From positions 20,195,881-20,259,880 of the forward strand of contig QVOM02000049.1 in the NCBI GenBank assembly GCA_003586115.2: a stretch of 64,000 bases of DNA, in the 5' to 3' direction. The stretch's first letter is position 1. Each line of letters starts with the position of its first letter. Below the pieces are notes generated by a model. That model ran no database searches. It saw only the letters and a list, made by a program, of their open reading frames with translations, and was not told where the DNA came from. A program made the translations under genes and the position numbers. Source of the DNA: Salvator merianae. Its lineage: Eukaryota > Chordata > Lepidosauria > Squamata > Teiidae. Shown in pieces: positions 1 to 64,000 of the stretch.

Positions 1-39
1 ATTTTTTTGCACACTTCCTACATAGAGGTGTTTTGCGAG

Positions 40-330
40 AGGAACGATCCCACAATGAAATGCCAGACAGAAGTAAGCAATCATTAATATGGAAAACCCA
101 GCGTTGTTGCTGAGTTTTCTGTAATAACGACGTAGTGAGTCTTTATTCCACTAACCTGGGACTACACTGGGATTGCCTCAAATATGTGTGGCAATCCCAG
201 TATAGTCCTGAGAACATTGTGGGTTTTTACCCACATCTGGAGGCACCGCAATTCATATTCAATCTGCAGCCTATTGTAAGAATTGCTCCTATAACTCTGC
301 CCTTATTGCCATATTAAGCATAACACCCAC
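40..330 (-). mobile_element. Hairpin-bearing DNA element, partial, reversed
   Basis: Contains a 19-bp stem (159-177 with 190-208, one mismatch) around a 12-nt loop. The same hairpin family is found at 43029-43078 and 58192-58241, and in diverged form inside the elements at 37094 and 55082. Flanked by 'atctggaggcacc' on the right, the reverse of the 'ggtgcctccag' end seen elsewhere. Confidence 0.6.
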
Positions 331-734
331 AACTGGGAACATTTTTTTCAGCTGTCCCCCAATTCTAACCAATGTTACTTAACTAGAATAGGAACTAGGA
401 AAAACAGGCACTTCCACTTTAACCACAAACAATTCTGTGGTGAATATCGACTTTGTAGTTATCAGCTGGTTCCATATCATTCTTCTCTGACAGAGACAAG
501 CATGCATGGGTTGAAATACATATCCAGACTGCTCAGACCAGAACTACAGGAAGAATACGTGCAATTCCCAATTGTGACAACTTAAGTTTCAAACTACAAT
601 CAGAATCTTCTGAAATTCCTGCAGTGAAATGTACTTTGTTGGTTTAAGCAATACAAGGCAAGTTCCAATAACCTTTAAACTTACAGACAGCAACTATGGC
701 AAGGCTCACTTCAGCAGAGAAATCAACATTATTT

Positions 735-1140
735 GACCTTCGTAGAATCACAGGATTGGAAGGGACCTCCGGAGTCATCGAGTCCAACCCCCTCCTCAAT
801 GCAGGATTCACTAAACCATCCCAGACAGATATCTGTCCAGCCTCTCCTTGAAGACCTCCATTGAAGGAGAGCCCACCACTTCCTGTGGCAACCTATTCCA
901 TTGACTAATTGCCCTTACTGTCAGAAAGCTTTTCTAATATTAGTCTGTATCTACTCCCTTGAAGTTTCATCCCATTGTTTCGAGTCCTTCTTGTGTCAGT
1001 GAGAATAGGGCCAAAAAGGCCATTTGGTAAGGTCCCTTGAGGTGTGGTAACTATATGTTGCTGCCTATATCCGGCCCACAGCCAACCTCCAAAGCAGGAA
1101 ATCCACACTCAGAGGCAACCTGCTGGTAAACCCAGCAAAG
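735..1140 (-). mobile_element. CR1 LINE 3' end fragment
   Basis: Carries the CR1 3' tail in reverse ('ttggaagggacct...gagtccaacccc...'), followed by text typical of amniote CR1 copies ('cagacagatatctgtccagc'). 5'-truncated and degenerate. Confidence 0.85.
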
Positions 1141-1569
1141 CGCTCCAAGGTTTTGCTTTGTGCACTCCTGCTACTTTCACCTGGAAAGACAAGTACAGCA
1201 GAAACAACTTACTTTGACAGATTTCTGCCTAGTGCAGTTAAGTGCTGGACAAAAAAGGGACCATATCCATGGCCATCTCCTGTCTGACATTTAACTTACA
1301 CCTGCAGAAACTTCAAGGACGTAGAACATTTGTACCGTAGTCTCAAAGGCTAGGATATGTCAGCCACATCCATGATGTGAAGTAAACCCCACTAGAACGT
1401 TGGCCAGTTTGCTGGTCATAAAGATGCTCCCTTAATTAACATTTGATTCTGCACCTGACATTTACTAGCATATACAAAGAAGCAACTTCCAAGGAAAGAA
1501 TCAGTGATTGGGAATAAAGTAATAGCATGTGTCCACTCATGCATAGGAAGGCCAAATTCTTTCTTTTAC

Positions 1570-2120
1570 TGACTGTATCCCCAAGTAGTAGGGATACAAT
1601 CTACTGATGGGGCAACCTGCACATATAAAGGGACTTACAGGACTCGATTACAGGTGGTCCATTTTTGTGTTGGACTAACAATGACCACCTCCCTAGGCCA
1701 TTCCTATCTGGCAAGAAAGCGCCCCTCTGGAATCCTTGCAGTGGCATAACCCCAGGTACGGGGCTATTCCAAAGTCTGGGGGCCACCACAAAAAAGGCTG
1801 TCTTGCATGCTGCCACCTCTCAAACTTCTGAGGGTGATGGAACTGCAAGAAGGGTCTCCCCGTGTAATCTTAATACCCAAGTAAATCTGTTTAGGAAAAC
1901 GTGCTCCTTCAGATATCTGGGGCCCAACTCACTTAGGGCTTCATATGCAAGAGTTAATGCCTTGAACTGGGATATAGTAGTGCATAAGTAACTAGTGCAA
2001 ATCTTCCAAATTTGGCATGATGTGCATGCATCCAACCAGAGGCTCCCAGAAGAAGTTGGCTTGCTAAACTGTGCACTAGTTCCAGCTTCCAAGCAATCTT
2101 GTAGACGCAAATGAATCTTC
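1570..2120 (-). mobile_element. L2-like LINE fragment with ORF2 C-terminal remnant
   Basis: The minus strand encodes FFVVAPRLWNSPVPG, a decayed form of the '...VVAPRLWNSLP...' block near the C terminus of L2-type ORF2, followed by 3' UTR-like text shared with other L2 copies in the window ('gccttgaactgg...'). Confidence 0.65.
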
Positions 2121-2161
2121 AAGCTGTAGAATTATGACGCTATTGAGTATTGTACATCTAA

Positions 2162-2380
2162 GGCTGCATCCGCACACACTTTTTAAAAGTAGCTTAAAAG
2201 CAGTTTAGAGGTCGCAGCATGGGGATGCTATTATTCCCATCCCACCTCTAATTCACATTAAAGGCCAATGAATGTACCTTAAAGTGCATTTTCCAGCCTT
2301 TATAAAGAATTAGCAATGTGGGTGCTATCACCTCTAAGGCACTTCTAAGCCATTTTTCTTTACTGCTTATGGATGCAGCT
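2162..2380. mobile_element. Palindromic non-autonomous DNA transposon (MITE)
   Basis: Ends GGCTGCATCCGCAC and (reverse complement of the right end) AGCTGCATCCATAAG form an imperfect terminal inverted repeat; internal arms also pair partly. A related internal segment recurs at about 54955-55080. Confidence 0.6.
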
Positions 2381-2870
2381 GAAAATATTGTTTATATCTC
2401 ACACAAATGTATCCTATGGATCTTTCCCCTGTTATCAGAAATTTGTCTTTGAAATTAGACACATCCCTTAAATGGACAAGCAGCAATCTTGGAAGCACGG
2501 TGTTTGTATGTATCTACTCTCTTCACAAAGCGGCATGCCAAGTATGAGAGGCGTCTGAATGTAACTCCGTTATGTGAATTACGGTTCTGTTACAGCTATA
2601 ATCTAAGTTTAGGACGCTTAGGGAATAAGACGAGGTGTACACAACTGAACACTCTTTCATCTGACGGCAAAACGGCAACATCCAATTCCAAGGAGGTGAG
2701 CAGGGAAGGGCGGAAAGTCGGGGCAAGCAGCAGTGTCCATACGCAGCTTTTACATACACGGGATACTCCCAGCGCGCGGCGCTCCTCACACTGGACCCGC
2801 CCCGCCCTCCCAGGTGCTGAAGAAGAAGACAGATTCTCCCAAAGGCTCCGCCCCTCCTCTTCTCACTCAC

Positions 2871-3561
2871 CCAGGTTGACGAAGCTCATGACCATATCGG
2901 CTTCGCTGAGGAAGGCGCTGTCCTGGGAAGTGGCCAAAGCAGGTGAAGCGCCGCCGCCGCCTCTCGACGACCCCGAGTGGTGGCTGAGGAGCGTCTTGCT
3001 CTGCAGCGGCTGCGCGACCGGCGCCTCCTGGCCGCCTCCGCGCCGCCCTTCGTCCTCCTCGTCCTCCCCGCTGGAGAGCGTGTTATACAGATCCAGCATA
3101 AAAAGCGGCGCGGAGTTGAGCCGGCCCGGAGGGGGCATCGACAGCTGCTGGTGGTGCCGCTTGTGGGGAAGGGGCGCTCCGTGGGCGCCTGGCAGCGGCA
3201 ACTGCAAGCCGTGCGCGGGCCGGGGCCGGTGAGGCAAGCCCAAGACGGACAGGATTTCCTTCTGCATTTCCCGCTTTTCGTGAGACTTGAGGCGCCGGTA
3301 GAGGAAGCCCGCCGAGGAGGTGGAGACTGGCGCCTGCTGCTGCTGCGGCGGCGGCGGCGGCTGCTCCTTGCTGCTGCTGCTGCCGCCCGCCGCTCCGTCG
3401 ACGCCCCGACTGCCCGCCGGGAGCAGCAGCGCCCCCGCGGCAGCAGGCAGCAGGGGCAGCGCGGAGGGCGGCGGGGAAGAGCCGCCGCCGCCGCAGCTAC
3501 TGCAGACCAGCGCCCACCACCACCACCACCACCACCACAGCCAGCGCCGCTTGCCAGGCAT
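2871..3561 (-). CDS. BMP6: Bone morphogenetic protein 6, coding part of exon 1 (partial gene)
   Basis: Encodes the signal peptide and first part of the propeptide of a secreted TGF-beta family ligand; 230 codons plus one base (phase 1), then a GT donor at 2865-2870 (GTGAGT). Recognised from the BMP5/6/7-type propeptide block [20 protein letters not shown] followed by [11 protein letters not shown], from [12 protein letters not shown], and from the terminal [17 protein letters not shown], the place where human BMP6 exon 1 also ends. The start MPGKRRW resembles human BMP6 and has G at -3. The signal-peptide core is odd: W-L followed by eight Trp, from a TGG microsatellite. Glycine, proline and glutamine runs also mark the N-terminal third. 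The propeptide remainder and cystine-knot domain must lie beyond the left edge. BMP7 or BMP5 is less likely because of the start sequence, the [10 protein letters not shown] segment and the DSP synteny. Confidence 0.95.
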
Positions 3562-4650
3562 CGCTTGTCTGCCCGCCTCGTCGAGCTGCCGCAGCGCCGG
3601 TTCGCTTTCTCGAAGGGCTCGAGGCTCTCGCCTCAGGGAGTCTCTTTCTCCTTCCCACCCCCCCTGCCCTCGGGGTGGGGGGCTTAATTCATTGGAGGGG
3701 AAGATGAGGGGTCGGAGCCACCTTCGTAATCAGGAAAGCCATTCTTCTGTCCTCCCGCCCGGCGTTCAGCCCTACACCGCAGGTGGGACGGGAGGGTCTC
3801 TCTCGCACCCCAGCGCCACGTTCCTCGGGCAGCCCAGAAAGCGCCGCGCTCTCAGGTGCCGAGTTCCCTCACTGCTTCATGGATACAGCGCGAGTGGGGA
3901 TCGTGTGCAGGAGAGGGAGCCGTCCGTTCGCTGGGCTTCCCGCACACCAAGTATTTTCCCCAAATCTTCTGGGGGGGGGGCGTCTGGGGTTTCTCCTCAG
4001 CCGGGACTGTGCGCCTCTTTCTCTTCTTCTTCCTCCTCCTCCTCTTCCCCCACGCCGAAAGCAAAAAAATACAAATAAAAACAGATAAATTAAAGCCGCA
4101 TGCCGTCCGCCGCTTTCCTCTGTTTTGCCAAGGGGTCCTCCGCACGCGTGGTAGAATTCAGACAAGCGGCTCCTCCTGACAGGTATCGGGGCGGCGGCAG
4201 CAGGACGGGCTGAAGAAGGCGAAGGCGCACAAGTTACGCCCAGCAAATAAAAGCAAAACTTCCTTTCTTTCTCCCCCCCGAGGAGTCAACTTCCTTTACG
4301 AAAGTAGCTTCCCTCTCAAGGGCTCTCCTGTCTCGCTCCCGCAGCAGCTCGTGCAAGAGACGAGGGCGCTTCTCTGACAATCCCAATTGCGCGCGCTCTC
4401 TCCGCTCGTCAGCCGCGGGCCGTCCCGATGAGCAGCCACTCATGTGAGCAGCTCCCAGACGCCCCGCCGCAGGTAGCACGATCCAGCTGCGAGGAGCTCC
4501 CGCCTCCTTCTCCTCTGATGGGCAGCTGGGGGAACGATTAAAGAGCCTCCCCGGTCACTGTCCGTCATCTCTGAAGTCTCTCCTCCCCAAGAGGGGGCGT
4601 TGCCTCCCGCAAACTTCTCCAAATCTTCACAGTTCTGCTGCCTCGGTCAC
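3562..4650 (-). promoter_or_regulatory. BMP6: BMP6 5' UTR and promoter within a CpG island
   Basis: GC- and CpG-rich sequence continues from exon 1 (about 2780) to about 4650, including a CGCGCGC run near 4389 and several GC-box-like tracts. It holds the 5' UTR and transcription start of BMP6, but I cannot place the start site: no convincing TATA box is visible on the minus strand. Long open frames here, on both strands, are what GC-rich DNA gives by chance. Confidence 0.7.
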
Positions 4651-5390
4651 AGGGAGTCTGAAGGTTCAGCTCCTGCCCCTTCCCAAAACGACCTAGGCGG
4701 ATGAGGATTGAAAGAGTCAGCGCAGGACGCTCTTAGATGGACCTCTCGGAGAGAAGGAGACAAGGGAAGGACTCTGCTTGGTCTCTGCCTTGTCCTGAGC
4801 AGAATTAGACTCACTTTCAGATATGTGGAAGCGAAAGAGATATTATTTCATCAGCATGGGGTTTGGGTCGGAGAAGGAGCTCTTTTCCTATTTGGCATCT
4901 GTAGCCTTAAAAAAGTTAAGAGCAGAAAGGACGAGCAGTACAAAGCATGTATGCAGACAGTTAAAAAATAAGAAGAAAACCAGGAATGGCACAAGGAAGT
5001 GTATAACTGGAAGCAAAAGAATCCCGAGGAAAAGTTAGTAGTTCGAGCAGCCCCATAAAAGCTAGTCCTATGGGTGCTCTGCTTATGTGTGTGTCTGGTT
5101 AAACTCAGAGGCTTGAAACAGAAAAGGTGGGGAGGCAGCATCATACTTTCTAGTTGGTAGACTGCATTCCACCAAGTCCTGGTTGGATCATAGCAAGTAT
5201 GGTTCATAAAAGCATTTTCGTCATTTTTCACATACACTTTTGATGGAACCATTCAGTATAGGTCCCACAGTGGGTGTTCCAGAGACAGCTTTGTTTTGTA
5301 ACTTTGTGCAGATTTACACTTTTTTTTAAGAAACCCAAACCCATCCTCTTCTAATCCAGGATTAGAAATTGCCATTATGTATGTCTTGTT

Positions 5391-5582
5391 GGATACCACC
5401 AAGTTGTGGCTGATTCCTGGTTGACTGCATGGGTACTTCCATAGGCACCTCCATGCAGTTTTGTTGGCTGAGATACAGAAGAGGTTTCCATTGCCTCCTT
5501 CCATGGAGAGTCTGAGGAGTGAACCAGTGACCTCTGCTTCCCGGGCAGTTTGCTCTACCATTGAGTTACAGTCACAGCCACT
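5391..5582 (-). mobile_element. tRNA-derived SINE
   Basis: Reverse copy of the SINE whose head reads 'tagctcagtggtagagcaaactgcc' with a B box like 'ggttcgatcc' and whose body ends 'ccaggagtcggctacgactcagtgg...'. Degenerate. The tRNA-like head has SINE tail attached, so it is not a functional tRNA gene. Confidence 0.8.
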
Positions 5583-6937
5583 TAGCTCTAAGCCTTCCAA
5601 ATAAAGAGTGTGACCAAACTGTGGCATTCCAGACATTGGCTGATGCTCATAGCAGTATATTATTAATCTGGCCAAATTGCCAATAACGATGAAAGCTGTA
5701 GTTCAGCAACTTTTGGAGCACCATAATCTGCATGCCCCATTTTAAGGCTGCATGGAACCACTCATTGGGAGCGTGAAGGTTGCATGGAATTACTAAGTAT
5801 GCCCAAGTCTAACAAACGCTTGAACTGAAGATCTCTTGGAAGCCATATGTAGGCTACCTTGGACTCTATGTTGAAGAAAGGCAAGATGTAAATACAAGCA
5901 AATGAGGAAACAGAACATATTCTGCAGAAGACACGTACATCCTTATACACTGGACAGCTTCAAAAGTGAATTCGACAAATTAAGTGAGACTTTACTATCT
6001 GTAAGTCTGGAAGTTGCATGCATCTGAGAATCAGCTGCTGAGCAATGAAAGCCCTCTGGCTTTCATATCCAGCTCGTGAGCTCCTCACACCAGCTGCTGA
6101 AACAACCAACTGTGTGTTGATGAATGTTTTTAGCAATACAATATGGCAATTGCATAAGTTTATCAAGTAATTCCTTAGGTCAGGGATGGAGACCTATGAC
6201 CTGACAGTTGTTGTTGAACTATGATTTCCATCATCTTGACCATTGCCGGTGCTGGATAGAATTATGGGACCTGAACTTATATTAGCATTCTCCTGTTTAG
6301 ACTTGGCTCAGTAATCATTTTAACTTTACCCAACTGTCAAATTCACAACCACCAAAACACATACAATAGGCAAAAGACATAATCTTGGTGAACAGGCATG
6401 AGAATAGGAATTCACTGTTCCCAATACTGTATCTCTTGATGAAGAGCACATTAACTCCCTGGATCCAATGCATTCTATTTAAAGAAACAAGAGTCCAGTT
6501 TTTCCATTTAAAGAGTTCAACTGTTCAGAACAAATTCTTAGAGCAAGAGTCATAACACATACTTATACATATACATTTCCTATGAATGGCATGAGTAAAT
6601 AGCTGTAGATAACAGGGCTGCTACACTTTTAGAGCTGGAGATGGGAACATATGACTCAGAGCAGTTGGAATTTAGAAATATCCAGTCAGTCCCAGTGGTC
6701 AGTGTTTATGGGAATCATAGTCCAGCAGCTTGTGGAAAGCCACAGGTTTCCCACTTCTTATTTAAAGCCATGTAAAAGAGGGATTTCAACAGGTGCAACT
6801 GTTTTACAGAACAGGGTTGTAGGGCATTAGAAGCAATGCCTACAGAAATTTCCTCTTCTATGCAATTATATGAAAAGGTGCAAGAGCCCTATCCTTCTTT
6901 CCGTCTGATCATCCTAACAAGTTACCCTCCAACTAAG

Positions 6938-7160
6938 ACTGTGTTCAGACATAACAAAAGGGGTGACTTGGAGGTGCCTCATAGAGACAGTATGTGGCAC
7001 TTGTGTTCCCAAGTCTTCTCTAATCCACCTTTTCTAGCATAGAATGTTCATGAAAAAGGGAGGGGCAGTCTGGTGCGTGAACAATCTCACCACAAAGTCA
7101 TCTCTGAGTCATGTCAGAGATGCTTTTTGTTGTTGTTGTTGTTGTTGTATGATTACAGCC
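6938..7160 (+). mobile_element. hAT-like MITE, family A
   Basis: Ends 'ctgtgttcagacataac' and (reverse complement) 'gctgtaatcatacaac' give an imperfect inverted repeat. Flanks share CTAAGA (6934-6939 and about 7160-7165), compatible with a decayed 8-bp target site. A TTG microsatellite (7129-7148) grew near the right end. Related copies: 36924, 51655, 53395 and possibly 33495. Confidence 0.65.
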
Positions 7161-8545
7161 TAAGATAGCAGTTTTGGATAAATTGGCGGCTGTTTCCTTT
7201 CTGTAGATTTGCATGGATCTTAAGGATATAAGCTTACTTGAAAACAAGTCATAAGAGCAGATACACTTGCTGATGTAGAGCACACAATGGATAAGAAATT
7301 CTTAGACAGACAACAAAATGAAAGGAGTTTATGAGCTTATTCAGCGTGTGTTTCCTCTCACTTCCATAACTTATTTATGGAGGCAGGCCCTCATACTAAA
7401 AACAATGTATCTTATTTCACAAGTGGAGCAGTTAACAGGAAGTATAATAACCTGTGAATAACTTCAACAGGAAGTCCATGAACTTAGAACAGGCCAGGGT
7501 TGTTGTTTTTAAAAAGCTAAGTAGTTAATCGGTGTTCATTCCAAAAGATCACTTAAGATAACAGGCATTCTTTCGTTTGCTTGACAAATAACCCAAGTAA
7601 AGACAACAAGAGTAAGTTCTGGATAGTATTTCACTTTTTTTTACAAAAAACCACACAATCTACTTAGGAACATTATATAACTACTAAATGGTTGAAAGAA
7701 TTTTGTATTATTCATAGTTTTTACTGAACTGTACAAAGAAGGAACACTATTATAATTTTTTCTTTTATTACAGTTGGGCAACAGCCAGAGGTCAGGCTGA
7801 GAGGGATTTGCTTATCTAGGGCTTCCTGTTTATGGTGGGGGAAAGATTATGCCTCTGCACCTTTTAAACGGCTTTTTAAAAATTACCTCTTAGGGGAAAA
7901 TGTTGTTCAGCGTTTGGAAACGTTCCTTTTTAAAACGACTGTAGTTCAACCATTTCAACCTTATATCTTACGAGCTCAGTTCAGGCTCAAGAGATTGAGA
8001 GACAGTTGGAGCAGTAATAGGACACCTGTTAATTTCCCACCACTGATCTCAAGATGCCCAGCCAAGCATTTAGAAAGGATGGAAATTCTACTAGTAACAT
8101 TTGCAGGGTGACAGGTTTATCATCTGTGTCCTAGGCTATCCCTCCAAGTTGCTGGAGGTTAAGGACTGGGTTTTCTCTGGCAGCCTAAAGGATTGTAATC
8201 AACTGAATTTCCAGAATATGCTCTTTGAATATATTGCGCATCTTTTCACTCCTTCCTTGCTGCTCTTCACCAAATGATCATTTAGATATTGTACCAGCAT
8301 TTTGCTCTTTGAGGCAAGCTCCTAATGGCACCATGAGTGATAGTTCAAGATAGGGAGATAAATTCTTCTGAAATCTTACAGCCAGGAAAGTCAGCATTGT
8401 ACCTGCCTTCTTCAGCTATGTGATAGAAGCTGTACTCCAAAACATCTTGAAAGTACTTAATTGGCCAAAGCTGCCTTATAAAGAATCAGATCACCTCTAT
8501 AATCTACATCAGGAGCAGGGAGCCTGTAACACTACTACTGTATTC

Positions 8546-8760
8546 GTTGTTGTTGTTAGGTACCATTGAGTCATATCCAAGTCTTGGTTGACTGCATGTG
8601 CACCTCCATGGGCACCTCTATGCAGTTTGCTTGGCAGAGATACCTCTATGCAGTTTGCTTGCTTTGCCATTGTCTACTTTTGGAGAGAGATTAGGGATCA
8701 AACTGACAACCTTCTATTTTCCAGGCTGCTTGCATTACCACTGAGCTACAGCCTCCGCCT
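8546..8760 (-). mobile_element. tRNA-derived SINE with short internal duplication
   Basis: Begins with the (TTG)n complement of the ACAAC tail and ends with the complement of the A box ('taccactgagctacagcc'). A segment of about 23 bp ('cctctatgcagtttgcttg') is repeated in tandem in this copy. Confidence 0.8.
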
Positions 8761-8898
8761 GAATATCTCTCATCAATCCTGGCTATGTAGGCAGAGAATG
8801 ACAAGAAGCAGAGCTCTAACAACAGGTTCTCCATCCTTGGTCTTCATGAAAACTTGCATCTCTTCATGGATTTGGACTATTTCCAATCCTTCCTAGGG

Positions 8899-9112
8899 CC
8901 CAGTCACACCTAAGTTTTAATTCAGCTTCAGTCCACTTTCAGACTGAGAGAACACATCAGTGAAGTAATATGATGTTTTCTTTCAGCATTATCTAACTCA
9001 GAAAATCCACTTTTGGGGTAGATAAGAAAATGATTAATCACTTTGCTGATGTGTTCTTCAATCCAAAAGTGGACTGAAGCTGGATTAAAATTTAGGTGTG
9101 ATTGGTGTGAAT
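8899..9112. mobile_element. MITE with long terminal inverted repeats
   Basis: The outer roughly 45 bp on each side are inverted copies: 'cagtcacacctaagttttaa' on the left, 'ttaaaatttaggtgtgattg' on the right, both leading into 'cttcagtccactt'. The element at 47884-48381 is the same family. Confidence 0.8.
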
Positions 9113-10359
9113 TGACACCTTTTTTACATAAAGCATTTCCTTTGTTACTGAGCTAAGGCCCAGGACTTCCTGAACAGAACACCCTAGTATTCACTTTGGA
9201 AAAGTTGCTTAGCTCCAGTGGTTAAGGATCATAGAAGATGTAGTTCACAAAAACTTTCTCCAAATTCTATTAAGATTTTATCACATTTTGAATTTTGGGT
9301 AACTATGGGGTCCCACTACTACACTTGCATGTCTGGTTTGGATCCTGATCATGCCACTTTAATTCAGAAATCTATATGACTGCACTACATTTGTTGAAAA
9401 TAATAATGAGGGGTACTTTGCTATTCAAGGTGATGTATTTTTTTAAAAAAGATCATTTTTAAAATACTTTTTTCATGTACATAGTGCTTCATTGATGAAT
9501 AAAACATAAAGCTGTTCACGGAGGAGTGTGGGACTTCAGAATTAAACACTATTAAAAGAATGTTTTACATTCTAATATTTGCTCTCTCTCAAACTTTCCT
9601 TTCACTGTCTTTAAATATGTTATGAATGCAGAGTACAGAATATGTTTTTGGACATCATATTTTCCTACACGTGAAGGACATCTGGTGGTGAACCAGAGTC
9701 AGCTTTTTAAAAACTCTTCCATATAGGAAAAATAGCAGTTTGCTTTTTGAATTAGCTTCTTTAAATTCTTGCTCCTAAGCCAAGGTACTGTCTGTTCTAA
9801 TACTCAGAAGGTGTGTCACTTCTTTGTTAGTGAAAATATAGCCATAAATGTATCTGTCATCACCAGAGGAATTAAAGACCAAAAACATTTGTCAAAATAT
9901 CCCAAACAATTAAATGATTTTATTTTTTCATGTGTCTCATTCTTTATTTCTCCAGTGAACCCAGGGTGACATACATAAAGTTATCACATTTTGTCCGTTT
10001 ACTAATACTAATAAGGTAGATCAGAATACAAAATATGTTGTTCAAGTTCACCCAATATGATGGTTCCATCAGAATTTTGAACTCTGTTTTCTCCATTACA
10101 GAGCCAACAGACTATTCTCTCTGTATTATGACAATTAATATTTCCTCTATTAGTTATAATGTCTAGGTAAGAATTTCTCCAACTGAGGATTGTGCAGATA
10201 TAAGTATCACACACAAAGGCTATAAAACAGGCAGGAAAATCCAGACTTGAATTTACTTTGTTTCCCCCCACCTACCCCCCGACTCAGAAGACTGGTAAAC
10301 CTGTCTGATAAAATGGCCTTAAAGAGGTTAGCGAGACAGTGGCATAGATTCTACACTTT

Positions 10360-11760
10360 TTCCAATTATTTATTTAGTTTATTTCAAACATTAATATACA
10401 TCTTCCCATTTTAAAAAAAATCTCAAAACAGTTTGCAGAAGAAATATTAAAAGCAGGGGGGGTGAGAAGCACTTTAAAAAAATTCAGGAGTTAAAAACCC
10501 ATTAAAAGCTAGGTGAGTTAGAGAGAAAACTTATCATTCAGACAAATATGTATTTAATAGGTATCTAAAAGCTGAATGTAGGTGTCTCCTGAATAGCAGA
10601 GGATAGGCAATACATAAGGTAGCTGCTACCATAGAGAAAGCCTGACAGTGAACCATCATGAGATAGCATTCTGTATTTTGTGGTACCCAGTACCCATAGT
10701 CAGACTTCTGCAGATAATCTCAGGGCTCTTCCAGGCTTGTAATGAGGATGGTATTCTTTAAGGTACTATGGTCCCAGGTTTAGGGTCTTATATGCCAAAC
10801 AAAAAGTCACAAACCTTCCCTGGTAGCTAACTGGCAACCAGTGCAATTACTTAAGCACGTGTATGATGTGTGTCAAACAGCCACCCCACTCAGAATCCTG
10901 TCTGCCACATTTTGCACCAGATGCAGTTTCCAGAGCAGATACAAGGGGAAGACCCACACTAAGCACCATATGGTAGTCTAATTGTGAGGTCACCAATGCA
11001 TGAACAATAGTAGTCAGGCTATTCCTGTCCAGGTAAGGGCGCAGCTGGTGTAACAGCAGAAGCTGGTGATATGCAGTCCTAGCCACAGAGGTCATCTGAG
11101 CCTCCACTGACAGAGATGACTCCAAGAGCATTCCTAAACTACATACCAGTTCCTTTCAAGGGAGTGCAATGCCATGTACAGCAGGCAAAATCCCCAGTTC
11201 CTGGACCTTGTCACTTCATACCCATAGAGTCTTCATCTTATTAGGCTTCAGCTTTAGTTTATTGGCTGTCATCCAGCTCATCATTGGACTCAAGCACTGG
11301 TTCAGGATATTCACAGCCTCTCCTGATTGAGATGCTATGGAGAAATACAGCTGATGCCACCTGCATGCTGATGACATCCAGCTCCAGAGCTTTTGCCTCC
11401 AGTGACTCCACAGTGATTTTAAATTCTATCATGTGCCACCCTTCAGCCTACCTTCCAGGATTCAAAGTTACAGTCAACCAATGCAATTTTATAGAATCAT
11501 CCTCACACGCAGCTACAGAACCACTATACCACCTTGCTTCCCAATTGCCATTTCCTGGCGGCGAGCCAAAAGGATTCCATGGTCACTGGTTTCCAAGGCT
11601 GCTGAGAGATAGAGGAGGATTAACAGAATTGCACTCCCCATATCTCTCTCCCACAGAAGGCCATCCATCAAGAAAACCAAAGCACATTCTGTCCCCAAAC
11701 CGGGCTTGAACCCAGACTGAAATAGGCCTAGATAATCCGTTTTTTCCAGGAACACACGTA
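10360..11760 (-). mobile_element. L2-like LINE with reverse-transcriptase remnants
   Basis: Minus-strand peptides of L2 ORF2 occur in the right order: LFQSGFKPGLGTECALVF and LSAALETSDHGIL (near 11750-11550; RT palm regions), NQCLSPMMSWMTANKLKL (about 11300), LPAVHGIALPLKG, then SLSVEAQMTSVARTAYHQL and LVTSQLDYH (about 11130-10960). Frameshifts and stops break it. The AT-rich 3' end is near 10360-10390. The region 11770-12350 may be a further, unreadable part. Confidence 0.8.
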
Positions 11761-12869
11761 GCTCTCTAACATCGTGCTCAAAACAAGCGTATCACAACCT
11801 GTTGATGGTTAGAACACACCTCAGGATTACAAGGAGGGCTTTTTTAGGAGCAGACTGGCCATCCCACAGTGAAGCATGCTCCATGGCTTGCTATAATGAG
11901 CCAGGATGGGCAAGGATTGAAAAGACATGTTGTAGGATAAACAGCCACAAGTGTCTTCTCCATGTCATCAGGCCTCAATGAAATGAAAATAATCTCCCAA
12001 AATTGGACAAGATTAGCCCTGAGACACCTCATTAGGTGCTGTCAAAAGCAGCATTCATGTCAAAATGGAGAAGAGTTGTTTTATCCTCAAAGGACCTTGC
12101 AAAATCTTACAGTAGGCTTCTGTGGGCTCCCAAATGATTTACTGAAGCATCTGTCTGCAGTCCCTTCACCAGTATAGAAATTTCTACTGGATGATTACTA
12201 GAGGATGCTATGAAGGCTGCAAAATAATCCTTCTTTGTGACCTTCATGACCATGCAGGAAGCATCTGATGTGTTCAGTCACATTCATGAGGGCACTCAAA
12301 AGCAATCACATCAACAGCACTTCACATCTTCCTGTTTCATAGGTACACAAGGACTTCAACAGGATCACTGGCTCTGACTTCTGGGATTTCCTCCCGAATA
12401 TTCAGGAATCCATCAGATTTCTTAAGTCTCTGGGGGCAGCCAGCCTTAACATGTGACCCATTTTTGTGATGAGGGAATACTAAATTTCTCCAAGTCATGG
12501 TCCTTCTATGACAGTGGGGTAATATTAACACCCACACCCCAAATATCCTTAATGAGATGTGGTATACAAATGAACAGAACAGCACAGCATAATATAGTAT
12601 AGCTGGAATGCTCCAACAAAGATAGGATACAATTGTCATGAAGAAGAACAACAATATGTTGTCAACATTTGTCAAAAAATACTGGGATTTAAAATGCATT
12701 TATTTTCTCTAATGGCTATCAGAGAAACGCTTTTCATGGGAAGGAAAAGACTGAAAATAATAGCTAGATATAAAGCCAAAAACCATACCCACACATTTAC
12801 CTGCGTACTTTTCTTTGCATTTTTAGGATAGATTTCTACCAAGCTGTCTGCAAAGCTCATTATTCTGTT

Positions 12870-12975
12870 GTCTTTAATCCTACATTTTTATTTATTTGTT
12901 TATTTTATTTATTTGCTTATATACCAGGAATTTCAAGTGACTCTACATGGTTTACAAACAACAACAAAGAATGCA
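12870..12975 (-). mobile_element. LINE 3' tail (L2-like)
   Basis: A TTTATT-rich run followed by 'gcttatataccaggaatttc', the reverse of the '...aggaatataaataaataaa' tails of L2-type LINEs and related SINEs. Short fragment. Confidence 0.5.
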
Positions 12976-14091
12976 GGAAGGAAAATTTATTGTACACATT
13001 ACTAAACAGTTCCAAATGCACGGGTGAAGAAATAAGTTTCTAGAAATGTTTGTAAATTTAGGGCATTTTCAGGGAGCATCTTGGCAGCAAACCACACAAA
13101 AAACAGCTTTTTAAGATCCATGGTTAGGCCTCCAGGGGAAAGAAAATCCCTCCCAGACAGAAATATACCCCAAGATCTGTTGAAATGTTTTTTTATAGCA
13201 CTTTCCCCCCCGCTTCACTTTAATGCTTATTTGAGACCACCTTGCAAGTTACCTATTCTGTTTTGCAGATCCCAACAAGTGGTTAGGCACCTCATTAGCC
13301 TAATCATAATCATAATTTCAGACTTTGTAGCTCCACAGGGCAATTATCTCAGCAGAATCACCCTTTTGAAGCCTCCAGCTAATCACCCTCCTCTTCTTTT
13401 TTTTTTTTTTTTAGTTTCACATCTAATTCCTTCAGAACCAATTACCTCCTCCTCGACACTTTTAGATTTTCTACACAGAATGACATATACATTACTTGCC
13501 TTTAGATTAAAGGTTTTGGATAACAAAAGATTAATAGGATTTGCCTGGGTTAATTGCAGGCTATTTTCTTAAACTTGGTCAACTTTTAACAACCAAGGGG
13601 GGAGGAGGCATGCACCTATCTCCCAAGGCTGACTTTTTGTTGTTGATTTTTCAACATTTGTAACATCCAGGGTGGAAATCTACCCCACAAATATAAATCT
13701 GTGATTTTTTTCCCACATATGTGAATGAAGCTTAAAACAGTTAACACCACAATCCAGTGAAGTATATTCAGCAGCAACTCACTTTATAATCAGCAGGAGT
13801 TACTTTGAGGAAAAAGAACATAGGAATACAGTATGCAGTCAGTTCAGACTCTAAATATACACATTACTGGTAATTCTTGATTACATTGATTCACTTTTTG
13901 AAAAACTACAGCATTCTATTTTCCTACAGCATCTTCTGTTTTCCACCCACTAGGAGATGACTGTAAAAGATATTAAACTTAATTTTCAATGAGACATGCA
14001 TAAGTATTACATACAATTTTCCTTATTTTGCATGAATTACTACTGGCAGGAGGGTGGATTTTTAAAATCAAATAATTACAATCTTCAACTA

Positions 14092-14315
14092 CTACAGCTT
14101 TGCTCCACCACGCCCAAATCCTAAGCTGAATTTTTTAGCACCAGGAACAGACTCTTTTAAGACCACCTGTGTTCCGGTGTCAAATTCAAACTGCATGGCT
14201 TCCGTGAACGAGGAAGCATCAAACGTACTGTAGTAAGCTGAGTTTCTGTCCACATAGACACATTGCTGAGGAAATTCTGAGATTTCTTCTGCTAGCTTAA
14301 TAGCATGCTGGAGTG
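14092..14315 (-). CDS. Crotonase gene exon 6: C-terminal helices, PTS1 and stop
   Basis: 224 nt from AG (14316-14317) to a TAG stop at 14092-14094. It encodes [20 protein letters not shown] through [19 protein letters not shown] to the end RGGAKL. The helical C-terminal trimerisation region is of normal length. The last three residues, Ala-Lys-Leu, fit the PTS1 consensus [SAC]-[KRH]-[LM] with Gly-Gly just before it. No canonical AATAAA is obvious in the roughly 1 kb downstream, so the 3' UTR end is not placed. Confidence 0.92.
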
Positions 14316-17300
14316 CTGAAAGAAAGAAAAAGAGAATGCTGGACGAGCTATATACAGTAAAACAGGGAACATATATAAAATAAATCATAGATAAGCTTTA
14401 ATATGCCCAAACTAGACGATCCATCCATACCAACGTTATCCATGCATTTCCATTTCATTCACTGACCACAAGTCTTCCAATCAGTCTCCTTTGTAGAAGC
14501 ATTCCAACTGCATGGGCCTGGAGACACTCACTAGTGGAGTGCGTCCACATTTTGCAGAGGCCCCAGCAATTGGGAGTGTCTGCAGACACTCCCAATTGCT
14601 ACTAGGTGTGGACAACAAAATTGTTGTCCGCAGATGTACCAGGAGCAGCTGGACTGTTCCAGTGTTTGCAGCTACTTCCGGGTGCGAACACTGCAGGCTG
14701 CACCATGCCATGGCTGTGCAGTCACGTGCTGCGTTTCCAGTCACCATGTCAGCAGCCAAATGTTTCCATGGTTGCTGTCATGAAGGGCAGCCAGCATTCA
14801 AAGTGCGAGTGCTGGAAACCCATTTCTGGGCTGTTCCAACCCTCACAGTGCAGATGGCTGCTGCACCACGGGGACTGTTCCACCTTAGAATTATATATTT
14901 ATCCCATTCTAAGGTGGAAAGTGCAAAAAGGCCCCATCTCTGTCCTAGTTATGAATTAATAAATAACATACTTTCTATTTTCTCCCACACTTGCACAAGA
15001 AGGCTGTTAAGTCTCTGTTCTGCTACCCATCCCTCCCATCAAACCCATCATGTATGCAAAAATATAGTCTAGAAAAGTAGATTCCTCTTAGGGTGGACCA
15101 AGTTTAATGCAGAAGATAAGTGTATATATATTTTTATATATTTGGGGACCACTACTGTTACCTGCGAGCCTTTTGGCAAATAGCTTTTTTTAAATAGTCG
15201 ACTTGTGGTATATAGAATCCATACAGAAGATGCAACAGCTATTTCCTCAAGAAGGATTTCCACTGCTGGAGTGGGAGTTGCTGCTCACAGAAATTTTGAC
15301 CTCTCCATCTCAGATCCCTTGTTACCCCTTGGAGATCTGACTCAATTATTATTTCCGGTCTGTTCTTAATTCCACTTTGTGCTCCATGCTTTATTGGGAC
15401 AATGTTTCCTGTGCACTAATCCAGTAATTCCAAAACAGTGAGTCAAAGCTCACAATCTAGTTGTAGAGAGAACCCATGGGTGTGTCATCAGTTTTCTGCT
15501 CTGTCTGTATGAAGCTTTTTAATAATTTAGGTAATTTTTTTATAAAGTATGTATGTTCTTCCATTTAAAGGAAATTGTTAACGTTTGGCTCAGACTTCTA
15601 GGGGTCTTTCTGCATGGATCCTTAATATGGATTAAGGAGGCCTTCATCCGAATCACTGGTAAAACTGTTTAATCAGGTCTACCAGTGGACCAGTGCAGCC
15701 CTGATCCAGGTCACAGAAGACATGCAGATGGCATGTCTCCCATGTTCAGGACTAGTGGGGGGAGGGGGGTGGGGCTGGGCTTTTCAGCAGTATGCCGTAA
15801 TGTGCCAATGAAAAGCAGACCCCGGAGGCCCCGAGGCTAGGAATGTTTGTTCCTAGCCCTCAGAGGCTTGGTGGTCCGGCTGTGAAGTTCACACGAGTTT
15901 CACAGCCATGGCATGGGCTGATCCCACCCACACCTTTCCATGATCAGGATCAAGGTCAGTGGGCCAGGTTGTCAGGTAAGTGCGGAAAAGACCTAAGCAT
16001 GAATCTTTTTTAATTCATGGCTGACTGTACACAGTCACAGTACTGAACCTTCTGTTTCCTCAATACTCATGTTTACTGCCCTCAGTGTTAGCAAACCTAT
16101 TGTAAATGGTGCAGCAGTAAAATGTGTCATTTGCTTAGACAACAGCACTCTGCTACCAGGAAAACAGCAATAGCCAGCATTAGCTTCATCAGAAAGCTTC
16201 ACATTTCACGACTGCCTGCATATCTAGTAGAGAAACATCTGCTATTAACACTGCAGAATAATATTAGCTAAAGACACTGAGACATTTTAAAACCTCAGGT
16301 GTGTAACCTGTAAGTAACTGTAAGAAACAGTCTAGGGAGATCTCCAAAATATAATTCCAGAGCACCCCAAGAACAGTGTAGGCTTAAGGGATCAATATCT
16401 CTCTAAACATGTACCAACAACCTGAGGTCAAAACAAATGGTGTTACAAGTAGAATCCTGGTCAAAGCTGGGAAAGCTCGGACTTTTGAGATCATGTCGAA
16501 AGGAAGAACAAGTCAGTTCCATATCGTCCACACAATCACCAGAATCAACCTGATGTTTGCCTCCTAATTACATGGGCACATCTGTGCATTCTTCTTGGAA
16601 CAATACAAGAGGAGTGGTTTTCTAAAGCCTTCTTTGAAGATGCACATAGAGCTATGGGTTGCTGGACTACAACTCCCTTCATTCTAGTCCATTGGCTGTC
16701 CTAGCTTGAGCTGATAGAAGTTGGAGTACATCAACATCAGGGAGTTGTAACCTTATTCCTCTGCAGAATAGAGCATCAGTGAGTCAAAATTCTTCATTCA
16801 CCTAGAGCTGCACGATGCAACCAGCACATCCTGTTTCCCTCTCTAGAGGACATTTTTGTTGATATGATTATGGGTGGCCCTGCTGCCAAGCTCCAAGGTG
16901 GTCAGGAGGGGCAGTGCAGGAGCAAAGGAAGCTCAAGTGAGTCCTCATCTTGATCCTGGGACCTATGTAAAGGGACAACAGGGTCTAGAATTTTTTGACA
17001 GTGTTTTGCACACCTCTACAAATCAGGCCAGTACCATATATGGTTGGGTGGAGGGATAAAAACAAGTGGGATACAAAACAACTCCACAGTCTACAACTAG
17101 CATACGGTATCATCTATAATGATGGGGGTTTTACAGTAGCCTCATAGGATGCCATAGGCCCTCGGAACTCTCATTATCCAAGGTGGTAAAATTCAAAGAC
17201 GTAGCCGTGTTAGTCTAGATCAGTAAGCCACAGGGTCTAGTAGCACCTTACAGGCTAACAGAAAGAAAGAAGTTGGTAGCATGAGTTTTCATAAACTGAG

Positions 17301-20300
17301 TCTGCATCTGATGAAGTTAGACTTAGGGCCTTTCCGCACCTTACACTACTGAGCATCAGGAGCACTCAACTAGTGAAGTGTTTCCACATTTTCAGGAGAC
17401 CCTGCTGATTGGGAACAGACTACAGCTGCTCCTGATTGCTACTAGCTCCACAGCTGTTCCAGAAGCAGCTGAACTGCTCCCTGTACACTGTGTTCGCACC
17501 CACTTCTAGGTGCGAATGCAGAGCAGTGAGGTGTGGCTGCACCGTCTCACAGTGTTGCTGGTTGCCCTGGCAGCAGCTGGAATTTTCCCAACTGCTGTCA
17601 TGGTGCAGGACACTAACATTCATACTGTGGGTGCTGGTTGCCTGCTGACGAACTTTTCCACAGCCTTGCAGAGCAGATGGTCTCCGTGCTATGAGGTCTG
17701 CTCCACCATAGAACGGGATAATTACCCTGTTCTATGGTGGAAAGTGCAAAAAAGCCCTTAGTCTATGAAAGCTCATGCTACCAACTTCTTAGTCTTATTG
17801 ATCCAGACTGATCTTGCCTAGTTATCCAGCCACTCATGTTTTTAGCAGGTGTGTTAGAAAACCTAAAAACTGCCTGGACAGTCCCTGAAACAAGTAAATA
17901 ACTGTGACAGGAAGGAAAGGGTGAAGTGAATAAGGAGTTTAGGCACCTACAAGGAAGTCTGGGAGGATGTTTATATCTCTGTCATTCCTTCATAAAAATG
18001 ACTTTTTGGAAGAGAAGCAGCACTGGGATTTCAGAATGGACTCTCAAAAAGGTCCTTGCAAAATTCTCCTTTTGGGTGGAGGAGCTAATATCCCTCTTAT
18101 TTCAATAGCCCTATTCCAAAAAGCAAGCCTGGGAGGAGATTCACCCTAGCACTTACCAAAAATAGTTTAGTTAGATGTCTTTAGGAAAAAAATAAATTTC
18201 AGTGCCTGGAGCAGAGAACACCAGATTTGGGGGGCTCCTGGACACCCTTGGAATCTTTGAGGACATGCTAAGAACATTATTATTTCCCCCAGACAGCGGG
18301 TGGGTTTAGAAAGTTTCTGAACACTACTATATCCTCAAGCTGTTACTCCTATGGCTGAAATGAATACAATCTAAAAATAAAATTTGATGTACTTAGCCCT
18401 TTTCCCCCAACTTTTCAAATGAATGTTTCAATTTTTTGAACAGGGAGCATTTAATGAAAAATAGCATCTTGCTATTCATATTCCAGTAACCACTCCTTTC
18501 TTTCCTGAGAAATACTTTCCAAAAATATTGCATGGATCTCCCAGATCAAACCCCTTGGCGGCAGGGCAAGGGGGAGTGATAGTAAACAAACACTAATTAA
18601 ATCAGGAGCAACATTACTAAAAATCTAAAACTGTTTCTATAAACAAACTTTTAAGAAAACATTCCCATACTTAGAATTCTACACATAATTGCCACTTTGT
18701 CTGAATACTGTGTCTACACTTAACTGAGTTGAACTTTATTTGAAGTTTCTTTCAGTACAGCCCAATATAGAAATGTATGCATATGCCCAAGACCTGAAGG
18801 TCATACTAAATGGGTTAAAAGAAGTTGTGTGTGTTTGAATGGAGAACTGCCTCTATCACACAGTAATGTGAGAGTAGGAGGTCTGAATTCAACCAAAAAA
18901 TTGAGGCAGGCACTCTTAACTTTCCACAGACTTTATACCACATGCTTTTCACACAGTTGACAGTATTTGTCTGTATCAGAACTCAGATAAAAAATACTTA
19001 AGCAAGTCTGCTGCATAATGTTTACCCATCCAAGTTAAAATTAGGTATTACCCCTCCCTCCTCCTACCTATGCAACAGGGGAAGTAGTTTTGTTATGAAG
19101 ACATCATTTTTAGTTGACCTAAAGCAACCAAAATAGGGGATGCAGCCAGGAGCAGTCAATAAGAGATAAATTGTTTTTACTTATATATTTATTTTCAGTG
19201 AAGGAGAATCCACACTGAATCAAGAAAAAATATGAGTTGACAATTGGCAAGGACAGGATGAGAAGGATGTGATAGGCAGAGTGCTGAAGATTTGTTTTGC
19301 ACTTAAATGGCCCTGAAAACCTGAATAACCTCATATCTAAACACAACCTGGCAGCACTGAGCTCCATCTGGCTTATTACAAGGCTTGGTTATACCTACCG
19401 TGATGTGCTGCCACCATCCTGCCTCCACCACCACCCCACTAAACTTTTGTGGATTCCCTTGGTCTGGTAAAAGGTAAGCTTTAATATCTGTGATGGCAGC
19501 GGGGTCAGTGTGGCAGTGGTGGCAGCAGAGGGTGTTGAGGTGTTGGCAGCAGTCAGGGGCGTATCAGGGTGGCAGTGTGGTCAGGGTGGTAGGGTTAGGC
19601 CCTTCCCAGGGCAAAGTGAAGTGAGGCGGTTCCGTGGGCAGCACAGAATGAACATAGCCTGCAGTGACCAGCTTGTATCACCCCCTCCAAGTGACACAAA
19701 TGGCAGAAAACCTGCTGGATGCCCCCTGCATCACTGCTGAGCTGGATGGCAGCCCTTTGCCTGGGTCCATTTCTGGCTGCAACGGACTCAGTGCTGGGAT
19801 TATCTGATTTCAGGATAGTCCCATTCAAGGCTGGAAAGTCCTCGGAAAACCTGGAAACGCAATTTGGCATCTGGTCTCCAAGGACTGAAGACAGCTTCCA
19901 TTAATCTTAAATATAAGGTGTGACCAGGGTCAAAGCGGGTATTTTTCTCCTCACACACAAAGCTGTTAAAATGTAGCCAGGTAAGCCATTTTGTATGAAA
20001 TATAGTAGGAAGCTACTGTAGTTTTAAAATTAAAGGATCTTAAGCCACATAGAAGAGGGTAATGAGACACCATAATGGACTTAAGTTAAACCAGTCTGAT
20101 TTTGGGTTGAACCTCAGGAAAAACTCTTTACAGTATGTGCAGCTAAGCACTGGACTTGACTACCTAAAAAAGCAGGGGGTTCCTGGTGTGTTCAAAAGGA
20201 TGCTGGGTAGACACCTTATGAGCTGCTGTTAATTGGATTCCTGCACAGAGAATGAAATTAAATTCAATGGCCTAAATAGTCCCTTCCAACTATATTATTT

Positions 20301-22899
20301 TATTTATTGCAAAGCCTTGAAACCAAAAGATGCTGCTTTCTGACAGAAAGCACACTCACACACAAAAAAGGGACTTTGTTGGTCCTATATGCTATATTGT
20401 TCACGTGGGAGTCCGCCTCTTAGAAATAGTTCACTTATAGGCAGCAAGGACACAACAAAAGATGCCCCAATGTGCATGAATTTACTTCTTATGATTTTCC
20501 AGAAATCTTTTCAGCATCAGCAATTGTTAAGAAATGTCTGAACATTTCCCATAGAAACATGATGCACCAGAAAAGATTTGGGAATAAGTTTCAGGGCACA
20601 TTTGCCACTTGCATCTGCAATGAATAGGTCTTCCCACAATTACTCTGTGTGCATCAGATGCTGTCAATAGCATTCACAACAACTTGTGGCTGCATATTAC
20701 ATGGGAAAATTGACAGTTGTGGTAAGGGTTTACTTTTCTCTACCAACTTCCTCCTTCAGGCTAGAAGTACAAGTTTAAGCACTCTTGACTAGTGGTTTTC
20801 AGGTGCCAGTGACCAGTGATCTGTGACACAATGACACAGTATTAAGACAGAAAAACATTTGCGGTTGGTTCACCAGGTCTTCCTAAGTTTTCAGGAGAGG
20901 TGTGCTAAACACCATTTTGAATGCTTTATAACATATAACAGAATATAAGGGTACTCATTTGCTACCTTGCTATTTCAGAGGTCCTGTTGCACGATTTTAG
21001 TATGGTTCAAACAAGACATCAATCATCTGCACTGTGATAATGGATAATGAGGCTAATCTGGTATATATTACAAAGATATGAGTAGATGACCGGTTGATGG
21101 GAAGGAATACAATGTTCACTGAGCTTTGTTCAGACTGGTGGAATGGTGAGATGTTCCTGAGCTCCATAATCAGACTTTCGGTGCTGTTGCTGGTGTTGGG
21201 CCTGAAGAATAGCACTGGATGACTCACAGGTTCAACACATGTGGGCATACAACACCTCATAACTACCTGGTGTTTGCCACTGGCTGGGTTGGTAGAATCC
21301 ATTTATTGGTGGATTTATGGTATTTTGGTGGATGAATCATTCTCTGGTGAGGTTTACATTACAGGAATGGCTCCTCTCAAATAGTGGCATACGGACTCTG
21401 ACTGGAGTTTCTATCAAGGCACAATCCTGCTTTGGAATTATGAGATAGCAAGTACCATTGACGCAGTTGTTCTATACCATGGAGCCCAAAAGACATCCTG
21501 ATATGCAGAAGCTATGCCCACTATTGGAAACCTGCTGTTTGTAATGCATTTTCAGTTCAAAATCACTCAGATCTGCATGAAATTGGATGCCATCATTCAA
21601 GACAGGTTTTGCTCAATAACTGCTTGCAAAGGTTCAACCAAACCTCATCAATTCTTAACCTTTGCTCATCATGACTGCTAAAAGCAAGACAAACACATAT
21701 GACTAGGTAGGTCTAGGGAGTGTAGAGGCCTCTCTGTGACAGGAAGGGCTTCTCTGCTCTCAGAAGAATTAAAAACTGTCACCCACTGGCACATGTCATC
21801 TTTGTTGAGAAAAAATTTGTAACCATGGTGGTAATCCAACAGCAGGCATGCATGAGGGAAACAGAACTATACCTCAACCCTTTTAAATTGAGAAATGGAA
21901 AGATCTACATGGAAGAATAGCAGCAGGTAACAAGAAATAAGGAGGCTGAATAAGAGAAAGGAACCAGTTCCATCTGTTGCACATGAGAAGTGATTTATTA
22001 ATGAGAAGATGCAATGGGAGCCGACCCTTAGAAGGTCAAAGTACCTTTAGACTGAAGTAATTCAGGAACCCAATGTTATTTCCAAGTTCTGATTCAGATA
22101 CCTTCTAGCTAATAAACTGGAGACATACTCCTACTTTTCAAAACTATTAGAAACTCAAGAAGGATTGAGGTATGAGTTGACTTTTCTGAAAGATAAGGGA
22201 CTAACCAGATCTGAATTACATATATCTAATTTTTATTTCCGTTAGTTTAGGTTCTTTCCTGCCATGGTGGAAGGGTTATATTAAGTAAGTATATACACAG
22301 TATATATTTTTATTGTTTTTATTGACTCACCCTGGGACCTTAGGATGACAGTTGTATTGTTGTTACTTGGGACCATAGGGTGATGGATAAAGTATATTTT
22401 GATGCTGTTATACATCTGAGCACTGTTTAAGTAAAAGCAATCAAACTTGCCAAGGTCATCTTGGAGCTACAGACATCAGACTGAGACTTCATCAGCACTG
22501 CCAGCAACTTCTGCCGAAGTGTAAACATCAATGTGTTCTTTCAAAGAACAATAGCATTTCAACCACCACAAATGCCTTTACGAACTCACCATTTATTCAC
22601 CTACAAATAGCAACATATCAGGTAATGCATTTTCTGAGCAACAAATGATAACCCGGTAATATATAAATAAATAATCAAAGGGAAGAAGACCAATAAAAAA
22701 GAGAAAGGACAAGTCAGAAACTTGAGTCTACAGGCAGAAAAAAGGCTGTCTAAAGCAACTGCAAGGTGAGAGTGGTGTGAGTGTCAGAGGAGGAAAAGAA
22801 GTGACAAGAAAAAAGTGTTAGAAGCATGAAAATAGAAAATATTTCAAACTTCCAGCTAGAGGAGTTTTCTCCAAAGCAAAAACAAAGAGTAAGCAGAAA

Positions 22900-22946
<47 letters not shown>

Positions 22947-25763
22947 GAAAGGAAAGGAAAGGAAAGGAAAGGAAAGGAAAGGAAAGGAAAGGAAAGGAAA
23001 GCAAAGGAAAGGAAAGCAAAGCAAAGAAAAGAAAAGGAGCTCTTGTAATTCAGCCATAATTTACCACTGAAATAAACTGCATCATTTATGGTCTGGACTT
23101 AAAGTGCAGTCAGACACAGCATTTAATCAGTTTACAGGCAGTCTTTAGTTCTGATTGTCCTAATAAGATATTGCCTTTCCATTCTTTTTCTGGACTATTT
23201 TGCATTCGGATTCAGTTAGTTCTCAGCCCATTTCAGATCATTAGCTCATTTTATTTTGCAAAGTGAGAACATGCAAGTAGACTGCTTTGGGAGGGAATCG
23301 TACCTTTGGGGTGAGCAGAGTAACAGCTCTGCATTTCCTCCCATCCAATGTTAGACTTTGTTGTGGGTATTGTACTCAAGAGAGTGAGAATGTCACTATT
23401 GGGGTAGAAAGAGAGACACAGCACCTGACATATATTTCCTGCTTTTGCTGCATTGTCCCATTTCATCCCTCCAAACTGTTTGATTTTTTTAACAAAAGAG
23501 AAGATGCCATGAAAGTTACGCTTTGTCTGCCTTGGACAACACCCTATTCCACAGTCGGTGGGGCACCACGGACCACTCTCAAAATGTATGTGTCCTCCTT
23601 TCTCTCCTGTCCCTGCAAGGAGCAATTCAATGTATTCTCCATTTTCCTTTCTCTCCCAACCCTGCAAGGTGGACACAATGTTTCCTCTCTTTTCCTTTGG
23701 CAAAGCACAAAGAAAATGTTTCCTTTCATTAAAAGAGGACTTTTGAGCAAAACCAGCACTGTGCTTCAGCAGCTCTAGGACAAAAAGCATAGTACAGTCT
23801 ATCAGTCTTCTTCAAGTACACTGCGGGAGTAGGGGTTTATGCTGGTTGGTGTACACCAACAGGTTGCACCTGTTTTGAGGTGCAGTCCCCTTACCCCGAC
23901 AGTCACCCACATCACCATCAACTTTGCCATCAGTCCCACACAACTTCACTGTGAGACACATGCCACCAGAGATGTCTTGGGGGGAAGGTGAGGTGGAGTC
24001 CATTTAGTGACCACTAACTTCACTATCCTGAATACTGATCCCCTCACACATTCCCCCTTTTTCATTGAGCTCTCCCTCATTGCACACTGCTTTGAAATTG
24101 TACATTTGCACAAAACTGCAATTACAGAGGAGAAGAAATTGAGAGCTGACCTTCAAGAAGCTTTACTGTGTGGTATACATGTAACTAAGTTGTGCTTCAA
24201 TAGATGCAGGCTGGAGAAGAATAAAGAACAAACAGTGAATGACCTGTAACATAGCCAAAGGAATTCATGTTCTAATGCAGCAGCAGGGAAATATGGAGGA
24301 TGGAGTTTGACTTTCTTATCCCTGTGAAGTCAAGATTTGAATGCTGGGACTTCATATAATCACTGACTACACAGGGAAGGGAATTGGTGAGGGGTGGAGA
24401 GAGAAAGGTCAGTTTCCCCATGCCAAGCACAGGAAAAATATGGAGTGAGAATAAGTAAGTCCAAATGGAGTCCATGCTATAATACAGGTTTGAGAACAAC
24501 TGGAACACATACTCAATCCTCGTTCCCCCCAATATGGATTATCCCTATGATGTCTGACTGAGCCCTTAAATACTTATAACAAATACACTAAAAACCTATG
24601 CCATATACTTTGTTCCCCTTATACACTTCACTTCTATAAGAGGCCATATAAGTTATATGCATTAAATTGCTTTAAGAACAAACACCTATTTTACTATATA
24701 AACTTGGTGAACAGTTATTTGCTGTGCTTAAAAAGAAAAAGAAAGCAGAACTGAAACTGATAAACAAATAAACTGGAAACTGAGGACAGTTAAAATAGAT
24801 GCTAAGAACCAAACTGGGACCTATCCTAAGTCATACTTGTTTAAAAAAAAAAAAAGTCACACAGATGTGAAATTCTGTCTCTGGCTTATGTTACGCTAAA
24901 AGACTGCTTGATCTTCTGCCACTAAGAACTAGCTATGCCTTTGAGTTTATAAAAGGTTTCTCAGTTTTCTGTGCAAACAGAGAAAGAGTGTGTGTGATGA
25001 AAAACTATGCACATAATAGTCAATTTCATGAAATCTAAACAAACAAGTCACACAATTTTTTGCTTGATGATTCAGGCTAGCAAATTAAGGAAGGCACACC
25101 ATGGCGATGTTCTAAGACTAGGATGGGAAATCCAAAGTCTTCTGAATACCACTGAACTACAACTCCTACTATCCCATCCATTAGCCACACTGGAAGAAGC
25201 TTATAGGGGTTAGAAACGAAAAACATATGGAGGGATTCTGGTTCCCCATTCATGTCCCAAGGTTTACAGAAGAGATGCCAAACTTCTGTCTTCTTGGCAG
25301 CCTCCTGCTCTCCCCAGATGGTGAGGGATTATGTTTTTTACCTCGCTAATCAGCACAAAAATATATACTGTCCTTAAGCAAATGTGATGAACAGTTATGG
25401 TTCATATACACAATGATCCAGTATTACAAACACACACACACATATATTACTGTGTACATTTGCACCATTCCAAAAAAAATGTCCAGAGCAGTTTACAAAA
25501 ATTAAGTATGCCATTGCAAAATTCTCATTGTAAGGAACAATCCCAAAGAGATCTTTATTACTTTAAATATTTGAACAGTGCAAATCTACACATTCTACAC
25601 AAGTCCTAATATTTTCATTGATAAATATAGATGAGAAATGTGTAATCAAGCTCTATTTCTTATACGAGAAAACATTTTCCCTCTTCCTTACAAGTTAAAT
25701 TTAAGTAAACATTTAAAGGTACATCTTGGATTAAAACTGGGGTGGCAGAAGATAGATAAAATA

Positions 25764-25804
<41 letters not shown>

Positions 25805-28800
25805 GGATCTTGTCTGCAGGAAAGCCCAGTTTGACATTGCTATAAATTAAACAGGGTTTCATTCATGTTTGCTTCTAAAGACATTTCCCTTCATGCCAAC
25901 TAAAACAGCCATATTTTTAAAGAATCCGAGTATCAGAATATAGAACGTACGTGGACAACAAGACGTTAGTCACTTCTTGGATCTGAAGAATGGCAGCAGC
26001 TTTAGCAAAAGTTGAATAACTTACTGTATTATAAGTGATCTCCCTCATCCCCTGCCACACTTCCATGGTCAGATTATTGAAATTTTTAACACACCCGCAC
26101 ACAGAGAGAACCCCAAACCCAAAAATCTGAATCTGTACCTTTTTTGTTATGGCTAGTTCACTCCTGGCTTGAGTCCTTAAAAAAAACTCTGGTACAATAC
26201 AAACATCCCACCGCACCTACAATTTCCAAAGGCTGTTCTTCATTGAGATGTCAAGTACATGCTGTCATAATTTTGGTCACAAGTCAAGAGACACGGGGGG
26301 CGGGGGGGGGAGCAGCCACTTCAGTTTAAGCTGAATCAAAGCAGCTACTCTACCTTTTTTAAAACACCTTCTGTGCCAATTCAGAGTGAGGTGAAGCTCT
26401 GGGTCTTCCGCTTATAGGAAACTGGAGAGTAGTCCAAGAAAAGTGATATACGTTTGTCCGACAGAGGTAATTCCTTGCCCGTAGTCAAAGGATAACAGCA
26501 GGAACATGTTTCCATGAAGGGAGACATCTTATGTTTGGAAGAACTATGTTTCCATGTTTTCACACTCATGGCCTGTATTAAACAGAAATCAAGATTCTGC
26601 TTCCTATGGGGAATGAAGTTTGTCAAAGAGCTGCCAAGTGTTGGCTTTAGGAACCTGAACTATTCTGTAAGTTTACATTATAATACGCATGCTGCTGTCT
26701 GACCCACAGACAGCAATGCACCCTCTCTAAGGGCCTGTTCACACCAGCCTGCCAGTGAGCTCCCAGATGCCATAGACAACAAAAACATTGTCCACAGCTT
26801 GATGGCTCCTGGTCAGCAGAATTTGCATCCTCTTCTGGGAATGGGTGTAGCGGTGCAGTGTGGCTGCCGCTCCAGCTATGTAGTTGCATGCCACATCCCA
26901 ATCGTCATGGCAACAGCCAGACATTGCTGCACCTGCTGTCATGGTGGTTGGGCCTGCCATCTGCACTTCAAGTGCTGGTAGCACAGTACAGGGCAGATGG
27001 CCACTGCACCAATGGGTCTTTTCCACCCTAGAATGGTATTGTTATACCATTCTAGGCTGTAAATTGTGAATAAGCCCAAACTCCCCCCTTCCTCAAGGAA
27101 GTGTTGAAGTACCAATCTTCTGAAGTGCCATTTGCTGTGTGCTTCTAGGAAGTCAAGCAAGGAAGATTTTGTAAATGGCATTGTTCCCACATACCCTCCT
27201 TCAAACAATTAATATAAACTGAATTCCCCCCCATGGGCCAACGCCATTAAAACTAGAAAACAAGTCCTCAACCAGTCCAATATTTAATATGAATAAGGGT
27301 TTTTTGGAGTTTTGGCTTTAGATAAGGGTCTTTTCTCTTTTCATGTACCAATTTTTTAAAAAATGTAATTGCTTTTAATTCATTAAATTCGTGTAATTTT
27401 TATTCCAGTAATACTGTATATAATTGTTCTGGCCAAGGACAGGATAAATTTAATTTGATTCTACCTTTTTGCAAATGTTTGGGAACAGGTCATAAACTCA
27501 AGTTCTATAACTCTAAAAAGTACATTTTAAATGTTATTTGTATGCATGTATCTAAAACACAATGGATTCTATGTTCTAGTCAATGTTATATTTAATGTAT
27601 TGCCATTGAAGATCCTTTGCAATATTATCTGAATTAAACCGCACACATTACAACATAATAAAAAACCCTAGTCTAACTACCAGAGGGGAAAAAAATGCAA
27701 ACTTGAAAGAATGGGAGTGGGAAATGGGGAGATAGTTAAAAAGTCAAAATATTTTCACAAATGATCAGATACAGTTTAAGGCAGAACTTAGTCTTCAACA
27801 ATATGCTAATGTGTAGGTCTTCTCTGGCATCTAGCTGCAGCCGTTGATACAAAACAGCCAGCTCAAAGTTTTCTGATCACTGAGCTGAGAGAATTTCTTC
27901 CTCATTTCTGATAACAGTGACAACACATACTATCCTGCCTCTTCTGAACCATCTCCTTTCCTTCTTCATTGTTAGCTAGACATGAAATGCAAGCACTTCC
28001 ATTTTTAGTTCATCACTTATGACCTTTGCCATATCCCATGGCTGCCATTCTGTGACAAGTGCCTATCATACCTTCTTAGGATTCTGTATGAGTCCTCAGA
28101 CCCATAAAAACTGAGGACTTTTGATCTAAAAGCTTGGATTTCTTAACTTATATGTTAAAAGAGATTCCATAAGGAAGATATATAACTTCTAAGCTTTTCT
28201 AATAAGCAGCCATCCAGGACTTGGTCATGACTTGCATTTGCCTAACCTAGTTTATTTTGCATTTAACAGTCTTCACAAAATAGAACACTGACCTTGGCCA
28301 TTGGGAACTATTCGATTGGCCAGTCCAATTTCGTATGCTTCTTGGGAACCCACAGGACGTCCAGTGAGAATAAGATCCAATGCTCGGGATAGACCAATTA
28401 GTTTTGGTAGTCTTACAGTGCCACCATCTACCAGGGGAACACCTAAAGCACAGGCAGAATAAAAATAAAAAGCACCACCTTGATTATTTACCTTTAAAGC
28501 AAACTGGAGAGCTGTTGTCAGTGAAGCCACATGGTTTCATTATAGGTGATGAAGGTATAGCGAACAAGCATGGAATATCCTCACTCATCATCCAACTGCT
28601 TTCCTTCTTACATCTTTAACATCTTTAACCAATGAAAGGCGTCCCAAAATGATTATGGCATTTTCTCTTCTGGAAATGGGAAACTCTGAAAACGGTGGTA
28701 CTGCGTGCCGTTCAGCGTTCTGGCTTTCCATAGGCATCTGGCCAGACATGGTGAGAACAGGCTGGTGGGCCAGATGGTCTGCTGCAGCAGAGCTCCTTTT

Positions 28801-31800
28801 TATGTTCTTAGTACAACCGTCACAAAAAGCAATCTATTTATAAAAACTGTATGGATTCCAGTATTGTTCTAATGATCTTTTCACAAAAGGAAAATAATGA
28901 ATTTATTTACTCTAGGGGTTACAGTACATGCGACAAAGTCAGAATTAGTTTTGGCTATGTTCAGGAACCTTGGAGTAAGAACATCTGCAGCAGTTCAGTT
29001 CAAAGGGGGCCAGCTGCCCTCGTTCAGCTCCACATTTGTGTGCTGCGCTAGGGAGTAGCAGGAAAGCTTGGCATGATCTACCCTCACATCACACCAAACA
29101 GCTATTTTCTTGGTTTGACAGTTCAGCAACTTTTGCCGTCCAAACTCTAAAGAGCCATCAAACAACAAAGCAGGGGAGATGTGAATTAGATCCCACCAGG
29201 TCTTCCCATGACTCCTTGGTATATGACTTATCTAGTGAGCAACCCCCACCCCCCAACAATGAGAACTTTGAATGGGGTTCCAGATACACTACACATACCT
29301 AATGCACAGGATTATAATGCTCCTAATATATAAAACTTCCTTAAAAGCTGAACCACACTAGCCCTGCTATGTATTGTTTTATAAATTAGCCATTCGTTTC
29401 TCCTTCTATATCCTTTATACTAGTCTACCACAGAAAAAGACAAACAGTTTCTTTTGGATACTGTATACTTTTCTGATTTATTGAACTCCAATTATTTTCA
29501 GCTAAAAGCCTTAATCAAAAATTCACTGACCAGCTGGGCCACCTTGACTTTGTTGGCACTGGTGGCATTTAAGAAACTCCTAAATACTGCCTGCTTCTGA
29601 TTTTACTTGGCCTAGGAAAAGGAGCTAGCACTGCTTAAATTCTCAGCATTGTCAGTCTAATTGGTCCAAACAGATAAGAATGGGAATCAAATACCTCACT
29701 GTACGCTCGTTATGAAGATTAAGGCTGATGTGTCCTCTTAATGCAAGGTTTCCAGCAAATGGAAATCTGCATTGGAAATACTAACAAGTGCAAATCTTCC
29801 AACTAAATGGCTTCACTGTTACAGGCAAGACTAGGATTGCACAGTAAAACTTTACTAATCTTGAAGGAGAGGGTTAATACAAGGAAACCATCCAACAAGG
29901 ACACACTTGTTTGGGGGTTTGTTTGTTCTTTTAATTTCCAAATGCTCAATGTAATGGGGGGGAGTGCACCTGTACTCAGGTGTGTATGTGTGTGTTTGTT
30001 TAATTTTGTTTATATTTTATTTCATTTTATTTATATTTTTATCCCACCCTATACCCGGAGGTGCCAGGATTGGTCACAATAAAATGAGTATAAAAACAGA
30101 TAAAATAAGTTTAATCAATATCTAATAAATGTAAATAACTAATTTATATTTGCTTAACATCTAGCAGGTTTCATTGCTTTATATACAAGATCTAGGAGGA
30201 AACACAATACACTGCTTAATGCCATAGTAGATTTCCTTCCCATATATAAACCTAGTAAATTCCTAAGATTCCCACATGACTGTCACAAAAGAAGATCTTT
30301 TGGTAGTAGCAACAACCATCTGGAACACCCTTCTGTAAATAGCAGTCAATTGTGCCAGGATTTAGGTATGTATTACACAGGGTTTCCCACACACAAGACT
30401 TTACACTGCCCAATCATTAGTACAATTTGCATTGCAGGCTCTGCCGTAGATACAGGGTCTAGCCAGGTTAGGACCCTGGGGTCCTTAGGATAAAAGTCCT
30501 TTTAGGCCAAGAAAGCTCACCAAGCGATTTTAAGTCAGCCACTGCCCCTTAGCCTAACTTACCTAATCAGGACTGTTGTGAATATAAAATAGAGAGGAGA
30601 ATAAACGTGCAGCGTTGAGATCTTCAGTTCAAAAAGGGAAACATATAAAAACCATTAAAAAATTAATTGTTGGTATTTTTTCCAATGTTTTTATCTTCTC
30701 TTTGGATCACTTAGAGACTTCTGCAACATCAAGCACCATATGCTTTTTATTAAAATAAGTAAATAAAACAGGCTGGTGGTTCAGACTGGGCTGTGAGTCA
30801 CAGAGAACATCAGAAGTTTAATCAAGGATCCCTCAGTGAAATGAGGAGTATCAAAAAACAAAGGCTACCCAAGAGAAAGCCTGGACACAATGTCATAAGG
30901 ATGTAAGAAGAGCCCTGCTGAATCAAGCCACAGCCCATCTAGTTCAGCATCCCATCTTATACCAACTGTGTAATAAACAATATTTTCCTTATCCACCTTT
31001 TTCACACCATTCATGATTTTATATACTTCATTCAGGTCACCTCTTAAATGTTGTCTTTCAAGGCTGCAGTAGCCTAGACGTTGCAGTCTGATTCCGTAAG
31101 GGAGGTGTTCCAGCCCTCTGATCATTCTGGTTACCCTTTTCTGCACTTTATCCAGTTCCACAATATCCTGTCTGAGGTGTGATGACCAGAATTGTACACA
31201 ATAATCCAAATGTGTCCTCATCATAGATTTATAAAGAGGCATGATACTTGCTTACTTATTTTCTATTCCCTTCCTAATTACCCCTAGCATTAAATTTGCT
31301 TAGATTCCACAATGATTCCACAATTTCATTGAGCTGTTCACCAGAACCCCAAAATCTCTTTCCTGGTCTGTCACAGAAGGCTTGGCCCCCATCTGTTTAT
31401 AGATGTAATTGGGGTTCTTTGCCCCAGTGTGCATCACTTTGCACTTACTAACATTGAGGCACATTTATCACTTGGTTGCCCACTCACCCAATGTCAAGCG
31501 ATCCCTCTGGAGCTCTTCACAATCTCTTTCAGTTTTTACTGCCCTGAAATATTTAGTGTCATCGGCAAACTTTGCTATCTCACCGATTTCCCCTACTTCG
31601 TTAATCATTGAATTTAAAAGCACAGGTCCCAATACTGAATCTTGGGGGAATCCCACTTTTTACTTTCTTCCACTCTGAGAACTGTCCATTTATTACCATA
31701 AAGTTTTCTTTTCCAGTGTAGAGCTTCAGGAAGCACACTTTTCTTTAATGTGGTATAACACCCAAACATCAACCATCCTGGCCAGAGGCAATGTTACTGC

Positions 31801-34800
31801 TGCCTTATCAATGACAGCCAGCTCAAGGCAGAACTCCCTGTGTAGATGACTCCCACAAAGATCACTGTGGAAATTCAGGAATAACATACACTCATACTAC
31901 ACTCTATAGAAACAGTACACTCCCTTCTCTTCACTCTGGATGGAATGGGCCAAGTTTGCATACATTCAAAACCAAAGTCAAGATCAAATATACCAAAGCG
32001 CCTGCAGAATACTCCAAAAATTGCACTTTCTTCCACAACACGTAGGTCAGCCAAGAGGGACAGTTCGAGTCCACCAGCAACTGCATACCCGCTCACTGCA
32101 GCAATCACCGGCTTAGAAAATTTCATCCGAGAAGGACCCTGTAACAATTAGAATATATGCTATTTAGTACTGTCATATAAACAATACATATAGGAAACTT
32201 GTATTACTGTTTATCACTAAAATGAGGCACATAATCATCTGTCTCTATTTATTGCGCTAATAACTCTGCTTTCACAAAACCATGCCAAGGTAAGTTATAA
32301 GACAAACTCAGCCTTTTTGGGTAAAGAATGTTTGAACAATTCTTACTGCTTAAGGCACCATGGGAATTTGATTTTGTTAGGAAGCAGAATGTACACTGGA
32401 GGACTTAGAAGTACAGTCCTACCCATGTCTCCTTAAGCAATCAGTGTAATGGGGTTCCATGGGCCTCACTTCTAGATAATTACATATAAAACAGCAGTTT
32501 CAGGAGGGAATTGATGTAGCACAGTGGTAGAGCAAACTGCCTGAAAAGCAGAGGGTTACTGGTTCAATCCCCAGCCTCTTCCCAGAAATAAGCAATGGCA
32601 AACCATTTCTGTATCTCTGCCAAGAAAACTGCCCATGGTGGTGCCCATGCAGTCAACCAGGAGTCAGCCGCAACTCAGTGGCATGCAATAACATATAAGA
32701 TTGCAGGCTCAAGTTGCATGTTGTAACGTTCAGATGTTTAACACACATAGACAAATTGTAAGGTGACACTAATAGCATCTAGGATGTGATGATGTACAGA
32801 CCAAGCTTGATGAACAAAACCTACGAGTACATGCATGAAAAGGTTTCATCTTCTAGATCATTTTAAAAAAATGTGAGAAATTCCCAACTTGGCTAAAAAT
32901 GACATTGGAAGTACTACTTATTTATTTATATATTATTTTGTTTTATTTAAGTATTTCTATCCCACCCTTCATCGAAAAGACCCAGAGCAGATAAAATCAC
33001 TCAATAAAAACAATATAAAACATACTTAAAATATAACCTTTCCATCCTGACAGGACAACATTCAGAGGAAGGTACATATCAATGACTTGGGTAAAGAAGT
33101 ATGTTTCAACCAGGTGCTGAAGCTATGAAGTGTTGGCACCTGGCGTACCTCAACTGGTAGGATGCTCCACCACAGAAAAGACACTCTTGTGTGAAATCAC
33201 CCCACACATCTCTGCAGGTGGGGGAACCAAAGAAGAACAGGTTTGAATGGGAAAAGAAACTTTCCAATATTCAGGGTCCAAGCCATTTACAGCTTTATAT
33301 GTTAACATCAACACCTTGAATCAAGCTTAGTAGCAAACAGGAAACCAATGCGGATCTTTCAAGGTTGGTGTGATTTGCATCCAGCCAGAAACTCCTGTCA
33401 GCAGTTGAGCTGCTGTATTCTGTACTAAGTCCAACTTCTAGACCATCTTCAAGGGCAGCCTCATGCAGAGCACATTATGGTAGTCTACTCTATATGAAAG
33501 GTGGGCTACATTCACATGTAGTAAAAGAAAAACACATCTTAGGCAGCATACAAATGGTTTGGGGTGGGATCATTCACTTGCCAGTCGACCTTCTCGTCTC
33601 TCATGAATGCTCCAAGCTAGAAATGGTGGGTTAGAGATGGTATGAGAACACAAGCGCAATACACTACTCTCTAAAGCATATTTGAGCTGCTTTTTTGTTG
33701 CTGTGTGTGAATGCAGCAGGCAGAGACAGATAGAAAAATCCCAGTCAATTCTTATGCATGAACTAAAAAGTCCATAATCAAGAATTGCTGAGTGTCCCTT
33801 TTTCTGATAGCCACCAGAAACAAAAGTTTAATTCAAATGTTCATCATGCATCCTAAACACTGTCCTATGCCACCATCTTTTTCTCTCTCTTTGAGCACAG
33901 AAGAGTTTTGAGTGTTTATTAATTGTACATAGCTGAACATTCTTGCAACTGGGCACCCTGAATGCATGGAGTCCCCTGCTGTGAGGAAGGCTGTAATTAT
34001 ATTCAGCTTTAAGGTGATTGTTTCTGCAGAGTTATGTGTGGGATTAGCATTAATTACGTGATCTCTACATAACTGCAATTCCCCCCATAATTTGAAAACA
34101 CCTTTCATCTAGAACATTTCTTCCAGAGTTTGGAACAACCGGGCATTGATTGGGTAACAGGTATGGGACAAGAGTATCTTGTATAAAAGAGAAAGACCCA
34201 GAATGCACAGAGATCTCCAGGTGACTTTTAAGAGATGCTGAACCAGCAGAAAAGACAAGAACATGGTTTGCTGTCAGAGATGTCAGAAGTAAATCTGCAA
34301 ATAAAATAGTTTGGTTGTTAAATCACAGGATTACTTTAGAGTAGAAGTGTGCAAAATGCGATTCACAAGTTCAATAGAATATTTTGCATTCACAGATATT
34401 TGCATCGAAACAAAAATACAGTTTTGCGCATTTCCAAAACTTTGATCGAATCAAACCAGTCTCCCACTTGCAAAAACAGACAATTCGATTGAACATTTGT
34501 GTTTCGCTATGCTTTTGCTCATGGAAAGGGCTTTTTTCAGTGGGAAAAAATGGTATTTTTCTTTGCAAAAAATTGCAAAAAGGAATGTGAAAAACCAGTT
34601 TTTCGATTAAATGCTTTGACGATGAAATGAACAAATGTTTTTTGCTCTGACAGCAAAAGGAACACGTGAATTTCATTCATTCACATCTCTACTTTTGAAC
34701 TGAAATCACTTCTAAAAAACTTAGAGAAATGGGTTGTTTTTAAGAAACTAAAAGAACCAGCATCTATAAACTGTGCAGAATCTGTTCAAGAACAGCAAGC

Positions 34801-37800
34801 TAGGAACCTAATCACCTAAAGAGACAAGGCCAGCAGGAAGCCTGAAGGTTATGTCTGAGACCTCAGACAATTAAAAATAGTCTAGGAACTGATGGTACAG
34901 CAAATGCTCAGAGCACTATTCCACATTTTGGTGATCTTTTATTTGTTCCTCATGCTCAACTGGTTACTTTTTTAGCCCTAAGAATTATCAGTCTATGCTA
35001 CAGCAAATTACTTTTTAAATAGTCTGATAAAATCCTGGTATTAGATCATTTCCAGCCATTCTCTAAAATTCCGTGCCAGCCTATGGTATTAAAAGTCTAA
35101 GATGGCATTCCAATCTAGGGTCTCTACATCAGGATTTTTGTAAACTGCCCTGGTCACCGCGTTTTGGGTGGAAAGGTGGGCTATTTCATACACTGTAAAA
35201 GTACAAAATTCAATGTGCAGAAAAGTATTGTATTTAATGAGAGACATTGTCCATAATTTCCACATTTACTGGGAGTGGCAAACAAATAACTTCCTTTGGA
35301 AACACAGTCCGTTTTGATTTTTGTGCCTTCCAGAGAAGGGAAGATTCTTCCTCTTTCTCCTCTCCTGCTTTTTATGTCCATAACTTTAATTGAAATGTGT
35401 TGCTGGTTTCCATAGAGAAATGCAATACAGCCATGGAAATGGACTTGAGTTTTCAGAGAACTGTCAGGATTTCCCTGCAGACCATTTCTGAGAACATACC
35501 ATGGGGCCAGGACCTTTAGTGACATCTTGTTCCAATTTGAATGCGGCTGGATTGTTCGCCAAGTTTTTCAAATCATAACCAGCACAGAAATTGCCTCCTA
35601 CAAAACACCCACGAGGAAGAAAGAAAAAGATTAGGGAACAGTGTAAAAATGTTTGCCCTTTATTGTAATATGGTTAAGATTTAGGTCCTTATAGATGTAC
35701 TTAAAGTTATGACATTTTTACAGCATTCATGCACGACAGTGTCTTCAACAATCCCAAGAGAGCATAGATGACCAAATTCTGCACTGATGTGAATCAACCA
35801 GCCAATTCCATATCAGCATTTTTAAATCTTTATGGGAGAGAATACAGACTTATTTACTTCTGCTATTTTAACAGTTTCAGATATGATCCTCGCCACAAGA
35901 GCATATCACCTAAAAAAAGAAAAAACAATTTAACCACAGGGCTAGAATTCATTCCAAGGATTCATAATTGCATTTATGTCTGCCCTGACCCATATAGTCC
36001 CCACAACATCCCTTATCTCAAACTATGGTCTCCTTCATGTATCGCCACAGAAGCAGCTAATTCAAGCCTTTTCTTCAGCAGCAGAGGAATCGTTACTTTT
36101 GTATGTTTTGGAAGCAGAAGAAAGAACCACTGTTGACTCTGCTACCATGATGAAAAGGAAAGCACTGGTGCCCACACTATTTACTTTAATATCCAGCCCC
36201 GTGACTGGATAGAAAAAAAGAAAAATCGCTCGCTGACTACAGCACATAAAAGGCCACAAAGCAGGCATCACCCAGATATGAGTTTAACAGATGGGACCAC
36301 TGTTCAAGGCCCAACACTATAATTTTCTCAATCATATCAATCTTCTATAAATAACCTTACATATACACATCCTTGGGGGACAAAAGCCTTAAAAACATAG
36401 AATACACATAAATCTTTCTTGTTTTAATGTTTCCAGCTGTAGTCTCTATCCTTTTCCCCTCAGTCTACCAACAGCACAGCTGCTTCTGATTCCAGTGGAT
36501 ACTATTTTCTGCTATCTCACCAAAGTAAATACAATAATTATAAAGCAGAATTGTCAAGGAGGCTATCTGAGGGGAAAAGAAGAAAAATTCAGTTCCACCC
36601 CCTCTTTTTCTGAATATTCGCTGGCCTGCTGCCTTAGAAGTTCCAGTTGTCACGCCACAAGTTAATGTACGTGGACCGTTCTCTTTCCAGCAAAACCAGT
36701 TCTTTGAAGCCTGTGACAAATGACTGGTCCTTTTCATTTATCTGAATGGAAGTGCAGCTTCCAGAAGGCTTGGAAGTGAAATATTTTTAAAATACTACGC
36801 AAACACGCACACACCAGCCTAACCTGTCTTGTCAGGGCACTTTTGATGCACCTTTCTACTGTCATTTGCCTCTCACTCTAGCTTAGCTATTCCTTAAACA
36901 AAAAGCTATCATGTATTCATAAGCTGTGTTCAGACATAACAAAAGGGGCACCTCGGAGGCACCTCAGAGATAGTAGTGTGTGGCCCTTGCGTTTCCAAGC
37001 CTTCTCTATTCCGCCTTATCTAGCACAGAATGTTCATGAGAGGGGGAGGGGCAGACTGGCTTGTGAACAGTCACATCTCTAAGGCGTCTCTGAGGCTGCC
37101 TCCAGACAGCAGGAGGAAAACACAGAATCTTGTTTGGGTCCCGCAGTTGCCTCTGTCTTTTCTAGAAGGCAGGGCAAGCACAGGCCGTTTCCTGTCTAGA
37201 CTCTCACTCCCATGATGGCAAGGTGTGTCGTCTGGATATTTCAAAGGTACAAAATACCCGGAAATGTGCATGCACCAGCCCTCACATGTGTGTGCCAAGC
37301 ATTTTCAGTCTGGTTTCAGCCCTGCGCATGTACCGTGGCCATTTTCAAGATCCATGCTCAAAGCAAGCATCCAGACAAGGTAGGTCCTGTTGCTATTCTA
37401 GGAAAATCTAGGTTGATTTCCCAGAATAGCAATACCACGATATCAGAGGGCTATGTTAGGATTGCCACAGATACGTGTGGCAATTCCACGTAGCCCCAGG
37501 ATAATCCTACGTTTTAGGCCCTGTCTGGATGCAGCCTGTGCTGCCTCAGAGGTGCTTTTTTTGCTGTGTCTGATTACAGTCATAGTTAGATATAAACAGA
37601 TCACTGTACCTATGAGTGTTGCAAGAACTATCCTTAAACAACAAAGTATTTAAAATCTGCCAGATGTGCATCAGAATGAAGCAAATGCAAGGATACCCCA
37701 AACATACATCTCAATAAAAAGGAAGGAACATTTTTTTATTAAGAAAGCACAACACAACAATCACCAAAATGGGTAATAAAAACAAACACAGTACATGATT

Positions 37801-40800
37801 AATTGTAACACAACACTACGGGGAACGGAAAAAACAAAATTAATAAATAAATTGACAATTGCTAAGTCCACTAACGCCGGACACTAACACTCTAAGCAGA
37901 TCTCACAAATTTCAAAACAGTGTGGCCTGTAGACAAGACAGTAAGCAGTGAGGCAGAAGCAAAAATATAGCACTGGACTGTGTGTAGAAGATTTAGGAGT
38001 AGGAAAATGAGGATCCAGGTGAAATAATGGGGACAAGAGAGTCACAAAGACAAAGAATACAGAAGGGGATATAAGCAGACTTGTCATTGGTAGATTGAAG
38101 CAACCCTGAGTCATTGAATAATTCAGCCTCACCAGTCCAGGCATTTAGTAGAAGCTAGATGAAATAATTTTTGACTGAATGCCAATTATAGCCCCTAGAT
38201 ACAGATGCCACGATTCAGATTTCTGGCATCCAATCAGTACCCCAATTAGCTGTCTACACCTGACCCTAACTCTTGCTCCTCATAAAGGAAGGTGGTGACC
38301 CTGTGAAGACAATAAAACCCTAGTCCAAGCTATCGTTAGAGACCTACCACTCCAGAACAACCAGTGCTTGCAGTTTATACTGGGAAAGGAAAGAAAGAAG
38401 GGAAAGTATGAAATAGAAAAAGAAGGGGAAGGAAGGAGATAGGCTGGATTCTTTGGCAGAGACGGAGTCCATGGGAAGAAAGAAGAGAGGGAGAAGAGAA
38501 GGAAGGGAGCTCCGTGGTCCCTGGCAGAATATGGCACTGAGTCCTTTGATGCCTACACAGCCTCTCTATATTTGTGGAATACAAAGGCCATAACATAAGG
38601 TTAGGGAAGGTTCTAGCTCCCCAGCACCTATACCAGACTGGCAGCAAGTCCTGAAGTCCTCAGGCTCAGTGGTGTTCACGAGCCAGCCAGGGTCCTTCCT
38701 CACTGAACTCAACTTCAACTAGGCTCCTGACCTCCACAGAACTTTTGTGTGCTCCCACACAGGGAAGGGAATTCTTACGTTCTGCCACCACCACCTAGAA
38801 GCACCTTTCTGAGCAGACAATTACTGATACTTCAGGAAATGGCAGAAAGTCCTCCAGATTTCCTGGAAAGAAGACCAGTGTGGTAGGCTCTTGTGCGCCA
38901 GCTTTCACCTTCTGTTGAAAAGAAAAGTCACTAGAATTGGATGTCTTTTCCCCCCCTTTTTGTGATGTTGGAGGAGCAGCATCATACGAAAGGGCCTTTT
39001 TTGTAGTGGCCCTAGGTGACAGAATAGTCTTCTCACTCTTTCAGTACCTCGTCAAGACATACTGTTCACCACCTTTGATGTTTAGCTCCCTCCTTACGTT
39101 GACTTGGAGCTTAGGGTTGGTGATTCTATTATTAATTGTTTCTATTGATATTTTTGGAGTCTTATGTGATCCACCTAGGACCACCAAGTAGAAAGGAGGA
39201 TAAAAATGAATATAAATAAATGTAGTGACAGGTCAAAGGGAGCCAAACCCACACTCTTTCAGGCTGCCAAAAACTCAAGTCATTGCTATCTTTTGAAGCG
39301 CCATTGCTGCATCTTCCTAAAAGTTATTACATGCAGGAAAACCACATCAAGACTTCTAAAATAAAGGACATCATCATCATTATATCTGAATAGGTGAAGA
39401 CTCTCCTGTTCCCTGCACAGCAACCCTCAAAGATTGCCAAGGAAATGCAGTAATGCTGGAGTCCTTTAAAACTGATGCAAGTAAGGACTGTAAAATGAAT
39501 GGCTCCTTAACTGTGGTTTTAAAAAAAAAGAAGAGGTAGTTTGGGCTTTGTTTGTTTTTTGCTAAACATTGCCAAACAGACCAAAACAGCCTAACAAAGT
39601 CTCAGAACAATTAACTTTAATCAAATTAAGAGTTCATCAGTCTTCTGAAACTAAACATATTTCACACCCAAAAGTGAGATGCACTTTCATAAAGAATATG
39701 CTTCTATTCTCATATTCCGAACAGGATTTTATGAAGTCCTCCTATTATTTTTTATGCTTTTTTCCTTTTTTGGGATTCCCTTATATCTTATATAGGCAAA
39801 CTTTTTTCTTAGTTTTTATCCTTTGCTTTGCAATTTGAAACAGTACCTTAAAACTCCAGGTTGGAGAGACAGGCAGGCAGGATGCCTCTAAAGGCCATTT
39901 ACAGGGAGTCAAGAGCAGGTGAAGGTTTTGCTTTTTATTTTGCCTGAGAATATCAAGAAGCAATGGTGGACCATTGTGTAAGGCAGGATGCTGGACTAGA
40001 TGGGCTGTGGCCTGATCTAGCAGGGGTCCTTTTATGGTCTTCTGTTAATAATTTTCCAAGGCTTTTAGACAACTATTCTTCTTCCTAGCTATCTAAACTA
40101 CAACATTTATACCGGCTGCCATCTTAACCTCATTTCCTTATGTGTAAGTATACTGAGCACAGTGGGACTTACTTCTGAGTAAACATGGTTAGGATTGCAC
40201 TGGCACAACATTAATATAGAGCCCTATTGACAAGCACAAATAAACACCTATAAGATCCAGATCATATGTTCAAACATACATCAACTTGAAATGACATTTT
40301 AAAAAATTATGAATATCAGCTCAGACTTCCAATGCTTTAGGTCCTCTTCATAAAGCAACAGAACAGGACTTGCTGTGAAGTAAATATCAGAGGTTTGCAG
40401 CAAATCCCAGTTTCCTGGCAAGGTATGTATATAAAACATGCTTTGCAGATGAGTGTATCAGAATAGTCAAACTGTGCTGTTTGTACTATTTTGTTTAATT
40501 TTGAAAGATGTAAAATTTCCATATAACCTATAAGGCTACCTTAGTATAAGACAAACCATTTCTTTATTTGTATTGCCTAGAGCAATCTATGCCAACCAGG
40601 GACCTCCCAAATGTGTTGGACACCAACTCCAGTATGAATAAATCACATTCATATACCTATGTTGTCTGAGGCAGCAACTCTTAGGGTGTGATCAGACACA
40701 ATTAATGGGTAAATCTGAGGCTTTAAGGCAGACATAAACTCCCCAAAAGTACTCCATCTGCCCCAAACTCTCCAAGTTGCCCCAAAAGTGATATTTTCAT

Positions 40801-43800
40801 GTCTGCAAAAGGGATACACAAGAGATTTAAGGACATGATAAGTGTTTCTTTTTTAATATATTGTCCATCTGTCCCTAAAGCCTCAAATGTACCCTAGAAG
40901 TGCCTCTTTTAGCATGTCTGATCACACTCTCAAGCACACAGAGGATTTACCTGATCAATGGAAACTAAAGCATACAGAAGACTCACCCAGTCCATGGAGC
41001 ACTGCCACAGTTAGTGAGCTATCCTTTTCAAACAATTTGAAGGCCTCCACCAACAATTTTGCTGTCTCCTGATTCACAGCATTTCTGACTTCCGGCCTGT
41101 TAATGCCAATTGTCATTATGGTTCCATGGATTTCAGTAATCACATTCTTTTTCCCTGAGAAAACAGAACAGGCCGAAGAAAGAAGCCATATGTCTCAATA
41201 CTTCTTTTTTAAGACATTTATTAATACAGTAAACTCTAAATAATAGCTTAAAAATTAATATGATAGGCTATTAAATTACACAGTCAACATGAAGGAAATC
41301 TAAAATATCACCAATTCTTCATGGATTCAACTAAGCATGTGGACTGGAGTTAATTTGTTTGAAGCTGAATTGCCCTTTTTAACAGGCATGCGCATAAAAC
41401 TAGGCTAAGCTTGCCAGGCTTGGATACAATAAAACATGAGACACCCTGGGCAGTTCCTGGGAACTAATAATAATAAACAGCTGCTTTAAAATGGTGGTCT
41501 GAGGAACAGGAGGGGATCATTAATTCTGCAGAATACCAGCACTGAGTTAAAGGAACTCTAGACAATGGTTTTTAAAGACTTGTCCCCAGTTTTGTTTTCA
41601 ACCAGCTTGAATGATGAGAACAAACTTCTACAATGCCAGCCTCATCCTTATCTCTTTCTTCAGCCAATGGCTCAGACCCCAGATTCTTGGGAGGTGATAT
41701 ATGTAGCCGTACGTTTCAGTGTTTCAGTGCAGAAACTTGAATGTAGGTGCTTAAAAGAGATGGGCTTTTTTCCATAAGCAGCTTGTACACAGCAATCCAT
41801 GGAAAGAAGCAAGAATTCTACTTTATGTTACAGAGAGCCAGATTAAAAAAGGCACACTTCTCAGTTTCTTGGTTTCAGCGTATGGGGTAGGGTGGAATAT
41901 TATAACTTAAAGCTCTGGAAGCACAGTGAAAAGGTTCAGCCTGGATAGTATTAAGAATGGATTGGACAGATTCATGGAGGTATCAAGGGCCGCACAGTGA
42001 AAAGGTTCAGCCTGGATAGTATTAAGAATGGATTGGACAGATTCATGGAGGTATCAAGGGCTACAAGAATGGATGCCTAGGTACTGCTGCTAGAGTGGAG
42101 AGACAGGCAGAATGCCTCTAAAGGCCATTTGCAGGGAGTCAAGAGCAAGTGAAGGTTTTGCCTTCATCTTCTGCTTGAGAATGCCCAGAAGCAATTGGTG
42201 GGCCACTGTGTAAGACAGGATGCTGGACTAGATAGGCTGTGGCCTGATCCAGCAGGGCTCCTTTTGTGTTCTTATGTTCTCCACAATTTGAAGCACTTCT
42301 GCAAACCAAAGAAGTCTTCAGCATGTCCACAATTTTAGGTTTCATCATCCAAACCTCATGATGCTAGCATACAGTAAGTCTCCTGCTCCCTCCCTGGGAA
42401 ATAAAATCACGGAATTGAGTAGGGAAGGAAGGCCCTTTCTGCACTTGGCCTTATTGTGGATGATATCCCAGAACAGGGACCTGCTATCCACATGCTAGTG
42501 CAAACTATGAAAGGTCTTGCCCAGGGCCTACCACAGTCTGCACTAGCATGCAGATGTCAGGTCCCTATTCTGAGCTATAATCTGGAATAAGCCCAAGTGC
42601 AGAAAGGGCCGAATATTACTTCCTTCTTTAGTGTACTTGAACCTACCATCTGTGCTGCACGTATGAGTTTTTTTGTGGGTAAAAGGGACTACAATGAGAG
42701 CAACATAGCTCACTGCACTCCATATGGCATGAACTTTTCTTTGAATATATGTAATTTGCTACCCCAAAACAAAGTCACTGGACACCAATCCAAGCTCACC
42801 CGTTTACTATGCAATACTGCACCATTATAATTTATCAGCAGCAATAAAATGGAGACTCAACATTCAACATTTTAATGCATGGACCTTCAAGCTAACCCTC
42901 AATATAGTTCACCTAAAGACAAGTAAGCAAGAATCTACCTACTGTTTCATTACTAATATTAATCAACAATGATACAACTGTTAATTTAGGGTGCCTCCAG
43001 GTACCAGTTAAAAGCAGTGATTTTCCTGGGACTATACTGGAAATGCCAGACACAAGTGTGGCATTTCCAATATAGTCCTGGGTTAGTCCATCAATTACTA
43101 TCACTATCACTGTTACAGGAAATCCAACAATGATGCCAGGGTTCCCGTAATAGAGATGCTTTCTTATACATCTACTGACCTGAAATGAATTGTTGTTCTC
43201 ATGCTGAACAAAATAATGTGGAAGGGTTTGAAGAAGTACAAGACACTTATTCAGCTAATTTATAAAAGTACATAAGAATATAAGCACCTAAGAAATGTCA
43301 TCAGGGTTAATAGTCCTGACTTCAATGAATTGGGCCCCATCCAGACAGGGAGAATATAGAGCCATTTTGGGGCTACTATGGTGGGATTGCCACACATATC
43401 TGCAGCAAGCCCACTATAACTATGCTATATTCTCCCTAAAATGCATTGATATCCTATTTCAGGAAAACATTCCTTTAATTGTCCCATAGCATGATAAACT
43501 GGACTTTGATCCAATATGAGAGTACTTACTGATAGGGTGAATCAAAGGGCATGTTCCAACATGGTATTTAATCAGTTTACAGGCCATCTTCAGTTCCCAC
43601 TGATCTGACATAATCTTACCTTTCTGTAGTTTTTCTGGACTAAATTGGCGAAATCCGGACTACTTTGCATTCGGATTTAAAAGTTCTCAAGCCGTTCCAG
43701 ATCGCTAGCCTGCTTTACTTTGCGATGTGAGAATGCGGAAGGAGAATATTTGGGAGGGACTGTACTTTGGGGGGGGGGGCAGAGGGAAGGTTTCCCATTT

Positions 43801-46800
43801 CCTGCCGTCCAGTGGGCAGGAAGCACAGTAGTTTCCTCTGCCTCCATTATCCCCCCTTCCGTCGCTGCCAGGAGAAAAGAAAACCGTCCTGCATTTTACT
43901 TTGTCAAACTGCGGTCCTTTCTCCTCCTTTAGCCCTCATTCAGCACTGCCAGGAAGAAATTAAAGGCTTTCTGCACTTCCATCTGCTGATTAAACCAAAA
44001 AACAGACTGCGCCTGTTTGGGGGTGCAGACTTCTTGCCCCAACAAAGAACCCACTCAATATCAGTTTTGGCATCAGCAGCACACAGCTACATAGTGGGGC
44101 ACATGCCACTGTGGATGTCTTGGGAGAGGTGAGGCAGAGTCCATTTGCTGGCCATTAACTACACTATCACAATAATTGAGGCCCACACGTTTCCCCCTCT
44201 CCATGCACCTCTCCCTGCTTTTGTGCTACTCTTAAATTGTGCAATTCTGCAAAAGTGCAATTGCAATGGAGCAGAAATTGCCATCCGCCCTTTAAAATGC
44301 TTTATTGTATGGTACATGTGGTATTAAAGTTCTGCTTGTGTAGATACAGACTGGAGGGGGAGAAGGAGCAAATGGCGAATGACTAGTAACGCTGCCAAGT
44401 GAATCCATGTTCTGAGGCAGCAGCGGGGACATACGGAGGGCAGAGCTTGACTTGCTCACCCCTGTGAAGTCAAGATTTTAACATTGGGATTGCAGCCAAT
44501 CAGTGACTGCACAGGGAGGAGAATTTGATGAGGGGTGGAGGCAGAAAAGGTAAGTTTCCCCATGCCATGCACAGGAAACAGTGTGAAAACAAGCAAGTCC
44601 AAACTGAGTCCGTGTTAAAGCACAAATGTGAGAACAATCGGAAGATGAACTCGGTCCTCATACTCTTCTGATATGGATTAAATTGATGATGTCAGAGCAC
44701 GCCCAAAGGCTGATTTGTCATGCTGTATGCAGTTCAGTGGTAGAGCAAACTGCCTGGAAAGCAGAGGATTGCTGGTTCGATCCATAGTCTCTCCCTGGAA
44801 GTAGGTAATGTCAGACCACTTCTGTATCTCTGCCAAGAAAACTGCACAGAAGTGCCCATGAAGGTGCCCATGCAGTCCACCAGGAGTCAGCTATGACTCA
44901 GTGATAATCAACAACAACAACAAATAAACATCAAAGGCAAACTGTGAATCACCATCTAGCCCTTCTGCTATGCTCACACATCCACCAGCTGCTACTGGGC
45001 AAAGGAGAGGCGCTTTAGTTTTTCACAACCTGCAATTCCCCACTCTGACTTTCGCGTTTATAAGAATAGCTACAATCCTTACAATTGTATCAGAATTATT
45101 ATTGTTCCATTTTCCTATCACTGCTTTTGATTCCCAGTTTATTATAACTGACTAGGGTCTTGGTCACACCTTCACTTTAAAGCTTCTTCAGTCCTTTTTA
45201 CAACCTGAGACTACACCTGTTAATTGATATCCATTTCTCTTGGGGACTTTCCACCCTCCACTAGCATTTTCCTATATTCGGATACTCACAGCTCTGAAAC
45301 TGTAATAGCGGTTGACTCCATTTTTATTTTCAAAGGTGTGGCCACAGAAGACGATGAAAGGGGCTGAACCATCCTGTAGTGGGTGGTCGCAGGTGAATTT
45401 CCCTTTTCCTCTTGGCCAATGTGAGATGTGTGGGTGTTACCTGGAGTTGCTCCCATTCCCCCCTTCTTCCTTCCTCCTCAGTGCCACCAGCCGTCCTCAA
45501 TAGTTAACTTCCGGAGTGCACACAGACCAAAGGGCTGTCTTTCAGCAGCCGCGTTTCATTTTCTCTTTTTTTACAAAAGAGAAAAGCACTCTTTTGCTTC
45601 ATCACACTCTCTGCCTGTAAAGCAGGGCTCACTTCCCTGCATTGTCTCCAGACAGACTTCGCTGCCCCTATCCCTAGCCATCTATCTTTATACCATCCCC
45701 TCACTTCCCAACCATGTCCTTAGAGGTCGGACTCTGCCTGGCCAGAGACTGAAACACCATTGATTTTTTGATTGTTTTTTAAAATAAGGCAGTTATCTGG
45801 AAATGTGCAAATGCAGAGTTACACACAGAAACTGAACGGAGGGTTTTTGCGCAAATCTCAACCTCTGCTTATTTATGATCACCTGGGGAGCGGTCTTCTT
45901 GTGCTACTGCCCCATGAGGTGCTGAGGTTTGTAAAAATGCTGTGTCATATTCAGTTTGGAATACATTCCTTTGGTTCCTATCACTTTAAAGCACCTCTAT
46001 GTAGTTTGCAATTGTACGAGTGAGACGTGAAGTACGTGACATCCAAACTGATTGGTTTTCACCAATATTTAAGGAGTATGCTTCTCCTTGGTCTTTAGCA
46101 GGTAGGCAAAATCTGATATGTGGGGACATGCTACTCTGTTGATGTTTGTATGAAGCTCCTGCTCCGCATTGCTGAAGGTCTGAGTTTGTTTCATGGTCTG
46201 ATGGCTTTGCAGTTGTAAATGTATTTTTCTTCTGATTTATTTTCTACTACAAATGTAAGTTTGTGAAGGTAACAAACGTTTCTTTTGTTCACTTGTAAAT
46301 ACAAGTAATTTTGCTCTAACTAAAGTGAACTGAAGTAAAAGTGCCTTCCAGTCTTGGAAAGTTAAAAGCAACTTTAAAGTCTCGTCTGCTTTTTTTGTGC
46401 TTGCTGCCGAGGCTAGCGCGTTAACTCTGCTAATAGGGGAGAGATTGTTTTATTTTCCTTATCTCTCACACCCCTGACATGAGGTTGTTGAAGTGAGCCA
46501 CCATGGGTCAATTCTTGGGCTTAGCTAACATGCCCAAAAGTTCATTTTCCTTGGGTTATGAGCTGCTAACAAGTAGCCATTTTGGTATCAAGTGCATACC
46601 CAGCTGAAGTTCAGTTCAGCCTGTGAAAATGGGCAATGATTGGCTTATGGCTGGCACCAACAATGGCATGACCCTGGGAACCTCCCTCCATCATTCTTTT
46701 ACCTTGGGGTAACAAGTACCGATTGGCTGCCTATACCATACAGGTCTTCAACAGCTGCGGTACACCCTGCTTCAGCACAGAATTTCAAACTTCCTCAATT

Positions 46801-49685
46801 TCAAGACCTGGATGTCAGTAGCTCCTTCCTGTGCACCATGAGGTGTAGCAACGAAATGGCGTCCAATCTGGAAACCAGCATTGCAGCCTTGATTTCACAG
46901 TACCAACTTGCTACGGTGCTGTACATTACAGGGGAGAAATTAAAGCAGGGAAGGGAGGGATACACTTTGTTATAGCTTCCAGATACAATGTGTCCCTAAA
47001 AGGCAGCCAGCTTTAAATTGATAGCTGGACATGAGGATGATTTTCCCTTCCTCCCTTCCTTGGACATAGCCAACAGCCACCTGCACCTACACAAAAAGGG
47101 GCTGGATGGCACATGCTAGCTGCTGACATTGGAGGTGCAGCAATGACATGGAACTCCTGGCTACCTCAAAAGTGGATGCATCAAAATTTTCCTTTTAACT
47201 TTCTCAACTTTTTAAATCTTTTCCATAACAATTTATTTAAAACTGGTGCCCATGGGGAAGCGACCCTTACTCCCATGCAACATGGTGTAAGCATTTGCAC
47301 ATTTCTGGAAAATTTCCTTATTAAAAAAAAAAAAAATCAATGATGTTTCAGTTTCTGGGCAGGCAGAGTCCAGCCTCTAAAGACATGGTTGGAAAATGAG
47401 GGGATGATGTGGAGGTAGCTGGTCAGGGGTAGGTCTCCGCCCCTATCCCGGCATGCATAAGCTTGATTGAGAAAAACTGATCCTATAAGGGCGAAGGGAA
47501 GGGCACTAAGGTGGTAAGGGGTAGAGACGTAAAAAGCACCTTTTAAGGAGACTGAGGATGGGAAAAGGAAGGTGTGAGCAGCAAGGCCCAAACTGAGGAC
47601 AGATTTTCGGGTGTTGGGTGTGATCAGGGCTGGTACATTTTCTGACTTGCCAAATAACACGGACTACCTTCTTGAAGTGTGACAATGGTCTAGATGTCTT
47701 TAAGCAAGCTGTGATACTGAACAACAAAGAACCTGGACTAGATGGGCTTCTTTTTAAGCCTAGAACCTCTTCCCAGGATGAGGAGATAGGAAGGTACTTT
47801 TAAAAACCCAATCATCAGCCACCTTACAAGTATAGTTTTGTGATAGGATGGTTTTGAAGGTGGTCTTTAGATGCCTGTGAAAACCTGGGCCCATTTACAT
47901 CCAACTTTTAATCTAACTTCAGTCCATTTCAGAGTGAAGAAACACACCAGCAAAGTCACAAATTGTTTTCCTTTGGCATTATCTAACTCAGAATCTAACC
48001 TTAGAACATAAGAGGAGGTCTGCTGGATCGGGCCACAGCCCGTCTAGTCCATCTGTCTCACACAGTAGCCCATCACTTGCTTCTGGGCATTCTCAGGCAG
48101 AACATAAAGGCAAAATCTTCAGCTGCTCTTGACTCCCTGCACATGGTCTTCAGAGACATCCTGGCTGCCTGTATCTCCAACCTAGAGGTGCTACCTATGC
48201 ATCCATTCTAGTAGCCATTGATGCACCTGTCCTCCATGAATTTGTCTAACGGTTTCTTAAACCCGAAACCTCTGGGTTTAGATAATGTGGAAACAAAAGG
48301 ATAAGTCACTTTTGTTGATGTAACTGTCCACTCTGAAGGTGGACTGAAGCTGGATTAAAACTTAGGAGTGACAAAGTTTTGGGAAATCTGATTTAGCCTC
48401 GAGCAGCTGGTCAGGCAAGGAAGTCAAAAACCTTCCAGCTGGGAAAACTAGGGAAGTTAATGAGTGACTCCGTATTTGGCTAATCTTAAACAGTAACACA
48501 GAATGCTGATGAAACCAACAATTACAGTAAAACAGTTTTATGTACTAAAAAGGCATTAACTGAAAGCTGCAGTCTTCCACGGTGACACATACCACATAAA
48601 TTGTATTGATTCCGAGGAAAACTGACCATAAAAATTTCAACACTGGATTAGAATACTATATTTTAAAATAAGAAATATAAAAAGATTGCATCTTCCCAGT
48701 CTAAAGAAGGTATGAGAACTACACAGCTTCAGGGCCATCTTTATCTTTCTGGTGTTACTTTTAAATATTAATATCTGATACTGTGATTGCTACCAGTCGC
48801 CTCATTTGGGAGTTACTGCAGCTCAATGGTAGAGCAAACTGCCTAGAAAGCAGAGGGTTGCCGGTTCAATCCCCAGCCTCTCCCTGGAAGTAGGCAGTGG
48901 GAAGCCTCTTCTGTATCTCTGCCTAGGAAACTGCATACACCAGGAGTCGGACACAACTCAATGGAACCCAATAAGAACAACAATCTCATTCCATATTGTT
49001 GTACAGATACAGAAAGCTGATCCCATTTCACTGGTATTCTGCCACTCTTTCTTAACATATCTCCTCCTTTCCCACCCCCCTTGTGAAAAATGTCTGTCAA
49101 TGCAATGGTTTAACACATCTTGAGGGCGGTGAGGATGGCATCCTTTTTCATTGCTACATTAACGTCCTCAGCAAATCACATTTATCATTCTAGATACATC
49201 GAGAAATTCTCCACGATCCTCAGTGAAGAGGCTCTCATTTTTCTGGCTGTGCTGCTTCAACCTTTGAGCCGCGTGCAAGTAGGAAATCAACAGGTGAGTT
49301 TCTCGTGGCCATGCATCAGCCGCTGAACAGTAAAGCGGACGACCTGTTGAATCTCTGCTTCATTTTGCAGCCCTGCCTGAAGCGTGTGGCCTGAAGGTGT
49401 CGCTGTGAGGCTGCAGAACAAAGTATGCGCAATCCCCAAAGAGCAGGCAAGCAATGGGTGCTACAGCTTTCAGCAAGCAATAAGCAAAAGAGTGTTACCG
49501 GGCAGGTGCCTGACTTGAACCGCTGTCAGATCCTTAAGCAGCCTGCTAAGCAGCGGACATTACAAACCTTCTCTGGGTGATGCGTCGCCACTGCCTGGAA
49601 TAGCTGAGCTCGCCTGCATGGCAGACATCGCTAGCCTTGGAAACATTCCTGGGAAGGTCCCGAGAAGGCGCAAAAAGGAAGCCAT
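14092..49685 (-). CDS. Crotonase-superfamily enzyme (enoyl-CoA hydratase/isomerase-like), complete gene, 6 coding exons
   Basis: Coding segments 49568-49685, 40987-41154, 35500-35597, 31994-32138, 28293-28442 and 14092-14315 join in phase (junction phases 1,1,0,1,1) at GT/AG borders to 903 nt, 300 residues plus TAG. Domains: presequence-like residues 1-40; crotonase fold from about 42 to 265. The oxyanion-hole segments are [10 protein letters not shown] and [11 protein letters not shown]; the Glu of LEL aligns with Glu144 of rat mitochondrial hydratase. The second hydratase Glu (Glu164) is Cys here (FGVFCRRFG), and VDGGT places an Asp where dienoyl-CoA isomerase ECH1 has its catalytic Asp204. 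The C terminus is AKL, a PTS1. By family it binds acyl-CoA thioesters and forms oligomers; the substrate is unknown. Isomerase or specialised hydratase activity is an inference. It matches none of ECHS1, ECH1, AUH or ECHDC1-3 as I know them; the closest remembered relatives are bacterial crotonases. Introns are 8.4, 5.4, 3.4, 3.6 and 14.0 kb. Confidence 0.93.
14514..14934. mobile_element. Non-autonomous DNA transposon, GGGCCT...AGGCCC ends, 3-bp target site
   Basis: 421 bp flanked by CAT on both sides (14511-14513 and 14935-14937). Ends GGGCCTGGAGACACTCAC and (reverse complement) GGGCCTTTTTGCACTTTCC. The 3-bp duplication suits PIF/Harbinger or Chapaev3-type elements. Long sections match 17326-17757 and 26731-27077. 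It lies about 200 bp from exon 6 of the crotonase gene. Confidence 0.75.
15601..15992. mobile_element. DNA transposon related to the GGGCCT group
   Basis: Left end 'ggggtctttctgcatgg' and right end 'aagtgcggaaaagacc' are inverted copies in outline. A CTA triplet occurs at 15598-15600 and 15993-15995. Borders are approximate because the ends are offset by a few bases. Confidence 0.55.
16655..16752. mobile_element. Palindromic hAT-type MITE remnant
   Basis: 'gttgctggactacaactccc' with a partial inverted partner 'gggagttgtaac' about 70 bp on, the pattern of a very common squamate palindrome. Other decayed copies: 6175-6280, 6630-6760 and 25145-25210. Confidence 0.6.
17195..17815. mobile_element. 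Dispersed reptile repeat interrupted by a MITE
   Basis: Two halves, about 17195-17325 ('gtagccgtgttagtctagat ... gcatctgatgaagt') and 17758-17815 ('gtctatgaaagctcatgcta'), are the parts of one well-known amniote repeat that in other copies are contiguous. The class is not certain. Confidence 0.7.
17326..17757. mobile_element. Non-autonomous DNA transposon nested in another repeat
   Basis: 432 bp with ends GGGCCTTTCCGCACCTTAC and (reverse complement) GGGCTTTTTTGCACTTTCC, flanked by TTA at 17323-17325 and 17758-17760. Removing it with one TTA rejoins the host repeat exactly, so the borders are firm. Confidence 0.85.
20075..20310 (+). mobile_element. CR1 LINE 3' end
   Basis: Plus-strand CR1 tail: 'ggttgaacctcaggaaaaac ... 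ggcctaaatagtcccttcca'. Decayed; ends near 20300 in an AT-rich stretch. Confidence 0.8.
22895..23035 (+). repeat. GAAA then GGAAA microsatellite
   Basis: (GAAA)n from about 22899 to 22944 passes directly into (GGAAA)n to about 23030, with GCAAA variants at the right edge. Frames through it encode only Lys/Glu/Arg or Phe/Leu/Ser/Pro strings and are not genes. Confidence 0.95.
23104..24564 (+). mobile_element. 1.46-kb DNA transposon copy, no recognisable transposase
   Basis: Flanked by CTTAAA (23098-23103 and 24565-24570). Ends 'gtgcagtcagacac' and (reverse complement) 'gggctcagtcagacatc' form the inverted repeat. A second copy, same orientation, is at about 43547-44704. The longest internal frame (179 codons, minus, 23251-23790) resembles no transposase I know and is not conserved in the second copy. 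Confidence 0.75.
25765..25801 (+). repeat. GT dinucleotide microsatellite
   Basis: About 18 GT units with one CG interruption at the left end. Confidence 0.95.
26731..27077. mobile_element. Non-autonomous DNA transposon, GGGCCT group
   Basis: Left end GGGCCTGTTCACACC, right end 'gtgaataagccc'; flanking triplets TAA and AAA differ by one base. Internal text matches the copies at 14514 and 17326, including an inverted pair near the right end ('cctagaatggtattgttata'). Confidence 0.65.
28293..28442 (-). CDS. Crotonase gene exon 5
   Basis: 150 nt between AG (28443-28444) and GT (28291-28292, GTCAGT). It encodes [20 protein letters not shown], then [20 protein letters not shown] and [10 protein letters not shown]. 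The '[10 protein letters not shown]...[10 protein letters not shown]' block is the canonical crotonase helix region. Asp of VDGGT occupies the position of the ECH1 dienoyl-CoA isomerase aspartate. Confidence 0.94.
28720..28815 (+). mobile_element. CR1 LINE 3' fragment
   Basis: 'gcatctggccagacatggtg ... ttttatgttctta', the 3' segment shared with 39840, 42100, 48003 and 56760. It lies in intron 4, about 280 bp upstream of exon 5. Confidence 0.75.
30005..30110 (-). mobile_element. LINE 3' tail (L2-like)
   Basis: 'tttatatttttatcccaccc' followed by a decayed body, the reverse of an L2-type 3' end; same pattern at 32930. Confidence 0.5.
30865..31680 (-). mobile_element. CR1 LINE with reverse-transcriptase fragment
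   Basis: The minus strand encodes [17 protein letters not shown] and [11 protein letters not shown] (RT motif with the catalytic Asp pair), then [14 protein letters not shown]; further down [20 protein letters not shown] and [17 protein letters not shown], the C-terminal CR1 ORF2 block. Broken between about 31250 and 31460 by frameshifts and stops. It sits in intron 4 in the same orientation as the gene, which explains the long minus-strand frames there. Confidence 0.92.
31994..32138 (-). CDS. Crotonase gene exon 4 (active-site region)
   Basis: 145 nt between AG (32139-32140) and GT (31992-31993). It encodes [20 protein letters not shown], then [15 protein letters not shown] and [12 protein letters not shown]. 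It contains the second oxyanion-hole Gly and the Glu equivalent to hydratase Glu144 (in LEL). The Glu164 position falls on Cys. Confidence 0.94.
32490..32690 (+). mobile_element. tRNA-derived SINE in crotonase intron 3-side flank
   Basis: Head 'gtagcacagtggtagagcaa', B box 'ggttcaatcc', body ending 'ccaggagtcagccgcaactc'. Possible target-site copies 'acatataa' at 32482-32489 and 32691-32698. It lies in intron 3, about 350 bp from exon 4. Confidence 0.85.
32930..33490 (-). mobile_element. L2-like LINE 3' region
   Basis: 'gtatttctatcccacccttc' tail followed by antisense 3' text ('acaccttgaatcaagctt', 'gcacattatggtagtctact') common to the L2 copies at 10.8 and 1.9 kb. In intron 3. Confidence 0.65.
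34342..34691. mobile_element. hAT-like MITE
   Basis: 350 bp; ends TAGAAGTGTGCAAA and (reverse complement) TAGAGATGTGAATG. The flanking octamers CTTTAGAG and CTTTTGAA match at six of eight positions, as expected of an old 8-bp hAT duplication. The interior is rich in 'aattcgatt' and 'ttgcaaa' inverted pairs. Confidence 0.7.
35500..35597 (-). CDS. Crotonase gene exon 3
   Basis: 98 nt between AG (35598-35599) and GT (35498-35499, GTATGT). It encodes [19 protein letters not shown] and ends KGPGPM. 'FCAGYDLK' is the first oxyanion-hole loop of crotonases (FCAGADLK in many relatives). It is too short to stand out as a long open frame and was found by expecting this motif between exons 2 and 4. Confidence 0.93.
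36924..37585 (+). mobile_element. hAT-like MITE family A, split by a second element
   Basis: Left part 36924-37093 and right part from about 37538 together equal one family A element (compare 53395-53605). The middle is the family B element at 37094-37537. Confidence 0.75.
37094..37537. mobile_element. DNA element family B nested in family A
   Basis: Ends 'ggctgcctccagacag' and (reverse complement) 'ggctgcatccagacag'. Full-length sister copy at 55082-55506. Contains the diverged hairpin 'gggctatgttaggattgcc' paired with 'ggcaattccacgtagccc'. Confidence 0.75.
38937..39225 (+). mobile_element. L2-like LINE 3' end
   Basis: Decayed ORF2 C terminus ([24 protein letters not shown]) followed by an AT-rich tail '...ggataaaaatgaatataaat'. 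It lies in intron 2. Confidence 0.65.
39840..40050 (+). mobile_element. CR1 LINE 3' fragment
   Basis: 'aggatgcctctaaaggccat' through 'gatgctggactagatgggct' to 'ggtccttttatggtct'; parallels 42094-42275 base for base over much of its length. Confidence 0.8.
40140..40206. repeat. Common squamate dispersed repeat fragment
   Basis: 'agtgggacttacttctgagt' ... 'ggttaggattgcac', a motif I know from many squamate intergenic regions; class uncertain. Confidence 0.5.
40684..40930. mobile_element. MITE with GTGTGATCAGACA ends
   Basis: Left 'gtgtgatcagacac' and right 'gtctgatcacac' are inverted copies; the interior also has inverted segments ('aaatctgaggctttaagg' against 'cctaaagcctcaaat'). The right end stops about 60 bp from crotonase exon 2. 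Confidence 0.7.
40987..41154 (-). CDS. Crotonase gene exon 2
   Basis: 168 nt between AG (41155-41156) and a consensus GTGAGT donor (40981-40986). It encodes the first crotonase beta strands: [20 protein letters not shown] followed by [15 protein letters not shown]. The 'NRPEVRNA' block is the usual N-terminal signature, and '[10 protein letters not shown]' leads into the oxyanion-hole loop. The phase fits exons 1 and 3 (split Gly codons at both ends). Confidence 0.93.
41921..42061 (+). repeat. Perfect 71-bp tandem duplication inside a CR1 fragment
   Basis: Unit 41921-41991 is repeated at 41992-42061 without a mismatch over 70 bases. Both copies read 'gcacagtgaaaaggttcagc...'. It lies at the 5' side of the CR1 end (to about 42275). 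Confidence 0.95.
41921..42275 (+). mobile_element. CR1 LINE 3' end
   Basis: 'aatggattggacagattcat' ... 'gatgctggactagataggct' ... 'tttgtgttcttatgtt', the same 3' region as 39840 and (reversed) 48003. In intron 1. Confidence 0.85.
42431..42610. mobile_element. Near-palindromic 180-bp MITE with clean 3-bp target site
   Basis: Starts GGCCCTTTCTGCACTTGG and ends with its exact complement CCAAGTGCAGAAAGGGCC. Flanked by GAA at 42428-42430 and 42611-42613. Most of the element folds back on itself. End motif and 3-bp duplication link it to the GGGCCT group at 14514, 17326 and 26731. Confidence 0.9.
42985..43160 (+). mobile_element. Family B element fragment with strong hairpin
   Basis: 'gggtgcctccaggtaccag' end, then a 20-bp stem (43029-43048 with 43059-43078, one mismatch) and a 10-nt loop, then text ending 'gggttcccgtaatag', as at 58150-58330. 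Confidence 0.65.
43330..43450 (+). mobile_element. Family B element fragment
   Basis: 'ccccatccagacagggagaa' end and the hairpin-like core 'ggctactatggtgggattgc'; decayed. Confidence 0.5.
43547..44704 (+). mobile_element. Second copy of the 1.46-kb DNA transposon
   Basis: Matches 23104-24564 in order and orientation ('tatttaatcagtttacaggc', 'ttttctggacta', 'tgccactgtggatgtcttgg', 'cccctgtgaagtcaagattt', 'gatatggatta'). Shorter by internal deletions; the poly-G run near 43770 is unique to this copy. Confidence 0.75.
44723..44925 (+). mobile_element. tRNA-derived SINE with ACAAC tail
   Basis: Well-preserved copy: A box 'gttcagtggtagagcaa', B box 'ggttcgatcc', tail 'caacaacaacaacaaa'. The anticodon-loop equivalent reads CTGGAAA, suggesting a tRNA-Ser(GGA)-like ancestor, but this is tentative. 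Confidence 0.85.
45650..45815 (+). repeat. Left arm of a 1.5-kb-spaced inverted repeat
   Basis: 'ccaaccatgtccttagaggt' ... 'gaaacaccattgattttttg' ... 'tctggaaatgtgcaaatgc'; the reverse complement recurs at about 47292-47440. Element class not recognised. Confidence 0.7.
45816..47291. other. Unclassified segment between the inverted arms
   Basis: No open frame I recognise and no familiar repeat. Near 46060-46080 there is 'caccaatatttaaggagtat', resembling a core promoter. It lies in intron 1. It could be part of a decayed long-terminal-repeat or DNA element, but I find no protease, polymerase or transposase motif. Confidence 0.35.
47292..47440 (-). repeat. Right arm of the same inverted repeat
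   Basis: The reverse complement reads 'ccaaccatgtctttagaggc' ... 'gaaacatcattgattttttt' ... 'ccagaaatgtgcaaatgc'. The A run at about 47324-47337 marks a likely 3' tail in one arm. Confidence 0.7.
47884..48381. mobile_element. Long-inverted-repeat MITE split by a CR1 fragment
   Basis: Left part 47884-48002 and right part 48284-48381 match the element at 8899-9112 ('cattatctaactcagaa', 'gtggactgaagctggattaa'). The middle is CR1. Confidence 0.8.
48003..48283 (-). mobile_element. CR1 LINE 3' fragment nested in a MITE
   Basis: Reverse of the 39840/42100 type: 'agaacataagaggaggtctg' ... 'catgaatttgtctaacgg' ... 'aaacccgaaacctctg'. Inserted in the loop region of the older MITE. Confidence 0.85.
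48811..48985 (+). mobile_element. tRNA-derived SINE
   Basis: Same family: 'cagctcaatggtagagcaa', 'ggttcaatcc', and an end 'ggagtcggacacaactcaat' followed by an AACAAC run. A short internal piece is missing relative to the 44.7-kb copy. Confidence 0.85.
49568..49685 (-). CDS. Crotonase gene exon 1: start codon and targeting presequence
   Basis: 39 codons plus one base, ending at a GT donor (GTTTGT, minus strand, 49562-49567). The ATG sits in a strong Kozak context (ACCATGG) with an in-frame TAG nine bases upstream, so this start is well supported. The peptide begins [20 protein letters not shown], with Arg at 6 and 17, no acidic residue before residue 34, and many Ala, Ser, Leu and Met: typical of a mitochondrial presequence. 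Alternative starts at Met20 or Met23 would drop most of it. Confidence 0.88.
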
Positions 49686-49800
49686 GGTGAACTACTCGGA
49701 ATTCAAGAGACCAGGACTAAAAACGTAGCAGCGTCCTGAGTTTTAAATAGACCCTCTATTGCTAGTGTTTGCTTCAAGCAAACTTTCAACACAACCCACA

Positions 49801-49810
49801 TCTCGCGAGA
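49801..49810. promoter_or_regulatory. TCTCGCGAGA palindromic promoter element (BANP-type site)
   Basis: An exact 10-bp palindrome TCTCGCGAGA about 115 bp upstream of the crotonase start codon. This element is known in CpG-island promoters of broadly expressed vertebrate genes and is bound by BANP when unmethylated. It predicts constitutive expression. Confidence 0.75.
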
Positions 49811-50447
49811 ATATAAGGGAGGGAGTTCCACTTCCAATTCGTGTTGGGCGGGGCACTAGTCGGAGTGGAATATATGGACATCTATAGATGACGAAGACTA
49901 CTGTGCTCGATATTTATTTTTTTGACATCTCAGTCATGTGGTTTTGAAGCACATGGGAATCTAGACGCAAATAAACGTCTGTTCCCACAGTTTTCATTCT
50001 ATTCTATGAAAAGAATATGAAAAGGAGAGAATAGCGTTCCTCCTCCTTTACTAGCACATAAAACTTGGAATTAGTTATCAGTATTAAATGCTATGTAAGA
50101 AAACGAATTCCTTCTTCCTCTTCCACCAATCGCTTAGGAAATACCTGCTTGCCTTTAACTAGGATCTGTTGTAAAACTAGGGGAGGAGCGGGAGGGGGTG
50201 CAATGTATGCAGCAATATTATAAATTTTAAGAAATTCTAACAAAGATTTTTTTAAAAAATAAAATAAAATTTAACAATAGAGGGAATTTCAGAAGGATGT
50301 TGCTTACTATGCAGGTGACACCTGCTGAAATTTAATTTTCTGTGAAACGATGAAATGAGAGGCTGTAGAACAAACAGCCTGGAGAAAAAAGGGTCACCAG
50401 TTCTCTCTAGAAGTAGACAATAGCAAACCACTTCTGTTTCTGGGACT

Positions 50448-50630
50448 GGCTGTAGCTCAGCAATAGAGCAAACTGCCTGGAAAGTAGAGGGTTGCTGATT
50501 CGATCCCCAGTCTTTCCCTGGAATTAGATAATGGCAAACCACTTCACTATCTCTACCAAGAAAACTTGATAGAAGGTGGGCATTCAGTCAACCAGGAGCC
50601 AGCCACAACATTGTGGTATACAACAACTAA
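50448..50630 (+). mobile_element. tRNA-derived SINE, preceded by a broken copy
   Basis: Full copy with 'ctgtagctcagcaatagagc' and a B box variant 'gattcgatcc'. A partial copy of the same SINE occupies about 50355-50440 just upstream ('gaggctgtagaacaaacagc'), so two insertions lie head to tail. Confidence 0.8.
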
Positions 50631-51654
50631 AGCAGCAGGAACCCTGTCCTTTTTTTCATTTGGTGATCCTATACCACTATAAGATGCTCCTCAATCCAAT
50701 ATAGGCCCATTGCCAGGATGATGCTTATGCTGTGGACACGAATTACCTTACACCACTTCTGACAATGTCCTCAACTGTCAGAATGTCACTTAAACTGTTC
50801 CCAGACTGAGCATGTAGACCATTTTGCACCTTTTGTTCATGGAAGATCAAAATGATACAGTACCACACCATGCCTCTTCAAGTGCATTCCCAGAACTCTT
50901 CCCTAATTCTCCCTTAAAATGTCTGTAAACCTTCCTAACTGGTAAAATCAGCAACGACCTGCAGATAGGGCCGAAAGACCAGTGGAGGAGAGCTGAGTAA
51001 ATCAGCTTCAAGTCAGAGTCGCAGCCCTCCGCACAATGCTCCCGTGATCTTCATCCAATGATCTTCATCCATGAACCACTACTAGGTAAGATCCCATTAG
51101 GAAAACTGAAAAGTGAAGGAGGACAGCACAACCTGGACCGTGTTTTCTGAACTTTCTGGAACAAATAAGACACACATCCCAATTGTGAAAGTGCCCTTAA
51201 ACTTCATTTTTATCCCCCTTCTGTCCACCTCTCTCCCACTTTATCATCAAGCATATATGCAATACTATCAGTTTTATAGTTCCATGGCATTTTTTATTTT
51301 AAGAGGTCAGGTAAGTTAAGGAATTCAAGGAATCTGTGACCATAAAGTGATTTTTAAACACAGTGGAAGATTTCTTTAAGCATGCATTTGAGCATACTTA
51401 TGTATAATATCTGTCATTCATCTTCCACTTTCACTTCTGCTTCTGCTTCTACTTTTCTTTTCTGCAAACTATTGGGAGAAAAAGTGAATAACCAGAATTA
51501 AGCAATAGCATCAACACTGAGATTGAAGATTTCTAGAATGAGATCAAAACAAATACTTCCAAATGTTAAAAATTAAGAGTTCTTGCATACTAATAGAAAG
51601 GGACCTGTTGAGATTAAGTGTTGCTGTCCTGAGAAAAACTGAAGTAAACTAGAC

Positions 51655-51870
51655 TCAGGTGATGATCAGACACAGGGGGGAAAAGCATCTCTGAGGCGTC
51701 TTATAGAAAGTTCTGAGGTGGGATTGTTCACACACCAGCCTGCCCCTCCCCCCTCTCCTGATCATTCTATGCTAGAAAAGGTGGATTAGAGAAGGGTTGG
51801 GAACAAGAGTGCCACACACTGTCTCTATGAGGCACCTAAGCTGCCATTTTGGGTGTGTCTATGCAGTAAG
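51655..51870 (-). mobile_element. hAT-like MITE family A, reversed
   Basis: 'tgatgatcagacacagggg' on the left and 'ttttgggtgtgtctatgcag' on the right; internal 'gctagaaaaggtggattaga' is the reverse of the family A core. Confidence 0.7.
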
Positions 51871-52021
51871 ATAGGGAGGGGTCTCCCATAATTGGCACTT
51901 GCATGTGGAAGGGAAGCCCCTGAATCCTTTCCTATCGTGGGACAGTGTCCCATGCAGCAAGGGCCTTTGGGTCCCTGAACATCATCTTTCTGGATACTAA
52001 TCAAAAATGTCTTACAAAATC

Positions 52022-52071
52022 TTTACTTGTAAAACAAGTAAACAATAAGTGTCTTGTAAAAGACACTTATT
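52022..52071. repeat. Two adjacent perfect hairpins
   Basis: TTTACTTGT (52022-52030) pairs with ACAAGTAAA (52034-52042); AATAAGTGTCTT (52044-52055) pairs with AAGACACTTATT (52060-52071). Both are perfect, separated by one base. Function unknown. Confidence 0.8.
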
Positions 52072-52628
52072 TCATAAAATGTTCCCCAAATGCTTTTTTG
52101 TTATGAATCTAAAAATGACATGAGCGTCTGCCTGTAGCAAAAGGATTGATTATGTTGGCCAAACCTGAAGGTAATTAAATTTTAAAAATCTGGAGAGTAC
52201 TGGGATGGAGATGCTGGTATAAACAGTCAGATTGAGGCATAAGGGAGTTTTTGTTAGACCCTTAAAGTTGCTTCTCCTCTTTCCCGGTCCAGCAAAGAAG
52301 GACTTACTTTCAGGACAGACTAAAGTCCAATGTATGGACATCAAAGACAACAACCAAATCGGTGCTCAGCTGTCCCAATGCACCCCTAGTTATGATCAGT
52401 CATCCTTACACAACATCAAAAAAACCCTTCACACTGCTTAGCTGCCATTATCTCCTAAACTGAGGAGATAGAAAGTACACATTTGTCTAAAATTGTGCAA
52501 GCGATTTTTTTAAAAGGGAGATTCTCAGTCAAAAGATGTAGATTTGTCTCGATGAGCTTTTGCAGGCCATCTGGAAGCATCTTTGCTTCAGGACTCATGA
52601 TTGAAATCTATTTTCTCCATTTCACTTT

Positions 52629-52920
52629 GAAGAAGAAGAAGAACTTGGTTTTTATACCCCGCTTTTCTCGGCCGAAGCTGACTCAAAGCAGCTTACATGG
52701 TTATTTTTCGCCCGAAGGCTTACATCTTTCTATCTTCCGCATCACACAATGTGATGCTCCCTATTTATCTACTTGCAATTACTTGCTTTCGAACAGCTCA
52801 GTTGGCTGGAGCTAGAGGCCAGTAGAGGGCGCTCATCCCCTCTACACGGTAGACAGGGGCCTTGAACTCCGATCCTCCTATTGAAATATCTTTGCCTTAG
52901 CCTTCTGCACCACTGTGTCT
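52629..52920 (-). mobile_element. Sauria-type SINE
   Basis: On the minus strand a tRNA-like head ('cagaaggctaaggcaaag...'), a body, and a tail ending '...aaaagcggggtataaaaacc' plus (TTC)n, the BovB-like 3' end typical of Sauria SINEs. Same family as 56418-56743. Confidence 0.75.
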
Positions 52921-53394
52921 CCTTTGATTCTGAATACACTGAAGACTAGTAACTGGTCTAGTAGAAATTTAACCTGTTTTGTTTCTACCCTTTTCTGTTT
53001 CACAAAGTTCTCTTTATGAAGAAGACTGCATCTCCAATACTTAAGCAAAGGCACCTTAAGAAAGATCAGTTTCCATTACTACCAGCAGACACCAGCTGGC
53101 CTGAGGTGCCTTTACTGCATATGAAGACACAGCTGAAGCTTTGCTGAACAAGGAATCAGTTCTGAGGTCAGATGCCTTACTTTGCAGTGACCAGTACTAT
53201 AATGAAAGGTTGTCATTCCCCCTGTTGAAAAATGTCCTTTCCTTCAAGAAGTACCACAGGAGGAAGGGAATCTATGGAGACTTGACTTTAGCTCCTAGGG
53301 AGCAGATTATGCAGGCACAACAGAATATATTTACCATGTGTTACATATGTTGGTTTTGTTCAGTTCTGTGTTCTCTTTTGTTCTCTTTGGTTGT

Positions 53395-53605
53395 GTTCAG
53401 ACACAACAAAAGGGGTGCCTCAGAGGCACCTCAGAGACAGTAGTGTGTGGCCCTTGTGTTCCCAAACCTTCTCTAATCCACCTTTTCTAGCACAGAATGT
53501 GTAGGAGAGTGAGAAGGAGCAGACTGGTGTGTGAACAATCCCATCTCGAAGTTGTCTCTGAGCTGCCTCAGAGGTGCTTTTTGTGTGTGTGTCTGATCAC
53601 AGCCT
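53395..53605 (+). mobile_element. hAT-like MITE family A
   Basis: Cleanest family A copy: 'gtgttcagacacaacaaaag' on the left, 'gtgtgtctgatcacag' on the right, subterminal inverted 'gcctcagaggcacctcagag' against 'ctgcctcagaggtgc'. Confidence 0.75.
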
Positions 53606-55081
53606 TTGTCGTCTTTTTTGGCCATTCTATTGATATATCTGTCCAACTGCTGAAAAGCACAGACTTTCTCTGGAGTTCACCACAGCTTTCCTTACAAGTT
53701 CGGCCTGTAAAAGGATTATTTAACGGCTTCCTGAATTGTTTGTTGCATCAGCTGTTTGTATAGCACAGTTCCAAAGTTCAACTCTCTCCCTACCCTAGGC
53801 ATGACATTCCTCGGGGAAGTGCAATATTTCTCCATCCAGTGGGAAAAACACAAAGGTCAAACATTTACAGCACGATTATGTTGTGTGTTTATGAATACAC
53901 TTCCAGAAGAACTGGATGCTTCAATTCTTTCAGAAATAGACACCAAACCTGAGTCCAGTATTTTCTCTGCCCCTTCCCTAGATTTATCCCGTTGCCGCAT
54001 TTATACTATAGCCACCAGCAGTGCTGTCAAAATAAAGGACAAATGCACAGTAAAGTAAGGAAAAAATATAACTTCTATCAGGCCTTTCTCCATTTTCTTT
54101 GCCATCTCCTTGGGCTGCTGCCACAGACATGGCCCAAACACCACTATCGCAGCTGGACTGCTGTATCAGACCTGATGGCATGTCAGGTCTATCATGTTCC
54201 ATTGGCTATTTAATTCAGAAATAATTCCTTTCCCGGTTCTGATTCTCTTACCTGGACATCTGATGAGGTCCATTCAACAATAAATAAACTTGTGACTTAT
54301 TCAGACCTTTTGGATCCATTGGGCAGCTTTATGTAATGAATCCCCATAGTATAGGTCTTGTGATATGAGATTTTTAAGTTGAGGGATTTCTCGAACACAT
54401 GAGGAAATGAGAATCTTGCAGGTGCTTCCTTAATTTTCCTCCAAACCCCAGGGAACAAATTTTCTCCATTTCTGCAAATGCTGTTGAGCAAACAGTAATG
54501 TAACCAGGTCATTTGAGCAAACCAGGCCCTGGGTTTGTTCAAATAATGAAGCAGTGAGGGGGGAAAATCATCTCTGGGGGAGGCTACTTCATTTTTTTTC
54601 CCCCAGCATGGGTTTTTTATCATTTGCAAAAGCAGTTAGTTTAGGGTTTATTGCTTATAACTGGTAGGCATAGCAACATAAAATTAACCCAAATAAAGGA
54701 AATGACCACAGCGCAAGCCCACAAGATGGAAACAAATCAATATATTGCTAGTCTAAATAATACAGTACTGTACATGCTATAAAACTTCCTTAATCTTAGA
54801 TCCAATCCTACTCTTGTGCAATTGAGGAAAAGAGAGAAAATGCATATCAAATTCAACCAGGACAAGAATGCAATAACACTTTCTGTTGCCTGCTTTTTTG
54901 ATTTATTTTGCTGGAGACAGAAACAAAAGAAAATCTACTTATTAGTGTAAAAAATAGGCTCAAAAGTGGCTTAGAGGTAGCTAGTATTCCCATCCTACCT
55001 CTATTCATGTTAAAGTACAGAAAATGGACTAGTGTGTGGCAGGTATTATCTTTAAACCTGTTATAAATTTACAGGGACTTA

Positions 55082-55506
55082 GGCTGTGTCCAGACAGGAC
55101 CTATAACCCGGAATTATCCTAGCACTATGTTGGGATTTCCACATGTCCATCACAATCCCAGTGTAGCCCTGGGATATTGGATGAAATCTCGCAATAACGG
55201 TGTTGCAGGAAAAACATGTCTCAAGCCAAGTTTTCGCCAATTAGCAATAGGACTTACCCTGTCTGGACACTTTCTCCCGAGATCCACCATTTTAGAAATG
55301 GCCACTGTGCATGTGCAGGGGACAATGATCACCTACAATCGAAATACCTGGATGTACATGCCGTGCCATCACAAGAGCAAGCACCCAGATAGGTAAGTGC
55401 CCGTACTTTCTCCGTGATTTTGCCCTGCCATCTGGCAGGGATGATGAGAGGCAATTGCAGATCTAAAGAAGATCCCGTACTTTCCTCTCACTGTCTGGAG
55501 GCAGCC
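55082..55506. mobile_element. Family B DNA element, full length
   Basis: Ends 'ggctgtgtccagacagg' and (reverse complement) 'ggctgcctccagacag'; 425 bp. The interior shares 'gccattttagaaatggcc'-type and 'gatccaccat' segments with the nested copy at 37094. Confidence 0.75.
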
Positions 55507-56417
55507 TCAGTGTCATATAAAAAGCAAAATAGTTTTCCACTGTGATTCAGCAGGGAAAACAACAAGAAATGAAGGTGCAAGTGTCCTGTGGAGATCATTT
55601 ACCATTGCAGTGATATATGTGCAGATAGTAGCATGTACATTTAGGGAGGAGTGGGCAGTGGTGTGGGATGAACATGAAACACCTGGAATTGGCACATGCC
55701 TGCCTGTTAGCTTCCTTTGGATTCAGTGATTGGGCAGCAAATTCTCCCCTTTGATTTGACCCATTTGGGATTGGATCAAAACAGACCAATCAGTGTGCAC
55801 TGGTTCTAGAGTCTTCCAGTCGTGTCCATCTTTGCGAGGATAATAGGTAATTCCCCTCAGGACGCTGACTGTGAGCATGAGGTCTACTCTGGGAGAGTAT
55901 GGATGGGGACACCATGGATGCTTTTGCAACATCAACAAATGTTTCCACTTTTGCTTTTGTGTTTCCAAATATAAGGAGAGGAAGGGAGTTACATTTGTTT
56001 CTGCTATCAATAATCTACCCATTTTGTTTGACCATCCATCTTTATTCTAATGCTGCTGGGAAGCCAGCTATCATTCTGTGGTGGCAATTAATGGATGCTC
56101 CAAGGACTCCCAAGTAAAAAAAAAACACTCAACTGCCAGATCTCTAAGGTTTAAACTGGGACCAAGACCTAAATGCCCACTTGTTGCTTTTTGGCATTGA
56201 GAAATTGAACTCTGCAGAGCATCTGATATAATAGTTGTGTCTCAGAGTTACTCAGCTGTGGTAACTGAAAAGATACGATATATGCCTTGCTGCAGGTCAG
56301 TGCCATAGATAATGACCAAGTGGCACAGTCTGGGTCCATGCCTGCACTTGGCATTGATGCTGATCTCTAAGCATCCTGATTGTGCTATTGCTTACACATG
56401 GCACTGGCCAATGCCCC

Positions 56418-56743
56418 AGAAGAAGAAGAAGAAGGAGAAGGAGAAGAGGAAGAAGAAGAAGAAGAAGAACTTGGTTTTTATACCCCGCTTTTCTCGGCTG
56501 AAGCTGGCTCAAAGCGGCTTACAAGGTTATTTTTTGCCCGAAGGCTTACATCTATCTTCCACATCACACAATGTGATGCTCCCTATTTATCTACTTGCAA
56601 TTACTTGCTTTCGAACAGCTAGGTTGGCTGGAGCTAGAGGTCAGTAGAGGGCGCGCATCCCCTCTACATGGCAGACAAGGGCCTTGAACTCCGCTCCTCC
56701 TATTGAAAGATCAGTGCCTTAGCCTTCTGCGCCACCGTGCCTC
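56418..56743 (-). mobile_element. Sauria-type SINE, well preserved
   Basis: Minus strand head 'gaggcacggtggcgcagaag', tail '...agaaaagcggggtataaa' followed by a TTC run (GAA on the plus strand). Very similar to 52629-52920 along its whole length, indicating a young family. One of the stronger pointers to a squamate genome. Confidence 0.8.
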
Positions 56744-56759
56744 ATAAGATGCCTGGATT

Positions 56760-56940
56760 ATAAGAACTAAGAGGAGCCCTGTTGGATCAGGCCACGTCCC
56801 ATCTAATCTGACATCCTGTCTAACACAGTGTCTCACCAATTGCTTCTGGGCATTCTTAAGCAGAAGACAAAAGCAAAACCTTCACCTGCTCTCAATTCCC
56901 TGGGGATTGGTCCTCACAGTGCTCTTGTCTAGCAAACAGA
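56760..56940 (-). mobile_element. CR1 LINE 3' fragment
   Basis: 'aagaggagccctgttggatc' ... 'ttgcttctgggcattcttaa', reverse orientation, next to the Sauria-type SINE. Confidence 0.8.
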
Positions 56941-57214
56941 TTGTTCACTTTACATTGACCGAACACTGGTTCTCTGGCTGGCAGAGCAGCAGCCAGAAGT
57001 GCTCAGAAGGGTCTCAGCATCACTGGTGGGAATCTTGACAAGAACAGGTAAGGTAGATGTGACCTGTAGTGATGCTGTGCAAACATGGTCTGTGAATAAA
57101 GCGTTCAACAAACAAAGATCTCCTTAAATTAACATGTAATGCCTCAATAAGGGGTCAGGGTAGTCTTTGCACATACTCAGAATCTGATAATTTCTGTATT
57201 ATTCATTCATTCAT

Positions 57215-57410
57215 TGTGTTTACATCTCACCTTTTCAAAAGAGCTCAAGGCACTAAATGCTGCCCTTGTCCTCTCCAGTTTATCCTCACAGGCTAAGATC
57301 AAAGGTTGTGACTGGCCAAGGTCATTCAGTGAGTTTCTATGAATGAGAATGGAGATTTAAACTAGGGACAACTTCCCCACTGTGCACCATGGCCCAAGTC
57401 AAGCAGTTTT
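57215..57410 (-). mobile_element. LINE/SINE-like 3' segment
   Basis: 'attcattcattgtgtttaca' followed by 'ggccaaggtcattcagtgag', the decayed reverse of a common squamate element tail ('...aaggtcacccag...'). Confidence 0.5.
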
Positions 57411-58149
57411 GGTCAGGAATGGGATGGAATGGGTCAAGACGAGATGAAGTGAAACAGAGCAGAGTGGAGTATGTCAGCAACTGCCTACATTGCTGCAGCT
57501 CCATCCTGACCTACTATCAGAGACTGGGGAACTTTCATTCCCCCAAATTCCACTATTGCAAATGAGAATTTGTCAGTGCACCCAGAAACGTGGAGCAAGC
57601 CACAGCCCAGGAATGCAAATGGTCTTCCTCTGGAGTGCTCCTGGGTGTGGTTTTCACACCCACCAGGATTGTGCGGCCAGCACATACCACTGCTATGGTC
57701 TAAGGAGGCAGCTGGCATGGTCCAAATGGACCATGCAGAAGCTTCCAGGGACTCCCAGATCTTTGTCCAACATGCATCTAGTGCACCACATTGGGTCTCA
57801 TTACCTCCTCCTTGTATGGCAGCCATCAAATAGAGAAATGTTTCATATTTTTGCAGCATCATTGCACTGCTTCTCCTGTGCTTTGTCTAGGGAGTTAAAA
57901 TGTTAACCCTTGGAGGTAGGCTAACAGAAAGTGGAGCATTTTTTCAGTTTAGGTAGCCCCTTTGGGTATACAGTGTCATTTCCCACTATCAGGTAGCAGC
58001 TCTAGCAGCACATCAGGGAAAAACAAATCGCCTTGATAATTCTCACAGGAAGCAATTGCATGTCGACTCCTCCTGGATAACTCTATGAACAATGTGAATA
58101 TATTACTTACACATACTCACTGCTACTCACATATACCAATGGGGGAAAC

Positions 58150-58330
58150 CATGGGTGCCTCCAGATGCAGCTAAACTGTGTGATTCTTCTAGGACTGTAC
58201 TGGGAATGCCAGACATAACTGTGGCATTCCCAGTGTAGTCCCAATTCACTTGATATATCAGTATTAGGAGAAATCTGACAACAGTGCCGGGTTTCCCGTA
58301 ATCCTTCCCCTTACCTAGATATCTGCCAGG
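58150..58330 (+). mobile_element. Family B element fragment with hairpin
   Basis: 'gggtgcctccagatgcagc' end; 20-bp stem 58192-58211 with 58222-58241 (two mismatches), 10-nt loop; then 'gccgggtttcccgtaatcc', as in the 42985 copy. Confidence 0.65.
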
Positions 58331-61300
58331 ACCTTCCAGAATAAAGTCAAATGGTATACTCAGAAGCCAGCCAAGGGCGTGAAAAATAACAAAGTGAATG
58401 GGCCAGGTGCTTGGCTGACTTTCCTGTTGTATGAATCGAGATAATTTCGGAAGCTGCTGGTGGATGTGAGCGGAAGCCTGTGACTGCTTGGCGCTTCTGC
58501 CGGGAGCCAGCAAGAGGCAATCGTGGGATCTTCCAGAGCTAGTTATTCTGTTTGCATGGAGAATGAATCATTCATCCTAGAAACACAGAAGTGGATATAC
58601 AATTGCTTCCTTTGGCCATTTTCAAAACATGCTTTTGATAGCATATCAGCTGTGGTTATAGGCCTAATACCTTATATCAGAAATGACTATGCGTGACCTT
58701 AAACTATACCACTGTGTTCCTGAAGTACAGAGGAGTTATAACAGTGGCCTACCTCTAAATACCGGAGACCATCAGTGAGCTATTAAAAGTCTGGATGGGA
58801 TTTTTGTAGGTATCTGATTGGCTTTATTTGGTAAACTGGAAACTAATTAAACAGCTGCTGAATCAGATGAAAACATATCTTCTGAAGATTGAAAAATTAG
58901 CAGTATTATACAGTCTTGGCTCACTCTTGTTTCATATTTATTCATGTTATCAATCTGCTAACATAGTCATAATGTGAATTATTGGTATCTCTTCCATTTC
59001 ACAGGGTGAAATGAGAGAGAAAGGCATGTTTGGAAATGCTGGATTCAAGGTGTAATAAGTGTACCAAATAGAGATGAGAGGTAATTACATGACTACAAAG
59101 TATGTCAACTAACCTAACAAATCTTTTTTTGTTGTTTTTACAGTGATATAAGGAAGCAAGGAGGAAAATGACAATTCTGTTTTCTTTTCACCTTTTGTTT
59201 TCATTCATGAAGTTGAAATGTGGAAGAATTAAACTTTATTTATAGCCTACAACAAGAGCAAAGATTGCTGCGGTCCTTTACAAACTGTTAGACTTTGTCC
59301 CCCATCAAAAATGAATCCAAAGGTTGGACCAATTCCTGTTGTAGCACAGCAACACCGGATTCTTCACCCTGGCCTAGACGCGGGGAGGGCAATTATATCT
59401 GCTAGAAAGCCTCAAAACTCTAGGGATACATGGATTGGAATGCTAATTGGAGCCAAACTTTCCCTGACCCCTCTCCATGCAGCAGTATGATGAAGAAAAC
59501 AAACAAAAAAATGATGAAGACCTCAATGTTGACATAATTTTGACTAGGGAGCAAGTAGTAGCAGCACTTTGACTTCCTAGACCAGTCTACAGCAACAGGA
59601 ATACAGCACCAGCTATACCTTTGCTGAGGTCCAACTACTAATCACACTTACTCCTCCTTGGCTTCCAAGACAGGGAACTTAAATGGTGAGGCAACTTGTT
59701 ACTGCCGTATTGGGTTTGGGAAGACGTATCCCAACCTGAGATGACCTGCTGTTCTGCCATTTCTGTGTACTTGGGGAACAAGAGCAGCATTAATGAGGAA
59801 AGCCATTAAGGATTTACATTAAGGCTTCAGGACAGATGTGAGTTAATTGGACAGAAATGAAACAGAACATGAACAAGAGATGACTGAACTTTTGGCGGTC
59901 AAGAGCTGGCTTCACCCTGCATCTGCTCACTGGGGTTGTCACCTATGGCTGTTGCCATCTCAGATGTTCCCTGATGGGATAGGTGGAAGTTAGAAGTTTT
60001 CTAACCCCTCCAGCATTGTATTTATTGTGTTTTGAGAAATCAATGGACTATTGAGGAAGAAAAGACTGCAAAAAGATGGGATCTCAGGCCTTTAATGACA
60101 AATTTAGCCAATCCTAGGTTACAAAAGTGGCCATGGGTGGAAATGGTTTAAATGGGATCTGCCAGGCAAGAATAATTAATACAGATAGCAGCTGTCCTGC
60201 TGTGTCAGACTGCAGGACAGATAGCCAGAAGAGGAGGCAAAGGGAAACGAGAAAAAGCTCTAACACGTTGACTATATCTTCCAGGCTCGGTAGTGTATCA
60301 GGTATGGAGGAGTCATATTACAGATCTGTAGTGGAGTCCAAGAAAATGTATATTTGTGTGTTCTTTCATGAATGTAGCATGTTTAGAAGTTCAAATGTCT
60401 TTGGATCCACCCAGTGAACCTGCCTTTCAAGTATTGTCATGAGAGAGTAAGGCTGTATCCACATGGTGAGTTAATGGTTGGCCAAAAACAGGATGTTTGT
60501 ACAGCCCCCATACCAGATGCAGATCACTCTTGTCCCTTTGGATGGGGCAACTTTTCAGCAAGACAGGAGTATGTACTCTGAGGTTACCTCCTCTGATAGT
60601 AGGGTGTTTAGATGGTCACCTCTCCCTCTTGCTCACCCCTTCACCCAGAGGATCAGGCCACATACATGGTCCCTATTCAAATTCTGCTTGAATTTCTGGT
60701 CCATCGCCAAAGTGTCCAGTCAGGGAATTCTCTATGAGCATGTTCTAGAAGCCGTGGAGGACTGACTTGAAGCTCCATCAATTTAACAGAGCTCCTCCAA
60801 TGTCCATGACAGCTCCTAAGTCAGTTGGCTCCATCCAATCCTTCTAGAGCCTTCATGAGGATGGAGTAGGAATATGTGATCATCCTTGTTCCAGTAGTGT
60901 AATAATAATAATGGTAGTACTGGTGTCAGGCAGTAGTGAAATCTATCAGATTTGATAGTGTCCTGTTACTGAGAACTGCAATGAGCGTAGGAACCAATAC
61001 AGCAATATCATTTCACTTTGTAACGTGGCTTTCTGTTGCAGAACAGTCTGAGCATGTTGACAAAACATGGGCAAGTGCTATTTATTCACGAAAATCCTGA
61101 ACAGCTGTGATGTGTTTTTGAACTCAGCTGGCATCAGGTGAAGAGCCCAACCACGGGTTGCTGACTGCCAGTGCCTGCAGGCACAGAGATGCACTTATTG
61201 AAAAGGTCCCTTTTATATTATTTACTGCTTCTTAAATAAATAAGCAAAAAATAATCCATCAGTAATAAAAGGGATGAGTCTAGACCTTTGCAACAAGTGC

Positions 61301-62649
61301 ATTTGGATGCCTCCAGCTTTGGAGATGAAGAGGTATCAAGGTAATCCTCCAGTCTCCAAGCAACAACAAAAGATCATACACCACAAATCACAAGGGGAGT
61401 GTGACTTGACACCGAAACAGAAATACTGTATAGTATGTATCATGGTCCAGTAAACTGAAAGTGATTTGGCATTTTAAAATGCTCTACTCAGAACACCCTT
61501 GTGCAATCTTTCTGTTATTTGGATGTCATCAAGGGGATCTATTATCCTTATACATAAGTCTAATAATGTTCTGTGTTAAAGTCCTAAATTATAAAATTTT
61601 CTGTGTCCCCCACTAATTCCAATGGAATATTATTGGAAATCCACAAAGAATACTAACATAGATTTTAAATCTGATGACAGAAATCTGACTTTATTGCTGA
61701 TATTCTGTAAGCCACTTCTGAATTTCTGCAGTAATATTTTGCCGATTCAATGAGGTCCTGATATCAAATTCCATATTACAAAAATGTTTCCCTCACACAT
61801 CTCTACTAATAGTTGATTATTGCTCTGTATCCAGTCCTCATGTATACTACTTTAAAATATGTTGCAAAACCAATCCAAGACTTACCATTCCCCCCTAATT
61901 CCCTTTTCATCATGTGCTGAGTCTTTTCAGATTATAAGCCTGACGGCGTGGATGTGTTTGTCATTCTATATTGTAAGCCATTCTGAGATAACTCAGGTTC
62001 TTTGTTGGTGATAATTGGGAAGAACAATGCTATTTTTCTGCCACCCCATTAGAAAGGTGAATGCAATGCCTCCAGAGCACATGGTCCAAAAGACAAAAAG
62101 GAATCCCTGAATTATTTGGTTCAAGAGGCATGCCTGGTTTACAGGCAAGAAAGGAACTACTGGATCTCATGGCTTTTAGGGACATGAAGTCAGTTCCAGC
62201 TTCATTTTCTAATACTGTCTTAAATTGTCATCGCATGCTCACTTGTGAATAAGCATGCCCAGAATTATGCAGTTAGTAAAGTTGTTTCTCGTGCAGTTGC
62301 CTTCATTTTCTCCATGCCTACTCCGCTTCACGTGCTAGCATTATTGTAGGACTATATTCTGAAAAGGATTCTTTTTTTAGCTGTTCTTAGCATAATGAAA
62401 ATAATAATGTGTAGCAGAAGATTAATAATTTGTAAATAAAGCTAATATGAACGCTCATATCGATTGCAAATTAAGCACATGCATAATTCAGGCAGAGTTA
62501 TGGGTGTTTGTTTTAAAATCTACTGGGTGAGTCAACCTTTGTGGTGTCAAAGAAGAGCATAAAAGAGGAAGGACTCCCTTAGTTCTCGATTTAAAATTGG
62601 AAGAATGGAGCAGCCATAACAACGGGGGGATCTAATTTGAAAGATTCAC

Positions 62650-62995
62650 TATGCATTTACATTTTCCCCTCTCTCAGAGGTCCAAGGGCAGAAACATGCG
62701 ACAGGACTTTTTCTGTGGTGCCCCCCAGACATTGGAACAGGCTTCCTCTGGAGATCCACCAGGCACCCACATTATATGTTTTTTGATACCTGATTAAAAC
62801 ATACCTCTTCACCCAGGCCTTTGATACTTAGCTTCCTCTGGGTGTGTCCTGCCAGGAAGAGAGGATGGGTGAGTTATATTTTAAATATGTTGTAGAAGTA
62901 TTCTATATATTTTATCTTTTTATTGTTGTCACCTGCTGTGAGATCGTCTGGTGCAGGGTAGGATATAAATTCCTTAAATAAATAAATAAAATTAG
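62650..62995 (+). mobile_element. L2-like LINE 3' end abutting the DSP 3' UTR
   Basis: The plus strand encodes FSVVPPRHWNRLPLEIHQAP and, after a stop, YLIKTYLFTQAF, the end of an L2-type ORF2, then a 3' UTR ending 'ggatataaattcc' and an (AAAT)n run. Confidence 0.85.
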
Positions 62996-63075
62996 TTGAT
63001 AATTGCCAATAAGGCGCCCATACTAAAAATTTATTCTCAAAGAAATTGAACAAATTGCTCAAAGGTTGTTAATTT

Positions 63076-63081
63076 TTTATT
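63076..63081 (-). terminator. DSP: Candidate DSP polyadenylation signal AATAAA
   Basis: TTTATT on the plus strand reads AATAAA on the minus strand, about 600 nt after the DSP stop. A second copy at 63030-63035 is an alternative. Confidence 0.5.
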
Positions 63082-63684
63082 GCCAGAATAGTGAATATTG
63101 TGCAGTCAGGCTTGTGGGATATTACAGAGAAAACAAGCAAGCAAAAATGAGTCAAGCTGCTACAGCAAGGGTCATGCACATTCCAATATATTCACCCTAA
63201 TAAACATACAGCAGAAGTAAAACAGTCTACCACATCTGAGTATTGCATATTGGAACTGATGTGTATTATTATCAATACTCGAAGAAAGGTTCCTTTAAAA
63301 AATCCAGTGAGATACAAAAATGATATGAAAATTGCGCTAATAAGATTGCGGTAGCATACAGCTAACAGAAAGGAATCAAAGTATATGCAATAAAAGGTGC
63401 AAAATGCAAACATTAAAAAGGCAGCACTTGAGTTTATCTACCTTGTAACTGAAGCATGCACTCAAAACGTTAGACAGCTTTTTTAAAAAATAAACATAGC
63501 TCTTCCCACTCAGAATTTTATGGGTAGCGTCAGTCAATAAACTCCAGCTTAACTATTTCACCCACGCAAGTACTAATATCCCACGAACCATCGTTTTTGT
63601 TTATCTTTTGCTTGAACAACTAGTAAAAGAATAAAGATTTTGGTGAATGCACATAAAAATTCAGGTAAGCTAGCTGGTTAATTA
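63076..63684 (-). other. DSP: DSP 3' UTR (inferred) with a poly(A) signal
   Basis: About 600 nt of AT-rich, repeat-poor sequence follows the DSP stop. The first convincing AATAAA on the minus strand is at 63076-63081, with a second at 63030-63035. The plus-strand L2-like LINE end (to about 62995) lies just beyond. The choice of site is inference. Confidence 0.6.
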
Positions 63685-64000
63685 CTAGCGCCCAAACGAG
63701 CTGCTGCTGACGGTTGTGTAAGAATAAGAATACGAGGAACTTGTGCCTGCATCAAAACTTCCTCTCCTTGACCCGCTGCGCGAACCTGATCGAGAACCTG
63801 ATCGAGAACCTGAGCGCGAGCCTGGTGCTGAGGAGACATTGTAGGGGCTGGATATGCCTTTGGATGAAACGGAAGATGCTTCAAGTAACTTGAGCCCAGT
63901 TTTGTCTTCCACCATAGAACGATTCATGGCATCACGGAACGAGATCTTCAACTTTGTTTTGGGACAGGTCAAAATCTTCCCATAATTGCTGGTGTCTTGC
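63685..64000 (-). CDS. DSP: Desmoplakin C-terminal end (partial, enters from the right edge)
   Basis: Open frame from the window edge to TAG at 63685-63687, 104 complete codons. It begins QDTSNYGKILTCPKTKLKIS, the end of a plakin repeat domain (linked to intermediate filaments), continues MNRSMVEDKTGLKLLEAS and SPYNVSSAPGSRSG, then a Gly-Ser-Arg repeat ending SRRGSFDAG, and finishes SYSYSYTTVSSSSFGR. The GSR tail and the SRRGSFD motif, whose serine is the known regulatory site (Ser2849 in human), identify desmoplakin; plectin has a similar GSR tail but a different end. The protein anchors keratin or desmin filaments at desmosomes. Order relative to BMP6 also fits. Confidence 0.95.
   Translation of the reverse strand, partial: QDTSNYGKILTCPKTKLKISFRDAMNRSMVEDKTGLKLLEASSVSSKGISSPYNVSSAPGSRSGSRSGSRSGSRSGSRRGSFDAGTSSSYSYSYTTVSSSSFGR

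What the first reader, a model, noticed from the sequence alone, without database searches (positions are those of the whole stretch)
14092..49685. A complete crotonase gene sits between DSP and BMP6, where I know of no such gene in human
Six short blocks far apart in a repeat-filled 35.6 kb join in phase to exactly 300 codons with an intact fold, strong Kozak start, consensus splice sites and stop. It does not look like ECHS1, ECH1, AUH or ECHDC1-3; its active-site text is closest to bacterial crotonases as I remember them. This suggests an under-described vertebrate acyl-CoA enzyme, possibly lost in some mammals.
Basis: partly seen in the sequence, partly recalled or inferred. Interest (0 to 1): 0.88.

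Follow-up and report, generated by a model that had tools for sequence, protein, structure and literature searches.

The report
Crotonase gene absent from human lists
This lizard DNA holds a complete gene for an old fat-metabolism-type enzyme found in fungi, invertebrates, fish, frogs, turtles, lizards and egg-laying mammals but not seen in marsupials or placentals; the gene is already in databases without a known function, and it may sometimes be spliced onto its neighbour, the growth-factor gene BMP6.

Summary
Six minus-strand exons (49685-14092) join in phase into 300 codons with GT-AG introns, strong Kozak start and stop; an exact Banp promoter motif lies 116 nt upstream. The protein matches UniProt A0A8D0BQ28 of the tegu Salvator merianae, 'Uncharacterized'; one locus was found in this genome. 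Flanks are desmoplakin and BMP6, same strand.

It is an EchA5-type crotonase (NCBIfam NF006108, 364.6 bits, cut-off 273); EchA5-type structures score 386-427 bits, human ECHS1 116. Orthologs occur in vertebrates, invertebrates and fungi; eukaryotes group apart from bacteria (100/98), so it is old. No named therian, bird, crocodilian or snake row appears in either vertebrate listing of 120. One of two catalytic glutamates is Cys, so true hydratase activity is doubtful. All 15 squamate rows end in a peroxisomal signal; zebrafish zgc:101569 was already listed as a peroxisomal candidate (PMC8919083).

Boldest lead: four database models fuse crotonase exon 5 to BMP6 exon 2 at one junction; tegu phases permit the same.

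The parts
49801..49810 (.). TCTCGCGAGA, exact consensus Banp motif (palindrome), 116 nt upstream of the start codon; putative promoter element
   Evidence: 1 match in 64 kb, 0 in 100 dinucleotide shuffles; CpG observed/expected 0.77 at 49601-50000 against a window median of 0.18, rank 19 of 636; motif described in PMC9363121 (passages read)
49568..49685 (-). exon 1: start codon at 49685, presequence-like N-terminus, residues 1-40 (last codon split)
   Evidence: homologous motif (A)MQASSA..P.EG in other lizards
40987..41154 (-). exon 2, residues 40-96
35500..35597 (-). exon 3, residues 96-128 (FCAG, residues 99-102)
31994..32138 (-). exon 4, residues 129-177 (AGGLE153L; GVFC173RR)
28293..28442 (-). 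exon 5, residues 177-227 (D182GGT); phase-1 donor, in frame with BMP6 exon 2
14092..14315 (-). exon 6, residues 227-300 and stop; C-terminal AKL
2871..3561 (-). BMP6 exon 1 (start Met 3561, donor after 2871, phase 1): downstream neighbour on the same strand
63688..63999 (-). desmoplakin (DSP) C-terminal coding end: upstream neighbour on the same strand

Best explanation
A functional vertebrate gene for an EchA5-type (PRK08259/NF006108) crotonase, belonging with the genes named zgc:101569 in fishes. Inferred mechanism: an oligomer of ~260-residue crotonase domains binds an acyl-CoA thioester; backbone NH groups near A101 and G151 form the oxyanion hole that holds the enolate, and E153 acts as the general acid/base. 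Because the second catalytic Glu of ECHS1 is replaced by C173, I think one-base chemistry (double-bond isomerisation, or hydration/dehydration of an unusual or branched enoyl-CoA) is likelier than classical two-Glu hydration of straight-chain enoyl-CoA. In lizards the AKL tail would send it to peroxisomes and the basic, acid-poor N-terminus may send a share to mitochondria, as recalled for ECH1. Shown here: gene structure, family, predicted fold, conservation, one locus in the genome, residue replacements, distribution in listings. Inferred: expression in the tegu, localisation, oligomer, substrate, reaction.
Against: No RNA from the tegu itself was available. PTS1 is not general: 21 of 144 vertebrate rows; 27 of 144 end in GKL, and 44 of the 120 rows end in -FS, so peroxisomal targeting cannot be a constant of the family. 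Neighbour genes of the bacterial relatives give no pathway: no Pfam family in more than 5 of 118 neighbours. The M. tuberculosis echA5 knock-out had no growth phenotype on the carbon sources tested (PMC3220763, abstract and Discussion read). C173 lies in one of the two patterns by which the bacterial loci were collected, so its conservation in bacteria is partly selected.
Confidence: 0.82

Rival explanations
1. The gene is a recent bacterium-to-vertebrate transfer.
For: Best curated family and best solved structures are bacterial; in a tree with bacteria only, vertebrates sit on one long branch of 0.65.
Against: One search finds relatives in brittle star, crinoid, horseshoe crab, tick, copepods, springtails, tardigrades, centipede, snail, mosquito and fungi; 30 eukaryotic rows form one side of a branch against 40 bacterial rows with 100/98 support. 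The branch that parts animals from fungi plus bacteria is weaker (90/65).
Confidence: 0.03
2. A dead or unexpressed relic: the exons are intact by chance or by recency.
For: No RNA evidence from this species.
Against: 300 codons intact over 35.6 kb, conserved catalytic residues, exact Banp motif near the start, orthologs across vertebrates.
Confidence: 0.03
3. A pseudo-enzyme: a crotonase fold with a scaffold or CoA-binding role rather than catalysis.
For: Loss of the second Glu across the family; no phenotype of bacterial echA5 deletion.
Against: E153, D182 and the oxyanion-hole motifs are near-invariant from bacteria to lizards, which points to chemistry; several crotonases are known to work with one acidic residue (recalled).
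Confidence: 0.15
4. A classical enoyl-CoA hydratase that simply duplicates ECHS1 in another compartment.
Against: 36 of 90 columns identical in the active-site segment but Glu to Cys at the second catalytic position; only 116 bits to ECHS1 with the family profile.
Confidence: 0.25

Closest known systems
Zebrafish zgc:101569 (F1R2G5_DANRE) and the rows named zgc:101569, 'enoyl-CoA hydratase EchA19-like', 'carnitinyl-CoA dehydratase-like', 'sidH-like'
   Same: Vertebrate relatives that head both listings; next to BMP6 in several species by merged models
   Different: Zebrafish ends in SKL (PMC8919083, passage), the tegu in AKL; of the borrowed names EchA19 was tested and is not its family: NF051848 scores 190.6 against a cut-off of 400
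EchA5 of mycobacteria and kin (4z0m, 3qka, 4qfe, 3r9q), NCBIfam NF006108
   Same: Family, fold, active-site residues E153, C173, D182; 54-59% identity
   Different: No N-terminal extension and no PTS1 in the aligned chains; the eukaryotic side of the tree is separate
ECHS1 (human 2hw5, 8zru)
   Same: Crotonase fold, first catalytic Glu, oxyanion-hole motif
   Different: Second catalytic Glu is Cys here; 29% identity over the fold
ECH1, delta3,5-delta2,4-dienoyl-CoA isomerase
   Same: Crotonase with PTS1 (zebrafish Ech1 SKL in PMC8919083 passage) and a presequence (recalled)
   Different: 107 bits only with the family profile (8sk6)

Membership tests
Crotonase (ECH_1) superfamily | PF00378 above its gathering score | tested here: met
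   148.2 bits vs 27, residues 48-246
EchA5-type crotonase NF006108 (PRK08259) | Score above the curated equivalog cut-off | tested here: met
   364.6 vs 273, residues 42-299
EchA5-type crotonase NF006108 (PRK08259) | GVFCRR[FW]GVP...DGGT signature and AGGxE (as read from the alignments here) | tested here: met
   present; 20 of 20 vertebrates and 78-80 of 80 bacteria per counted column (part of the signature was used to collect the bacteria)
EchA5-type crotonase NF006108 (PRK08259) | Common catalytic reaction | not testable with these tools
   I found no reaction established for EchA5 (listing; Discussion of PMC3220763)
EchA19 (NF051848), the name given by NCBI to many orthologs | Score above cut-off 400 | tested here: not met
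   190.6 bits
ECHS1-type enoyl-CoA hydratase | Both catalytic Glu residues | tested here: not met
   E153 present, second position C173
Peroxisomal matrix protein (PTS1) | C-terminal [SAC][KRH][LM] | tested here: met
   AKL in the tegu, 15 of 15 squamate rows; 21 of 144 vertebrate rows in all; import itself not testable
Mitochondrial presequence | Basic, acid-poor N-terminus with cleavage and import | tested here: inconclusive
   98 of 106 extended N-termini have at most 1 acidic residue in the first 30, 101 of 106 net +2 or more (tegu 0 acidic, +2); no import predictor available

The most novel reading that the evidence does not exclude
Crotonase and BMP6 form a conserved read-through pair: transcription from the crotonase promoter runs on into BMP6, and exon 5 of the crotonase is spliced to exon 2 of BMP6, making an in-frame chimera that lacks the crotonase C-terminus and the BMP6 signal peptide. 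It would tie a metabolic-type promoter to BMP6 dosage, or make an intracellular BMP6 form, in non-therian vertebrates, and therians would have lost the device with the gene. The same junction (...VP.GQ|VEYDxE...) occurs in the platypus, Anolis carolinensis, Anableps and Oryzias sinensis models; a fifth (carp) joins from within the last exon. In the tegu the phases and the BMP6 exon 2 acceptor allow exactly this junction in frame. All five are database models, named from gene prediction as far as their labels show, so annotation artefact is not excluded.
Probability: 0.3. Interest if true: 0.65.

Novelty: already known. Interest (0 to 1): 0.45.

Why it matters
It is an unnamed acyl-CoA enzyme kept for a very long time in fungi and animals and then apparently dropped in therians, archosaurs and snakes. 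That makes it a clean question in peroxisomal or mitochondrial fat metabolism that, if the losses hold, cannot be asked in mouse or human. The shared crotonase-BMP6 junction, if real RNA, would link it to BMP6 regulation.

Tried and rejected
Bacteria-to-vertebrate transfer: suggested, rejected. Function from bacterial gene neighbourhoods: 118 neighbour proteins (one search found 155 direct neighbours, 147 of them of 90 aa or more; I gave 118 of the 147) show no recurring partner. SNRNP48 between DSP and crotonase: no match with a recalled query (likewise none in the 200 kb beyond BMP6 exon 1); genome-wide look not answered. Structure-based substrate guess: not attempted, since no coordinates are returned. 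Papers: 0 hits; 1; 11; 1; 0; 5; 5; 75, of which 10 listed; 2. Seen: PMC8919083, four passages; PMC3220763, abstract and Discussion; PMC9363121, passages; all others in search listings only. PMC8919083 is the only one I saw that is about this gene. That I know of no paper on a crotonase-BMP6 transcript rests alone.

Full report
What is there. The minus strand of the window carries six exons, 49685-49568, 41154-40987, 35597-35500, 32138-31994, 28442-28293 and 14315-14092, which join in phase (intron phases 1,1,0,1,1) into 300 codons and a stop; every intron is GT-AG and the start lies in CACCATGG. 116 nt upstream of the start lies an exact TCTCGCGAGA, found once in 64 kb and in none of 100 shuffles, in a stretch of raised CpG (observed/expected 0.77 at 49601-50000 against a window median of 0.18). 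This is the Banp motif of metabolic-gene promoters (PMC9363121, passages). The protein is, to rounding, 100% identical over its length to UniProt A0A8D0BQ28 of Salvator merianae, 'Uncharacterized protein', with at least one difference (I45V); the window therefore comes from this tegu or a very close relative. In the window's 2.05-Gb genome the protein matches its own six exons and otherwise four places with weaker matches, the best being two intronless ECHS1-like frames at 32% identity (14 of 14 candidates were scored).

Neighbours. The end of desmoplakin lies at 63688-63999 (desmoplakin structure 1lm5, 4e-29) and BMP6 exon 1 at 3561-2871 (TGFb_propeptide; donor), all on the same strand, so the order along transcription is DSP, crotonase, BMP6. 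BMP6 exon 2 was found about 70 kb further on in the genome, 95% identical to the Anolis model over 65 residues, and joins exon 1 in frame.

Distribution and age. Among the 120 rows listed (of 7,998 scored) for the tegu query are 15 squamates by name, tuatara, turtles, echidna, amphibians, lungfish, teleosts and sharks; the echidna query (120 of 8,000) adds the platypus. Neither list contains a row named for a therian, bird, crocodilian or snake, although a bird or snake ortholog would be expected to rank above the amphibians. One search, whose length window of 331 aa and more thins out the vertebrates, lists 120 of 2,425 matches, with named brittle star (62%), crinoid, horseshoe crab, tick, pseudoscorpion, copepods, springtails, mosquito, tardigrades, centipede, snail and four fungi. 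In a tree of 70 rows (12 vertebrates, 14 invertebrates, 4 fungi, 40 of the 80 bacterial loci) the 30 eukaryotes form one side of a branch (100/98) and the vertebrates too (100/97). Animals part from fungi with 100/99 when bacteria are left out of the count; with bacteria in place the branch between animals and fungi plus bacteria has only 90/65, and the brittle star sits next to it (86/62), so the order inside the eukaryotes is poorly resolved. The earlier tree with bacteria only had suggested a bacterial gain on a long branch; remove that reading for vertebrates. I conclude an old eukaryotic gene, at least as old as the split of the sampled animals and fungi if those rows are not contaminants, with separate losses in therians, archosaurs and snakes; the losses are inferred from absence in listings.

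Active site. Against human ECHS1, E153 aligns with the first catalytic Glu and C173 with the second (E144 and E164 are recalled names). Over 20 vertebrates and 80 bacteria E153 and D182 never vary and C173 varies once, but GVFCRR was one of two patterns that collected the bacteria. In 19 named rows (18 non-vertebrates and one fish) the AGGxE and DGGT motifs are found in 19 of 19 and the CRR motif in 17 of 19. I infer one-base chemistry on an acyl-CoA; the substrate is unknown. Bacterial gene neighbours do not help and echA5 deletion in M. tuberculosis had no growth phenotype in that study (PMC3220763, abstract and Discussion).

Location. The tegu protein ends in AKL; all 15 squamate rows end in a canonical PTS1, but only 21 of 144 vertebrate rows do and 27 of 144 end in GKL; 44 of the 120 rows end in -FS. 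[quoted passage not shown] terreus and Orchesella rows: 4 of 18 named non-vertebrate rows, and 13 of the 112 new rows have a canonical PTS1. N-termini are presequence-like in most rows long enough to judge: of 144 rows, 138 carried the search motif, and 106 of these had 35 or more residues before the core and began with Met; 98 of 106 have at most one acidic residue in the first 30 and 101 of 106 a net charge of +2 or more. Dual peroxisomal and mitochondrial location in lizards is an inference.

Expression. Some rows of source 'lgn' hold the complete frame on contigs too short for five introns (P0022: 309 aa on at most 1152 nt; P0037: 303 aa on 1283 nt). I take these to be transcript assemblies, which is my reading of the source label; they bear no species name. 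Nothing here shows expression in the tegu.

Read-through lead. Five database proteins fuse crotonase and BMP6: platypus A0A6I8NDY5, Anolis carolinensis XP_016850649.1, Anableps, Oryzias sinensis and carp. In four of five the junction is the same, last-but-one crotonase exon to BMP6 exon 2; in the carp it lies inside the last exon. In the tegu, crotonase exon 5 and BMP6 exon 1 both end in phase 1 and both give V-EYDKEF with the exon 2 acceptor. The chance of matching phase is about one in three, so this permits but does not prove the chimera; models can also be propagated between species by annotation. I give it 0.3.

Verdict. The value lies in the missing biochemistry and in the read-through lead.

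Noticed in passing
G000:C951:7487-8224 and G000:C1688:34764801-34765538 (L081, L082): Two nearly identical intronless, full-length ECHS1-like frames (325 aa) in the tegu genome, which look like processed copies or haplotypes of one; whether an intron-bearing ECHS1 remains was not checked.
   Followed up: partly
P0149 (Nibea albiflora), P0158 (Aldrovandia affinis): Models named Programmed cell death protein 6 that contain both EF-hands and this crotonase, which suggests PDCD6 is a neighbour in some teleosts or that models were merged.
   Followed up: no
window 41921-42061: Exact tandem duplication of a 70-nt unit (spacing 71) in intron 1 of the crotonase.
   Followed up: no
window 30865-31251 (-): 128-codon frame that reads like the end of a LINE reverse transcriptase (by eye; no Pfam match), in intron 4.
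   Followed up: partly
window 49686-63687: No SNRNP48 exons found between DSP and the crotonase with a recalled human query, although human is recalled to have SNRNP48 there.
   Followed up: partly
P0147, P0152, P0155, P0161, P0121: Five crotonase-BMP6 fused protein models in distant vertebrates, four with one junction.
   Followed up: yes
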